Positions 1 through 64,000 of a stretch of 64,000 bases of DNA are shown here, piece by piece (within the stretch, counting starts at the first letter, position 1; the number at the start of each line of letters is the position of its first letter). The stretch is from NCBI GenBank assembly GCA_964019415.1, contig OZ025877.1, forward strand, positions 4,724,742 through 4,788,741, read 5' to 3'. The DNA comes from Ianthella basta. Lineage: Eukaryota > Porifera > Demospongiae > Verongiida > Ianthellidae. Position numbers and translations under genes: made by a program. A model generated the notes under the pieces. It was not told the DNA's origin, ran no database searches, and saw only the letters and a program-made list of their open reading frames with translations.

Positions 1-680
1 GCAGTGAGAGGTGACAATTTGTTATCAGACAGTGATTATATCTTATTGGAGAGCAATTATATCTTATAGGGTTCAGTGTGATTCAATCAATAGCAACAAC
101 ACTTCACATGCAAGTGCTTGCATTCAGATCAAACACAAGAACAGTTCAATGAAGTATACAGTAACTCTACACTACCCAACCATTAATATGGTTGGGTTTT
201 CAATATCTATGGTGACACTGTAGTTTCAGTCATGGAAAAGGGCACAAAAATCTTCATCCTATTGGAAGCACTGAGCAAACTGATTACTGCCGCTCTACCA
301 TACTACAACTGTCCGAATTTGTGCGTCGATGGTCCATTGTGCTGTCCCACCGTCAGATTCCTCTGAGCCAGCTTGGCTCTCTCCGCCTCCAATGCCGTTG
401 GGCGCACATTCTGCTGACGCATGATTCACCAGCCAAGTCTTGTTGGCACCTCTGATCACATTGCCAGAGCGGGGCAAGACGTCTCCTCTGCAAAGGAATA
501 GGTTTCCAGAGGTGTAGCGTACGGACGTTTCTGCCCGACTCGCTTGGCTCCTTGCTAGCTAGCTCTCCTAAGCAATGAAAATGCATTGGATTCGCCTGTG
601 CTCCCCTAATGCTTTCCTTACTTGGCAAGAAACCAATTAACATTCAACCAACGCTTCCCTTTGTTTGGCAAATAAATCAC
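1..680. other. Unassigned sequence
   Basis: No gene could be supported here. The minus strand between about 295 and 643 is open in two frames with Cys/Trp-rich translations. No domain was recognised, and the two frames look like chance or decayed coding sequence. Confidence 0.4.
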
Positions 681-792
681 TTATAATACCTCCTTTTCGA
701 GATGTTGCTGATTTATAAGCACTTCCCCTTGGGGCGCTTTGCGCCTCGGGCCTGGTGCTTATAAATCAGCGACATCCCTCAAGGTATTATAA
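681..792. repeat. Foldback repeat with GC-rich core
   Basis: Two roughly 40-base arms (681-722 and about 752-792) are imperfect inverted repeats that both carry TTATAATACC at the outer edge and TTTATAAGCAC at the inner edge. They enclose a short core, GGGGCGCTTTGCGCC, that is itself palindromic. The layout (AT-rich arms, GC-rich self-complementary core) recurs at 1704-1806 and 23489-23575. It is probably a non-autonomous foldback or MITE family. No target duplication was identified. Confidence 0.65.
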
Positions 793-1703
793 CTAATACT
801 TGTTGTATGATCAAGTTTAACTTCCCCAGGAGCAGTGGGCTCTTATTGTTAGCCAATCAGCTTCATGTGGAATGTTTATTCTGTTCTAAAGTTGTTGCTC
901 ATTTTGTACACATTTCTTGCCATGCAGCTGTTGTTCACATAGCATGTGACTCTTTCTCGCAGCATGTTCATGTGTCACCTTGTGGATGTACAATGTCATG
1001 GCAGTGTATGCTCATGACATTTCATGATTACACCAGACTTGCTTGTGCTTGCTAGGTAGCTAGATGCATCAAGCAAAAAATGGGATAAAATTGGCAGAAG
1101 TTAATGTATTTAGCATGAAATGCTTTTCACACGCATACATAAGTGTCCAACTCTTTTCTCAATACAATGGGCTTTGACCGCTGCACAACAATGCTACATG
1201 CAAGCTAAAACGTTTCCAAGTAGCTAAGCAGGGCCTTCTCTACACACTTACAGTGGTTGCCTTGTCTCCATTTATTACAGCAAATTCAGGTAACTGGGTA
1301 AGGCCTGGCATGCGTAACTTCCTTGTAATCAATGGTTGTGTTGCCCACGCTAAAACACCTTTTGCAGAGCCTCGTTTCCAGCGAAAGTACGTAGCTAGCT
1401 ACTAAGTTCCACTGGTCGTGGCCAAACAAGAACAGCGCTTCTTCTACAGAGGGCTCCTTCCCAACTCTTGCGCATTCCTTCTGATCCTATCCGCTACATG
1501 CTTGGCAGTGAAATGTTCAATGGTTCAACGAAGAAGTAGGCTTCTTGGAGTTATTCAGTCCTGCGCCATCTCTAATCACTCCCATTTCGCCATATCCTCC
1601 TTAGTCTTAGTCCATAAGCGTCTGCCGTTGGTACCTAGGAAACAATGTTGTAGCTTGATTTGCTCGACGATTCAAACCATTCTCGTTCGAAAAACAACAA
1701 GCC
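793..1703. other. Unassigned sequence
   Basis: The plus strand has two open stretches (807-1055 and 1418-1741) rich in Cys/His/Ser. Neither shows a recognisable motif, splice structure or coding bias. No repeat boundary was found. Confidence 0.4.
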
Positions 1704-1806
1704 AGTTATATTATGGTACACTCGGCATTAATCCAATTTAATGCACTCGGGTGCTTCGCGCCCTCGTGGTTAAATTAGATAACGCCCTTGCAGCCATAAT
1801 ATAACT
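1704..1806. repeat. Foldback repeat with GC-rich core
   Basis: The outer arms AGTTATATTATGG and CCATAATATAACT are perfect reverse complements of 13 bases. The pairing then continues imperfectly inward around a core containing GGGTGCTTCGCGCCC. The architecture matches 681-792, although the arm sequence differs. Confidence 0.65.
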
Positions 1807-2633
1807 ATAACTTATTCAATCATCTTTCAAGTTAGACTTCTGAAACTTCCTAGCACACATTATTACCACGTAGTCCATGCATGTATGTGAGGATTTGGGG
1901 AAATTATTGGTGTAGCGGCCGCAGTGGGCAAATTCTACACAAATTTACGAGACAGGAAATGGTTTTTGCACTTCCTGGTCGAAATTGGGAAATATCCCAC
2001 ATATGATCATGTACTCTATCAAAAAACGTCTACATGCGAAAGTGTGAGGTTGTAAACACAAATTACAAGGAAATAGGCGTAATAAACACAGTTTAGGTGA
2101 TCGTCAGCAAACTGTCCTTATCAGCTATCTGAACTAGCCAAAGGGGCAGCCTTCCTGCCACTTCTAGTTCAGGTATAGTAGAAGTGTAGAAGTGTAGAAC
2201 AGTGTAAAAAGTAAGAAGTAGCTAGTAGATACACTGCAAAAGTTATGTGGGTAATTAAAAGTCTTCATGTTTTTTCACTAAAAAGGTGCACCCGGTAAGG
2301 TAGCAGCACTGGTGCACGTGTCAAAATCAATTCTGCCCAATGCTTGGTTCAGTTGTTGATTAAGATGTCCATAATTCATGTCTGAAATTTGTAGCTGATT
2401 ACTTCATCCTTGAGTGAGTTAGGGAAGATAGAAATTTAGCCAAAAGGTGTTGCACTAGAGGTGTTAGGCAATTAATTGAAGAGACAAATGCCTATTACTA
2501 ACCTAAAATCAAGATTTACAACACTTTTTTTTGCAACATTCTGTGCACCATATTTGAAATACTGTACATAGTTGTTCAAGCTGCTTTGCTCATCTTCAAC
2601 ACTGACGGAGCCTTTTAACACGCTCTCCAGGTA
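1807..2633. other. Intergenic stretch with a repeat end
   Basis: No gene is visible. At 2297-2312 lies AAGGTAGCAGCACTGG. The same string occurs near 49326, and a close version occurs reverse-complemented near 55860, where the flanking 30 bases also match. This is therefore probably the terminus of a dispersed element whose other end was not found. Confidence 0.4.
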
Positions 2634-3180
2634 TAGTCTCATCCCCAGACCCTTCCCGCAGGGGAGGAAGGCTCTGGTGAAAGTGGGCAGGAAGTTTGGG
2701 CTCAATGGAATGTAATTATGGATGATGACGTAATGCTGCGCTGTGTGCGATTAGTTACGGCCTCTCTGACGCTTCGATCACGAGTTGCTTCATGAGGGCA
2801 ATCAAAGGACTCACAACAATGACAATTGAGGTAGAGCTGGCGTGCTGGCGTAGAACATCGTAAACGGCAGGCAGCAGAGCATAGAGCGATTTTCCGTGGC
2901 ATGTTGGCAGACTTACGAAGAAGTCTTCGCTGCAAATGAACTCCGACACTGCCTGGTACTGCTTGTCCTTCAACTGTCTATATCTAAGTTCTTTAGCTGC
3001 TCTGGAGATGGCTGCGCTCACTTCTTCAACTGCGAATCTGCTTAAGCATACGTACTTGCCATTATAACTCGTTCGTGAGGTGAGAAATTGCACAATCCCG
3101 CTACTAGCAATCTGATTGGCGCTGCCCACATTCAGGCAGCAGTCACAAGAACCTGTCCAATTTCACCAGACCCTCCAGTG
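2634..3180. mobile_element. TAGTCTC-type TIR element, right end lost
   Basis: The left end TAGTCTCATCCCCAGACCC and the following 500 bases match the element at 49917-55057 once the LTR insertion there is ignored. Both contain a subterminal hairpin (CAGACCCTTCC with its complement) and a minus-strand RecQ-like fragment. Similarity stops near 3175 at CACCAGACCC, before the expected right TIR, so this copy is truncated or rearranged. No flanking duplication could be matched. Confidence 0.75.
2755..3129 (-). pseudogene. RecQ-like helicase N-terminal fragment
   Basis: This open frame of 124 codons has the RecQ order: a Q-motif-like RQLKDKQYQAV, a Walker A region LPTCHGKS (one Gly of the usual PTGxGKS replaced), then VVSPLIALMKQLV, which matches motif Ia. 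RecQ enzymes are ATP-dependent 3'-5' DNA helicases several hundred residues long. Here only the first quarter of the helicase core is present, ending just inside the left TIR. Transcription would run inward from the missing right TIR. A fragment carried by a transposon is the best reading; a functional helicase is excluded by length. Confidence 0.8.
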
Positions 3181-3389
3181 CCAGGAGGAGATGATTGGTG
3201 TTTCGTTGGCGGCAAGCTGTCGAGCTCACTACAATCACGACGCTGGTAACGCAGTGTACGCCAGACAAAGTCAGTATGGGTGAGAAACAGGAGCCATGTA
3301 TTCCTAGACCAGGTTGTAGCATGATGGGACGAGGAAGAGTGAGCAGGAAGCACCTCTACAATCTTATTGTAGACCTTAGCAGTACTGTT

Positions 3390-3485
3390 TTAGCCCAACA
3401 GAAGTTTCTGGACCGTATCCTCGCTCCACGCATCCACCAGTACCGCTGTTTTGCCATCCGACCACGTCTTTCCGCTTTCTGCCAT
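3390..3485 (-). pseudogene. Myb/SANT-like DNA-binding fragment
   Basis: A minus-strand ATG at 3485 opens 31 codons with the spacing of a trihelix Myb/SANT-like domain: KTWSDGKTAVLVDAWSED, with two Trp about 15 residues apart. A related continuation (VYNKIVEVL) appears in another frame just downstream, so the fragment is frameshifted. Such domains are common in regulators derived from Harbinger-type transposons. The fragment lies on the same strand as, and upstream of, the RecQ fragment at 2755-3129. Confidence 0.5.
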
Positions 3486-3495
3486 TTTCTAACAT

Positions 3496-3601
3496 TGGGT
3501 TGAACCCACCTCCTGAACTGGGTTGCGTGAACCGGGTTCGACCCAGTTACAAAATCAAAATTCCACACCTTAAAGGTGTGAAACTGGGTTTGACCCAGTT
3601 T
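3496..3601. repeat. Cluster of GGGTY-RACCC palindromes
   Basis: Three short palindromes of the form GGGTTnRACCC occur in about 105 bases (near 3497, 3535 and 3586; the last is ACTGGGTTTGACCCAGT). A CACACCTTAAAGGTGTG palindrome sits between the second and third. They lie directly upstream of the Myb/SANT-like ATG on the minus strand and could be dimeric factor sites or a decayed inverted-repeat element. Confidence 0.5.
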
Positions 3602-3884
3602 AAAAGTGTCCATGTGAAAGGGGTGAGTGAAATGCCATTAAAGAGGACTTAAGTTTGTAAATCGAGACCACCATTTGGAATGACAGATATAATGCATCAT
3701 AACGCACATGAGGCCATACGAATACCTAAAACTGAAACAATATATATAGGGACACCCAAAATTATACACACATACATTAGCACTGCATTGTAGGCATTTA
3801 TGATATTATGTAGCAAATTCAGGAGGGCAAAATGGCCTAAATCATAACTATTGGATAGGAGGAGCCTCAGAAAGCCAAACAAAT

Positions 3885-4065
3885 CGCTGTGAAATGGCTA
3901 GATTCAAAAGATGCTCATAAGACAAATTGCATCAATGTGAACAAATTATTAGGCTGCACCGGGAGACTGCAATCAGAAAGGAAGTCACCATGAAGTTGAA
4001 CACACGACTCTATAGGGGCACAGTGGTTGATTTTCTGGCCTGGACTCTTTCATCTCCAAAGGAGA
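3885..4065 (+). pseudogene. Tudor-like domain fragment of the BEN gene family
   Basis: The plus strand reads VKWLDSKDAHKTNCINV and, after a frame change, LYRGTVVDFLAW. These align with the N-terminal region of the gene at 4651 (VEWLEPKDAGELNRVNV ... YSRCYQAIVVDLLDW). The pattern suits a small Tudor-like fold, which is an inference. The piece is frameshifted and lacks any BEN region. Confidence 0.55.
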
Positions 4066-4109
4066 CATCACGCCAGCAACAGAAGAAGGGGAATCGTAAC
4101 AAAGCAGAA

Positions 4110-4285
4110 CAGGTATTACAGCTCAGCATTAAACCTCACGACAACTTCTGCTCCGACCGCAATCTCCGTGAGCTGTCCAATAACCTGCTTCACACTCACA
4201 TGGTTTGTATTCCCAGCGTGACTGCGTCCTTCAATTCCTGCCACTTCACTACCATTTTGTTCTATATATAAGGCAACTTCTTCTC
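4110..4285 (-). pseudogene. Tudor-like domain fragment, inverted copy
   Basis: On the minus strand, NTNHVSVKQVIGQLTEIAVG followed by VVVRF aligns with NRVNVKHIVGDTGSIAVG ... VLVKF of the gene at 4651. This fragment lies tail to tail with the plus-strand fragment at 3885, so the family was duplicated in both orientations here. Confidence 0.5.
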
Positions 4286-4650
4286 TTTGGACTCAGGTTT
4301 GCATGTTACACATAAAGACGATTTTGCACATTCAAATGAATATAGAATTAATGCTTAAAATGTGTTAACTTCCGAGTACATTCCTCACTCGTACGAGAAT
4401 ATTTCTTACTTGTATGAGTGAATTCTGTGCGTGCACAGCATCTGCGGGTTGTATGCAATTTTATGGTTAGCTAATTTTAATGGTACAGTACCTATGCTTG
4501 TACTGTACTGATTACAGGAACATTACCATGAAACTGCGTACCACATGAAGGCGTCCCTGCATACTCGTTCGATTAACATGCGCGTGCGCACTAGGTGTGA
4601 CCAAATTATTATAGGTGTTGTGTTTGTATGGGTGTAGAGAAGTGTACCAG

Positions 4651-6228
4651 ATGGCAAGAGAGAAGAACGAAGTATTGGTGGAATGGCTTGAGCCGAAAGA
4701 CGCTGGTGAACTAAATCGTGTCAATGTGAAGCATATCGTTGGAGACACTGGAAGCATTGCAGTAGGAGAAACCGTCTTGGTTAAGTTCTATTCACGATGC
4801 TACCAAGCAATCGTGGTCGACCTGCTTGATTGGATGTGCCAATGAAGTGTCGTGAGCAGACGAAGCGTACTGACACTACAGCGAAAGAGGCAGCTGACAG
4901 CGCAGGCAAGAAGAAAGTCGCCAAAAAGCCAAAGAGTCGTGCACGTAAGCAACAAGGAAAGAAGACCTCGCTGTTGTTGGGGAGCAGTGCGCTTGCCAGT
5001 CGGGAGACAGAAGGAGATGGAGAAGATACTAACAATTCAGTTGAAGAGGAGACACCCACAAAGATTTGAAAGATATCACCAACACTACCAGCCCTCCTAT
5101 GGATTCTGAAGATAAGCTAAGCCCTAAGCCCTTTCCCAACCATCACCTATCCCGTCATTTAATAACATGTGCACCTCACACTCACCTGCCCAATCACACC
5201 AAACACATACCCCCCACTCTTCAACCTCACTGCCCCCTCACTCCTCACCCTCACCTGGCCCCTCACACTACACACACCCCACACTCCTCACCTGGCCCCT
5301 CACACTACACACATACCCCACACTCCTACTCACCTGGCCCCTCACACTACACACATACCCCTCACTCCTACTCACCTGGCCCCTCACACTACACACATAC
5401 CCCGCACTCCTACTCACCTGGCCCCTCACACTACACACATACCCCACACTCCTACTCACCTGGCCCCTCACACTACACACATACCCCGCACTCCTACTCA
5501 CCTGGCCCCTCACACTACACACATACCCCGCACTCCTACTCACCTGGCCCCTCACACTACACACATACCCCACACTCATCACATCCACCTGACCCCTCAC
5601 ATCGATTGTCATATGCATGTATCCCCCATTTCTTGCCCATCACACAGTTATTTGTATGCACAGTCCTCATACACACCAAATCGCTATTCATTGTATCTGC
5701 CAATCCCTCACTGTACATGTTCACCTCCACCTCATTTGTTGTAGCCACACACCTCTTACTCTTTTTGCTCATTTAACCCACTAAACAGCCACATCACTCC
5801 TCACACCCATGCTTCTCTCGTCAGCCAGTGAATTTGAATGAGATATTTGACACCAGTAAGATGATCAAGCTAGAAGTAATTTCAGATTGCTACAAAGCAG
5901 TAAATTCACAGGATGACCTTGCAGTTCAGCTAGTGAAACGAAGCTACAGTCCCTATGAGAAAGCCACTTCCAATTGTGCTGGCATTTGGAAGAAGCAGTT
6001 GTCGCCAGTCAGGATGGCAGCTATCAAAGATGCCATCCATTCTATTTACTGTATCCGGTGCGGCCTGACCAGAATGAGAAGGACATCTGGCGATTGTACA
6101 GGCAAGTTATTTACAGTAGCTGTCGTCAACTGAACAGGGCATCAATGAAAGACATGTTACATCAAGTACCCTTCTTTATACTGTCATGCACTATTGTATC
6201 AGATGCCACGTTCGTGACGTCTATTTAG
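4651..6228 (+). pseudogene. Tudor-like + BEN gene, copy B
   Basis: ATG at 4651 opens an N-terminal domain (VLVEWLEPKDAGELNRVNV ... VLVKFYSR ... VVDLLDW). A Lys/Arg-rich basic stretch (KKKVAKKPKSRARKQ, about 4890-4960) follows, then a Pro/His/Tyr linker built on the 42-bp minisatellite, and a C-terminal region from about 5821. The latter (YSPYEKATSN ... QLSPVRMAAIKDAIHSIY, then in another frame DIWRLYRQVIYSSCRQLNR) fits a BEN DNA-binding domain. At least two frame changes separate the parts (near 4830 and near 6045), so the copy is decayed or the breaks hide small introns. BEN proteins are chromatin and DNA binders; the pairing with a Tudor-like domain is inferred. A related copy lies at 12829-15600. 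Confidence 0.6.
5238..5590 (+). repeat. 42-bp minisatellite in the BEN gene linker
   Basis: About eight tandem copies of a 42-base unit containing CTGGCCCCTCACACTACAC differ mostly by A/G at one site. Because 42 is divisible by 3, every plus frame and one minus frame stay open. The frame reading SPGPSHYTHTPHSY is the one continuous with upstream coding sequence. The near identity of the units points to recent expansion. Confidence 0.9.
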
Positions 6229-6861
6229 GAATGCGCCCGGTTCAAAATGGCGTCCCTATCTTAATGTATTAGGGCGCTTCAGTGAAACTAGCCTAACGGC
6301 AGTGGCAAAGAATAATTAAAGGCCATGGATAGGCTTCTTTTGATGTATTAACGACGGCAGCATATCCAAAGCCAACCTGGAGTGCTCGTAAGAGAAAAGC
6401 GTCATAGGCTGCCCGTACCCCATCTTGTCTTTTCATATTATTCTTGTTCTCCTTCCCACTGAATATTTGCACGCTCCTAGCGCACGACACAGGGCACCTA
6501 CGGACCCAAGTCATGTACGAGAACTTACGTACCTAGGTCAAGGACTAGGATCTGAGCGCCCGGTGGCAATCCGACAAGTACAGCGCTGGAGCGGGCAGGA
6601 AATTTGTCCTCCCCGTGTATTAAAGATACCCCAATGCCGCCATTTTGTTGCGCTAGTATACCGTACGGTACACGGCAGCCGCTTCATCTAAAAGTGGCGC
6701 AACTGTGCTCGATGCTCTACACAATCTTTAGCTAATTTAAGGAAGGGGTATTAGTCAGCGCTGGTATCAATCTGATGTAACCATAGTCCTTTGGATATGC
6801 AAAAACTGTACAAACTAGTGTATAAAAATTCCTTTAGAATTAAAGGGGATTTAGGAATAGT
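6229..6861. other. Unassigned sequence
   Basis: No gene or repeat boundary was recognised. The open frames at 6293-6514 (minus) and 6425-6691 (plus) show no motif. Confidence 0.4.
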
Positions 6862-7093
6862 CAGCAGAAAAAGCATAGAAACAAGCAACAGTAATTCAAC
6901 ATCATGGTGAACCACATTGCCGTGAAGTTTGCTATGCATTCCTAATTTCCTTGTAGCTACATGGGACTAGCTAGCTAGACATTTGGGCCCATGTAGCTGC
7001 ACAAGGAAATTAGGAATGCATAGCAAACTCCACGGCAGTGTGGTTCACCATGATGTTGAATTACTGTTGCTTGTTTCTATGCTTTTTCTGCTG
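6862..7093. repeat. Long foldback with about 105-bp arms
   Basis: The left arm (6862-6965) and right arm (6988-7093) are reverse complements with only a few mismatches, separated by about 22 bases rich in CTAG. The arms include CAGCAGAAAAAGCATAGAAA near the outer edge and CATTCCTAATTTCC further in. The high arm identity suggests a recent foldback element or recent arm conversion. No coding sequence is present. Confidence 0.85.
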
Positions 7094-7350
7094 GCTTCTT
7101 ATTTGCAGCTTGTGTGATATCTATTATTCTTACTGCCTCAGCATTAACTCTAATAAAGGCAGCTATGCATTCCATTTCTTATTGTTTTATATTGTAATAA
7201 TACTATTGTAGAGAGTTATTGAGTGATGGCAAAGTCACGTACTAGACTACAGCATGTATCAATTAAGGGTCGGACGAATACTCTATATCAAATTTGACTA
7301 TTTACATCACAACAAACTCGTAACTAAAGTCAAATGAGAAATCACACACT

Positions 7351-9066
7351 TAGGAATAATTAATATATAAATTAATTACAAGGATACAACAGCCCTACCT
7401 TATCAATCAAGACAGCATGCAATTATGCATGCACGCATGCAACAGTCAATTGTCAATAAGGGGCAGCCGCCCCCAGCACTGCTGCTGTGTTCCCTCTCTG
7501 TACTGTCACTGCCACCCTCTGGAGGAGGTATGCATGTGACATGTGGTCACCCGATGTCCCCCAACCTCTCCTATGAAGGCCTCTGCCTCAGGGCCAAACG
7601 CGCCCAAGGTCTCAACAGCAATTGCGACAAACTCGTGTGTTGCAAGTAGGTCCTGGTACTTGCTCCTCTTTCTCACTTCAGGAGGAGAGGCAACTGCTCC
7701 TGCCTCTCTAGTAGCCTGTGGAATGTGTGAAAGAGCAAACGTGCCTGGACACGTTACATCCCATACGAGGGAGTGCCCACACTTCCATGGTACAATAGTC
7801 AGCCTGTCAGGCCAAATTCCATCTGCTCTGCCTAGGCCGGTTGGTTCCAGGGTGGACGGAATGTGGGCAGCTGCCAATGATCTTCGGATGATGTAATTGA
7901 GGACAGCATGGCGAAGGTGTCTGCCCTTACTCCTTGAGCAGCTTAGGCCATGAGTACCAGTTGAGTCCACCTGGGCTCCACACCTCAGGCAGGTATGGGG
8001 TTGGCACAAGGCAGCCCCCAGGCGAAGACCAACTGCCACCATTACCAGTTCGTCGTCCATCCTGAGGCCTACAGCGGGAATGGGCAAGGCATTAAGCCAA
8101 GCACCAGACTCCTTAGTAGCAGCGGCAAGGAGACGGGCACGGGACCTGGGTTCTGTAGAGCTGGCCAAGATGGCTTGGTAGGTCTCTTGAACACTGGGTG
8201 CATCCCAAGCTTTCTGCTGACATGTGGCCACCCCCTGAGGGGCAGGACTGTTGTGGCTCTGACTCTAGAGAGAGAGAGCTACATCCGCTGCAGCATATGG
8301 AAGATCACTGAAACCGTCCGGGAGGATCTGGTGGATAAGGGCCGATGAGCCAGCGGCTGAAGCCAAGAAGGCGGAGGGTGCCAGCTGGACTGCACTTCTT
8401 ATTCCTATTCCCTTTGCTGACACAGGCAGTGAGGCCTGGAGCCAGATGGAATCAGTGTCACTTAGATTGACATTGAGGATGTCACTCAGGGTGTTACGTA
8501 GCTGTTCGTCAAATGCCTCCAGGAACTCAGATTCAAAGCATGGTGCAGTGCACAGAATGTAGAGCACCTTTGGCAGGGCAAATGAGTGGCAAAGGAGAAG
8601 AGTATCATGCCTGTGAAGATGCTACAGCCTATTACCCATTGTCTTTAGTGCTTCCAGCTTCTGTCCCAAGGCTTTGTCAATGGACTTTACTTTGCCGATG
8701 GGAGAACCCAACAATTCAGCCTCTTCCATGGGGACCACTTGTATGTCTGGCGCAGAAAGCAGTACTTCCTCTACTGCCTGTGCTTGGCCTATCACTTCGG
8801 TTTACCCGAAGGTTAACCCCTGATGCAAGGCTCTGCTTGTGCCTTCCCCTCTTGGCGGCCCGAAGGCAACGAATCAGGAATAGCAGGAGGCGCTCCCATG
8901 CACTACGGTTATTACAACCCACCACCTGATCAAGGATTGTTGTGAGCTTTGTAGACGTCTTCTCACAGGAGTCTCTCGAGATCCTTCTCAGCACACTGAT
9001 GTTGGGAGGACAGGATGGGATGGTGAGAGGAGTTGTAGTTGTGCCACTTTGTTCACCATGCCCCAA
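7351..9066 (-). mobile_element. LINE with restriction-like endonuclease, copy 1
   Basis: The minus strand carries an N-terminal region (about 9066-8800, including TTILDQVVGCNNRSAWERL). It then jumps to the thumb end of a reverse transcriptase (about 8770-8265, with EEAELLGSPIGK) and ends in a 241-codon frame (8231-7506). That frame has a CCHC finger (CLRCG ... HGLSC), an R-x2-H-x3-N element and PD ... WDVTC, which fit the C-terminal nuclease of R2/NeSL-type LINEs. The RT palm with the FYVDD box seen in copy 2 is missing, so this is an internally deleted copy. The 3' end is the AT-rich run near 7351. Confidence 0.75.
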
Positions 9067-9074
9067 ATCATCAC

Positions 9075-10148
9075 TGGATGCCTCAGAGGTGGACAGCCCT
9101 TTGTCACTCTGTCATTGCTCATCTCATTCAATTTGCCCTTCCAATTTTCCTGCTTTCTCCTTATCACATCTAATACACTTTCCTGCCCAAGATGCTGTCT
9201 AATGTGTTCACTCCTTATTCTCTCCATTCTACTTACTCCTTGTACTCTTCTTAAAACATTCATTTGCGTTGCCTGCACTTTCGACTGCTGCTGCTTTGTC
9301 AAGCTCCATGCCTCACACCCATACAACAAGATGGCATCATTGTGGCATTGACTACTTTCAACTTTGTGCCCTTACTTAACTCTCTCCTCCTCAGTACTGC
9401 CTCACTCATTCCTCCAATCATTCTCGTAACACTCCCAATTCTTGCCTCCAATCACCCCCAAATATTTCATTTCATTTACCTGCTCAATAGCCTGGTCACC
9501 AACTCTCACTTCACAGTCACCCCTCTCCCTTGCTACCTTCATCACTTTTGTCTTCCTCCAATTTACCTTCAAGTCCCATCTAAACATTGCCTCACTCAGT
9601 ACCTGCAAATTGCTCTGCAGCCCCTCTTCCGACTCTGCCATCAACACCATGTCATCTGCATAGAGTAGCACTCCCACCTCACCTGTAGACAGCTTTACCT
9701 CTCTCACAAACCCTCCTCTTGCTTCCCTTGTCACCTTATCCACAAATATATTGAACAACCATGGCGGTAGTGTGCAGCCTCATCTCATACCCCTATTCAC
9801 CCCAAACCACTCTGACTCTCTATCTCCAATCCTCACACTTGCCTTCCCACCTTCATACAGCGATTGAATTGCTAGTAATAATCTTCCCTCAACACCATAT
9901 TCTTCCAGCACTCTCCATAGCTTTTCCCTATTCACTTTATCATATGCCTTCTCTAAATCTACAAATGCCATATACACCACCTTGTCCTTTTCAATGGTCT
10001 TCTCCATAATCTGCCTCACTGTAAAGATCTGATCATTACAGCCCCTTCCAGCCCTAAACCCTCCTTGCTCATCAATTACTTTTTCGGCCGTTATCAACTT
10101 CACTCTGTCATTTAGCACTCTTGCATACACCTTACCAACCACACTCAA
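9075..10148 (-). mobile_element. APE-type LINE, RT and 3' part
   Basis: The minus frames contain an RT palm (QGGFRAGRGCNDQIF, then VDLEKAYDKVNREKLW, 10148-9780), a YADD box (LLYADDMVLMAES) in 9758-9402, and the usual C-terminal block MLYGCEAWSLTK ... MNVLRRVQGVSR (9329-about 9090). It has frameshifts between blocks. It abuts the 5' end of LINE copy 1 near 9070. Its own 5' endonuclease part lies next to it in the opposite orientation. Confidence 0.8.
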
Positions 10149-10189
10149 AAGGCTTATCCTTCTGTAATTCGCGCATTCCAGACTGAAAC

Positions 10190-10556
10190 TGGCGGATGAC
10201 GACTGAAAATGGTGGATTTAGCGCTGCACTCGGTCTTTGTCGAAGACAGCCGGTCAGCAAGAGGGATGATGAGGAGTAATGAGAGGGAGCGAAATGATTC
10301 TAAGAGAGTAGATGATATGATTAAGAGATTTGGGTGTTGGAATGTGAGGTCAATGAACGGCAAAAAAGAGGAACTGGGCACTGAAATGAAGACGTATCGA
10401 CCGGAGGTATTAGGAGTGAACGAAACAAAGGTGCGGGGAAACGGAGTGAAGCAGATTGGAGGCGTAGTGTGTGTGTATTCTGGTGTGCAGGAAGGAAGGG
10501 TGAAAGGAGGGGTGGCGATTCTCTTGTCGATGAGTTTTGGAGCCTTTTTGAAGAAG
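10190..10556 (+). mobile_element. Inverted 5' segment of the APE-type LINE
   Basis: The plus frame reads FGCWNVRSMNGKKEEL ... EVLGVNETKVRGNG ... KGGVAILLS, the start of an APE-type endonuclease. It lies on the opposite strand from the RT that directly adjoins it. A 5' inversion with loss of the middle of the element is what twin priming during LINE insertion produces. Confidence 0.75.
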
Positions 10557-10596
10557 TGAAAGTGTATTAATGAAAGAATTGTGCTGGGACTGACTG

Positions 10597-10641
10597 ACTG
10601 TTGTATCCTAGAAATTAATCTATATATTAATTATTCCTAAG
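10597..10641 (+). repeat. Plus-oriented 3' end of the restriction-like LINE
   Basis: This stretch (GTTGTATCCT ... ATTAATTATTCCTAAG) is nearly identical to the reverse complement of 7351-7395, the 3' terminus of LINE copy 1. It abuts the 11-bp duplication TTTGACTATTT. The LINE complex therefore carries the same 3' end, in opposite orientations, at both edges. Confidence 0.6.
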
Positions 10642-11094
10642 TTTGACTATTTGTTGCTTCCAATGAACGAATATTCGAATATTCGTTCCACCTTAAGTGA
10701 TTACCAAATATGGCCGTCTTCTGTGGAGCAATTATCGGAAATGGGAGGAGAAAGTTGAATGAAGAGCAGAACAGGCAAATTTGACCTGACAGAATGCTTT
10801 TTCTGCAATTTCTGCGTAATCCATAAAAGATAGGAGGTGTTTCGTTCCATTGATATCGACTGATTCAGGAGCGAAACCAGTTATATGTGGTTGGCAGGTA
10901 TTTTTATGACATTATTATGCGTCACTAATATTTCAATGAATAAAATTATCCTTTGAATATTAGGCTACCGAACGAATATTTGACTAATTGGCTATTCGTT
11001 CGACCCTTAGTATCAATATTGCTCATAAATACATTTCAAGTTATAAAGTAAATCAGTAGGTCCAAAGAAAGTAATACACAACTGTGTGTTACAA

Positions 11095-11850
11095 TGTCAT
11101 TCTTCTGTTAATCCGTCTATTCATTATTTGATCAAATATACAAATGTGGGTTGTCCCTCTTTTCGATATTCCAGCCCAGACATGAACTTTGAGGGCATGT
11201 TTTGGGGCTGGCTTTAGAACTTGTTCCCTTCCCACCTTCACACGCATGATTTGGCTGTGTCATACCAGCTGGACTGAACCTTCATCTGTCCAAATCACGT
11301 TGTCAAAAGTGTCCTTGGTGTCAATGCACATCTTTGCAAACTGAAGTCTCTTCGCTTTGTTGTTCGCAGATATCATGGGCCCAAATCTGGCTCGCACCAC
11401 TTTCCATTTCAGAGTCTTTCTGATGAACCTTCTAATAGTAGATGGGCTGATTTCTAGGGATAATTTTCTTGCAATCAGCCTTTGCAATTTCACTGATGTT
11501 ACCTCATCATCTTCTTCGACTTTTCCTTCCACATATGCTGCTAGTGTGGGCGTAATCTTCAATTTTGCTCCAAATCGATGTTGGTCAAGCAGCCCACAAC
11601 CAAAGTTCTATCGAAATATCCATTTTGGTACTGTTGCACGCGATGTTCTTCTTCCCTCAGACTTCATTTCGCAAATGATCTCTGTAACATTCTTCCCCTC
11701 TCTCCAAAAGTGAATTATTCGTTGCCTATGATAACTTGACAGATGATTTGCAGTAGACTCCTCCATCTTGTTCGATACGCACACTGATTTTGCACTTCGA
11801 TCTTTAACATGACACAGCGAATACGTCAGCCATTTAACATGTACAGCAGC
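11095..11850 (-). pseudogene. Tc1/mariner transposase, 5' two-thirds
   Basis: The minus strand starts with a helix-turn-helix region (SSYHRQRIIHFWREGKNVTE). After a frame break it continues with LSLEISPSTIRRFIRKTLKW and the first catalytic Asp block NVIWTDEGSVQL. A TGA follows QLV, after which LKPAPKHALKVHVWAGISKRG continues in frame and ends near 11100. This order is that of Tc1-like DDE transposases (about 340 residues). The C-terminal third, with the other catalytic residues, is absent. No TIRs were found. Confidence 0.8.
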
Positions 11851-12052
11851 CATTTAATGTTTTACTGATTGAATTAACGCTTCCATACACGTTAACTTGT
11901 TCTTGTACATGCCCCGGCCAAATGCAGTGGACGTGGTAAGGTATCAGTAATCACTATTGTATAATCACACTGCATAGCTATACGCAACTTGCAATTATTG
12001 CCGAGCTGAAAGGCGAGGCAAGTAATCGCGATGCGTTGTCGTCCCCTGTTTG

Positions 12053-12083
<31 letters not shown>

Positions 12084-12828
12084 ATCCGCCCCAGTCAACC
12101 CGAGACACCTAGATTGTGCAATAGCCCGGTGTTCTCTGCAGGTGCTTATGACAACAAAATGCTCTACTTGGCCACCATCGGCTACTAAACTGCTCAACAC
12201 TCCACATCATTGCTGCACCCTACATTCAGATTGTTAACTTCGCCCATTGCTTCAGAGAGGGCTACATGCCTGTTGGCGATTCCGCCATATTGGCTGACGT
12301 CATTTGCCCCGCGTGGCCGGGAACACTTCCCTGTTCCCTTGGGTGAAGTGATCGTGTGCACTGTGTTAGCACAGAACGGACGGGCTTCCCTGTGCAGCTC
12401 CAAATATGTAGGTGTTGATGGGTCTGTTGCCATTCAGTGCTTCGTCTGGCTTGCTATCCCTTCTTTTTGACAGCCAGTGAAAGCGGTTTGCAGTTCTATT
12501 ATTGCCCAAAATGTACTTGCCCTGGTCGAGTTACGCTTATGCACTGTACTTTACTGAAGTAGCTAGCTATATACATTCAAGTGAGGCTGGTTGCATTTTA
12601 ATGTATGCCCTAGTTATAATTATTACTCAGATTCATATAGCTGGCTTCTTCAATGGATTGCTCACCGACCATCTCTCTTTACTTACATTCTTCTACTACA
12701 AAACACCTTGGCTGGTAAGTGGGTCCCCTTCTTTTGGTTGTGAGGACATTCAGCAAGAAGATGTTATTCAAATAGAGACTGAATACTCTACAGTGAGGAT
12801 GCTGTCAGTCCGCTGAGAGATGTAATGT
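11851..12828. other. Unassigned sequence
   Basis: The window holds a TATG microsatellite (12055-12084) and open frames on both strands around 12194-12470 that mirror each other. No domain was recognised. Nothing supports a gene upstream of the BEN copy C linker. Confidence 0.4.
12055..12084. repeat. TATG microsatellite
   Basis: Seven or so tandem TATG units. Confidence 0.9.
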
Positions 12829-13175
12829 ATGCCCAAGAAAATTCCCAGTATCTTGTGCTGCTTATCTTTGCCAGCTGTTCCTTCTGCACTTTCTTCCTCA
12901 CAGCTCTCTCTCTCAAATTGCTCATTAAGTCCTTCCTCACTCCCCCTTCATCCTCCCTCATGCTTATCTCATCCTTCCTCACATTCATCTCATCCTCCCT
13001 CTCTACCAACCAATCGTCACACCTCTCTCTACACATCTTGTCGATATCTGTGCACCTCTTACTCCTCAGTATTATTCATATCCCTGTGTGCATCATTCTA
13101 CTCTCTACCATTCGCACCCTCCTGCACATCATACCCATTCACTTCCCCCTCCTCATCAGTGATTACTATCCTGCA

Positions 13176-13655
13176 CACTACTAATGTCCCTTTCTTCACC
13201 ACACTACCATCCCTCCCCTCCTACACCACACTATCATTCCTTCTCTCCTACACCACACTACGATTCCTCCCCTCCTACACCACACTACCATTCCTCATCT
13301 CCTACACCACTCTACAATTCTTCCCCTCCTACACCACACCATTATCCCTCTACACCACACTACAATTCCTCCCCTCCTACACCACACTACAATTCCTCTC
13401 CTTCTATACCACACTACCATCCCTCCTCTCCTACACCACACTACAATTCTTTCCTTCCTACACCACGCTACAATTCCTCTTTCTACACCACACTATCATC
13501 CCTCCTCCCCTACACCGCACTACCATTCCTCCCCTCCTACACCACACTACAATTCCTCTCCTTCTACACCACACTACCATTCCTCCCCTCCTACACCACA
13601 CTACAATTCCTCTCTTTCTACACCACACTATCATCCCTCCCCTCCTACACCACAC
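13176..13655 (+). repeat. 27-bp minisatellite, left block
   Basis: About 17 copies of a 27-base unit with the core CTACACCACACTACMATTCC. The unit length is a multiple of 3, so several frames remain open. A few units are shortened or altered. Confidence 0.9.
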
Positions 13656-14367
13656 TAGCCTCGTACCCAGTCCCTATTTCCATTCCGACTTCCACTCGGG
13701 AGGGAAATAGTGGGGGTCCAAGCCGTTGACTTCCGCCCCACGATTTCGCGGGGTACCAATCAGATTGCAGGATCATGCACGTGACTTAAACACTAGCAGT
13801 ACATAGCTAGAATATTTGAATCCTGGAGGGGATCAGCTGGCCTTGTTTGCCGAGAGCGGCAAAAACAGAAAGCGATCTTCACTGCTGCTGGTCGCAGGCG
13901 CAGAATAGTCAAACGGTCGGCATATCTGCCCTGCCTTGCTGCAAAGGACAACGATATCTCCGAGTTTGCTTGCAGGAAAAGGCCATTGACAACTTGGACA
14001 TCTTCCATGTAGCTTGATGGCTGTTATTGAGGTAGCTCAACACGAACGGTTGACTCTGGAAGTCGACCCAAATCCGTAAGATGTTAGGCGTGCCGACGAA
14101 GACCTCTTTTCAACCGAAGAAGGCGCACACAACTCCTCCCTGTTGCCAAATCAAGGTGGGACCTCTGTGCTGATCTACAGCTGTACGTGATCGCCTTCCA
14201 AAGCCTCGTCTGTGGCACGGTTTAGGAGCTGTGTCACAATATTACTTCCGAATTGGTCCAAAGTCACATGGATTGTGACGTCACGGCTTGGACCTCCCAA
14301 TGTTGCCAGGCCCTATTTCCCTCCCGAGCGGAATTCGGAATGGAAACAGGGAATGGGTACGAGGCTA
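13656..14367. mobile_element. TAGCCTC-type TIR element in the minisatellite
   Basis: The left end TAGCCTCGTACCCAGTCCC and the right end, read inward, TAGCCTCGTACCCATTCCC are TIRs that stay similar for about 60 bases. They are flanked by ACACCACAC (13647-13655 and 14368-14376). Since that 9-mer is also part of the minisatellite, the duplication alone is weak evidence. The TIR relation to the TAGTCTC family is strong. The 712-bp interior has a 71-codon minus frame (13793-14008) of unknown nature. Confidence 0.75.
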
Positions 14368-15110
14368 ACACCACACTACCATTCCTCTCCTTCTACACCA
14401 CACTATCATCCCTCCTCTCCTACACTACACTACAATTCCTCCTCTCCTACACCACACTACCATTCCTCCCCTCCAACACCACACTATCATCCCTCCTCTC
14501 CTACACCACACTACAATTCCTCCCCCCCTACACCACACTACAATTCCTCTCCTTCTACACCACACTATCATCCCTCCTCTCCTACATCACACTACCATTC
14601 CTCTACACCACACTACCATCCCTCCTCTCCTACACCACACTACAATTCCTCTCCTTCTACACCACACTATCATCCCTCCTCTCTTACATCACACTACCAT
14701 TCCTCTACACCACACTACAATTCCTCCTCTCCTACACCACACTACAATTCCTCTCCTCCTACACTACACTATCATCCCTCCTCTTACACCACACTACAAT
14801 TCCTCTCCTTCTACACCACACTATCATCCCTCCTCTCCTACATCACACTACCATTCCTCTACACCACACTACCATCCCTCCTCTCCTACACCACACTACA
14901 ATTCCTCCCCCCCTACACCACACTACAATTCCTCTCCTTCTACACCACACTATCATCCCTCCTCTCTTACATCACACTACCATTCCTCTACACCACACTA
15001 CAATTCCTCCTCTCCTACACCACACAACAATTCCTCTCCTCCTACACTACACTACCATCCCTCCTCTTACACCACACTACAATTCCTCTCCTTCTACACC
15101 ACACTACTAT
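14368..15110 (+). repeat. 27-bp minisatellite, right block
   Basis: This continues the left block beyond the inserted TIR element, with about 27 units. Higher-order repeats of several units (for example 14520-14620 compared with 14880-14990) show that multi-unit segments were duplicated. Confidence 0.9.
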
Positions 15111-15600
15111 TCTTTCCCTTACCTGTACATCATTACCACACACCAGCTCCTCAGTACCCCATTCACCTCCCTGAATGCCTACCCACCCAAAGACCCCTAT
15201 TGTTGTTGTTCTATGAAACAATCAAGTGTGGAGGCCAAAACTGAGACAGAAGCAGAGGCAGAGACTGACTGGGTGAATTTCGATACCATCTTTGAAGATT
15301 ACAAACATGGTGGATGAGTGCTATCAGAAAGCCAACTGAAAAAGCTAACCTATGTAGCTATGCAGCTCCTTAACCAGTGCTATTCAAGAAAGGAGAGAGC
15401 AACAACAAAATGTAGCTGTGATCACAGGTACAAGAAGAGTCTGTCACCACAGTTTATGCAGGCAGTCAAGGATGCTCTCTTTTGCATCTATTTCGTCAGG
15501 CCAGGAGAGAAGAAAACCACTGGAGACTGCACAGGATGGCCATTGACAGCAGCTGTGTGTAGTTCAACAATGCATCTTTATTCTTTCAAATTCTGTTACA

Positions 15601-16060
15601 GTATTCAAGTATCCTGTACTAAAATAAATACTTCCGCAATCCAGATTACTGAGGAGATATTCTGTCTTTCTGCCCCCAAACTAACAATATGCTGTCCGAT
15701 ATAACCAGATAGAGGGGTAAACATGGCTTCACTCTACTGCTGCACAGCCAATTCGCTCTCAAAGATCACACTTAAAAATGATTTTGCTCATGAGTAGATG
15801 GTAATTAACATGGTGGATACTTCACATTCGTACAAAGTAAGGTTTACTTGCACAAGTAAGGTACTTGCACAATAACATTCATATTAGTATGAGTAGGAGT
15901 TTACACTCAATTTTACAAGCATATACCATAGCTAAGTATCTTTAATCACTGCAGTACATACTGACATACTGCATGCTTGTGTTACCAGGTCATTATTGGT
16001 AACCAGTCTAAAAGACGTGACAGGCAGTGCACGTGTGTCTAAATGATTGTAAGTGCTTAT
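15601..16060. other. Unassigned sequence
   Basis: No gene or repeat end was recognised downstream of BEN copy C. Confidence 0.4.
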
Positions 16061-16260
16061 TCATACCTCGTCAGAGTGGGCAACTATTGAGGAAGCATCA
16101 TCACAGCTCTCCATGGTGCGGACTTGGTAAGACATCTTATGCTCTTGTTGCAAGGGCTGAATCGAAATATAGGCAGGATTCTTTGTCATGGGCATGCCAG
16201 CCATATTCGGTGTACATCTAGCAAAGTCTTCATATGCAGGATTTGATTCAATGGGAGCAG
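16061..16260 (-). CDS. Terminal exon, receptor tail with NPxY motifs
   Basis: The minus frame reads ESNPAYEDF and, 20 residues later, KNPAYISI, then ends SSIVAHSDEV at a TGA (16061-16063). Two NPAY motifs suit a cytoplasmic tail that recruits PTB- or SH2-domain proteins once phosphorylated. The C-terminal D-E-V resembles a class III PDZ ligand. A pyrimidine-rich stretch precedes it at about 16265-16285, but no clear AG acceptor sits at the expected place. It may be a decayed duplicate exon, or the last exon of the minus-strand receptor exons further right. Confidence 0.45.
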
Positions 16261-17164
16261 GTACATGTACAGAGGAAAGAGAACAAAGTGATGTCACCAT
16301 TATTATTATACTATATAGTGGCAATAGCAATTGGTACTAACATGCAGTCACAATTACATCATAGGAAACTGGTCACTGTCACAGATGGATACATTGCTAC
16401 CATTACAACCCTCTACACATTGTCAACACTAGCAGAAAAGGGCACCTTCTGTGCCCACCTCTGCTCCTGCACCCAACACCAACACTGCTTCCAACGCCAA
16501 GGATTCAGATGCAAAACACTTTCAAAACTGTCTACCGTAAGGTTACTGAGCGAAGGTTGCCAGTGTTTCCCCCAGAAAAGGAATAAAGCGGGGGAGGAGG
16601 GAATGTTCTGTATCATGCAGTATGCGTATTGCAGTATGTGGCATTATAGTGGATTAAGATTTCGATTGTCAGTCCACTGTACTAACCCCCATGCTACCAC
16701 AGAAGTGAAAAATCTAAAATCCTAATGATGTCATTTTTGTATCTTCCAATTGACATATCTGGCTATAGGCAATGGCTCCTATAACTGAGACCAATTCTCT
16801 ATGTGCTGAAAACTATTTATAGGGGGCGCTGCACTGAGGTTAAAAAGTTGCAGTTTTAGAGTAGTGAGCTGCTGATTCCTGGCTGTTCTTTTGAACTGAC
16901 TCCTGGTGGTGACCCCAATCCAGATTGAGCAAGTATCTCCTCCTCCTCTCCATGAAAAGCTAACAGAGCTGACTCTTGTTTCACCGCAAATGTTCTCAGA
17001 GGTTTTGCAAACTATTGTATCTTGTTGCACGCGATTTCACAGAACACCAATACGGTGGGTCTGCAAAATAAAGTAAGCTACTTGTGACAAGTAACGTATG
17101 TGCACAGGGATACCACATTACTTTGCAATTTCAATAGCTGAACCATGAAGAACAGGAGTGCACA
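16261..17164. other. Unassigned sequence
   Basis: Open frames at 16234-16725 (plus) and 16413-16616 (minus) overlap one another and show no motif. No repeat end was recognised. Confidence 0.4.
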
Positions 17165-17955
17165 CACAGGGCAGTTATAACTGGAAACCTCCACTTTGGT
17201 TGTACGGAGTAGATTACTACCATTTAACACCTTTTTGCAATGACATCATATGACATCACTACCCAGCACAGTGCATAAGCTCACAAATTGAGTCAGTATT
17301 TCCCTTAACAATATCTTTTCATCCAGAAGGATTCACAAATCCACACCACAATACGTGAATTACGCATTTGTTCGAAGATTGCATCTTTAATATTTGTGCA
17401 GACCAGCAGTATCACTCGAAACTGATACCAAACAAGCATCGGCATCAGGAAAGTGGCGTTAAACTTACTGAACTCACCTTTCACCTTGATCCACCCTATC
17501 ACATGCTTAGCAGAATTGATATCTGAGCCACTTCAGGTCACAATAAATGACGTGATCGTACGGTAAGAAGCTTTTCACTTTTTTTCACGCATAGATCGCT
17601 AACGGCGGCCATTTTAGTAAGGACATTATTGCACAATTGGAAGTGACATGTCTGGAAAATGGCTGTTGTCGCTACTGGAAGATTTGTATAAAAAAGTGGC
17701 ATTATAAGAGCGCATTGATCGCAGGTTAGTTCTGCATAAATACACTTAGTTGACTTTATACTTACATATGTTTAGGGGCTGCCTGCAGCTATATTGTCTT
17801 CGTTTTGACATTTTGTTGTATGGCTTTGTGTCCCACTTCCGGTGGTATATATGTCAGTATGTTTATTTAATACATTTAATACATTAACTGCGGCAGTATA
17901 ACTGTACTTGCATTTATATAATAATGTATCAACTGATGTATTGAAGATAGAGAAT

Positions 17956-18159
17956 TTATATTGTCGGCCTTTTGCTTTGTCTCTCGCGCTGGAAAGACTG
18001 AGGGAAGGACTTTGAAACTGGCTTCCAAACGTTGCTCTGCACGGAGCACAGGCGTCTTCTGCCTCTGAAAGTTGTAGAACAGGCAACCACACCACCTCTA
18101 GTCTGAAGACATACAGAAAGCAGTACGATAACACCCAGCAGTTTGGTGACTTGCTTCAC
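17956..18159 (-). CDS. Short frame with signal-peptide-like start
   Basis: The frame begins MKQVTKLLGVIVLLSVCLQT, a charged start and a hydrophobic core like a secretion signal, then runs into a basic stretch. A GT follows the CAGACTAGAG stretch, so it could be a signal-peptide first exon. Without a partner exon the call remains tentative. Confidence 0.25.
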   Translation of the reverse strand: MKQVTKLLGVIVLLSVCLQTRGGVVACSTTFRGRRRLCSVQSNVWKPVSKSFPQSFQRERQSKRPTI

Positions 18160-18521
18160 ACAACGCTTTCAATCATGGCCGCCCCCGTTGAAGGACTTCG
18201 TTCCCTGTCTTAGAAAAGTGACAGGAGCGACGTAGAACTTGGTGAGCCCCACAAATTCGGTTCGCAAATGTTTGCCAACGGTCTATGGCATTTAAAGCTT
18301 AAGCGCGAACAGTTACCCTTCGAAATTCCTCCAGATAGTGTGCGTAGTGCAGTCAAGCGAACTGCCTTCTGCCACAGCAAAACCCTAGCCGCTGCAATGA
18401 CTGCGGGTGTGCTGTATAGCACTTGCAGGTATCTGTGTGCCCTCCATCAATGTCCGTATCCTCTCATCCATGTTTTTACAGAGCATGTACGTATGTTTGC
18501 ATGTGTGTATTTAGTGTCTGT

Positions 18522-18528
18522 CTGTGTG

Positions 18529-18573
<45 letters not shown>

Positions 18574-18600
18574 ATGTGTGTGTGTGTGTGTGTGTGTGTT
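18522..18600. repeat. GT microsatellite
   Basis: About 38 TG units with two interruptions. It opens Cys/Val frames on one strand and Thr/His frames on the other, which are not genes. Confidence 0.95.
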
Positions 18601-18686
18601 GCAGGCGTGCGTGTAATTGATTGCGCAAAATTAGTTGCAATAGCTACTGTACATGTATATTGATAACACAGCAGTGACCGGAAGGA

Positions 18687-18746
18687 GCAAGTATTTCGAG
18701 TTGGGGTAGCAGCCCCACGAGTTTTTTTAACTTGAAATACTTGTTC
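18687..18746. repeat. Small foldback, family 2
   Basis: The arms GCAAGTATTTCGAGTT and AACTTGAAATACTTG are inverted repeats around GGGGTAGCAGCCCC. A divergent copy with the same order, including CACGAGTTTTTT versus CATGAGTTTTTT after the core, lies at 44370-44439. Confidence 0.7.
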
Positions 18747-19180
18747 TAAGGGGTTTAAAGAATTGCAATCCATTGCGAAGAATATAACGCTTCAAGTGTG
18801 AAAATGCACTGTAATTGGAGACGAAATGTATTTTTCATCATTTTTTTCGTAACGGATTGTATTTCTTCAAACCCCAAAGAAGATTATGTTAGTTTACCTT
18901 GTTCTGCACCTTGCGTAATCACTGATTTGTCTCTAAGGCAGCTCGATATAATGCCATTTTTTCGTTGAAAGTTGCCGAGTATGCCATCTTCAAAGGTGTT
19001 ACATTTCTTTCTCGAACTGATTGTCGATCGGTTGTTCGCTTTTTTTGACAAAGCAATGAACGTATTTTACTATTTGATTAGTCAAACTTTGTACAAACAT
19101 ACCCAGAATGAGAATATAAAGTTTTGAAAAGGTGCAAAATAGCGGCCATATTTGAGGTTTCCAGTTATAACTACCCTGTG

Positions 19181-19909
19181 CAGTTACTCGTTATCACTCT
19201 GCGCATGGGATAGGTATAAAATAGACCAGAATGATGCTGCTAACTAACATTCTCACCCAAAGAGAGCAGATGAAATTGTCACAGGGCAGGACTGGACTGG
19301 AACCGGACTGTGCATACTGAAATCCCCACACAAAGACTTGATGGGCTCAAGCTCCAATGACAAAGATACTGTTAACTTAGCAGGAAGTGTAGCAGTTGTT
19401 TCTGCTTAACAGATACTCCCAGAAGAAAAGACAAGAATGTTCACAGAAAGCTCTGTCACTATCCTGGAAGCTCTGAAGTTGACGTATCAGTCAGAGTCTG
19501 GTAGTTCGAACAAATACACTTGCACTCTTCATTATTATATCAGAAGCGATCATTAGCACTTAGGTGTTAATGATTTCGTGACCACTTTAGACAGCATTTC
19601 TATAAAGTGGTTAGATTGCAATAAGCAGAATGCCAAAGCACCCAACACCCAAGGGTTATCAGTTAACAGCTCCCCCAAATCACTGCTATTTCACTGTCTA
19701 TTTCTGTACTGTTCCCTTATTTACGACATTACCATAAGAAAGCAAATTCACAACAGAGGAAGCTGGCAAACCAACTACGCATGTCTCAAAGCATTAGGTC
19801 ATGCAAAACGCACTTTTTGCTGTTAAATGTGAACAAACCTGTAAACTCATTCGCAAGGTCTTATAACACAGGAGTGCAATGTTGCATGCACACATGCACC
19901 CACAGAAGA
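19181..19909. other. Unassigned sequence
   Basis: No gene, splice structure or repeat end was recognised. Confidence 0.4.
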
Positions 19910-22450
19910 CAGTGAGGAAGAGGTGAAGGTTACTTTCTATCACAGCTTAGAAGAGTAGATAGCTAGTGGCCAAAGGGGGACCAGGTAGTCCTTATGGGAG
20001 ATTTGAACGCCAGAGTATGGAGAGATGCAAGCTCTTGGAGACACTAAATAGAAATGGGCATAGGTTGCTGGATCTTTGTGCAGTGAATGAACTTGTCATC
20101 ATAAACACCTTCTGTCAGCATAAGGAGATCCACAAATTCACATGGAAAACAAAGGAAGGGGACTGAGGTCAATCACAGACTATTTCATAGTGAGAAGAGC
20201 CTTAAGACCAGGAGAAGCAGAAGTAAGAGTGATAAGAGGCGCAGAAGTGGGAAGTGATCATCATTTGGTTCTGATGAAACTAAGACTGAAGGTGCAGAGA
20301 CCAACGAGGCACACAGAAGCAGGAAAATGCAAATTGAGGGTGCACAGGCTAGAGAGTAAAGAGATAAAGGTGAAATTCCAACAAGAACTGAGAAGGTTAC
20401 AGGGGCAAATAAGGGAGAAGTATGATGGGGATGATGTGGAACGGGCATGGAATAAATCTAGATTGACAGTAATGGGGGTAGCAGAGGGAGTTGTGGGGAG
20501 AAGCAGACACAGGCTACAAAAGAAAGCAAGGACTTGGTGGAATGAAGAGGTGAGAGCAGTGGTAAAGTCAAAGAAGAACCTTTACAAGAAAGCACTAAAT
20601 GCTCAGACAGTTGAAGCATGGGAGGAATATAAAGAAGGCAAATAAGGAAGCCAAAAGAGTGGTATGAGAAGCGGAAGAGATTGGATTAGGTGGGGGAAGC
20701 AGTTGCAGAGGAGCTTTGTGGAGAATAAGTGGGCAGAAGGTAAAGGCAAAGGGAGGTGGCAGGATTAATGCAGGGATTGAGAGAAAGGTTGGGACCTTGC
20801 TGACAGAGAAGGATGAGATGATGTGTAGGTGGAGAGAGCACTTCAGTGAGCCATTGGGTAGTAAGCAGGAGGAAGAAGATATAATTGGGGAAGACCTGAG
20901 TAGAGGGGAGTTTGAAGACAGGAGTGAGCGGTTAGCAGAGATCACAAGAGAGGAAATCAGGAAGGGTGTAGTTAAATTGAAGAAGGGAAAAGCTGAAGAA
21001 GTATGTGGCATCTGAGGCGGAGATGTAGTGATAGAGTGGCTGTCTTGGAATTACAATATGGTATGGAGAACAGCAGTGGCACCTCAGGACTGGCAGATAG
21101 CTATCATTGTGCCCATCCATAAAAAGAGTAGTAGAAGGAAATGTGGGAACTACAGGGGGATCAGCCTTCTTAGCATACCAGGAAAACTATTTGCTAGGAC
21201 ATTGAGTGTTCGGGTTAGGCAGCTGACATACAATCGTCTGCTGGAGGAGCAAGCAGGCTTTAGAGCAGGTAGAGGGTGCATTGACCATATCTTTGTCATC
21301 AGGCAGTTGGTGGAGAAGCATTCGGAGATAGGAAAGATGTTGCAGCGTTTATTGATTTAGAGAAGGCATATGACACAACGTGTGGAGGGCAGATCTGTGG
21401 AGCGCTCTGAGGGAGTATGGAATTGAGGGCAGGTTGCTAGGATCATTGAGGCACTGTACAAGGAGTGTGTAAGAGTGGAGGGAGCGCTGTCAGAAGAGTT
21501 CAGTGTACAACAGGGGTTAAGACAGGGGTGCCCATTATCGCCATGGTTATTTAATATCTTTCTGGACAGAGTAGTGAGGGAGGCAATGACGGAGTTTCAG
21601 GGATGAGTGGCACTAGATAACTGCCTTGTACAGATTTTGTTGTTTGCAGATGACATCACCGTAGTGGTGGCACAAACTAAAAGAGCCTGTCTGTAACCAT
21701 TAAAGGACTGCATGAAGCAATCTAGAGGCATGGTCTAACGATAAATTGGAGTAAATCCACCACTATGGCATTTTGCAAAGAGCACAAAGAATGCAAGGTG
21801 GAGATGGAGGGAGTAATGATAAAGAAAACAATGGAGACGGTATATCTAGGGGTGAGGCTGAGTGAGAATGGCGGGATGGAGAGTGAACAGGAGCGGAGAA
21901 TTGGCGTGGCAGCTACAACAGTAGGGGAACTGAGAGAACCAGTTTTTGGGAACAACGAGCTTAGTAAAGAGGCCAAGTCGAGAGTGTATAATGCAGTTGT
22001 GGTACCTACCTTAGTGTATGGCTGTGAGGCATGGGTTTGAAGGAGAGAGATAAATCAAGAGTGCAGGCAATGGAAATGAAAGTTGGAGTTGAGGGGAGTG
22101 GCAAGAGTGACCAGATTAGATTGTGTGAGAAATGAAGAGATAAGGAAAGGATTGAAGCAGGAAGCAGTGGTGGCACAGGTGAAGAGGAGGAGAGAAGGAT
22201 GGAAAGACAGAGTGTTGGAGAACCAGGGCAGTATAGAAAAGGTGATGAGAGGGCAGGTGGAGGGAAGGAAACCCAGAAGACCCAGAAGAAGATGGAGTGA
22301 TGATTTTCAAAGTCTGATTATAGAACCATGCCATAAAACGTACTTACTATGAACTATACCTTGAGACCCTCATAGCAACATTAGCATTCTTATTGTAAGA
22401 ACAACCCCTAATTTTGGGGTTATGTTCGCACAGATTGATTGATTGTGCAA
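19910..22450 (+). mobile_element. APE-type LINE, 5'-truncated and decayed
   Basis: The order on the plus strand is: end of an APE endonuclease (VLMGDLNA-like at about 19990, then RSITDYFIV and GSDHHLVLMKL near 20165-20285), linker (TWWNEEVRAVVKSKK), RT (NYRGISLLSIPGKLFAR, EEQAGFRAGRGCIDHIF, 21130-21300), the DD region near 21650 in another frame, and C-terminal blocks (VYLGVRLSENGG, LVYGCEAW, 21835-22035). At least five frame changes are present. A short GATT run near 22433-22444 looks like the 3' tail, as in the LINE at 36.5 kb. Confidence 0.8.
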
Positions 22451-23059
22451 TGCTTACATTATGGGCTCACTTACTCTGGTAGTATATGGGTTGTACAGCA
22501 GTTTGCACCTATGAATAGGAAAGCAAATTCATTATTACGTATGTGAGCTCAGCTTATATACACAGCATAATCCAGGAATAATACATTGCTATATATGTGA
22601 GTGGATTTGAGAAAGGGGGCACTTTGTGCTATTTGTCTATTTCAGTTAGTGGTACTGGGTGGAAGCAAAGTGGATGAGATCTCCATTGCATTTCAATAGT
22701 TGCTCCCATTCCCGTGATGCGCTATATAGCTGAAAGTAAGAAAATATACTCAGTGCAATTACGATAAAATGGCCTGAAATGCTTCCATTATTATATCCAT
22801 AAACATGGTGATGGTGTAACTACTCTTCCTAGTTTGAAACACAGGAAAGGACTACAGGATTCAAACTTTGCCAGGACGTTGAGACAATACCACAGGACCA
22901 AAAGACGTAGAAAGCCGAATTTACTGACAACATCACTCGGTTGCATGTTTTTATCCAAGGAGACACTGTACATAGTGCTCCAATCATAAAGCTACCACAA
23001 TCAGATAGCATAGGTATTACAATGAGATGAAAACTTCACACCCTCGTGCCTCATACTTA
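22451..23059. other. Unassigned sequence
   Basis: Two minus frames overlap at 22791-23011 with hydrophobic translations, but no motif or splice evidence was seen. Confidence 0.35.
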
Positions 23060-23253
23060 TTAAGTCAGCCACATCTCTTTTGGGGGTGTTATAACTAATA
23101 CCTCAATCAATCTGTTCCCACTGACTATTGCTCCAATATTCTCACTGTCAGCTACAGTTTCTGAAGCCTGCAAGCCATCCTGAGAGGGTTCTGCAACACT
23201 AAATTCCAGTAACTGTTGTAATTCAGCCTGAGGTCTGGAAGGACTATCACAAT
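23060..23253 (-). CDS. Possible cytoplasmic-tail exon
   Basis: An acceptor TTGCTTCAG precedes 23253. The phase-1 reading is DCDSPSRPQAELQQLLEF and on through SETVADSENIGAIVSG to a stop at 23060-23062, or to an internal GT after LIE. It is acidic and Ser/Glu-rich without hydrophobic segments, as expected for an intracellular tail. It lies downstream, on the minus strand, of the other phase-1 exons at 36-42 kb. Confidence 0.4.
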
Positions 23254-23488
23254 CTGAAGCAACATAGACAAAAATGGTAAGATTAGCTTCTCTTCCAACT
23301 GCATTACAAGATGGGAAGAAGCAAGCATGGGGCACATACATGTATCTGTGGCATACACAGGGTATAGCTCTGCACTAGCACATCCACTCTGTCATACTAG
23401 TCTCCATTCAGCTGAGCATACTGTAATCATGACATACTTTCTGTCTCTCTAGTTTCAGCAGTTTATAAGTAATATTTATAGACAATTA

Positions 23489-23575
23489 TGTGTGCAACAT
23501 GACGCATATACAGCTCGAGCCCGAGAGCGCAAAGCACCCAAAGGCGAGTGCTGTATATGCGTCGTATTGCACACA
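23489..23575. repeat. Foldback repeat with GC-rich core
   Basis: The arms TGTGTGCAACATGACGCATA and TATGCGTCGTATTGCACACA are inverted repeats about 26 bases long. They enclose CTCGAGCCCGAGAGCGCAAAG. It is similar in design to 681-792 and 1704-1806. Confidence 0.7.
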
Positions 23576-25333
23576 AAGAGGTCTACAACTTTCATATGCC
23601 CTGCGTGTCACTTAAATAAGCGCTTTTCCCCCAGTTGGCAAGAATACACGGCTGGAGTTCTTTAGCGTCGACTTTCTTTGCTTGTGTTATGCCACTGTGT
23701 GGCCACTACGCCGAGAGTTCCAGCGTTCCTGCTCAGATTTACCGACAAGCTGCCATGGGGAAGATAATGGTACCATACATGCAGCGCACACCGACTAAAG
23801 GCAGGTAAGCTTGCAGAAGACTACGAACAACTCACTGAAATGCGTACAACAACTGAGCTTGACTGGTCATTGTTTTGCAGGAAAATGGAGAAGGTTTTCA
23901 GCTCTACTGTCTTGAGGAAGTCGAGCGAACAAGTTGGCGACAGGAATCTCATCCGAAAGACTGTTTGAAAGGTGCGACAAGGCGTGCAAAGAATTAGGGA
24001 TGGCTGCAATAGACGTGTCGATCCATTACTCAAAGCACAGGAACAGTACGTCGCAGTGTTCCTAAGTTTACATTAATTCTGTCCTTCAAGGCTTGTTCCC
24101 AGACTGTCCGTGTAATACAAGGCCCTACTAAATAGCCTAGGAACGAATCTGCAGTAATCCAAGCATGTGTGTGCCTATTTGCCCTTGATTTAATGCATCT
24201 GCTAGATGCCCTTTCAATGTTTGCTTATTCTCCTTTGCTCAATGACATGTACTACATGTCTACATGGACAGCTTCAGCTTTCTCTGATGACGGTCATCAA
24301 AGACTCTGTCATGTATAGATCTCATTTACATAGCAGCTGTCGTCTATTGACAGCTGCAGCTCTCTCCATTGACCTGAACGATATGAGAATTTGACCTGTG
24401 CAATATTGATATTGCGCAGGTCAAACTACTCTTAGGTGATATGAACTTTCTCAACCCAGGGTTACAATAGTAATGGGGTGTATAAAATACTAGACAAATG
24501 CAGAGCATTGAGGGGTGAGCCTGAGCAGTGCATGTACTATTTCTATGGCAATCAGCAGCAAGCGACTGTGCAAAGCACTACACAGTAAAGCATAGCTTGA
24601 ATGTTTAGTAAGGATTGGTGCTGCGCAGCCAATAGTTTTTAAGAAGAAAACATGCCTGGCTTGCATAGGAATTGCGCAAGTGGATGTGTTGCAAGAGATG
24701 GAGAGGTGGCAGGGGAACTTTACCGAAGCTTGAGGAGAGAAATTGTCGGCATACTCCATGTCTCTTCAGATAACGCTAGAGTATGAGCGGTAAGCAGCCA
24801 ACATTCGTTCGCGTAGTCTACCTCGCGCAGCTTTCCGCGGCGAGTATAGCTAAAGTACGGGTGCAATGTAGTGACGTCACATCTAGCAATGCCTGTAGTA
24901 ATAGTATGCAAGCCGAATAATGATAGCGCAACCACAATGTTTGTGGCATGCGAAATGACCGGTATAAATGGGATTCAGAAATAGAACTATACGATGTAGA
25001 TACCTTGTAGCCCCCTGTGCCCAAAATGTGTTGCAGTACCCCGGTGCGTCCGCAAAATATTACGACAAAACTTTACCCCGTGGCCCAAGTGGACGCCCGT
25101 CAATTTATACACACCCTATTGGTGTTTCCAGCCACACTACGCACTAAGTGGGGCTCGCTCAGGCTTGCCCCAAATAAAACGTTTCTACAAAAATAGTAGG
25201 GATATAGGGATGGCATAAAAGGACAGAAACAAGTAAAGGCTGTTTCACATTGGAACATACACCATGGTCAGTACATGCAACAATGTCGCACTGTCTAGTC
25301 CTGCATCCGTGAATGTAGGAACCATGGTAAATG
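23576..25333. other. Unassigned sequence with a short palindrome
   Basis: No gene is supported. At 24391-24424 the arms TTGACCTGTGCAATAT and ATATTGCGCAGGTCAA pair at 15 of 16 bases, a strong short hairpin. Scattered open frames show no motifs. Confidence 0.4.
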
Positions 25334-25943
25334 TAGTCTCGCAGGGCCAGACCCTTTCCTCCGGTCTTGCGTAACCCGCCCGCCCAAAGAATAGGGTCTG
25401 GGAGCTAGCCTATGCAGAAATCATGGAGGCTCCCAACTTCGATTATCGATCAATGCCTCATTATCGTGTAAATTCGAAGTGTTACTAGTAATCAGCTTCG
25501 TCGGCTATTCTTCTCTGGCTTGTTACTGATGGCGTTCCATATGTACGATGGTAATGGAACACGGCTGCTTTTGTAAGCATCCTGCACTGAACTAGAAGCA
25601 CTACCAGAGGCTTTTTGGCACAGCTATAATGATACGCTGCACGTCACCATCACTGACAAACTTAGAGATTTCCTAGGCAGGCGACTGAGCCTGGATGACG
25701 CTTTCTCACGAAGCAGTATCATTTGTAAAGACTGTTGCATACAGTAGCAGTCACTCTACGGGCTATTGCTTCGATCCTTGCACCTTCTTCGCACACCGCC
25801 ATACCATGACCCACAAAAAGAGGTGTTAGGAAACACCTAGTCTGGCGTTTCCACGGATATTACACAACAACAGTAGAGCTAACTCCCAGACACTCTCTTG
25901 GGCGCTTGTGCAATACCGGAAAGGGTCTGGCCCCACGAGACTA
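25334..25943. mobile_element. TAGTCTCG TIR element with 9-bp duplication
   Basis: The element starts TAGTCTCGCAGGGCCAGACC and ends in the inverse of TAGTCTCGTGGGGCCAGACC, so the TIRs are similar for about 28 bases. It is flanked by an exact 9-bp repeat TGGTAAATG (25325-25333 and 25944-25952). It is 610 bp long, with a 50-codon coding-like fragment on the plus strand. It is inserted next to a RecQ-like fragment. Confidence 0.85.
25589..25747 (+). pseudogene. Captured coding fragment in the TIR element
   Basis: The plus frame reads ALPEAFWHSYNDTLHV, then LRDFLGRRLSLDD and SSIICKDC before a TAG. The end resembles the second half of a CxxC ... CxxC zinc-binding region, like VCQTCF in the minus frame of 59022-59804. 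It is 50 codons, with no start of its own visible. The protein family is not recognised. Confidence 0.4.
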
Positions 25944-25952
25944 TGGTAAATG

Positions 25953-26308
25953 CAGCACTGAGAGCATTTTTGAGTAGTATGGATACTCAAAAATGCTCTT
26001 AGCGCTTCATTTTGCTTATCCTTGAAATAGGCAATCCCAAACAATCGAGCAGTGTCTGCTAACACGCGTGTAAGGTCTCTCAAAGTCGCTGCCATCATCA
26101 ATTGAATGTCCAATCTCACTTTCTCGTTGACCGCACAATTCTAATATGAATAACATTATCACTATAGTAACTGCATATTAATGAGCCCCAACTTCCGTGG
26201 GGCGCAGAACAAAAACGGTATAGGCTGTTGACCAGACCCTTTCTCCCTAACCGAGATGTCATAACATAAAAATGGATGGGAGGAAGCGGTCTGGGCTAAG
26301 CAAGACTA
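25953..26308. mobile_element. Right part of a TAGTCTT-type TIR element
   Basis: Position 26308 ends a sequence whose inverse begins TAGTCTTGCTTAGCCCAGAC, close to the family TIR. A RecQ N-terminal fragment reads inward from this end, as in the elements at 2634 and 49917. The left end was not found, and the neighbouring element at 25334 interrupts or abuts it. A 39-bp palindrome (25961-25999, arms AGAGCATTTTTGAGT) lies at the junction. Confidence 0.45.
25990..26119 (-). pseudogene. RecQ-like helicase N-terminal fragment
   Basis: The minus frame reads ARLFGIAYFKDKQNEALRAFL, matching the region before Walker A in the other RecQ-like fragments (KDKQYQAV at 2755-3129). It stops at the palindrome before the nucleotide-binding loop. 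A methionine pair near 26093 could be the original start. Confidence 0.65.
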
Positions 26309-26967
26309 CCCTATTACCTTAATTTACCTTAAAACCAATTGGACAGCATTTATGTTTTATAGATCCAAATGATTGGGCAGGGAGCCAGCAGCGAATCAGG
26401 TTGGTTTCGCGTCCTCGAACCATCATGCAGCTTCTGGAAGTAATTAGCAACCCCCAACAATAGTGATGAATATATCGTGTGTTTCCAGGTATCAGCATGA
26501 ATTGGTCAACCCTCAGGAGATGGCATTTCCAGGTTGGCAGTGAACAAGTTGGTTGCAAAGTTTCACTGGTGGTGTCATAACAGAAGCTTGTTCACTGCGC
26601 GACAACAGCCAGTTCTTGCATGGAATCATAGCCATATTGTTGCTCTTCCCTGCTCTGCAACAAAACCAGTAAACCAGACAACCATGCGTGCTTGCATGAG
26701 TTCATACAGGAAAAAGATTTTAGATTCACACTTCGTGACCCTATTTGCACCCGCGAGGTCCCCACAGGTGCATCTATGGGATGCATCAGTCACTGACCCC
26801 ATGAAGTGCCCACAGATGCATCTTCTTCATTTCTTCTAGCAAAAGCTGTACTCCTATTGGATTTAGGTTCAGCATTCAGATGCCTGTTACCATAGCAACA
26901 GGATCTATTATATGTGGCAGGCGCAGTTAAAAACGACGAATTAGGCATATCTTGGCGAAATTCACTT
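26309..26967. other. Unassigned sequence
   Basis: No gene or repeat boundary was recognised. The open frames at 26534-26839 and 26592-26786 oppose each other and show no motif. Confidence 0.4.
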
Positions 26968-27015
26968 CTAGGTGTGGTCCTTCGGAAAATACATTTTCCG
27001 AAGGACCACACCTAG
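26968..27015. repeat. 48-bp near-perfect palindrome
   Basis: CTAGGTGTGGTCCTTCGGAA and its complement form arms of 23 matched bases with only two bases between them. Weaker pairing extends to about 26940 and 27050. A spacer this short suggests a recent inverted duplication or the fused termini of a foldback element. Confidence 0.9.
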
Positions 27016-27459
27016 ATGTAATTTTCCACCGAGTTTCAAGATCATCTTGTACTTCTATGCGACGATTTGCGATGCTTTTTGTCAATATGTACTTTGGACG
27101 AAACGGCCATTTTGGAATACATTATTTATATTAGAGGAACACATTGCAATACATATAAATAATGTATTGTGCAATAGGAGAGCTATTATCAATATATGTT
27201 ATACCGATCTCATGCATATAAATGCAGGAATTGAATTTAATGTGGCAACAGGTGGAGAAAAAGATGATGCAACTGTTTCAGTCAGCATATCATGTGCATG
27301 AATTTAAATTAAGGAATAATTAATAAGAAAATTTTAATAAAGAAATTAATGATGTAATTGAACATTAATGATGAATTAAACAATCAAATTATATGCACAT
27401 TCTAACATTACAGAAGCTAGGTAAGTAAGCATGCAGAAATCATCATAGCAGCTAAACTG

Positions 27460-28125
27460 TCACATGCAAGGGAAGTCCATGGCAGGGCTCCACAGGGCAG
27501 TTCCTTGGATGGCTGCAGAGTTGCCCCGCTGGATGGCCACTGAGAGTCGCTGGAGCAAGTACTGGTGAGACGATGGCTCACCAGTAGCCTCCATCACCTT
27601 GTGAGCCAAGTCTCTAAGGAACGACTCAGATTCAGGTCCAATCACCCCAAGTGTCTCCACTGCAACAGGGACAAAGAAGTGGTTGCCGTCAAGGTTGGCG
27701 TACTTCTGCCTTTTGCGGTGCTCGGCCTCAGCTGCGACTGCCCCTGCCTCCCGTGTGGCTCGTGGCTCGTAGGAGCTGGCAAAAGTGTCCAGACATGTTG
27801 CATCCCAAATCAGAATCTTCCCTCCCTTCCAAGGCACCACTGAGGCCCCATCTGGCCTTTTGCCATCGGAGCGGTAGAGACCAACAGGCTCAAGATGGGA
27901 TGGGATTCGGGCTGCGTCAAGGGATCTCTTGACAAGGTCATTAACGGCTGCATGTCGAGAATGGCGGCCCTGGCTGTAACGGCAGCTGAGTCCATGGGTT
28001 CCTAGCTGATCTACCTCAGACCCACAGTGAAGGCACTGATGTGGTCGGCAAAGAGAAAGGTCCAGACGCAAACCAACAGCAATCCGAGTCGTCTCGTTGT
28101 CCATCCGCAGGCCCAGGGGTGCCAC
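27460..28125 (-). CDS. LINE C-terminal CCHC and nuclease-like domain
   Basis: The 221-codon frame contains CLHCGSEVDQLGTHGLSC (C-x2-C-x7-H-x4-C), then RHAAVNDLV, then KRPDGASVVPW and LIWDATC. In site-specific LINEs the Lys/Pro-Asp and the following Asp-Val/Ala-Thr block form the restriction-like endonuclease that nicks the target. The equivalent frame in copy 1 is 7506-8231. It is separated from the upstream linker frame by a stop near 28140. Confidence 0.75.
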   Translation of the reverse strand: MAPLGLRMDNETTRIAVGLRLDLSLCRPHQCLHCGSEVDQLGTHGLSCRYSQGRHSRHAAVNDLVKRSLDAARIPSHLEPVGLYRSDGKRPDGASVVPWKGGKILIWDATCLDTFASSYEPRATREAGAVAAEAEHRKRQKYANLDGNHFFVPVAVETLGVIGPESESFLRDLAHKVMEATGEPSSHQYLLQRLSVAIQRGNSAAIQGTALWSPAMDFPCM

Positions 28126-28379
28126 GGGGAGAGCGTTAAGTCAAGCACCCGCACCCCTGCTGGCCACGGCCAGAAGGCAGGCCCGTGTTCTGGGTTCTGA
28201 GGCTGTCTCAGGTAGGGTCTCATAGGAGGCTTCAATCAATGGTGCATCCCATGCCTTCTGTTGGTGTGCACTAGATGGAGGGGGCGGAGGCTGCTCGTGT
28301 TTTTGGCTCCAACTGTTGAGGCCCAGCTTGATGTATGGTTCTGGGATGCCTTGCAGCCTTGGAGGGAGGATCTCCTGAA

Positions 28380-29837
28380 TCAGTCCAGTGCAGCCAGCAG
28401 CAGAGGCCAAAAAGGCAGATGGTGCCAGCTGAACTGCACTCCTGATCTCACTGGGAGCGAGGCTTGTGCCCATGCACTGTCATCAATGCGGGCATTGATG
28501 ATGTCACCGAGGATGTCACGAAGTGCGTCATCAAAAACCTTAAGTTGAGGTGAGGAGAAACAGGGAGAGGAGCGTAGGATGTGCATGACTTTGGGGATGG
28601 CAAAAGAGTGCCGTAGCAGGAGCAATGCATCCTGGGACTGGAGGAGATGTAGTCTGTCCCCCATCAGTCTTAGCTTCTCAACCTTCCTTTGGATGTTGTC
28701 ATCCACTGACTTGCCTAATGGGGCTCCCAAGATCTCGGCCTCCTCCAACTTCACGGTCTGTAGGCCTGGTGCTTCCTCCATCATTGCTTCCCTGGTGCCT
28801 ATATCATCACATATCAGTTCTGACTTATGGCGGTTCAACTGCAATCCTAACTTTGCTGCTTCACTCTCTACCGTCTGAAGGTCCCGCATCACTTCATCTT
28901 TATGCCCTCTTAAAGTCCCATCATCTACGTAGAAGATCCGGAGTTCTGATTGTAGGCTCTTGACAAGGGGATGAATAGTTAGACAGAACAAGAAGCAACC
29001 CAAGGGGTCTCCCTGCTGTATCCCCTCTGATGAGTGAATGACCTGCCCACCGCAAAATAGATTGGATGGCTTCTCGTAGGCTGAGTGGATAAAGTGATAC
29101 AGTTCTTGAGCTGACTCTCGCACCGCATTTAACATACAATCTCTTCTGAGGGTGTTGAATGCATTTTGGAAGTCTAGCTTCAGCAGTACGTGACTAGAAG
29201 GCAGGTCCTGAATGTACATTCGGGCCGCATGGACAGCTGCCTTGCACCCTTGTGGTATCCCACAACCCAGTTGAAGGGGTGCCATGGAGGGTCCAACGGA
29301 GTGGAGGAAGCGGGAGCCCGCACATTTAGCAGCCAGGCGGCGGAGTGTTAGCCCCACTGCTATGGGCCTGACCCCCCCGCCCTTCTTCCCAAGAGCTATC
29401 AGATTAGCACCAAAGAAGAAGGGGCGGACAGCTGTGGGTGTCTTTCCCTGCAGAACTAAGTTGCTAAAGGCTGTGAGGGATTGTAGCAGTCTCACTCCCC
29501 CTCCTTCGGCAGATGGACTGGTTGGGTTTCGAAGGTGCTGTGGACGGATGCCGTCAAGCCCCCCTGCTGATCCACAGGGGAAGGAACAAATAGTTTGGGC
29601 TACTTCCTCATCTGTGACTATGCAACAAGGGGCGGTCCCTTCTGGGGGTGGTGGGACACATGAGTTGGGATGTGGTGCTGGGTGTTTAGCCTTCAGAGCT
29701 GTCATCGTCTCCTCATTCAATGGTAGGATGGAGTCACTGGAGCAGGTGAGACGCACTGCCCCTTTGTAGTCCCCTTCTTCAAGCATAGATAGTAAAAACC
29801 ACAGGGATTGGCAACTCCGCAATTGCACAATATTCAT
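28380..29837 (-). CDS. LINE reverse transcriptase frame
   Basis: The 485-codon frame has the RT fingers and palm in order: GGLDGIRPQHLRN, FFFGANLIALGKKGGGVRPI, LLKLDFQNAFNTLRRD (catalytic Asp), IQQGDPLGCFLFCL, IFYVDDGTLRG (the YxDD pair) and LQLNRHKSELIC. The thumb follows (LLLLRHSFAIPKVMHIL). The first residues come from the TIR of the inserted element at 29784; the true LINE frame resumes at LEEGDYKGAVRL. Confidence 0.9.
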   Translation of the reverse strand: MNIVQLRSCQSLWFLLSMLEEGDYKGAVRLTCSSDSILPLNEETMTALKAKHPAPHPNSCVPPPPEGTAPCCIVTDEEVAQTICSFPCGSAGGLDGIRPQHLRNPTSPSAEGGGVRLLQSLTAFSNLVLQGKTPTAVRPFFFGANLIALGKKGGGVRPIAVGLTLRRLAAKCAGSRFLHSVGPSMAPLQLGCGIPQGCKAAVHAARMYIQDLPSSHVLLKLDFQNAFNTLRRDCMLNAVRESAQELYHFIHSAYEKPSNLFCGGQVIHSSEGIQQGDPLGCFLFCLTIHPLVKSLQSELRIFYVDDGTLRGHKDEVMRDLQTVESEAAKLGLQLNRHKSELICDDIGTREAMMEEAPGLQTVKLEEAEILGAPLGKSVDDNIQRKVEKLRLMGDRLHLLQSQDALLLLRHSFAIPKVMHILRSSPCFSSPQLKVFDDALRDILGDIINARIDDSAWAQASLPVRSGVQFSWHHLPFWPLLLAALD

Positions 29838-30547
29838 GCGTGTTGCGGCGATAATATGCGTGACGTCATCGCCCGTTCTTTTTTTGTAGGCGTTGCGTAA
29901 GTGTCATAGACTTGTGCCTAAGGAAGTCCCAAAAAAGGTTTTGCCCGCTTCGGAACGTCACAAACACCGCGTTCTCTTCCGTTTCTTTCGAGGCTGAGTC
30001 AGTTCTTTGCCGGATATTATGATAAACGGACATATCCTCTACAGATTCACGCAAGAACGAAGATCATCGGACCTCGTATACCTTAGTATCTGTTTCCACC
30101 GTTAACCTTGTGGGCTAACAGATTTTCGACGATATTGCCCGTGAAATCTCTTTCAAAGGTAATGTTTGCCGCTTATTATGATAATTTGATTTGCTTTGTA
30201 ACCAGAACATTCAAAGTTAGGAAGGTTTTCTTCTTAGTCGCTGAGAATTTGTTGCCACAAATTCTACAGTCGCTTGTGCATCGTTTTACGAAGTTACTAG
30301 CTATTGGTTGCTTCTTTCTATCTCTGTGTAGATAAATATGTTTGAGAATAGAAACCTTGGTAGTCTCATAAACAGTAACAGTCAAACAACACGCGAGATT
30401 CGAAGAAAATAAGAGAAAGGGATATTTTCGGCGCCCACGCATGGTCAACACGCATGAATACACGGTGTCATACATTTATATTATTGTAACGCTTAATATC
30501 ATGTATAAATTTAATGTTTCCAATCCCTGTGGTTTTTACTATCTATG
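29784..30547. mobile_element. TIR element inside the LINE
   Basis: The ends CATAGATAGTAAAAACCACA and its exact inverse give a 29-base TIR (CATAGATAG ... GGATTGG). The LINE sequence CTTCAAG(C) is repeated on both sides (29777-29784 and 30548-30555), a 7-8-bp duplication depending on the edge base. Removing the insert restores LINE coding across STKLEEGDYKG. The duplication size suits hAT-like elements. The interior frame on minus (30475-30176) has a CxxC (CRICGNKF) but no transposase. Confidence 0.75.
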
Positions 30548-30847
30548 CTTCAAGCTTGGTCGAGACACTGCGGGCCAGGGATCTAAGGGGGTCCTGCACT
30601 TGCCGTGGGTCCTGCTGGTTGATGGGTGCTGGAATCCGCAGGTCACTCTCATCTCAGAGCAAATGATTGACTTCAGTAGCTAAGCTCCTCCGGTGACCCC
30701 CTCTCCTCCTGCTGGGCACGCACAGGCAGCGGGAACCAAACCTGAATAATCGATCCCAAGAGCGATTGTCATTGCACCTTACAACTCCATCCAAGATGTC
30801 AGCCAGTTTGTTGGCGCCTTGCACCCGAGACGCACGTGGGATCCTCT

Positions 30848-31147
30848 TCAGGACCTTAGGAAGTGGCTGGAGCTGGCTTGAGAGATGAATGTAAGGGGGT
30901 AGACAATTACTCCTTCGTCTGCTGCTGTCTGTACCGAAGTAGGGGCACTGGCGCTTGGTGGGATCGCAGAGGCGGGAGTAAGGATAGCTGTGGGGCTCCT
31001 ACCTGAACCAGCGCAGCGATCGTTTAGTGGGCCGTGTATACGGATGACTCCCGCCTTAGTCACAGGCATTGATCTGCAGCACACAGGACAAGGGGCCCGC
31101 GCTGGTTCCCTCGGATCCCTCAGCTCTTCTACATTGTCTTCGTTCAT
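30848..31147 (-). CDS. LINE N-terminal finger region
   Basis: The minus frame begins MNEDNVEELRDP and contains CPVCCRSMPV ... IRIHGPLNDRC, a C-x2-C ... H ... C finger followed by Ala/Pro/Ser-rich sequence. N-terminal fingers of this type bind nucleic acid in restriction-endonuclease LINEs. Downstream, in another frame, lies KLADILDGVVRCNDNRSWDRL, matching copy 1. Confidence 0.65.
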   Translation of the reverse strand: MNEDNVEELRDPREPARAPCPVCCRSMPVTKAGVIRIHGPLNDRCAGSGRSPTAILTPASAIPPSASAPTSVQTAADEGVIVYPLTFISQASSSHFLRS

Positions 31148-31290
31148 TGCAACTTCAAATTACTCCTGAGATAGCTAATAAACCGTATTCAAATACTTTG
31201 ATCCAGTCACATCAACAGTGACTCACCGCAAAGCACAGATCGAGTCAACTTGGAAACTTGGAATCGACTCGCACCTTCACACCTTCACAC

Positions 31291-32434
31291 CGCCATCTTG
31301 AATTCTTGTCAGTGTATCATGTTATACCGCGTACAAATGAATATACTAGAGTGTATACTTTTCGAAGAGTGGAAGTGTTTTGGCTGTTCCTTCGCTCTTA
31401 CTGCTCATTCGCATCATTTTGAATGTGTACTGGCTTTATCTCTTTCCGTCGTGCATAAGCTCCGACAGGGACTGTGCCACCCTAAGTTTAACTTGCTGCT
31501 CGCGAAGGCCTTTCTGCTGCACTAGGATAACAGGTGCTGATGCCAACCTGGCGCCAACGACGAAGAAGCTCGTGAAATCTAGTGATATCGGTCGGGTGCC
31601 ACTGAGAAGATGACAAAGCAACTACAATGAGAACTTTGCAAGGTCCGTACGTACACAGTCTGCCCAGAATAGCAGCAAGAACTATTAACAGCCAGCAATC
31701 AGCGACGAACGGTACCTGCCAATGCTCTTGTCTCTTTCTCCATTCTGCACCCCATCGGTCACAATCCACAGCCGTCTCCTGTATAGGGATCAGGACTGGT
31801 AGTCTTCTTTCAACAGTGCCCGCTTTTGGCGCGGCTGCTGTTCAATCTCCTCTGTAAGTACATCAGTATCAGTGTGGATAACAGCCTTGCTTGTGCCAGC
31901 GAGGCAGTTGTACAGCTTACATGCCCCGTAAGTGCTTCCAAAGTAGGCAGGGCTGCTGTTGAAAGATACTCAGATACTCATTTTCGCGCGTCGTACTCTA
32001 TCGTAAGTGAACTTTCGCCCATAACTTTGCTAAACGAAGGACCTTTTTGACGGTTCCAACGTCGGCAGTAAGAACACACCTCGGTGCACAAAGTGGCCAT
32101 GTTTCAATGTGATCGGACTAATAGCTTCCGAGTTACAAACGGAAATATACCGACATTTTTGCCGACTTCCTGTGAAGAATTTCGGATCCGGAATAATTCG
32201 TTGTTTTTAAATGCGCCTGCCACATATGGTTATTGCACAATAATATTATAAGGAAACATTGGAAGGGGACTAGAGTTTTGCATGGGAGATGTCCATGGAT
32301 TCACAAAACAGAAAAATGGCTACAACCTGCAAAAATGTGCTAGAAGCAATCCTAGTGCCTTACTTCATTGGCCTACTCTAACATTGCGAATATAATACAC
32401 TGTTCTCTGCTGTTTACACTATATGCATGTATAC
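31291..32434. other. Unassigned sequence
   Basis: Several open frames (31250-32050, both strands) lack motifs. No repeat boundary was found. Confidence 0.35.
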
Positions 32435-33053
32435 CATATGCACTTTAATTTTTGTGGGGTGTAATGTTTACAGTTTTGCAGATCAGCAGCCATCTGCGAA
32501 TATTTCGCCCGCGAATATTGGAACATCACTGTAAATAGACACGTACACAGCTCAAGCCAATCGATGATGTCATGCTTAACTAAAATGGCGATAACTGGTT
32601 ACGGGAAAACCTCACTTCGCTAGTTCCTTTGTTCTTGAGCCGTTGTTCTTGCTGCCGGCGAACATGTCTATTCGTCCTTATTTGGTACTCAAGTGTGACA
32701 TCTTCCAGAGTTAGAGAAAATTTTTCATCCCTCAATGGCGAAGGCTGTATGGAAAGAAGTGGAGAGCACTACACGCGTAGCTGCAGCTGTGCAAAGCGAA
32801 TCGGTGGCCATGGGAATGATGAAAAGGGGCCAATATGACATGACCATCACAGAGATCCAGAAAGCCTAGATCGCCAGGTACGCCACTGAAAATGAAATAC
32901 CTGGCGAATACCTGGCATATGTATATCCATGAATATTTTACCCGCAATAATTTCAACACCACTGTACCCAGCACCTGCAAATTTATAAAAGCAAAAACTG
33001 CGAAAATTGCAAATCTGCAAAATTTAAACCCTGCAAAAATTAAAGCAAATATG
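32435..33053. mobile_element. MITE-like TIR element, AT-rich ends
   Basis: The left end CATATGCACTTTAATTTTTG and the right end, read inward, CATATTTGCTTTAATTTTTG are inverted repeats. Both are followed by a second shared block, TTTTGCAGAT. The interior is short and without a supported gene. No target duplication was identified with confidence. Confidence 0.6.
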
Positions 33054-34887
33054 TAATCAGTGGTCGCTATGTGTGTAGAAGAAGAGCTAAGACCACAGCC
33101 TATAAAGCCAAAACTGCTGTTCAGTCAGTGAGTTTGTCTGCAAACTTCTAAAGTATAGAACAAAATGCCACCAAACGCCAAAAGGTTATGGATACTCTTC
33201 CAAAAAGTGTTCTCCAGGTGTTGATGGTAACAGCATTTATCTTCTTGAGGCTTTCTCCAGCCATTTCTGATATTCGCTCCACGACCGACATTGCTTCTGG
33301 CTGTTGGCAGGTTTTTATGTATATACTGTAGTGTAATGATGCAATCCTACCCAAGTTCCATTCACTGAACTACCCAAATATTCGTTCACTTTTCCTAACA
33401 AATGTTCAAATGTTGAAATCCTACATCCATTATGCATTCCATATAAGACAAATTTCGTTACATAGTAACTATAGCAGCTTAGATACAAGATAATCACTGT
33501 GCATGAAATATAGCAGGTCATCTGTAATGAAAGCCATATTAGATACACTATCTGCAGCTTGAAAGAGTTCACACCTTCATTTACTGTAGCTCTAGGTCTG
33601 TAAAGGGTGGCATGATCTGTAATACCTTCAAAGCAGAAATAGAACATGCACATTATGAAAATGTTCACAGTACATCTGTACTAATGAAACTACACTGCAC
33701 ATGCATATAAGGTTAGAAATATGAACTGCACGCAATTAGTGGTTCTATCAGGGCACATGTAAACAGCAATGGATTAATTTATTAATCTAGGCAAATTTTT
33801 AATCAGCACACACATCCATGAGACCAACATAAAATGGCAGCACACATACAGTATGTATGTGGCAATATAATGTTAACGTTTCGTTTAAAAAACGCTGGAA
33901 AAACAGCGCATCCCGTCTTGTGGAACGGAAGAGAACGATGAATAAAACGATACAGAATGGTAGCATTATCATTGCACAACGTCTCCCAAAAGATTTGGCA
34001 GGTGAATATAATGATTGAGAGATGCTTCTATGACCCTATTCTACCAAGTCTCTAGTAAACGCCTTTGGCGAAGATTGCGCAAGGTGTTAAATTGACAATA
34101 GTTGCTAGACCCTATCTTCCCTGCCCTTGCACAATCGGGATCCGGAAGTTGGGGCTAGCACGCCAGACTAAAACATGGCTGAAGAAGAGGATACTTGCAG
34201 TATGTACACTTGTTGCCTTTGCCTAAGAACCATTCTACCTTTGTCCAATTTGCTTAACAGATATTGACATCCATGCTTCGTCATGATACAGTTACCTTTC
34301 TAAACATGTAGCAATAATGCCTATTGCTTGCAACCATGTAGAGAATACCCACTGAAAAAGGCTTTTTAGTAATGCCAATTGTTGTTGATCAGTTACCTCT
34401 ATTACTAGTGGAAGCAGCCATTTTTGGTAGAGTTATTTCCAATATTGCATAATATTCGGCAAAATAAAATGGCCGCCATCACACAGTGACATGCTAAATC
34501 ACTTGAAAGGATAGTTTTCCTATCAAGCAGGTCATTTTCTTGGATCTGAAGCAGCACAAGCGTGTACATTAAGCTTTGTAACAGGATGGATTGGGATTCA
34601 CAGCAAGTTGATAAAGTCCGTTGATGTAATGTCTAATGTTGAGCAGTTTTCTAGGTAAGTTGCTACTGAGAGTGCCAAACTTTATATTCTCTAAAGCTTG
34701 CTCACTGAATCAATAAACAGGGACATCTTTTGCTGCTACTGTGCATTTAGTCGAACTGTATAGGCAATATATAGAGATACTATTGCCTTAATACTTTAAC
34801 CATGTACTAAGTTATGTAGTGACATCATGTGACGCCATCAAAAAGTGGAATACTTAAGTCATGTACACGTTCTGTCTAAACTGGAGG
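33054..34887. other. Unassigned sequence
   Basis: No gene was recognised. Near 34100-34165 a stretch (GCTAGACCCTATCTTCCC ... GCCAGACTA) resembles the termini of the TAGTCTC elements but could not be paired. Confidence 0.35.
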
Positions 34888-34914
34888 TTTTCAGTTATAA
34901 CTACCCTGTGGTAA
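34888..34914. repeat. Solo terminus of the CACAGGG family
   Basis: GGTTTTCAGTTATAACTACC, ending CCTGTG, matches the right end of the putative element at 17165-19180. No left partner was seen in the preceding 2 kb. Confidence 0.6.
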
Positions 34915-36142
34915 ATCACTGATCTGCCAGTGCAGATGTCTATTAGGCTGAGCATTATGAGATATATGGCTTACATAGGTACTATGTAGGTACATATGAT
35001 TTCTCTGCAGTCACATTCAGCAATGCAAAACCCTTCGTAGTCCTTTCCCTATAACTAGCAGCGTTTGGGGGTGCATAATTAGATTACCACTCGGAAGTGC
35101 TTTACATTCTAGGGGCAGAAGGGTATGCGCACTGGGCACCGCATGACGTAGAATAAAATTGTTGATTGGCCCGCGGAGGAAAGACAGTGCCACTATCTTC
35201 TGCAGCAGGGCAGCTTGGGGAGCGCCAACCTCCTAAGAACATGTCCCAGGCTGCCCTCAACCGGCATTGAGAATTTCGCAGCGGCCTCTGAGCGGGACAG
35301 ATTTTTTGCAGTGACAAAGAAAGAAAAAGAGAATCGGTGCATTATAGTAAGATATGGTCATTAATTGCTGAGCTTGAGGCGCTCCCATATATCTTCACCT
35401 TCAAGGTTGTTGCAGCAGTAGAAACGCTCAGTTGAAGAAACCTTACCTTAGGATAGCCATACTTGAAACCTTTACTTCGGGTCAAGTAAAATCCAGCATC
35501 AATTCAAGACTCTATTGATAATTCATACTGGGTCTCTACACAAAGTCGACATCATTTCAAATTCAGCTTATGTTTAAATCCAGCCTGTGTCAGTATTAGC
35601 TAAGATGAACATATCTTTGAAGATACACATGGTACTATGGTACATGTCACAAATTACTACTGCCCAACTGCACAGGTGCTGCGTAGGTTCTCTGTAAAGA
35701 CCGCTAGGTAGACTGCAGTCGTCAGTGAGCTGCCTGCAAAGCCGTAGTGGATTCGCCTCAGAACCATCACAGAGCAGTGCGGAGCATTTGTCAGGTATCT
35801 ATGAAACGCTCTGGGCACGTTTACTACAAACTGTTTAAAAAAGCAGTGATACAGCCCACCATTGCGCTGCCAAAAATGGTGGCGCAACAGCGGAGATGGG
35901 TCTAGACACAAGAGACTAAATGTACATAAAGCGTTTCTATGCTAACCCACGACACAGACATTCATGTACGTACAGGGCACAGATGCTTACAAAAAATGGT
36001 AGTCGCTCTCGTTCACAAAACGGGGCACAGACACTTAGCGGTAAGTGATAACGAACTTCTGCCAATTTAGTCAGAGTTTCGGTAATAACTAGTGACATAT
36101 ACTGTAATTCGAATCCAGCTTCTACACAAAGAGGATGCTTAC
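34915..36142. other. Unassigned sequence
   Basis: Minus frames at 35102-35317 and 35657-35911 are open but show no motif or splice pattern. A local inverted pair, GGGCAGCTTGGGGAG and CCCAGGCTGCCC, lies at about 35209-35260. Confidence 0.35.
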
Positions 36143-36283
36143 CAGGTAGTACTTGCACACCAGATTCAGATAAATCTGGATTACTGGTCTCCATTCCGCT
36201 CTGAGGCATGCCCACTTCATTCTGTGAACCCGTGATAGATATCCCCACTCTGCTCTGAGATACATGCTCACAAATATACATAC
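36143..36283 (-). CDS. Phase-1 exon, cytoplasmic tail of a receptor-like gene
   Basis: The acceptor ATTCTACAG and donor CTG/GTAAGC bound 141 bases, 47 codons in phase 1-1. The reading is MYICEHVSQSRVGISITGSQ and on to SNPDLSESGVQVLP. It is hydrophilic and Ser-rich. It lies 2.3 kb downstream of the transmembrane exon on the same strand and in the same phase. Confidence 0.6.
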
Positions 36284-36545
36284 CTGTAGAATGAGAATAG
36301 GACTTAAGAAATTATAGAACAATACATTATATGGCTTTGTTGTCAATATAGAAAATTGAGGATTATGGGTATGTTTGATGGCATAGTTGAAAAAGTGCGA
36401 AACATGGCTGCCGAGTGATTTTCATGTTGGGTCTTATGTCTGTAAATGCCAGGCAACTGAACATTTGGAGGACAATGCCGACCATGAATGAAAGATATAT
36501 CTCTAGGATAGGCAACTGGAATATTAGATCATTTAAGAACAAGGT

Positions 36546-36983
36546 ACAACTCTGTTGTATGCATGTGCAACCTGGACCCTGCTAGAGAGACACAAGAGCA
36601 GAATACAAGCCATTGAAATGAGATGCCTGAGGAGAGTGGAAGGAGTGACTATGTTGGACAAAGTGAGGAATGTTGATATTAGATCAAGACTGGGACAGGT
36701 GGCAGTGGTAGCAAGAGTAGAGAACAAGAAGACAGAATGGTTAAAGAAGATGGAAGAAATGACAGAGTTAAAAAGGTGTATATGGAGAATGTGCCATAAA
36801 GCGACCGAGGGGAAGACCAAGGAAAAGATGGTTGATGATCTGAAAGTAAATTGAACAGTTAATTATTGAACTATTTAGTACAGCATGATGTGAACTAACT
36901 ATTTCCTGCATAGAACTGTTAGCAAAAAATTCCAGTGACCTCCAGCATTGGAGATAAAGCTGTGTATGACTTGATTGATTGAT
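36546..36983 (+). mobile_element. 3' LINE fragment nested in another LINE
   Basis: The plus frame reads ACATWTLLERHKSRIQAIEM, then RCLRRVEGVT, the C-terminal block of an APE-type LINE. It then runs through a short 3' UTR to a TTGATTGATTGATT tail near 36970. The host LINE sequence TTAAGAACAAGG occurs on both sides, a 12-bp duplication as made by target-primed reverse transcription. The copy is severely 5'-truncated. Confidence 0.8.
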
Positions 36984-37088
36984 TAAGAACAAGGAGAGTG
37001 AGGTGATTCAGGAGATAGAGCACTACCGCTAAACATCCTCAGCCTCAGTGAGACAAAGGTGCAAGGAAATGGCATGAGGATGATTGAT

Positions 37089-37547
37089 AGGCATATGTAG
37101 ATAACTCCCGAATAATCTCGAGAATAATCAGTCTTAGAAGGAATCAGGCATAATGCAGGAATAATCTGATTAATTGTACTGGAATAACGCCAGCTGGTCA
37201 ACGTGCACGTGCAGTTTGGAAAATGGCCAACAGTAGTCCAAACGTAAGCAGCATTCCTGGTGCAGATAGCGGTATGAGCAGTGCAGCAATCGTGGTTGAA
37301 GACTCCAGCAGTGCTGCTAGTGCTTTATTCTGACAGGCTATAGTACGAATTGCTGAATTGTCTTATCATTTATTGACTTTGCACTGCTGTGTTTTCATAT
37401 TACGTACTTAATTTCATCAACTATAAGTATAACGAATTATCAAGTCGAAAGTGCAAACATAATAGGTAAATTTTTGAAGCATAATCGGATGATTCAGTTA
37501 GCACTATTCAAAAGCATAATTTAAAAAACTGCAAGCATAATTCACCC
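37089..37547. mobile_element. Unclassified 459-bp insertion with 9-bp duplication
   Basis: The LINE sequence ATGATTGAT flanks it (37080-37088 and 37548-37556), and the LINE reading frame is restored without it. Its ends (AGGCATATG ... ATTCACCC) are not inverted repeats of each other. It is rich in ATAATC/CATAAT motifs and has a 36-codon frame starting ATGGCCAACAGTAGTCC (37223). Confidence 0.6.
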
Positions 37548-37640
37548 ATGATTGATGGAGCTAAATATGAATATGTTGGAGTGGCAGAAGGCCCATGCTT
37601 TGGTACGTACCTTATGAGGAATACTGGTAGCTGAATGACA

Positions 37641-38595
37641 AAAGAAAAGGAGTGCTCTAATTTACATTGTCAACAATTATGGTAAACAGTCCCTCCTGGG
37701 TCTTTCTTGATTCTAGGTACCATTCACGCCCTGTAAGGCTATTATCTGGCTTGAATGGCCAAAGCAAAGGGAGCAGTACTTGCCAATGTCACATAGCAGG
37801 AATGCATTCCCTTCTTGTGCCCATTGAAGCTTCTGCTTGCAGATTTGGGCTCAAGCTACTCTGGGACAGATGGCAAACAAATTTGAATGAATCTAGCAGT
37901 TGTTGCATTCCAAGGAGACCTGTTAAGGCTGCTGAAGGAGGACTGTCACCACTCAAGATGCTCTGAAGTCAAAATTTCAACTGGATTAACATGAACTTCA
38001 ATAAGCAATAAGTAGCTTTTACACAGGGGAGGTGAGAGCAGGACGCCTTGACCCAGGGTCTTCGTCAACTGTTTACAGAGTTCATGTTCATACAACCAAG
38101 GCAGCTATAAGCCTCAATCAAATCATTTCAATTAGAGTCATCAGCTGAGGAATATGTGCCCTTGTCCAGACATTGAAAGTGATCATTGGCACTTGCAAAC
38201 AAATCATTTCACGACCCATTTATACATCATCAACACCTAAAGGGGAGTCACGATCTATCACATAATGTTACCCTACTTAAGCAGTTGACTGAACGTCAAC
38301 ATGAATAGGAATTAAAAGAACAGTTTCTGATTTCACTACTCATTCATTTCGACTTAATGACGTTTGTTAAGCTTCATGACAGACTGTATCAAAGTTCACG
38401 CATCACATACAACGAAAGTTAAGATCATACATTGTTTGTGCTGATACATATACATGACAATGGTTCAATCTCATGTAATAGACAATACACACAAAGTGTA
38501 TTCAGTAATCACAGTTCAGAGCACCCAGTTCCAAATTACCCACCCATTTTAGACCATACAACACAAACAAAGTCGCATACCACGATTTTTCTTAC
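37641..38595. other. Intron-like sequence
   Basis: An open plus frame at 37667-37966 has no motif. No repeat boundary was recognised. On the minus strand this would be intron between the transmembrane exon and the tail exon, if they belong to one gene. Confidence 0.35.
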
Positions 38596-38682
38596 GACTG
38601 CCAAGCCATATCATGGTTGCTACAGCCATCACGGTTGCTACAGCCATCATGGTTATGATGATGACAAGGACACTTGATAATC
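38596..38682 (-). CDS. Phase-1 transmembrane exon
   Basis: The acceptor TTTCTCTATTAG and donor CAGTC/GTAAGA bound 87 bases in phase 1-1. The reading is LSSVLVIIITMMAVATVMAV, then ATMIWLGS and a basic residue across the junction: one hydrophobic helix of about 22 residues with a positive stop-transfer side. An 18-bp direct repeat (GGTTGCTACAGCCATCA-like) inside the exon encodes the doubled MAVAT. Confidence 0.75.
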
Positions 38683-39064
38683 CTAATAGAGAAAAACAGA
38701 GAGATGCAGTAATGTCTTGCAGTCATAAGATTACATTTCTGCTATACAACTACAGTGAGAGTACCATGGTATGTACATGTTTAGCTGCTTTGCAGTGGCA
38801 CAATGACATAGCAAAGTACACATACTTAAGTTCTTCTGCAGGCACAGCAGATCAGATGCAAAGTACGAGTAAGTGCTATTCCATAAATGGAATACAGTGG
38901 TATCACAAGTAATACACCCAATCCATGCGTGTGCACCCGTGTATATGTGCATGCATGTTGTAATGATTGCTAAACGATTGACATTTTAAATACGTCATTC
39001 AAATGTGCGAAGCCAGTCCTTTTCAAAGGAGCAGTTGGTTAGAGCATGCTGTGGATGAAAAACA

Positions 39065-39330
39065 TGTTTGATCAAGTGGATGGATAGTTCATACGAAGAG
39101 GAGACGAACCACGTTAACGTGAAACATGTCATCATCAATGTGTGGAAGGCATCTCCGTCGGTGCAGTTGTAAGAAGAACCCAAAACAACTTGTGGAAGTA
39201 CAAAAGAAAGGTTGAATACCTCCTGGAACATCCACACAGTACAGAAACTCAAACGAAAGAAGCAGCCTATGGCAAAAGCAAAAGGCATGTAAACATGATA
39301 TATCAATATTTACCACCGCCTAGCCTGTGT
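39065..39330 (+). pseudogene. Tudor-like domain fragment of the BEN gene family
   Basis: The plus strand reads VKWMDSSYEEETNHVNVKHV, aligned with VEWLEPKDAGELNRVNVKHI of the gene at 4651. It continues into Lys-rich sequence (KLKRKKQPMAKAK). It has an early stop and no BEN region, so it is a decayed partial copy. Confidence 0.55.
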
Positions 39331-39706
39331 CAGTCTTAAAATCCCCTTCCCTTGGACCTATAGAAGGCTCGTTGAGTCACTGCCTGATGCGTATTAATCA
39401 TATTGACTTTCATCATCTTCTTATGAAGGATATGGCTGTTACACCTTGTTATCATAGTTGAATAATAACTCGCTCACAGGCTTGGGCACTCAAACACACA
39501 GGCATACATACCAACACACCAGTGCTTCAGACACACAGCAGAAGTAAAGTCAATCATAGCTCTAATTATTTGCACATAGATCGGCGTGCATGCAAGCGAG
39601 GTGAGAATTACTCGTGATCACACAGTAAATTCAAGATTCGTGTTCATAGCTTATCACACACAATGTTATTACAGGATGAGTAATCTAACATACCCACTTC
39701 ACATAC

Positions 39707-39775
39707 CTATGATTACATTGTCAGGCTGGGTTGGGGTGTTAGGCATTGCACTGGACGTCACATCTTGATTCATAT
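39707..39775 (-). CDS. Phase-1 exon, short extracellular spacer
   Basis: The acceptor TTATTCTTAG and donor ATAG/GTATGT bound 69 bases, 23 codons in phase 1-1. The reading is MNQDVTSSAMPNTPTQPDNV. Pro/Thr/Asn-rich sequence just before a transmembrane exon suggests an extracellular juxtamembrane stalk. Confidence 0.55.
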
Positions 39776-40342
39776 CTAAGAATAAATATAACATTCATTT
39801 TCATGAACAATTCCTGATAGCTGCACATAAGGGAAACAACACAATGTGCTTCACTAGGAATGCACAGCATACAAACAGTAGGCACAAAAAATTAGCAGCA
39901 TGAGCTTCACTATAAATATTTGGGTCAACTTGTAAGCCAGCCAAAAAACTGGACAGCTGATACGTCGGTGAGCAGACAACGTGTACAATGGGGTGGAGAA
40001 GCACATCAAAATTTGTGAATTTCGAGTAGACCTTGCTGCAGAGCTTCTCAAGTGGACCCCGTCAGTAGACGGGCAGATCACTTCAGTTCTAATAGTAGGG
40101 CATTCATCTTTCTCTCCAGTGATGGTGTCAGATCCTTCTCCACCAGCTGGTTATGTATTTTCATCACTCAACATTCTCAACATCTCAAGTATCAAAGTCT
40201 AGTTTGTCCATCACCACAGCTGTTTTACCATTGCCAGAGTTGTTTCGCCCGAAATTCGGAGGAATTTTTCTACATCAGTGCGGAAAGATGTTGACCAATA
40301 TGAGATAAAGTTGTTGCTTAGTGACACCTGGAGGCTGCTTAC

Positions 40343-40418
40343 CCTGTGCTACTGCTGAGGAGTGGTAGTCTTCAAAAGGCCTTCCAGCACAGTAGTAAAC
40401 TTTAAGCAATTCATCAAA
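40343..40418 (-). CDS. Possible exon ending in phase 1
   Basis: The reading FDELLKVYYCAGRPFEDYHS followed by SAVAQ ends at a good donor (CAGG/GTAAGC). The start is uncertain: the apparent acceptor is weak and gives phase 0. A 53-bp tandem repeat directly precedes it. It is not recognised as a known domain. Confidence 0.35.
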
Positions 40419-40427
40419 CTTTTGTAC

Positions 40428-40586
40428 AGATGTTAAGTACCTACTTCTATTATACTGTTCATTCCTGCTTGTATCCTGTTAGATGTTAAGTACCTACTTC
40501 CATTACATTGTTCATTCCTGCTTGTATCCTGTTAGATGTTAAGTACCTACTTCTATTACATTGTTCATTCCTGCTTGCCTCCTTTT
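40428..40586. repeat. 53-bp tandem repeat, three copies
   Basis: Three consecutive units contain AGATGTTAAGTACCTACTTC and differ at a few positions. The last unit has a diverged end. Confidence 0.9.
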
Positions 40587-40859
40587 ACACCCCTTAGGGA
40601 CCAGACGGCACTCACACACATCATGATCGTGTCTACTGTCCTCACATTGTAGCAGCAACCAGGCATGGGGCTTGTCTAGTCATGTTTACTTGCTAATAAA
40701 TCTGCTATGTCCTATCATAGACACATAAATGAAAAGGACTGGCAATTTAGACCAGATGCTGCAAGACAGTCATAAGGTCATGTGTCTCACTAGCTACTGT
40801 ATAAAAAAAATCCTTGGGAACAGAACTGGAAGAAAATATTTTACAGTATGTGCAAAATT

Positions 40860-41045
40860 ATGTTACTGTTTCGAATCAAACTTTGCTCGAAAACTTTGGC
40901 CAAACTTCGCACGAGCTTCAGGCCAGCTTCGTACGGACTTCAACTCACTTGAACTTCTAGCCAATTTCATTCAAACTTCGGGCATACTTCATTCAAACTA
41001 TGGGCTAACTTTGGACCAGTTTCGGATGAACTTAAGTATGAGCAA
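40860..41045. repeat. Degenerate CTTCGG periodic sequence, left block
   Basis: Motifs such as AAACTTCGGGC, GCTTCAGGCCA and ACTTCATTCAAACT recur every 15-25 bases. This looks like a highly diverged satellite. A similar block lies at 41515-41640. Confidence 0.5.
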
Positions 41046-41308
41046 AGTTTGTACCTAGCTAACAGAAGCTGCAATTGGAAAGACGATTCCATTCACGCGA
41101 AAGGTGAAGACTGTCTACGTTATCGTAAGCTGTATGGTACCAAAGTATCTAGCTGCATGTATTATTAACATTGCAACTTATTCCTGCGACACATGTGTTG
41201 GGGTGTAGGGAAGAAGGCGGCTTGACCTTGATTGTCAAGGCATCCCCAGGGCTATAGAGCCATCACAACCAAAAATGCTCAAAGGCAAAAATTGAACTGG
41301 AGTCTTAC

Positions 41309-41362
41309 CTGCTACTCTGCCAATAAAGCTGAATTGAAGATTGATACTACTCACTGTACTCA
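41309..41362 (-). CDS. Phase-1 mini-exon
   Basis: The acceptor GCTTCATTCAG and donor AGCAG/GTAAGA bound 54 bases, 18 codons in phase 1-1. The reading is STVSSINLQFSFIGRVA. Symmetric phase-1 exons like this suit an extracellular spacer in the same gene as the neighbouring minus-strand exons. Confidence 0.45.
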
Positions 41363-41514
41363 CTGAATGAAGCTACGGCTTGCGATATGGAGGCAAACTC
41401 TTCACTTTTAAACCGACTGACCTGAGCACGAATAGCTAGCACGTTCACTCCCTTGGGCTAGTGACACTGGTGCTAACGATAGCGATCTATCAATCGGTCA
41501 ATCTTCTGATGAAA

Positions 41515-41640
41515 TTCACGGTACCTTCGAGTGAGCTTCAGGCCAAATTTAAACTAACTTAGGGCCCATTTTGTACAAACTTTGATCCCACTTCGGGTGA
41601 ACTCCGTAGAAGTACGGGAGAAGTTCGTGAAGAAAGAAGT
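41515..41640. repeat. Degenerate CTTCGG periodic sequence, right block
   Basis: It has the same irregular motif set as 40860-41045 (GAGCTTCAGGCCAAA, CCCACTTCGGGTGAACT). About 470 bases, including the mini-exon, separate the blocks. Confidence 0.45.
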
Positions 41641-42385
41641 TTGCATGGTAACATAAATTTTGCTGCCACTGAATATGGAGGCGGAAGGCAGTGCCATTTC
41701 TTGGAGGAAAGACGTTAACATTCGACTGCCGCTCCTAATAGGCATAACAAAGGACTGCTATTGCACCCTCCTGAAGTGTGAAGTGCAATGCCATCCACTG
41801 CTCTACCAACAACAATCTGTAGGGCTGCTTATGGCATGCACACAAGGCTGAATATTGTCTGGGGGTACAATTTCAATGGGCTAAGGTAAAGAATTGAGAT
41901 ATAATAATGACAAAGCCATTCACTGAGCTATACCAGTTAGCTCACTGTAGACACAGCTATAGCTGTTAGCTTACTATAGACTTTGCCTATAGGGAAATGA
42001 GTGCCTTCAAAGCTCATCCGGTACACGGCCGCACTTTCAGGCCCAAAATCTGGATGATGTAGCACTGTACAACATGTGGACTTCGCCAGAGTGTAAAACC
42101 AAGTTAAAAAATGCATTCTGCTTGGAATAGCGATAGACACCTGTAAAATACTGCGAGTAGTGGGATAAAAGCTCATGGCAATCTTCATATAACACCTTTG
42201 CTTGGGTATATGAGTTGTACGGAAGCTGTATGATCCTCCAACTTTAGTGAAGATAGGGAATTCATGTACACTTCCAGTTGGTGATGCCAGTTCCGTTCCT
42301 TCATGTGTCTATGGTCCACATGTCATCTCATCTACTAAATTCACCAGCAAAAAGCACTACAGCAGCACAATCCAAATATGCTTAC
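41641..42385. other. Intron-like sequence
   Basis: A minus frame at 41937-42188 is open across 83 codons but its reading is not recognised. An acceptor-like TTTTACAG precedes GTGTCTATCG near 42140, but no matching donor was found. Confidence 0.35.
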
Positions 42386-42466
42386 CAGGCACTGTACTAG
42401 ATGGATGAGCTGTCAATGGTGGTGTCAAAATTGTTCTCATAGATACAGCTGAAGGTTCAATGCACC
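42386..42466 (-). CDS. Phase-1 exon, Ser/Thr/Pro-rich
   Basis: The acceptor TTATTCGCAG and donor GCCTG/GTAAGC bound 81 bases, 27 codons in phase 1-1. The reading is CIEPSAVSMRTILTPPLTAH then PSSTVP. The composition suits an O-glycosylated extracellular stalk. Confidence 0.55.
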
Positions 42467-42788
42467 CTGCGAATAACAATGATACTATACTGTAAAATAA
42501 CCACTACATTCAAATGCTGAAATTGCAACAGTGACATGCAAAACATGTTGATCTAGAAAGGGTATCTTGAACTGACATATGAGTTGCACCTGACAATAAT
42601 CGCACAAAGTACTGTTGTGATTAAAGATTGCTAGCAAGCAACTCACATTTGACACACATGCCTTGTGTGAGTAAGACTGTACACACAAATTAGCACCTTA
42701 TGCAGGAAACAAATAACATATTCAGACATGCGAAACGAACCAAAATCGTACCTACCGGTGAGAAGAATACCTTGTAAATCGAACAAGA

Positions 42789-42840
42789 TGTCAGTGAAGT
42801 GGCTGGAATCAAAGGACGCTGGCAAAACCTATTTCTCAAG
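42789..42840 (+). pseudogene. Short Tudor-like fragment of the BEN gene family
   Basis: The plus strand reads MSVKWLESKDAGKTYFSSC, matching only the first motif (VEWLEPKDAG) of the gene at 4651. The rest is lost. Confidence 0.45.
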
Positions 42841-42915
42841 CTGCTTTTCCAAGTACTCCACTATATTATGGATTATTTTCGAAAGCTTGCCACTTCCATG
42901 CTTGCCCTCTAAACT

Positions 42916-43332
42916 TAGTCTAGCCACTAGTCCCTACTTTGTCCTCGCGTGCGGGGGCGGAAGAAAGTAGGGTCTAGCACAATGTGTAAATTCCACACCT
43001 CGCAACCAACGCGCTACCAGGCGTTTATCCGGAAAGTCGATATGAACAACGTCGACGAATAAGACTCAGAAACGAGAGAAAACGACGACCAGAGGATGGG
43101 AAACGTAGTCGCGTAGGCTTTCCTTGACGATTACGGGCTCCACAGCCGCAGCAAGTGTAATAAAAACAATTGTCACCATGTCTCAACTTTGGTCAATAAG
43201 CGCCGGTGTCTCCATAATTGCTGCTGTGATCTGAAGCAGCAGCGATCTCATTGGTCAGCGCGAGCTGTGGAATTTACACATTCTGCTAGACCCCCATGTG
43301 CGATGACTAAGTTGGGTCTAGCGGCTAGACTA
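42916..43332. mobile_element. TAGTCTAG TIR element with 9-bp duplication
   Basis: The ends TAGTCTAGCCACTAGTCCC and, read inward from the right, TAGTCTAGCCGCTAGACCC remain similar for about 80 bases (both reach GTGTAAATTCCAC). The flanks CTCTAAACT and CTCTAAGCT match at 8 of 9 bases (42907-42915, 43333-43341). The 417-bp element has no coding sequence. Its end sequence defines a sub-family. Confidence 0.8.
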
Positions 43333-43642
43333 CTCTAAGCTGGGCTGCTTCTGCCAACAGAAGATCCACTTCTTCACTGTTGTCCAAGTTGTGTACTGTC
43401 CCTCCATATGCAGAATCCAGACGTTCTTGTAGTGTATGTGTGTGTGCTCTTGTGCATTACCCTTAGCTTATCATTCTGCCCTGTAAGTGTTATGTTATGA
43501 TTCATCCGGTGTTTTGTAAGTTCTGTGCTGCATGCTGAATAATCAGTTAGTTCTCGTTGTTGTCTGAATGCAGGAGTGGTCGTCCCACAACTGTAGTAGA
43601 AGAGCTAAGACACTACAGTTCTATTCTCTAGGCCTCTGTTCC

Positions 43643-43767
43643 TAGTCTCGTGTAGCCAAGATAGCTATTCTGCCATCATTTTGTCCGCAGACGTCAGCGC
43701 TCGGCAAGCAATGATGCCAGCATATAAAAATGGATGCTGGAATAATGGTTTGGGCTGCATGAGACTA
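43643..43767. mobile_element. 125-bp TAGTCTC MITE
   Basis: The ends TAGTCTCGTGTAGCC and, inward from the right, TAGTCTCATGCAGCC form TIRs. TCTGTTCC is repeated exactly on both sides (43635-43642, 43768-43775), 8 bases with the ninth mismatched. It is the shortest member of the family here. Confidence 0.7.
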
Positions 43768-44369
43768 TCTGTTCCACAAAGAAACAATGCACCTCCGAAA
43801 TAAGGAGACAGGAGGTAGACACGACTGCGCTCAATGGTCTAATCACTCCCCAACAGTACATTTCACATACGATTTACACATGTCACAATACCTACCAGTT
43901 AGCACATCAACCATTTTTACTCACAAGAGTAACATTTTACTTGCACAAGTAGAATTTACGCTTACTGACATGCATGCACCATGGCTAGGTATCTTTAATT
44001 AGACAGCATGGTAGGGCTGTCATGTAGGGATGGCAGTGGCTGTTTGTATGCTGTAATACAAACGAAAAGTTGCACTACTCCTGAATAGTGCCGAAAACCG
44101 GCAAACGAAGCTTACCACGAGGAAGCAGTGACTGAATAGTGCACATAGCTAACCTTACTTCCCAGCGAAGGTGCGCCTACACGTAGATAGCACCCTCGAC
44201 ATTACCCACATTTCATCGTCTTCTGATTCTTCTTCTTCTTTGACGATTCTGGAAACTTGAAACTCTTGCAAACCCAACAGTCTAGTGTATCTTGATGTAT
44301 ATTTCAAGCCAACAACAATGCTGTACCCCCAACTATCTGATTTACTGAACATACATGGGGAAATTGCTA

Positions 44370-44439
44370 GCAACTTGTTCAAGTTCAGGGGCAACCCGGC
44401 GCCCCATGAGTTTTTTCTTTTAACTCAAAATATTTGTTC
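44370..44439. repeat. Small foldback, family 2
   Basis: It has the same order as 18687-18746: GCAAC-type arm, GTTCAAGTT, a GGGGC ... GCCCC core, ATGAGTTTTTT, then the complementary arm with TATTTGTTC. The two differ at many sites, so the family is old. Confidence 0.6.
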
Positions 44440-44481
44440 ATGGTGTATTCACTAGCCAGAACCTTAATCCAATAGTCCCGA

Positions 44482-44550
44482 ATGACGCATATAAGCGTCA
44501 TTAAATTAGTTAGAATTCAAATAATGCCGAATGACGCGTTTATGTGTCAT
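44482..44550. repeat. Pair of 20-bp ATGACGC hairpins
   Basis: ATGACGCATATAAGCGTCAT (44482-44501) has perfect 7-base arms, and ATGACGCGTTTATGTGTCAT (44531-44550) is a near copy. Both are preceded by CCGA. The core resembles the GACGCATATACAGC arm of the foldback at 23489. Confidence 0.55.
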
Positions 44551-44737
44551 GGCAAACCAGGCACAGAAAACGTCGCTTTTCTCTGGCTACGAGCAGTCCA
44601 CGGCAGCGTCTCTTTCACAGGACTTGCAGCAGTATCAGAGCCTTCCTTAGGCATACCTACCTCATCTCCTGGTCACGCAAGCTGCATTTGCGAGCAATAT
44701 TATGCGACGTGTCTCGTTCGTATTTTAAAGTGCCGCT

Positions 44738-44880
44738 GAAGCAAAAAAATATTTCATTTTTAAGTAGCACAAACCTTCCTAAGACAAACTGCCCATGCTT
44801 TGTGTTGATGAAAATGGCTCCTTCATACTGTTTTGACGATTTATGCTTGCTACCCAGCACCAAATACTGGTGACAGTGCC
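44738..44880 (+). repeat. Dispersed repeat, copy of 56998-57140
   Basis: About 140 bases here match the reverse complement of 56998-57140, with shared blocks ATTTCATTTTTAAGTAG, CCTAAGACAAACTGCC and AAAATGGCTCCTTCAT. In the other copy a THAP-like frame lies next to it, so this may be a fragment of a THAP-encoding transposon. Confidence 0.6.
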
Positions 44881-46213
44881 ACAACCCCGTGACGTCACTG
44901 GGGTTGCAAAGGTCCCCGGTGTGTATATTTACAATGTATTATCAGAGAAGTTCATTGCATCGTTGTTCAATCGTAGATCCTCGAGGCGACTTGATATTGG
45001 GCAGGTACATAGCATAACCCCATCACAATGGACTGTAGAACGTTTCTGCTTCGTAGGCTATTGTTTATTGATGTTGCTGGGTGTGCAAACCACTGAAGAG
45101 TGTATGTTGAAGCATATGGCACAACGTGGAATTCTGGGCTCTATGGCTTAAGAAAGTGTTGTTTCCTCCTTTTCCTCTGCTACCTCCGATGAAGAGCTGT
45201 CTAAAGAAGATCTTGCGGAGTACTCGTCGCTCGTTAGACCCTATCAAGACGAACCATTGGCCGGGGAAGATATCACAAAAAACGAAAAATGCGACGCAAA
45301 TGGGCTCTGTCCGGTAATCCTGCTGGACAGATGCAAAAGAGCCATGGCTGTGAATTCCTGGTGAGTGCATTGCCTATCCTATATCATTCAGCTCATGTTG
45401 TCAGACGAAACTGGCACGGTGACTTTGTGCATGTAGATAGCGAATCTGCGGTGTGCCCTATCTTCCTCTAGGTGCACTTGCAGGCGTTGCGATGATGCAA
45501 AGCTGCTCCTTTAGCTCTTCACAGCTTTCTCTTGCTGCTGGGAGAGAGCTGGCTGGCACATCCAATACCTTTTCAAGAACCCACATAATCATATGATTGA
45601 TTATGAAAACAGAGCCCTTAATGTAAGGACTGAGTTAAGGGGGCGGGTGCACCTAATTTGCATAAAAATGTTATAACTGTGATGGCTTAAAATGCAAATG
45701 TTGGAAGTTCCAGAACTTGTGTATCTAGCTAGTTGAAAAGAGCATGTGTAGGTTGACCGTTCGACAGAGTTTCAAGACCCCCGAACAAGACATTGTCCAC
45801 TGCCGTGCACACTAACTTGCCACCTATTTTTGATGCCTCACCTCGTTATGAAGCCGTATTTCTTCAGATGAAGTAGCCCGCAGGACAGCTCCTTGAGCAC
45901 TCCAAGCTTCTATGCATCCGTTAGTCGTTACACCATTCGGAAGTGGAGAAAAATCCAGCAGAATTTCATAACGAAGTGTCGTTCACGACAGTTCTCCATA
46001 TTGGGACGTCACAGCTTGATAGAAATGCGTAGGTTCCTGCGCGTGCTTGTCACGAGTATCAGTACAAAATCTGGCGGCCGAAGAACAAAATTGGACAGAG
46101 AGAGCCGTCAAAAATGTGAAATGTCTAACAAAAATGTAATTTAGATGCCATAGTCACATGACAGAGCGTGTTGTGATTGTGCAACTTACATGTGTGCATT
46201 TAATATTGTCATC
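44881..46213. other. Unassigned sequence
   Basis: Open plus frames at 44843-45471 and 45893-46144 have no recognised motif. GGGTGCACC near 45650 resembles a motif at 2285, a possible but unproven end of the Mutator-like element to the right. Confidence 0.35.
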
Positions 46214-49135
46214 CTATGCGGACTCAGCAAATGGCTCGCGAATTGGCTGTCTGTTGCTGTACCGTGGGAGAACCAGTTGAGGGAGGACAGCACGCCTATA
46301 GAACTCGATTATCCTCCAACGTGCAGGAACCCAGAAGCCAGGATCGGCCTGAATTGTTTCTATACTTAATCCCTTTGGTGTCCATTGCACAAAGTGGTAC
46401 CAGGGCTTGCCAGTGATCGCCAAGAAGCCTTGCACTTGCTAAAAGTACGCGTGCGTGCGCTTCAGTTGAAGCTGGCCATCGTCGCTCAGTGTGGAACAGA
46501 ATCCTCTCAGCTGCACAGCTGCCAGTTGTGGTATTAGAGACTACTTCGCTGCTTTGTATGGACATTTGTACTCTACCAAGCTCTGTTCACCAGTGGCAAG
46601 AGTGACAATGTCATCAGGGCTACAAGCCAGGCATGGTTCTCTGTGATCGATGACAAGACCACACCGTGTGGTGACTGCTCCAGACATCTGATGCAAGTAC
46701 GCCTTGCGTGCATCGTCCTCATGCAGTCTGCCCCAACGAAGACTGGATATGTTGAATGGTCTTTTGTAAAGCAACTGCTTCACTGTGTTGGCAATTGGAG
46801 TAGAAGTCCTATGTCGTGTGATGTTGCCGAAGTTGGATGCTGTTATACGCAGCCGGCGTTGTCAGTACCACTCAGGTGACTCAGTCTGTTGTCGTGTGGT
46901 GATCTCTATTGCCTTAGCCTACTCCTCTGTCACCTGTACTTCTCGCTCAAAGTACTCACGGCACAACCGTTCCAGCTCATCTGGTGAAGCATCAGGCTGC
47001 TGAGAGTCTGGTCCATAGTGGTGTTGTGAGGATGATGTGGTGTACTTCGAGGACTGACGCTGGGTCTTGTAGACATCTGTGGCCTTCCTAGCTCTGTCCT
47101 TCTCCACCTGTAACGTTCCCTTCATCACGGCTGACTGGAAAACCTATATTGAATATACTGTACAGAAAGGCAGGTCAAAAGAACTCTAGTCTCTGCATAT
47201 GGTTGTATTGTTGTGAGCCCATTGACAACAGATGATGCCGAACTTTCTAGACACCTATATGTTATTGACATGATTTGACTGACATGACTTGATCTGTGTA
47301 CTCTAGAACATTCTCCACAGAAGCCTATAAATAAGATCTTTGTACTGCATTTGCCAGTCCTGCCTTGCCTAATCATTGATTTGAGCAACTGTCCACTTTG
47401 TACAATTACGGTCCCTGCGAATGCAACAGTATTTATGATAACTCACATTCCCAGGTGCTGAACTGGTAGCATACTCCAGCGCTTCCAACTGCCAAGATGG
47501 ACCAGCCTGAACCCTCATGCTTGCTGTATAGCACCGACCCTCAAAAGACCCCAACTGTGCTCGGTTGTACTGTTTCCCACCATCAAATGCACTTCTGATC
47601 GCCATGTAGCACTCTGCAAGATTACTGGTCTGATTATCAATTAACTGTTCACTCAGCATCACCAGACGATCACCAACAGCCCGCACTTTCTCCATTAGTC
47701 CAACAGGTAAACACAATGCTATTGTCTCACCACTTTTGCGTGCGTCATGTTCATCTGTAGCTGTAGATTCGTCATCTAATTCACATCCTATAATGTCATG
47801 TAGTTGTTCAGTCAGAGGTTGTGGAGGATCTTGAATGCTGTCGTCATTGTCATTGTCACTGTCACTGTCACTAGAAATGCTATCCTCAGTCACTGCTGAA
47901 GCGTTGCAAAATGCAGGGTTGCACTGTGCATGGTCACCAAAAACATGGTTTGGGCCATTTCTCAGATCGTGCCGAAGCTGCTTCACATCCTTGCTTTTGC
48001 TGTGCATTTTGATCGCAATGCGGGCACTAACAGTTAGGCGCTGTATAGCTCACTTTGTTAGACCTCCCTTGCCTCTTAATTCAGGATGGTCTTTCACCAA
48101 GGTTTCTAACCTAGAGCGATAACATTTACAGGCAAGATTGGCGCATTCTATCTTAGTAATGAATGGGCCATAAGTGACACATTGTTGCAAGTTCGTCATT
48201 ACCGAACTGTCACCATCCCCAATGACACGCATATACCTTAAGCCATGTGTCTGGTCAGAGAGACGAAACCCCTCTACAATGATATCACTTTCCATAGCTG
48301 TCAAAGACCCACTCCAATCACGATAGCATCTATGGTGTGGTGTTGGCTTCTGTTGCTTCTCTGCTACAGAGCAGACTGCACAGTATTTGTTTCTAACACC
48401 AACAAACAGTACCTATTTGTGCATTGACCAAAAATCACAGCCACACCACTCTTAGCATTATATGTGTGCTTATGTGAGCGCTTCCACCATCCTCCATCTA
48501 CTGCGACAGTAATGGATGGTATGCCATGATGCATATCAGCCCTCTCCACTGCCAGTCTGCGTTCTTCCTCTCCAGCTTCAGTCATATTCTCAGTAAGGAG
48601 CTGATGCATACAGTCACTCAATAACCGCTCTGTTGTGGAGTACAACCTCTTAGGCATACCTGGAACATTCATGGGTGTCACTGAGCACGTCAGTGAACTT
48701 GCACCCCCACCTGTAGCCATCTGGCCTAGTACAGCGGCAACATCGACCACCCATCTTTGATGCCCATCTGCTGTCTTCACACGCTTGGAAGAATTGATTT
48801 GAAATTTTGTGCCACATTTGAGGCATTTTACAGATAATATTGATGCCAGACCAGCGTGCATTTCCCCATCCAATACACACATTCCTCCACATTGCCCAAT
48901 GTGAGAGGAAACTTCAGCTAAACCAGAACCCAAATTTTTCAAATCCATGATTCATGACTCCAGTTGTGCAGTAATATTGGTGACATCTGTTAGAGCCTTG
49001 TAGTTTGTGAACAATTCCACCTGGCTTCTGCTGCTTTTCTAGCAGCATTCTTCTCCCAGTTTTACAATATGCTGCTCTGTCTAATCTATCATACCTAGCT
49101 TTTCTCCTGCTCATGCTGTTTGGTTGGTCTCTCAT
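46214..49135 (-). pseudogene. Mutator-like transposase with YqaJ-type nuclease domain
   Basis: Read on the minus strand: an N-terminal cysteine region (CLKCGTKFQIN), a helical region, VAVDGGWWKRSHKHTYNAKSG (first catalytic Asp), VIGDGDSSVMTNL (second Asp), VTKIECAN-like ITKIECANLACK, and NLAECYMAIRSAFDGGKQYN (likely Glu). A YGPDSQQPDASP linker and a YqaJ-like exonuclease domain (LRWGRLHEDDARKAY, SPDDIVT, LVEYKCP, then VQGFLAITGKPW) follow. It is decayed: a TGA in LTK*AIQRL near 48050, a TAG in the exonuclease region near 46437, a TGA-type stop near 46918 and frame changes near 48930 and 48330. A 240-base gap at 47128-47369 may be an intron. Mutator-like elements usually make 8-11-bp duplications, which matters for the TAGTCTC elements. 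Its own TIRs were not found. Confidence 0.75.
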
Positions 49136-49916
49136 AGGCAGAATGCCCTTTGATAAAGCTTTCCCCCCTCCCCTCGCAACCTTCCCGCCACAATGGAGAT
49201 GGGAGGTCAGGAGAAAAGCATGTGATGTGTATTTAGTTAATTATATTCATTATGTGTTTAATGTTATTTATTATATCTAAGAATGTGTGTAGAAGGTGAC
49301 AAAATGGCAGGTCACCCTGCCACCTTAAGGTAGCAGCACTGGCTAAAAGCTTCCTTTAGGGTACATTACATTTGTGCATGTATCTCTCAAACCATGCAAG
49401 CAACAATCGTGACCATTGCAAATGTAATTGACATGAAAATTCCCCACAATTTGGTGATATTAATTAATTAATCAGTACTTCCCTTCATGAGATAATCAAA
49501 TTGGAAGTGAAAATTATCACCTCAGCTTCAGGAAAATTTTATCTTCTGTTCCATAAGGCTGAATTGGATCAAATCTGGGATATACAATCTACAAACATGT
49601 GTACACAAATCTATGGCAGCGATCTAGCACTTTCCAAATCATTACAGAGTTATTCCTGTTCCTTTCCAAATTGCGAAATTCGTGATAACTCGCTCGCAGA
49701 GACGATTTTCCAAGATCGCTGCCATAGTTCTCTGCATATGGGCGTGTGCTTCATGGCAAGAGATAACGCGTCTGCATCGATTGAAACACGCAGGACTAGA
49801 TAGATCAGCAACACCTTTGCCCACACACTAACTTGCCACAACTATCGCATTTGAATACTTCCTACCTAATTCCTGTGACCAGCGCTAGGAACTATGTGTA
49901 TGATGCAGATATAAGC
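49136..49916. other. Intergenic stretch with a repeat end
   Basis: TTAAGGTAGCAGCACTGG at about 49324-49341 repeats the motif at 2297 and, inverted, near 55860. The 5' region of the Mutator-like gene starts nearby. No other feature was recognised. Confidence 0.4.
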
Positions 49917-49970
49917 TAGTCTCATCCCCAGACCCTTCCCGCAAGGGAGGAAGGGTCTGGTGAAAGTGGG

Positions 49971-50267
49971 TGTAGTGACCAAGTAGTTAGTAGTCACTGC
50001 TGTTGATTGCTGGTTATTATCATTATTATTATTATTATGCTATTATTACGGTTGTGTTCTGTAGTGCAATGTATTAGTGATCATTATTCTTACGTATGTT
50101 GTACTATTATTGGTATCTGCATGGTTACGTAGTTGTACCCGGTTGTATTGTGCCTTTGTCCCATTGTTCATTGATTGTCTTGCTGAGCGGATCGCTGTGA
50201 CAAGTGCGGTGCATGAGCGTGGCCCGACCGACTGTTCCAGAAGTGTAAGAGCGTGCAGAACATCACA
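49971..50267 (+). repeat. 5' LTR
   Basis: It starts TGTAGTGACC and ends CATCACA, with the usual TG ... CA borders. It contains an ATT-rich run near 50020-50045. It is the same length as the 3' LTR. Confidence 0.95.
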
Positions 50268-50285
50268 TTTGGCGACGAAGGAAAG
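50268..50285 (+). promoter_or_regulatory. Primer-binding region
   Basis: TTTGGCGACGAAGG directly follows the 5' LTR, the position where a tRNA primes minus-strand synthesis. TGGCGAC starts are seen in many invertebrate Ty3/gypsy elements. The tRNA was not identified. Confidence 0.6.
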
Positions 50286-50300
50286 TCCGACGCGGGAGAG

Positions 50301-53300
50301 ATGACCACACACGGCCAGATCAGCGAGTTCCACGGAGTCCCGGAGGAATGGACCTCATACGTGGAACGCCTGGAGTGTTACTTCTTGGCCAACGATGTGG
50401 CCGACGCAGAGAAGCAACGCGCGATCCTGCTGAGTTGCTGTGGCGCCTCCACGTACAGCTTGATCCGGAGTCTGGCCACGCCAAGCAAGCCCACAGCCGT
50501 CGCGTACAAGGACTTAGTAGAGAAAGTCACCGCGTACTATGCTCCCAGAAGATCCAAGATTGTTTCGCGATTCAAGTTTAACTCGCGCTCACAACAGCCC
50601 GGTGAGTCTATCGCAACGTATGTGTCTGAGTTACGGAAACTTTCCGAATTTTGTGAATATGGTGCTACATTAGATGATATGCTATGTGACCGACTTGTGT
50701 GTGGCCTTGCTGAACGATGGGTTCAGCAGCGCCTCCTCGCGGAAGGGGATCTCACATTTGACAAAGCCCTGAAGATCGCCCAGGCCATGGAACTGGCAGA
50801 ACGAGATGCCAGGGACCTCCAGCAAGCCGGTGCACACAGGAATGTACCAGTTCATAGGGTAGCCCAGCCACCTAGGACTGCCAGACAGGACAAGGATGGT
50901 AAACCTTGCCACCGTTGTGGAGGGAGTCACGACCCATCCCAGTGCCGCTTTAGGGATGCGCAGTGTCACGCTTGTGGAAAGAAGGGCCACATTAAGCGGG
51001 CATGCAGAAGCCAGAGCAAGGTCCCCAGTGCTACCGGTGGTGAGCAACCCCAGAGGCAAGCTGTCCACCTAGCCAAAGAGGACACTGTCACTACACCGCC
51101 AGAGCTGCAGGAATACACTTTGTACCCACTCCACGATCTAGCCACACGACCCCTGAAGGCCACGGTGGAGGTAGAGGACCAGGAGCTCATCATGGAAGTA
51201 GACACTGGTGCCTCAGTTACCGTCATCAGTGAGGCCACGCTGGGAAGCATCTGGCCAAAACAACCTGCCCCACCACTCCAACCAACTGCCGTGAAACTGC
51301 GAACATACACCGGGGAGGCAATCCCAGTGGTTGGAAGGTTGATGGTCAAGGTGCAATACCAGGGCCAAGAGGAGCAACTTCCCCTCGTTGCCGTTGCTGG
51401 AGATGGGCCCAGCCTGTTGGGTAGAGACTGGCTTGCTAAGTTGAAGCTGGAATGGAAGCACATGTTCCGCGTGCATGCCCAGGAGAGTCTGCAGGATGTC
51501 CTGGAACGACACGACATGGTGTTCAAGCCAGAGTTGGGCAGGATCAAAGGAGTTGAAGCAAAGCGTCACATCAACCCTGAGGCCCAACCACGTTTCTACA
51601 AGTCGAGATCAGTACCATATGCTCTTCGCCAGAAAGTGGAACAGGAGCTGGACAGACTGGAGGAAGCCGGAGTCATTGTCCCCACCCAGCACTCGGACTG
51701 GGCAGCTCCTATTGTTCCGGTTGTGAAGTCTAATGGCTCAGTGAGGATTTGCAGAGACTATAAACTGACAGCCAACACGGCAACGAAGACTGAGTCCTAC
51801 CCTTTACCCAGAATTGAAGACTTGTTTGCATCCCTTGCCGGAGGTAAGGTGTTCTCCAAGCTTGACCTGTCCCATGCTTACTTGCAGCTGCCACTGGCTG
51901 AAGAATCACAACCCTTACTGACAGTCAACACCCACAAGGGGCTCTACCGTTACTTGAGGCTCCCCTTCGGAGTTTCTTCAGCACCAGCCATCTTCCAGCG
52001 TACCATGGAGACCTTACTACAAGGCGTGCAACATGTATGTGTGTACCTTGATGACATCCTCATCACCGGTTGTTCTCAGCAGGAGCACCTGAAGAACCTG
52101 GAGGAGGTCTTGCAGCGGTTGGAAGAGGCAGGAATGCGACTGAAGCAGGAGAAGTGTACCTTCCTCATGCCCGAAGTGGAGTACCTGGGGCACAAGATCA
52201 GCCCGGAGGGCCTGCAGCCAACTGAGTCCAAGGTGCGTGCCGTAGCAGATGCCCCCGAGCCGAAGAAAGTGACAGAATTGAGATCGTTCCTGGGTCTAGT
52301 GAACTATTATGGCAAGTTCTTACCCAACCTCGCCTCCACGGCAGCACCCTTGTATAACCTGCTGAAGAAGAATGCCCGCTGGACATGGGGCAAGACCCAA
52401 AAGGCGGCATTCAAGGGGGTGAAGGAGTTGCTACACTCGTCGGACATGCTAGTCCACTTTGACCCGGAGGAACAGCTCATCTTGGCATGTGATGCCTCGC
52501 CCTATGGACTAGGAGCCGCGCTATCCCATCGCATGCAAGATGGCTCTGAAAGGCCAATAGCTTTTGCATCCCGTACCCTTGCCCCAGCGGAAAAGAAGTA
52601 CTCACAGCTTGACAAGGAAGCATTGTCCATCATCTTTGGAGTCAAGAGATTCCACCAGTACTTGTACGGCCGCCAGTTCATCATCCACTCAGACCACAAG
52701 CCACTCATGTACATCTTCGATGAGTCAAAGGCAGTGCCACTCATGGCATCTGCAAGGATCCAGCGATGGGCTCTCACTCTCAGTGCCTACACTTACACCA
52801 TCCAGTACAAGGCCGGGAAGGATCATGCCAATGCTGATGGCCTCAGTCGACTTCCCCTGGAGGATGCCCCACCTGAAGTGCCAAGACCAGCTGAGACAAT
52901 TCTCCTTATGGATCATCTTGCAGCTTCACCAGTGTCGGCTAGCCACATTCGACAACAGACAGACAATGACCCTACCCTGTCAAAGGTTAGGAGTTTCGTC
53001 CAGCATGGTTGGCCTGATGTATTACCAGATACCAGTGACATGCAACCATACCATCACCGAAGACTTGACTTGAGCATTGAAGATGGCTGCCTGTTAAGGG
53101 GAAGCAGAGTGGTGGTGCCTCCCAAATTGCACAATAGAGTGGTAGACGAACTACACGAAGGCCATCCAGGCATTGCCAAGATGAAGGCACTGGCCCATCA
53201 ATATGTGTGGTGGCCGGGCCTGGATGGAGATCTAGAAGAGAGGGTGAAGCAATGCACCCCATGTCAGGAATGCCGTAAGAATCCACCAGCGGCACCACTC

Positions 53301-54050
53301 CACCCGTGGGAATGGCCAGAGCAACCGTGGAGGAGAGTGCATGCAGATTACGCTGGCCCTTACTTAGGACACATGTTCCTCATACTCATTGATGCACATT
53401 CCAAGTGGATGGAGGTACACATGACGAGGTCATCCACATCACTCGTGACCATCGAGAAAATGAGAAGCTCCTTTGCGACATTAGGGCTACCAGAACAGCT
53501 GGTAACTGACAATGGCCCTAGCTTCACCAGTGGGGAGTTTCGCCAGTTCATGAGGAACAATGGAGTACACCACATCACGACATCCCCCTACCATCCATCA
53601 TCAAATGGATTAGCCGAGAGGGCTGTCCAGACGTTTAAGTCAGGTATGAAGAAGCTGACTGAAGGAACCCTGGAGACCCGGTTGATTCGGTTTCTATTCC
53701 ACTATCGGACCACACCCCATGCCACAACAGGTCAGTCCCCAGCAGAGCTGATGTTAGGAAGACAGCTCAGGACACGCCTGGACCTGCTCAAGCCAGACAT
53801 CGGCAAAAGAGTAAGAGCACACCAGGAGCAGCAGAAGAGAGCACACGATGCTCATTCCAAACCAAGGGGGTTCCAGCCTGGAGTGCAGGTCTACGCCAAG
53901 AACTTTGGTCAAGGGCTTCCATGGCTACCTGGGGTCATCCAGGATTTGAAGGGTCCTGTGTCTTACACCATTGAGCTCCAAGATGGTCGTGTTGTTCGAC
54001 GACATGTGGATCATGAGAGCTCGCACAGCTACAGTCCAACCATCGGTTGA
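50301..54050 (+). CDS. Ty3/gypsy gag-pol polyprotein
   Basis: One frame encodes Gag and Pol together. In order it has a capsid-like region, two zinc knuckles (CHRCGGSHDPSQC and CHACGKKGHIKRAC, near 50910-51005), protease (EVDTGASVTVISE), reverse transcriptase (FSKLDLSHAYLQL, then CVYLDDILITG), RNase H (LACDASPYGLGAAL) and integrase (HPGIAKMKALAHQYVWWPG, LVTDNGPSF, YHPSSNGLAERAVQTFK). The likely start is the ATG at 50301, just after the primer-binding region; an earlier ATG lies in the LTR. Fusion without a gag-pol shift is known in several Ty3/gypsy lineages. Domain order (integrase last) separates it from Ty1/copia. Confidence 0.95.
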   Translation: MTTHGQISEFHGVPEEWTSYVERLECYFLANDVADAEKQRAILLSCCGASTYSLIRSLATPSKPTAVAYKDLVEKVTAYYAPRRSKIVSRFKFNSRSQQPGESIATYVSELRKLSEFCEYGATLDDMLCDRLVCGLAERWVQQRLLAEGDLTFDKALKIAQAMELAERDARDLQQAGAHRNVPVHRVAQPPRTARQDKDGKPCHRCGGSHDPSQCRFRDAQCHACGKKGHIKRACRSQSKVPSATGGEQPQRQAVHLAKEDTVTTPPELQEYTLYPLHDLATRPLKATVEVEDQELIMEVDTGASVTVISEATLGSIWPKQPAPPLQPTAVKLRTYTGEAIPVVGRLMVKVQYQGQEEQLPLVAVAGDGPSLLGRDWLAKLKLEWKHMFRVHAQESLQDVLERHDMVFKPELGRIKGVEAKRHINPEAQPRFYKSRSVPYALRQKVEQELDRLEEAGVIVPTQHSDWAAPIVPVVKSNGSVRICRDYKLTANTATKTESYPLPRIEDLFASLAGGKVFSKLDLSHAYLQLPLAEESQPLLTVNTHKGLYRYLRLPFGVSSAPAIFQRTMETLLQGVQHVCVYLDDILITGCSQQEHLKNLEEVLQRLEEAGMRLKQEKCTFLMPEVEYLGHKISPEGLQPTESKVRAVADAPEPKKVTELRSFLGLVNYYGKFLPNLASTAAPLYNLLKKNARWTWGKTQKAAFKGVKELLHSSDMLVHFDPEEQLILACDASPYGLGAALSHRMQDGSERPIAFASRTLAPAEKKYSQLDKEALSIIFGVKRFHQYLYGRQFIIHSDHKPLMYIFDESKAVPLMASARIQRWALTLSAYTYTIQYKAGKDHANADGLSRLPLEDAPPEVPRPAETILLMDHLAASPVSASHIRQQTDNDPTLSKVRSFVQHGWPDVLPDTSDMQPYHHRRLDLSIEDGCLLRGSRVVVPPKLHNRVVDELHEGHPGIAKMKALAHQYVWWPGLDGDLEERVKQCTPCQECRKNPPAAPLHPWEWPEQPWRRVHADYAGPYLGHMFLILIDAHSKWMEVHMTRSSTSLVTIEKMRSSFATLGLPEQLVTDNGPSFTSGEFRQFMRNNGVHHITTSPYHPSSNGLAERAVQTFKSGMKKLTEGTLETRLIRFLFHYRTTPHATTGQSPAELMLGRQLRTRLDLLKPDIGKRVRAHQEQQKRAHDAHSKPRGFQPGVQVYAKNFGQGLPWLPGVIQDLKGPVSYTIELQDGRVVRRHVDHESSHSYSPTIG

Positions 54051-54206
54051 GATGGATGACTATCCCATCATCGAGACACCATCTCCGAACACCGAGTTAC
54101 CACCAACTGATCCGCCACCTGCCGCAGCGGGGTAGAGTCTTCGCCGTTCCTCCCGCCCCCACAAGTCACCAGAGCGTTATGGTGTGACTGTGAGACATTG
54201 ACTAAT

Positions 54207-54217
54207 GGGGGAGGAGA
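54207..54217 (+). promoter_or_regulatory. Polypurine tract
   Basis: GGGGGAGGAGA lies directly before the 3' LTR, where plus-strand DNA synthesis is primed in LTR retrotransposons. Confidence 0.85.
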
Positions 54218-54514
54218 TGTAGTGACCAAGTAGTTAGTAGTCACTGCTGTTGATTGCTGGTAATTATCATTATTATTATTATTATGCTATTATTACGGTT
54301 GTGTTCTGTAGTGCAATGTATTAGTGATTATTATTCTTACGTATGTTGTACTATTATTGGTATCTGCATGGTTACGTAGTTGTACCCGGTTGTATTGTGC
54401 CTTTGTCCCATTGTTCATTGATTGTCTTGCTGAGCGGATCGCTGTGACAAGTGCGGTGCATGAGCGTGGCCTGACCGACTGTTCCAGAAGTGTAAGAGCG
54501 TGCAGAACATCACA
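54218..54514 (+). repeat. 3' LTR
   Basis: It has the same borders and length as the 5' LTR. It is followed by the GTGGG target duplication, and then the TIR element resumes exactly as in the sibling copy at 2684. Confidence 0.95.
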
Positions 54515-54594
54515 GTGGGCAGGAAGTTTGGGCACAATGGAATGTAATCATGGGTGATGACGTAATACTGTGTGTGATTAGTTACAGCTTCTCT

Positions 54595-54970
54595 GACGCT
54601 TCGATCGCGAGTTACTATTCTGTGCGAAGCAGGGGACTCACAATGATGACAATCGAGGTAGGGCTGGCGTGCTAGGGTAGAACATCGTAAACGGCGGGCA
54701 GCGGAGCATAGCAGAGCGATTTCGACCGCCTGTTAACAGACTTACGAAGACGTCTTTGCCGCAAACGAACGAACAACACTGACTGGTACTGCTTGTCCTT
54801 CAACTGTCTACATCCAAGCTCTTTAGCTGCTCTGGAGGTGGCTGCGCTCACATCTTCAACTGCAAATTTGCTAACGTACGTACTTGCATTATATAATTCG
54901 TTCTCGAGGTGAGAAATTGTGCAATATTTCGCTACCAGCAATGTGATTGGCGCTGCCCACATTCCGGCAG
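54595..54970 (-). pseudogene. RecQ-like helicase N-terminal fragment
   Basis: It corresponds to 2755-3129: FAVEDVSAATSRAAKELGCRQLKDKQYQ is recognisable in parts, then the Walker A region is frameshifted and ends with PLPAVYDVL. Its start lies about 100-150 bases inside the right TIR and reads inward. Confidence 0.75.
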
Positions 54971-55363
54971 CGGTCATGAGAACCTGTCTATTTTCACCAG
55001 ACCCTTCCTCCCTTCGCTCACTCGCGTGCACTTCGGAAGGGTCTATGAACGAGACTAGATATAAGCAAGATCTGCGCATCACTACCAGAGCGAACACCCA
55101 CGAGAGGCTCAGATCCTTCTCGGAATGTCAAGTTCCAATTAGTCGTGGTTTTCACACCTAATCCCACACCTGTGCGTGTTATGCAACGTGTGTTTACAAA
55201 CTTGCAGAATTCATTTACATTCTTCTTGTGTACGACGGAGCTGATCGTTAGTTACAGTTCGGTGCTTCAGGCAGGCGTATCCCAAACTTCATCAGCTAAC
55301 CGCACTAGCTTCAGAAAGTTGGGAAATGCCTGCCTGCACCAGTAGTAGCTACGGTAACAGTGC

Positions 55364-55747
55364 GTGATGCCAAAAGTGAAGTCGGGGAAGAAACGCGCTC
55401 ACCTTACGGACATAAGTACCCGAGGGTACGCTATGCGCAGAGTAGGAATAGCCAGTAGGAACTCAGAGGACTTCTCACTCCCGTCAGATTGGATCACCGA
55501 AGAACAACGAGTTGGGTCAGAAGTTCGTATTAAGTATCGCTCTCCCACTGGACGCTGCTTCACAAGCAGGACGACTGTTCGGGAATTCCTTGCCGGCCCT
55601 AGAATGACAGCAATCAAGGCAGATACTGCGGATAATCCATCAATGGACAAATCTGGTTCGAAATACTTTCGAAGACTGCAAGCCATTAATCAATCAGGTA
55701 GCACTTGGAAGTTGAGACGTGATCTCACTTTTTCTTTTCGTTCATAA
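55364..55747 (+). CDS. MBD-like small protein
   Basis: The 127-codon frame contains SLPSDWITEEQRVGSEVRIK then YRSPTGRCFTSRTTVREFL, matching the methyl-CpG-binding domain pattern (LPxGW ... YxSPxGKxFRS ... LxxyL). MBD proteins bind methylated CpG or related DNA. The basic N-terminus (KVKSGKKRAH) and short length are consistent with a small nuclear protein or a first exon. A repeat terminus (inverse of AAGGTAGCAGCACT) lies about 110 bases downstream, so it may belong to a mobile element. Confidence 0.5.
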   Translation: MMPKVKSGKKRAHLTDISTRGYAMRRVGIASRNSEDFSLPSDWITEEQRVGSEVRIKYRSPTGRCFTSRTTVREFLAGPRMTAIKADTADNPSMDKSGSKYFRRLQAINQSGSTWKLRRDLTFSFRS

Positions 55748-56757
55748 CTTACGCATGCTAGCAGTGATCAACACAAAACTTCCGATACGTAATTCAGATC
55801 CATAACTCTACCTCTCCACAAAAAATTGTACAGGTTTGATTTCGACACGTGAGCTAGTGCTGCTACCTTAATCTTTGTATATAACATCAGTGTCGTTATC
55901 ACATGTGGGAGAGGCTGCTGTCTTACCTGCTTTGTGTGTCTTCGTTCTCTGTTGGAGAGGCTGCCACTGTGTTACCTGCATTGTGTGTCTTCGCGATCCG
56001 TCTGTCGATGGAGCTACTGTGTCGACGTTCGGCACGGATCCTGCTTCAGAAGGGTATTAGGCGTTTCATTAGAGAAGTTTAGCACAATGCTTAAACGTAG
56101 CGTAATAAGCGCACGTGCCACGGAGCAAATTCGTACGTTCTTCAATTTAGCACAACAATGTTCAAATGTAGCGTAACGTGGCCCCGAGCTAATCGTAAGC
56201 TCTTCCTTAGAGCGCAATGGGAGTGAGCGAAAATGGCGAGTAACAGCACAGAGGATGGCTGTACTCAATTCAGACAATTCGAAATTCGAACATGGAGCTT
56301 GCTGCGCAAGCGGAAAGACATTGGAGACATGGGAAACGCTTGGATTTTGAAATTCGCAAGAAATTCCTACTGCAGTGTTCCAGGTATGTCTTCCCAACTG
56401 GCCAACCCTCGTGCCGACCCTCGTGCGAAGGGGTGCTCACCTGCCACAACTTCGCGCAACAGTATTACAGCGAATGCTGCCTGAAAGTGAACCCGTGATG
56501 GCTTCAGCTGGTTTTCTGAAGGCAATACGGGGGATGGACTCAAACCTGCTGGGGTCGGAGACCGAGAAGGGGTGGAAGCAGCTGAGGCATACATGGCGAG
56601 AGCAGTGCGAATGATCTAAGACGAGCTTTTCGTAGCTGAACAACGTACGTATAAAATAAACGCAATAACCAGCCTTTTAACGTCTAAAACGTTACTTCCT
56701 GCATTCGATTTTTTAGAGAGCAGATTATTCTGATGGTTCGAAGTTGGTCCAATGACG
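55748..56757. other. Local tandem duplications, no clear gene
   Basis: A repeat end (TGCTGCTACCTTAA) lies at about 55860-55873. GGAGAGGCTGC ... TTGTGTGTCTTCG is present twice (55910-55995), and TTTAGCACAA ... GTAGCGTAA is present twice (56080-56176). Overlapping plus frames at 56233-56614 are unrecognised. Confidence 0.4.
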
Positions 56758-57039
56758 TCAGACAAATTGAGTCAACAGTCTCCGTAAACGTACATCTTTT
56801 GGGAAGCAGTGCATTGAAATGCCAGGGGTATAGCTGGTGTTCTTGCAGCTAACTGTATTTGGCCCACCAGCTAAGTAGTACCTTCCACCGTGCTTGACAA
56901 CTTCTTCAGCCATATCTTGGCAATGTAAAAAGTTTATATTTGCAAACCCAATGACATTTTCTGACATCACGATTATTGTGCAAGAATGGTCGCCAGTTTT
57001 TGGTGCTGGACAGCAAGCGTAAATCGTCAAAAACAGCAT
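56758..57039 (-). pseudogene. THAP-like zinc finger fragment
   Basis: The minus frame contains VSCKNTSYTPGISMHCFPKD then VRLRRLLTQFV, which resembles the start of a THAP domain (C ... H/F-FPKD ... LRR-W). It lacks the later C-x2-H pair within the frame. THAP domains occur in P-element-type transposases and in host regulators. The adjoining 140 bases are repeated at 44738, supporting a transposon origin. Confidence 0.4.
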
Positions 57040-57746
57040 GAAGGAGCCATTTTCGTCAACACATAAAGGACAGGCAGTTTGTCTTAGGATAGTTTATACT
57101 ACTTAAAAATGAAATAAAATTTCACTTCAGTGACACTTTAAGCCTAAGTACGTGTGCACAGGCATGAATTGGTGTATGAAGAACTCCACGTCTTCTTGTA
57201 ATACTGAATCAAGCAGCAAATGTTCATCGTCATGGTTAGGGGCTGAGAAAAGACTCGGACATTACGATTATTTGCAATCTTGCTCACATGAGTCATGTAT
57301 GTGCGCGGAGAGTCGGGATTGTGCCTGATAATGCTGCCAACTGTCCTGGACTACTTCTGGAAACAGAGCATTCCTCCTACGTCGCTGTTAGGGTGAAGAA
57401 GTGACCTTAAAGCATCAAAGCACGGCTTGGCAAATTTCTTCATATGCACAGCGATTTTAATTTCGGAAGTGGGAGCTGGCGCACATCGACACTAATGGGT
57501 TAAGCATGAACAGTGGTCCTGAAAATGAAGAATTTCAATTCTCTTCAGACATCAAGGAGCATGCTAGGTTGTATTTCCCCTTGTATGCATTTTACTTTCA
57601 AACTAGCTTTAGTGCATTGTTTAAACATTACAGACTGCAATGTCCGTAATACAGTAGGTCACATGCAGTATCTGGCCAAGCTCAATTTCATAATGAATCG
57701 GTGATAAAATGGCCAGCATTTCATCTATCTCTTACACCGTACTCAC
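57040..57746. other. Unassigned sequence
   Basis: 56998-57140 is the second copy of the dispersed repeat at 44738. The remainder has no recognised feature and would be intron of the minus-strand Ig gene. Confidence 0.4.
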
Positions 57747-58046
57747 CTGCTATCAGCAATCGTTCTTCATTGCTGTACACCCTTACACCATTGAGGAAAC
57801 CCGTGCAACGATACAGGGAGCCATTGTGATTTGCAGTATGGACAACGTGAAGTGTGTATGATCCATTGATCTGAGTTTCATCATAATCAAGATCGTTGTC
57901 TATTCTTGCAGAAGTCAGGGTGGAAAATCTAACTCCATTATGTTCAAAAACCTGAAAGAAAATACTACTAGCGCCATTAGCAATACATGGCAACAGCACT
58001 GAACCAGGGCAACCAGGCTGGACCTTGACTAGTAGAACAGGCTTAT
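57747..58046 (-). CDS. Ig-like domain exon of a secreted or membrane protein
   Basis: The acceptor TTCTCTGTAG and donor ATAGCAG/GTGAGT bound exactly 300 bases in phase 1-1. The reading has an Ig-like pattern: PVLLVKVQPGCPGSVLLPC, FFQVFEHNG, then GSYTLHVVHTANHNGSLYRC with the Y-x-C of strand F. Several NGS sequons are present. A whole domain on one phase-1 exon is the classic extracellular module form. It follows a signal-peptide exon 304 bases upstream on the same strand. Confidence 0.75.
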
Positions 58047-58350
58047 CTACAGAGAAAAACACAATATACAAAACTAGTCAAACAGCACACAATTATCTTG
58101 TGTGGGGTTAGCTGCATGAGCATCAACATAACGGTCAATGGTTTGTTTTGGCAAAGACAGCATTACAAGTGGTGAAAGGACATCAACATACTACAACTTT
58201 CGCTTAAACATACTGTTACACCATCCTGACACAGTTAGGGTTTGTGGCGATCCGAAAAGGCATTGTGTCTGAGCGGCTTGATTAACTCACTTCCTCTAGC
58301 TACGGGCCTAAACGCTACCAAATACCTGTCGATGAACTCCACACAATTAC

Positions 58351-58417
58351 CTTGACATAGAACTCCAGCAACGCAGACAAATAGTACGCTGAGGGATCTG
58401 ATCATGGCAGTCTGCAT
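58351..58417 (-). CDS. Signal-peptide first exon of the Ig-domain gene
   Basis: ATG at 58417 (or 58405) gives MQTAMIRSLSVLFVCVAGVL then CQ, a signal peptide. The donor TCAAG/GTAATT ends the 67-base exon in phase 1, matching the Ig exon at 57747-58046. It faces the plus-strand gene at 62611 head to head. Confidence 0.7.
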
Positions 58418-58523
58418 TATCCACCGGTGCCGAGTGGCTTCATTAGTCCACTGCCCTTTTAGATTTCTGCGCATGCGTCGAGGCATGCTCAGCGAAACCA
58501 ATATGGCCGGAATGGTATTTCAC

Positions 58524-58585
58524 TAGTCTCGTTCCAGCCCACCACTTCCGCTAACAAAATGGCCGCGGAAAAGGTGGTCTGGTCA
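58524..58585. mobile_element. Left end of an outer TAGTCTC element
   Basis: TAGTCTCGTTCCAGCCCACC starts a TIR that also has CCACTTCCGC and AAAATGGCCGC. The element at 58586-59007 is inserted 62 bases into it, and that at 59022-59804 lies 14 bases further on. No right end with a matching flank (GTATTTCAC) was found, so this may be a solo end. Confidence 0.55.
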
Positions 58586-59007
58586 TAGTCTCGTTCCCAG
58601 CCCCCCCCCCCCAAAAGGTGGTCTGGCACATTTGCTCGATATTCTGATTAATTAAAAACTTTCGGTAAGTTGCGTCACATGCATGCAAGAAGCACAAGGA
58701 TTGGGGCGCTTGCTAGAATCGTCTCAAGGGGCGGTAACGGACATTGAGAAACTGTACCAGGCCACCCTTCAAAATTGTGAAAGCGGTAACATTGGGTACA
58801 GTTTGATTTCATTTGATAGAATGCCTAAATATGACTCACGTAGGTGAGCGAATGAAGCTACTAAATTGCGTATCGCAACACATGGAGGCGCTTGCCAAGA
58901 TTTTGGCAAGCGCCCCAAGGGCGGTATCAAAATAACGAGCAAATGTGCCAGACCACCTTTCGGGCCATTGCAAAATGGCGGCCGGAAGTGGGCTGGGGAC
59001 GAGACTA
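58586..59007. mobile_element. TAGTCTC TIR element with 9-bp duplication
   Basis: The exact flanks GTCTGGTCA (58577-58585, 59008-59016) enclose 422 bp beginning TAGTCTCGTTCCCAGCC and ending, inward, TAGTCTCGTCCCCAGCC. Its body is nearly the inverse of 62040-62395, so it is a close relative of the element at 61500. No coding sequence is present. A palindrome GCGCTTGCCAAGATTTTGGC (followed by AAGCGC) sits near the right end. Confidence 0.9.
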
Positions 59008-59243
59008 GTCTGGTCATAGCGTAGTCTCATCCCCAGCCCACTTCCGGCCGCCATTTTGCAATGGCCCGAAAAGGTGGTCTGGCGACTATGGTCGACTTTC
59101 TTGGGCCCGGAAGTCCATTCCCAGCAGGAATGTGTGCTGGCCAATCAGATTACACAACAGCTCATTAGTGGCATGTTATGCATAACATTCACACCTCTGG
59201 CGTTCACACATTCCTAGCAGCATAGATCTATGCTAGCAGCGAG

Positions 59244-59501
59244 ATGGCAGCTTCGATGGGAGAAGTGAGCTTCCCAGGATTAGGCGCAAGGCTACCTTCG
59301 GCCGCAGTGAACAGTGTTATTCTGGAAGCATACGTAATACCCGGCTACGAGAAGCCCACAGATCAGGAAGAGGCGATTTTGGACTTCTTAAAGGGACGCG
59401 ACGTCTTCGTTTTCCTCCCAACAGGGACGGGCAAGTCTCTCTGCTTCGCCACTCTTCCCTCCGCCTTGCTGCCTTTCTCCAGCTTGGAAAAGCAGGTTTG
59501 A
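59244..59501 (+). pseudogene. RecQ-like helicase first exon
   Basis: ATG at 59244 starts MAASMGEVSFPGLGARLPSA and continues to DQEEAILDFLKGRDVFVFLPTGTGKSLCF. This has a Q-motif-like region and an intact Walker A (PTGTGKS). After LCFATLP the frame is antisense to the facing CxxC gene and no longer RecQ-like, and it stops at 59501. The ATG lies about 140 bases inside the TIR. Confidence 0.8.
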
Positions 59502-59653
59502 CACACGTACTGGTTACTACTTTCAGTTTCTGCAATTCGAAGCCCGACCGTACACTTGGCAAAGGCGAAAACCTTAGGGCTACTCTCTATTCGCCTGCAA
59601 AAAGAAGGATTTGCCACGCTGCAGAAACACACAGCACAGCGTGGCACTTCCAT
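59455..59653 (-). pseudogene. CxxC zinc-binding protein first exon
   Basis: A minus-strand ATG at 59653 starts MEVPRCAVCFCSVANPSF, and about 40 residues later NQYVCQTCFSKLEKGSKAEG follows. Two CxxC pairs about 48 residues apart, with the Cys-Phe-x-x-Leu ending, resemble a ZAD-type zinc-binding domain. The family was not identified. The frame is open further upstream into the TIR, but the Met beside the first CxxC is the better start. Confidence 0.5.
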
Positions 59654-59946
59654 CTTGCCCGTACAAATTTCACACCTCGCTGTTCCCACCAGTGTTACGT
59701 AATCAGAACTGGCTTCCAGGTCCAAGAAAGTCGACCATAGTCGCCAGACCACCTTTTCGGGCCATTGCAAAATGGCGGCCGGAAGTGGGCTGGGGACGAG
59801 ACTAGTCATAGCGATAATGGAATTCGGAATTTCCCTCCACTATCTATGGTCTGGTATCTTTGGGGTTGGCTCGCCTCGACGCATCGCGAATACTTTTGGC
59901 CAATCAGATCGCCGCTTGATCACGTGCTTACGAAATCACGCGTGAG

Positions 59947-60099
59947 CCTCGTACGTGAAGATATGGAAGATGACTCTCAAACGTTCTTTTATGAATCCTG
60001 GATATGCCACAGAACTGGATCCCAATCGTGGACTGTCCATAATCCAAGAAAGAACGCTTACACTTTGAGACTCCTCCCTATTCAGCTTCACGTACGAGG
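59947..60099. repeat. Foldback repeat
   Basis: CCTCGTACGTGAAG and CTTCACGTACGAGG are perfect 14-base inverted ends. Inward, GACTCTCAAACGTTCTTT pairs imperfectly with AAGAACGCTTACACTTTGAG. No gene is present. Confidence 0.75.
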
Positions 60100-60158
60100 T
60101 TTTCGGTGGACACGTGACTAAGCAGCGTAACCGTAAGTAACAGGCAGGGAAAGACGAA

Positions 60159-60290
60159 CTACTACTTGTTACTTTGTTTTCAACCACCATTCATGTACAA
60201 GTATTATCATTACAATGTCATATCTTACCTTAAATACCTATATGGCAGTGCGCATGTGTGCCTATATACTTGTTTAATTATTATTCTCAC
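60159..60290. mobile_element. 132-bp insertion with 14-bp duplication
   Basis: CAGGGAAAGACGAA occurs on both sides (60145-60158, 60291-60304), and the outer element reads through when the insert is ignored. The insert is AT-rich with no TIRs. The duplication length suits a short retroposed (LINE- or SINE-derived) fragment. Confidence 0.55.
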
Positions 60291-60364
60291 CAGGGAAAGA
60301 CGAAAGAGGGTCTAGCAGAGGTCATTAATATTCATAGCCGAGTGACCAATCAGATCTACTACAG

Positions 60365-60838
60365 AACTTTTTGGGTTGGTTGTCCCGACCGGACATGTGC
60401 AATCGGTTATCGGTTATCAATTTACAACCTGGTGACGTCATTATGGCGGCTACAACCTAGCCGAAGTAGCGGCGTTTGGAAAAAGGAAGACTGGAACAAA
60501 GCGTATTCGGACGATTTTAGGCTAAGAATGGTGGGGACATTTCTGTACCAAGAGGAAAACGCCTTCTCGATAAGCAAACAGACAGCACGGGAGCTAAACA
60601 GACTCGTACCGATCGCGTGCCACGATTTTCTGTAACCTGCGTTCCAGACCGCTGAGAAAAGTGTCGAATCACGACCAGTCGGTGATTGAGGTCGCCCGCT
60701 TTCGCCACGTACCCTGAATCTCCTGTTCACTGTCCGCCAATAGAATTGGGTATGCTAAAAGTTACGCAAAAATGACGTCACCAGGTTGATAACTGATAAC
60801 CGATTGCGACCATCCGGTCGGGACACCCAACCCAAAAG
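60365..60838. mobile_element. TIR element with GGGTTGG ends
   Basis: CTTTTTGGGTTGGTTGTCCC and, inward from the right, CTTTTGGGTTGGGTGTCCC are TIRs that stay similar for about 75 bases (through CCTGGTGACGTCATT). The flanks TACTACAG and TACTGTAG match at 6 of 8 bases. It contains an unrecognised plus frame (to 60635) and opposing minus frames. Confidence 0.65.
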
Positions 60839-61490
60839 TACTGTAGCTGGATCCAACTAGTAGTGGCACCTCGTCGACACCTCCACGTTAGTTAAACACG
60901 GACGGTTTTGTTGAAGCGCGAGCAGTAATGGCGGCGCACTTCACCGTGTGGATTGACACTATCTCAAGTCACCCAGTGCTGCTGACGAAGGCACGTGAAA
61001 TGGTAGAAGGCACAGGATTCTTGAAGCTCCTGTAATAACTCGCGGCGAGAAACAGACGTTGCTGATGGCTCTTCGGTGCTCCCTGAACCAGAAGCTAGTC
61101 TTTTGGCAAAAGGGGAGACTCCAGTTTTAGCCGAAGACCGCAGAGGTTGTTACTGCGACCGACTAGTCAATCCCGGAGGGCTATTCTCATCGGAGAGGGA
61201 GCAGAGTCGTAGTGCGGCTTGCGAAGAAGCTCACTCTTTGACTCTTCGTATCGTTTCTTCTGATTCTCGACCGTTAGAAGCTTACCCCGACATGATGCGC
61301 ATACAGAGCTCAGTGGTTCGCCCATTCTCGGTTCCTAACTGCACTAACTGACTGTTTGCACAGACTCGCTGCACTGCAGAGCAATCGTAGCCGGTTTACC
61401 CTGGGTGGGACGGTCTAGCAAGCCATACTACGGTACGCGTTGCTGGCAAAGTGTGAAATACCTTATTATGAATATTAATGACCACTGCTA
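60839..61490. other. Interior of the outer TIR element
   Basis: A plus frame at 61076-61351 is open but unrecognised. No boundary or motif was seen apart from the inverted CATTAATATTCAT block near 61470 that pairs with about 60325-60337. Confidence 0.4.
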
Positions 61491-61499
61491 GACCCTCTT

Positions 61500-62402
61500 T
61501 AGCCTCGTCCCCAGCCCACTTCCGGCCGCCATTTTGCAATAGCCCGAAAGCACGGCTGTTTCGCCGGGGTAACTTAGTTGTTACGCAACATTTTTGCATT
61601 CGAAAAATGGCGTCTTTTTCCCTATGCTAGCAATGTATAACGGATCTCATTCCTCCGAGTTTTTCGGAATAAACGGCTTGGTGCATCTTATTGCTGGTAA
61701 TTGTTTAGGTATTTTGGTATTAGTCTAATCTTACTCCTTATTTTTCCTGCAGTTTTGAGGAATGTATGTGCGTAATGGACATTTAGTATTAAATATACAC
61801 ATGTTTACAATATAAAACATACCGGTCCTGGAAACCTGCAGAAAAAAAGGAGTAAGATGGGACCTACACCGAAACGTCTATAATAATACCAACGATCAAA
61901 TGCTGTATATCATTTCTCTAGGAAAACCCGGAGGAGTGATATCTTTATACATGGCTAGCATACGGCAATGGGCGCCATTTTGCAATTGCGCAAGAATTAC
62001 TAAGTTGTACACGCGGGATACAAGTGAAACAGCCGTGAAAGGTGGTCTGGGTTGCTCGTTATTTTGATACCGCCCTTGGGGCGCTTGCCAAAATCTTGGC
62101 AAGCGCCTCCATGTCTTGCGATACGCAATTTAGCAGCTTCATTCGCTCACCTACGTGAGTCATATGTAAGTATTCTATCAAATGAGATCAATATGTACCC
62201 AATTTTACGGCTTTCACAATTTTGAACGGTGGCCTGGTACAGTTTCTCAAAGTCCGTTACCGCCCCTTGAGGCGATTCTAGCAAGCGCCCCAATCATTGT
62301 GCTTCTTGCATGCATGTGACGCAACATACCGAAAGTTTTTAATTAATCAGAATATCGAGCAAATGTGCCAGACCACCTTTTGGGGGGCTGGGAACGAGAC
62401 TA
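61500..62402. mobile_element. TAGCCTC/TAGTCTC TIR element with 9-bp duplication
   Basis: The exact flanks GACCCTCTT (61491-61499, 62403-62411) enclose TAGCCTCGTCCCCAGCCC ... and, inward from the right, TAGTCTCGTTCCCAGCCC. Ignoring the insert at 61551-62037, it is close to the inverse of 58586-59007. It lies within the outer element at 60125-62477. Confidence 0.9.
61551..62037. mobile_element. Foldback element with 4-bp duplication
   Basis: CACGGCTGTTTC and GAAACAGCCGTG are perfect 12-base ends, flanked by AAAG (61547-61550, 62038-62041). The parent element is restored without it. Inner pairs (CTTACTCC with GGAGTAAG, CTGCAG near both) show that most of its 487 bp folds back. CAC ends with 4-bp duplications have been described for Chapaev-like elements, but this assignment is tentative. 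Confidence 0.65.
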
Positions 62403-62481
62403 GACCCTCTTTCGCCTTTCCCTGCCCGTTACTTCCGGTTACGCGAAAACGCGAAAGAGGTCTAGCTCGATAGACTAGGGA

Positions 62482-62556
62482 ACGGAACAGAACTAGGGTC
62501 TAATATACGGAATGGAACTAGGGTCTAATATACGGAACAGAACTAGGGTCTAATAT
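62482..62556. repeat. 25-bp tandem repeat, three copies
   Basis: Units containing GGAACTAGGGTCTAATAT (or GAACAGAACTAGGG) repeat three times with one variant. They lie 55 bases upstream of the start codon of the plus-strand gene, in its likely promoter or 5' UTR. Confidence 0.85.
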
Positions 62557-62610
62557 ACGGAACCAAGAGTAGAGTATCTCACAGTACAGTTATTGCTGTC
62601 CGATAGTAAC

Positions 62611-62749
62611 ATGAGATTCAGCGCCAAATGCGTGATTGCTGTGGCCGTGATCTGTTTTTGGCGTATGGGGTGCGCCCAGGACATTTGTCAGAAAGATTCA
62701 AGCTGTGAGCACAACCTGGCAGCCGATTGCACGGGAGACTGTGTAAGAC
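62611..62749 (+). CDS. First exon of a secreted or receptor-type gene
   Basis: ATG at 62611 gives MRFSAKCVIAVAVICFWRMG then CAQ, a signal peptide. It continues DICQKDSSCEHNLAADCTGDC, a short Cys-rich segment. The donor GTAAGAC/GTAAGT ends the exon in phase 1. The next exon at 63600 starts in the same phase. The first in-frame ATG of the exon was chosen. Confidence 0.7.
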
Positions 62750-63599
62750 GTAAGTGTTCCAAGCCATATGTCTATGTATTATTGTCTGTTTCTAATGACA
62801 GGGCCGTAGCACCCAGTCCGGCCGGTCCGGCCATGGCTGGACCGGCCATGGCTGGACCGGTTTTTGCTGCTGGAACAAAAATTCTAAATATTGAAGATAT
62901 GCACTTTAAACACACTTTGAAATTGGGGGGGGGGTACTGGCCTAAGGTTAAACAACGTTCTAAAAGCAGAGTGATCTTGTTACAGACTTAGTTTGAACAA
63001 GGAATAGCCAGATACTTAGTCCTCTACCAACCTTAACGGCGGCAGCCATTTTACGGATGGACGCATGACGTTTTATGACGCGCTAAAGTGGTGTGTTAAT
63101 CGATCGCCGCGCAAAATTGCGTTGATGGTGTCTTCTTTAGTCAAGAGGAGAGATTTGTGCTGCCTAGCATCGGAGAGACAGCTAACAAACCACTAGATTT
63201 TGATTTTTAATGCGCTATCTTCTTATTTCAATGCATTGTATTACCTGTTTCATATGGCACTTGATCGCCTTTCCTGCTGTAAGTGCTTGTTGGTCTATAT
63301 TACATTTTATCATACTCATTGGAGTGTTGGTTGCCTAGAATTGCTCTAAAAGTACTCACAACATCTAGATTTCAAAAATTATCCCTGGGGGGGGGGGGGG
63401 GGGCATGCCCCCAGACCCCCCTAGTTTGTGGCACGTCATCTATGGCCTGACCGGTTTTTATGTTGGTGCTACGGCCCTGAATGAAAATGTAAATGACTTC
63501 ATTTACTACTTACAATTGCCTGACATGATCTTTCTATTCCGCCATTCACGGATCTGCTTTACTGCTGCCTTACTTACCTTCCTCTGCAGTGATCAAGAG
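62750..63599 (+). other. Intron 1 of the plus-strand gene
   Basis: The intron is bounded by GT at 62750 and CTCTGCAG at 63599. It contains an 18-bp tandem (CCGGCCATGGCTGGACCGG, about 62818-62862) and a run of about 18 G near 63388. Open frames inside it are not genes. Confidence 0.65.
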
Positions 63600-63940
63600 T
63601 GATCAGTTAACTTTAAGATTCAGCAGAAGCGAAGGAAGCAATGTGACAACTACTATAGACATTGTTAGACACATGCCGGCAAGCCCCGTTTTTTTTATTG
63701 AAGTTTTATTCAACCAAAGTCGGGTACCTGATGAAACGTTCACATGTCCAGAAGATCACCTCCTCCATATTCAGATGAATGGGACTGTGCTTGGCCGCAT
63801 ATCCTTTCCTAACAGTTCCAATTGCAGCAAGGCAGTGATTTACTTCACCCCTCCACCAACACTAGGCATACGGCTGTCACTCTTCGTAAACAATGGTGGA
63901 AGCATGGTAGCTTTTGGTCCTTTCTACATAGGGCAAGAAA
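63600..63940 (+). CDS. Second exon, extracellular domain
   Basis: The acceptor CCTCTGCAG and donor CAAGAAA/GTGAGT give 341 bases. The start is phase 1 and the reading is SDQLTLRFSRSEGSNVTTTI, then FTCPEDHLLHIQMNGTV and NSSNCSKAVIYF, ending FGPFYIGQE. It has five Asn sequons, two Cys and alternating hydrophobic residues, which suggest a glycosylated beta-sandwich domain. The family was not recognised. The gene continues beyond the window. Confidence 0.7.
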
Positions 63941-64000
63941 GTGAGTTAAGTTAGTCCGTCCTGTCAATGCAGTGCAAGTTGCAATACATATGTATTTTAT

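Follow-up and report, generated by a model that had tools for sequence, protein, structure and literature searches.

A stretch of 64,000 bp of the Ianthella basta genome (the window) carries short DNA transposons that seem incapable of autonomous movement; they share TAGYCT...AGRCTA outer ends and fall into several sub-families with different inner terminal inverted repeats (TIRs), an arrangement that the sequence-only reading had recognised and that our analysis supports. We regard them as non-autonomous, probably internally deleted cut-and-paste elements that are likely to be of the AcademH type, and therefore as probable members of an already known group rather than a new kind. AcademH is a known but little-studied lineage of the Academ superfamily, reportedly the subject of work by Kojima in 2020. 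This reading is based on a peak of target duplications (TSDs) at 9 bp, with its controls, on helicase starts within the elements, and on an empty site in a minisatellite; AcademH is preferred to Mutator because leftovers of a RecQ-type helicase occur in two sub-families. The features are collected in Table 1.

Table 1. Transposons and associated features in the window.
Feature	Position	Strand	Details
Element, 49917 sub-family	2634-3174	-	left end by nhmmer, E 0.00018; right terminus lost
Helicase start in 2634 element	3060-2758	-	PF00270 1.9e-9 (whole frame 3.9e-9), recQ_fam 1.3e-7
Element	13656-14367	.	712 bp; exact 9-bp TSD ACACCACAC; within 27-bp minisatellite
Element	25334-25943	.	610 bp; exact 9-bp TSD TGGTAAATG; TIRs 56/76 columns identical
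Element	42916-43332	.	417 bp; TSD 8/9 (CTCTAAACT/CTCTAAGCT, 1 mismatch); TIRs 62/88 columns identical
Near-palindromic copy	43643-43767	.	125 bp; 8-bp TSD TCTGTTCC; halves align 80/127 columns
Mutator-type transposase ORF, outside elements	47.4-49.0 kb		PF20700 5.3e-32
Element	49917-55057	-	exact 9-bp TSD GATATAAGC; ~590 bp, split by LTR retrotransposon
LTR retrotransposon in 49917 element	49971-54514	+	4,544 bp; TSD GTGGG
Decayed helicase start in 49917 element	near 54875-54588	-	via likeness to 2634 element only
Left end of older relative	58524-58585	+	nhmmer E 0.011
Element	58586-59007	.	422 bp; exact 9-bp TSD GTCTGGTCA
Element	59022-59804	.	783 bp; exact 9-bp TSD GTCATAGCG; TIRs 93/99 identical
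RecQ-type helicase start, motif PTGTGKS	59244-59498	+	in 59022-59804; PF00270 2.8e-6, recQ_fam 9.2e-7
Open cysteine-rich frame	59468-59734	-	overlaps helicase frame by 31 bp
Element	61500-62402	.	exact 9-bp TSD GACCCTCTT; later insertion nested inside
Nested element in 61500-62402	61551-62037	.	487 bp; ends CACGGCTGTTTC; 4-bp TSD AAAG
Right end of older relative	62412-62477	-	by eye and by subterminal inverted pair; absent from nhmmer matches

When each TAGYCT in the window is paired with each AGRCTA no more than 8 kb away, 92 pairs result, of which six are flanked by exact 9-bp duplications and one by an exact 8-bp duplication; none has an exact duplication of 5-7 or 10-12 bp, and flanks match at 4 bp in two (0.36 expected). 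Chance would supply about 0.0004 exact 9-bp cases (92 x 4^-9), and 400 random hexamer/complement control pairs gave no 9-bp duplication in 14,370 pairings. A random-shift null yielded a mean of 0.0025 such matches and a maximum of 1 over 2000 trials. In a register control, unequal shifts of the two ends by up to 3 bases left no 9-bp match, while moving both ends jointly by 1 base, in either direction, kept three of them, as happens where neighbouring bases agree too. Within the window the duplications show a sharp peak at 9 bp.

All eight elements listed in the sequence-only reading have the coordinates and flanks it gave them, with a duplication of exactly 9 bp in six, 8/9 in the one at 42916 and 8 bp in the one at 43643. 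This last copy is the family member held with least certainty, and its 8-bp duplication counts against AcademH. The element at 13656, which had been set apart as a minisatellite case, does lie in a minisatellite but is an ordinary exact 9-bp insertion; its TIRs are identical at 51/55 positions, and its flanks, when joined, match a neighbouring resident minisatellite unit at 39/40 positions, giving the empty site. The element at 2634 shows no duplication because its right terminus is lost, and aligns with 54514-55005 at 83.6% identity across 501 columns. The superfamily had also been called active and the main insertional force here. The best-matching end pairs and copies are 6-16% divergent and the others more so, which lends the first description no support; the second may be argued by number of insertions but fails by bases, since the TAG...CTA elements total 4,676 bp and a single LTR element contributes almost as much.

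That LTR element accounts for most of the span at 49917, whose 9-bp flanks are as originally described. Its LTRs differ at 3/297 positions, it encodes reverse transcriptase, RNase H and integrase domains, and we read it from their order as Gypsy-type. The elements 58586-59007 and 61500-62402, in reverse orientation to each other, are 93% identical over 376 bp, and the former retains the empty site for the insertion nested in the latter. An older relative, with a possible left end at 58524, appears to have been the target of the insertions at 58586 and 59022, and another, with a possible right end at 62477, appears to have received that at 61500. Weak possible ends occur at 34170 (nhmmer E 0.41) and 35918 (nhmmer E 1.8). 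For the orphan ends at 2634, 58524, 34170, 62477, 35918 and 25412, 9-mers matching the flank were found (one exact, the rest with one mismatch), and no partner was accepted because none of the matching 9-mers lies at a TAG/CTA end.

Most ends also carry a subterminal inverted pair of CCAGACC/GGTCTGG-like motifs, reached by at most 4 of 150 shuffles in 14 of the 20 ends, which are not independent of one another and were shuffled with base but not dinucleotide content kept. The pair is not outstanding in the other six (25334 right, 42916 right, 43643 left, 58586 left and both ends of 61500), and none was seen by inspection in the ends of 43643-43767.

The helicase frames read inward from one end of the element in two divergent sub-families, opening 222 bp inside the left terminus at 59022 and, in the 49917 element, about 180 bp inside the right terminus. 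For the pieces from the 59022 and 2634 elements PF00270 scores above its cut-off, and the best NCBIfam model is recQ_fam in both cases, at 28.0 and 30.8 bits, far below the full-length cut-off of 219.8 bits, as is to be expected of short pieces. Among PDB proteins the 59022 piece matches DeaD (2.5e-5) and RecQ5 (4.2e-5), so that DEAD-box proteins do about as well as RecQ, a point against AcademH; the 2634 piece has no PDB match at 1e-3, and at a looser limit finds RecQ4 (0.0063). The piece in the 49917 element has no helicase match in Pfam and was recognised by its likeness to the 2634 piece (59% over 96 aa, 3.8e-24). The low NCBIfam scores, the weak PDB result for the 2634 piece and the missing Pfam match for the 49917 piece likewise count against AcademH. 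A helicase is thus recognised in three of nine copies, two by models and one by likeness, and in none of the other six.

Could the elements instead be Mutator-like, as the sequence-only reading held, some of them with a host RecQ gene captured in the fashion of Pack-MULEs? Excerpts of PMC5225508 give Aedes MULE duplications as 8 or 9 bp, a range that would take in the duplications here, at 9 bp and at 8 bp alike, and the window itself holds a Mutator-type transposase ORF. That ORF, however, is not enclosed by a TAG...CTA end pair, and it finds no relative among the elements (elsewhere in the window its best E is 0.27). Of the 68 open pieces of at least 40 aa, 30 were compared with Pfam, and none of these was recognised as a Mutator transposase, which is weak evidence because the copies are all short. 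The near-end helicase starts of the two sub-families share just 45% identity across 40 aa (E 6e-5), and for this reason a resident helicase gene fits better than two captures. Nor are 9-bp duplications as peculiar to Mutator as the sequence-only reading assumed, since excerpts report 9-10 bp for AcademH (PMC10045372) and 8-9 bp for Merlin (PMC8101967). The Mutator reading is therefore unsupported, and we consider it unlikely.

An origin in hAT, or in another 8-bp superfamily with TAG...CTA ends, would accommodate the one copy with 8 bp, and hAT ends are often TAG/CAG; against this stand the six exact cases and one near case at 9 bp, which make such an origin very improbable. RecQ helicases are not known from hAT elements, and Merlin is not known to encode a helicase. 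A RecQ-helicase superfamily distinct from Academ, with a transposase of its own, would be consistent with the subterminal inverted pair and with the failure to identify a transposase in the elements, and the cysteine-rich frame has no Pfam family above cut-off (best E 0.24). The combination of helicase and TSD is already present in AcademH (PMC10045372, in excerpt), and we hold this alternative to be improbable. It is quite unlikely, too, that the elements form a distinct RecQ-helicase group outside Academ whose transposase starts with a new cysteine-rich DNA-binding domain and recognises a paired, opposed motif at each end.

No Academ-type transposase was recognised in these short copies; the lack of any identified transposase counts against AcademH. 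Our guess is that the cysteine-rich frame is the N-terminus of a lost one. Two other candidates were dropped: a weak zinc-ribbon match at 13836-14036, on the minus strand of 13656-14367 (E 0.018, below cut-off), and a cysteine-pair reading in 25334-25943, which had no match. Viral and prokaryotic collections yielded no intact copy, which says little because these are viruses and prokaryotes. Two TIR-pattern matches in viral contigs (L001, L002) showed no similarity to the window by BLAST at the cut-offs applied and are put down to chance, and protein queries made from the two helicase starts, from the cysteine-rich frame and from the Mutator ORF confirmed nothing in viral contigs. Bacterial and archaeal genomes gave six pattern matches (L003-L008), of which the four checked (L003, L004, L005 and L006) lacked a partner end and duplication. 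The L005 match lies in a Nitrosopumilus MAG and has the look of eukaryotic contamination, with DUF6570, Helitron_like_N and a single match at the protein level to the LTR element of the window. It has one such end and no partner, and a search of its genome with 161 bases around the end returned the self-match only. A literature search for the TIR letters gave, among the matches listed, only papers that looked unrelated.

If the elements are AcademH, a complete relative in another part of the genome would encode both helicase and transposase, the latter perhaps on the opposite strand and with a cysteine-rich N-terminus. The transposase would bind the paired, opposed CCAGACC/GGTCTGG-like motifs near each end and cut at TAG/CTA. 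The element would then be joined to nicks staggered by 9 bp, with gap filling producing the duplications, and the short copies would be mobilised in trans. The AcademH assignment would give one eukaryotic genome with several co-resident sub-families, and would make the motif pair, in most sub-families, a candidate transposase binding site. The analysis also corrects a likely misfiling: the 9-bp duplication by itself pointed to Mutator, and the coding remnants here point away from it.

Among known systems, some Kolobok elements (KolobokH, Kolobok-1_CCri) encode a RecQ helicase (one of them does so on the complementary strand), which counts against AcademH; excerpts of PMC9587614 give them TTAA 4-bp duplications and RR...YY ends, whereas the window elements have 9-bp duplications and TAG...CTA ends. 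Merlin resembles them in its 8-9 bp duplications but has terminal GG instead of TAG (PMC8101967, in excerpt). Mutator-like elements such as Muta1 share 8-9 bp duplications and non-autonomous derivatives, according to excerpts of PMC5225508, while the window elements have a helicase start and no recognised MULE transposase; Aedes MULEs have TIRs of more than 100 bp in 12 of 14 families, 10 of those 12 with subterminal tandem repeats, where the window elements mostly have a subterminal inverted pair. The window copies differ from AcademH in being short, with no transposase seen, and are compared with it by TSD and helicase rather than by termini. In excerpts of PMC10045372 AcademH has TSDs of 9 or 10 bp, apparently related to its encoded helicase (the lineage is also treated in PMC10799480, and PMC3627910 speaks of a "RecQ Helicase in Academ"), and the window elements have both the 9-bp duplication and, as N-terminal pieces, an element-encoded RecQ-type helicase.

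When each TAGYCT hexamer was paired with each AGRCTA lying up to 8 kb downstream across the whole window, 32 left and 25 right hexamers gave 92 pairs, six of them with exact flanking duplications of 9 bp and one with an exact duplication of 8 bp. Exact duplications of 5-7 or 10-12 bp occurred in none of the 92, and 4-bp duplications were found twice, against 0.36 expected. Chance alone predicts about 0.0004 pairs matching at 9 bp (92 x 4^-9), random shifts produced 0.0025 matches on average over 2000 trials and never more than 1, and of the 14,370 pairs formed by 400 control hexamers none had a 9-bp duplication. Shifting both ends together by 1 base, in either direction, kept three matches, as expected where neighbouring bases happen to agree, and unequal shifts of up to 3 bases left no duplications. 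All eight elements listed in the sequence-only reading are confirmed; position 2634, where that reading began the range of the family, is a left end that has lost its right terminus.

Sub-families, which represent our own reading of the inner ends, are given in the table, each element being named by its start. A motif like CCAGACCC lies about 12 bp inside many ends and recurs inverted further in. Twenty ends were scored for this pair (16 from the eight paired elements and 4 orphan ends, with two of the 20 read across later insertions); the 20 are not independent, since some are near-identical. In 14 of them at most 4 of 150 shuffles reached the observed score. The six that failed are the right ends of 25334 and 42916, the left ends of 43643 and 58586, and both ends of 61500. 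Copy 43643 is near-palindromic over its whole length, and its right end passes the shuffle test but with a motif that differs from the CCAGACCC-like one; with its 8-bp duplication, this copy is the least certain member of the family.

Elements, insertions and coding remains in the window
Feature	Position	Strand	Remarks
58586, 59022, 61500, 58524			one sub-family
49917, 2634			one sub-family
42916			sub-family; 34170 possibly related
25334; 13656; 43643; 62477			sub-families with one member each
Helicase start in 59022	within 59022-59804	plus	opens 222 bp from left end
Cysteine-rich frame in 59022	59734-59468	opposite helicase	every Pfam family under cut-off
Insertion in 61500	61551-62037		487 bp; ends CACGGCTGTTTC; 4-bp duplication AAAG
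Element; inverted ends: CAGAACTTTTTGGG, CAGTACTTTTGGG	60362-60843		TA flanking both sides
Reverse transcriptase ORF	28380-29903	minus	PF00078, 5.3e-17
Frame without Pfam match	7506-8264	minus	by eye like frame at 27460-28140; nearby DNA also related (family D16)
Mutator-type transposase gene, broken	47369-48951	minus	PF20700, 5.3e-32 for first part

Several insertions can be followed in some detail. Element 13656 lies in a 27-bp minisatellite, and once it and one duplication are removed, 39 of 40 positions of the joined flanks match a resident unit. Element 49917 is interrupted by a 4,544-bp LTR retrotransposon (duplication GTGGG; LTRs differing at 3 of 297 positions), and its relative 2634, about 16% diverged, is unsplit at that site. 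Element 61500 is a relative of 58586 in reverse orientation, with 93% identity over 376 bp (divergence about 7%), and the empty site of its later insertion is visible in 58586. By reading the sequence, 58586 and 59022 appear to sit within the end of an older relative starting at 58524, and 61500 within that of another, at 62477. When the two ends of an element are compared, 59022 shows agreement at 93 of 99 positions and 13656 at 51 of 55; for 25334 the count is 56 of 76 columns and for 42916 it is 62 of 88. Such comparisons are rough guides to age, because the two ends of an element may not have been identical at insertion. The group, whose named pieces together cover 4,676 bp, looks old in this window.

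Other mobile DNA lies nearby. The element at 60362 seems Tc1/mariner-like, its TA flanks being the one sign of this, and the reverse transcriptase ORF and the frame at 7506 are probably remains of non-LTR retrotransposons. A search of bacterial and archaeal genomes for the end pattern also found a contig of a Nitrosopumilus MAG with DUF6570 and Helitron_like_N domains and one TAGTCTCGTTCCCAGACCC end (L005, 2560-3560), a probable eukaryotic contamination.

Two elements carry the start of a helicase. That of 59022 exceeds the Pfam cut-off (PF00270, E 2.8e-6) and has recQ_fam as its top NCBIfam model (9.2e-7); among PDB chains it matched DeaD, a DEAD-box protein, best (2.5e-5) and RecQ5 next (4.2e-5), so that this comparison alone cannot separate RecQ from DEAD-box. 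The start in 2634, longer and on the minus strand, matched PF00270 at 1.9e-9 and recQ_fam at 1.3e-7; it had no PDB match at 1e-3, and a looser limit gave RecQ4 (0.0063) and chain 1oyw, a bacterial RecQ (0.013). Short pieces would be expected to score low, and both NCBIfam scores do fall far under the cut-off set for full-length proteins. The two helicases are 45% identical over 40 aa, and the right part of 49917 holds a decayed version of the 2634 start (59% over 96 aa) that Pfam does not recognize.

The elements contain 68 stop-free pieces of at least 40 aa and 178 of at least 20 aa. For the 30 of the 68 taken into the Pfam search, some with slightly altered bounds, no transposase family was listed, and none besides helicase exceeded the cut-off. 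Perhaps the cysteine-rich frame of 59022 is the start of a transposase, a guess in view of its Pfam scores. Relatives of the window's Mutator ORF were not found inside the elements, nor convincing inverted ends around that gene. The viral contigs, bacteria and archaea searched yielded no intact copy of the elements.

How, then, should the family be assigned? The sequence-only reading made it Mutator-like, and PMC5225508 gives such elements duplications of 8 or 9 bp; this remains the main rival, since no transposase that would decide was recognized in these short copies. Kolobok elements can also carry RecQ, and their TTAA duplications (PMC9587614) do not fit the elements described here. The reading that we prefer is that of non-autonomous AcademH-type elements. 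A RecQ helicase is noted in Academ in PMC3627910, and according to the comparison in PMC10045372, duplications are 9 or 10 bp in AcademH and 3 or 4 bp in AcademX, a difference that seems tied to the helicase and nuclease that these elements encode.
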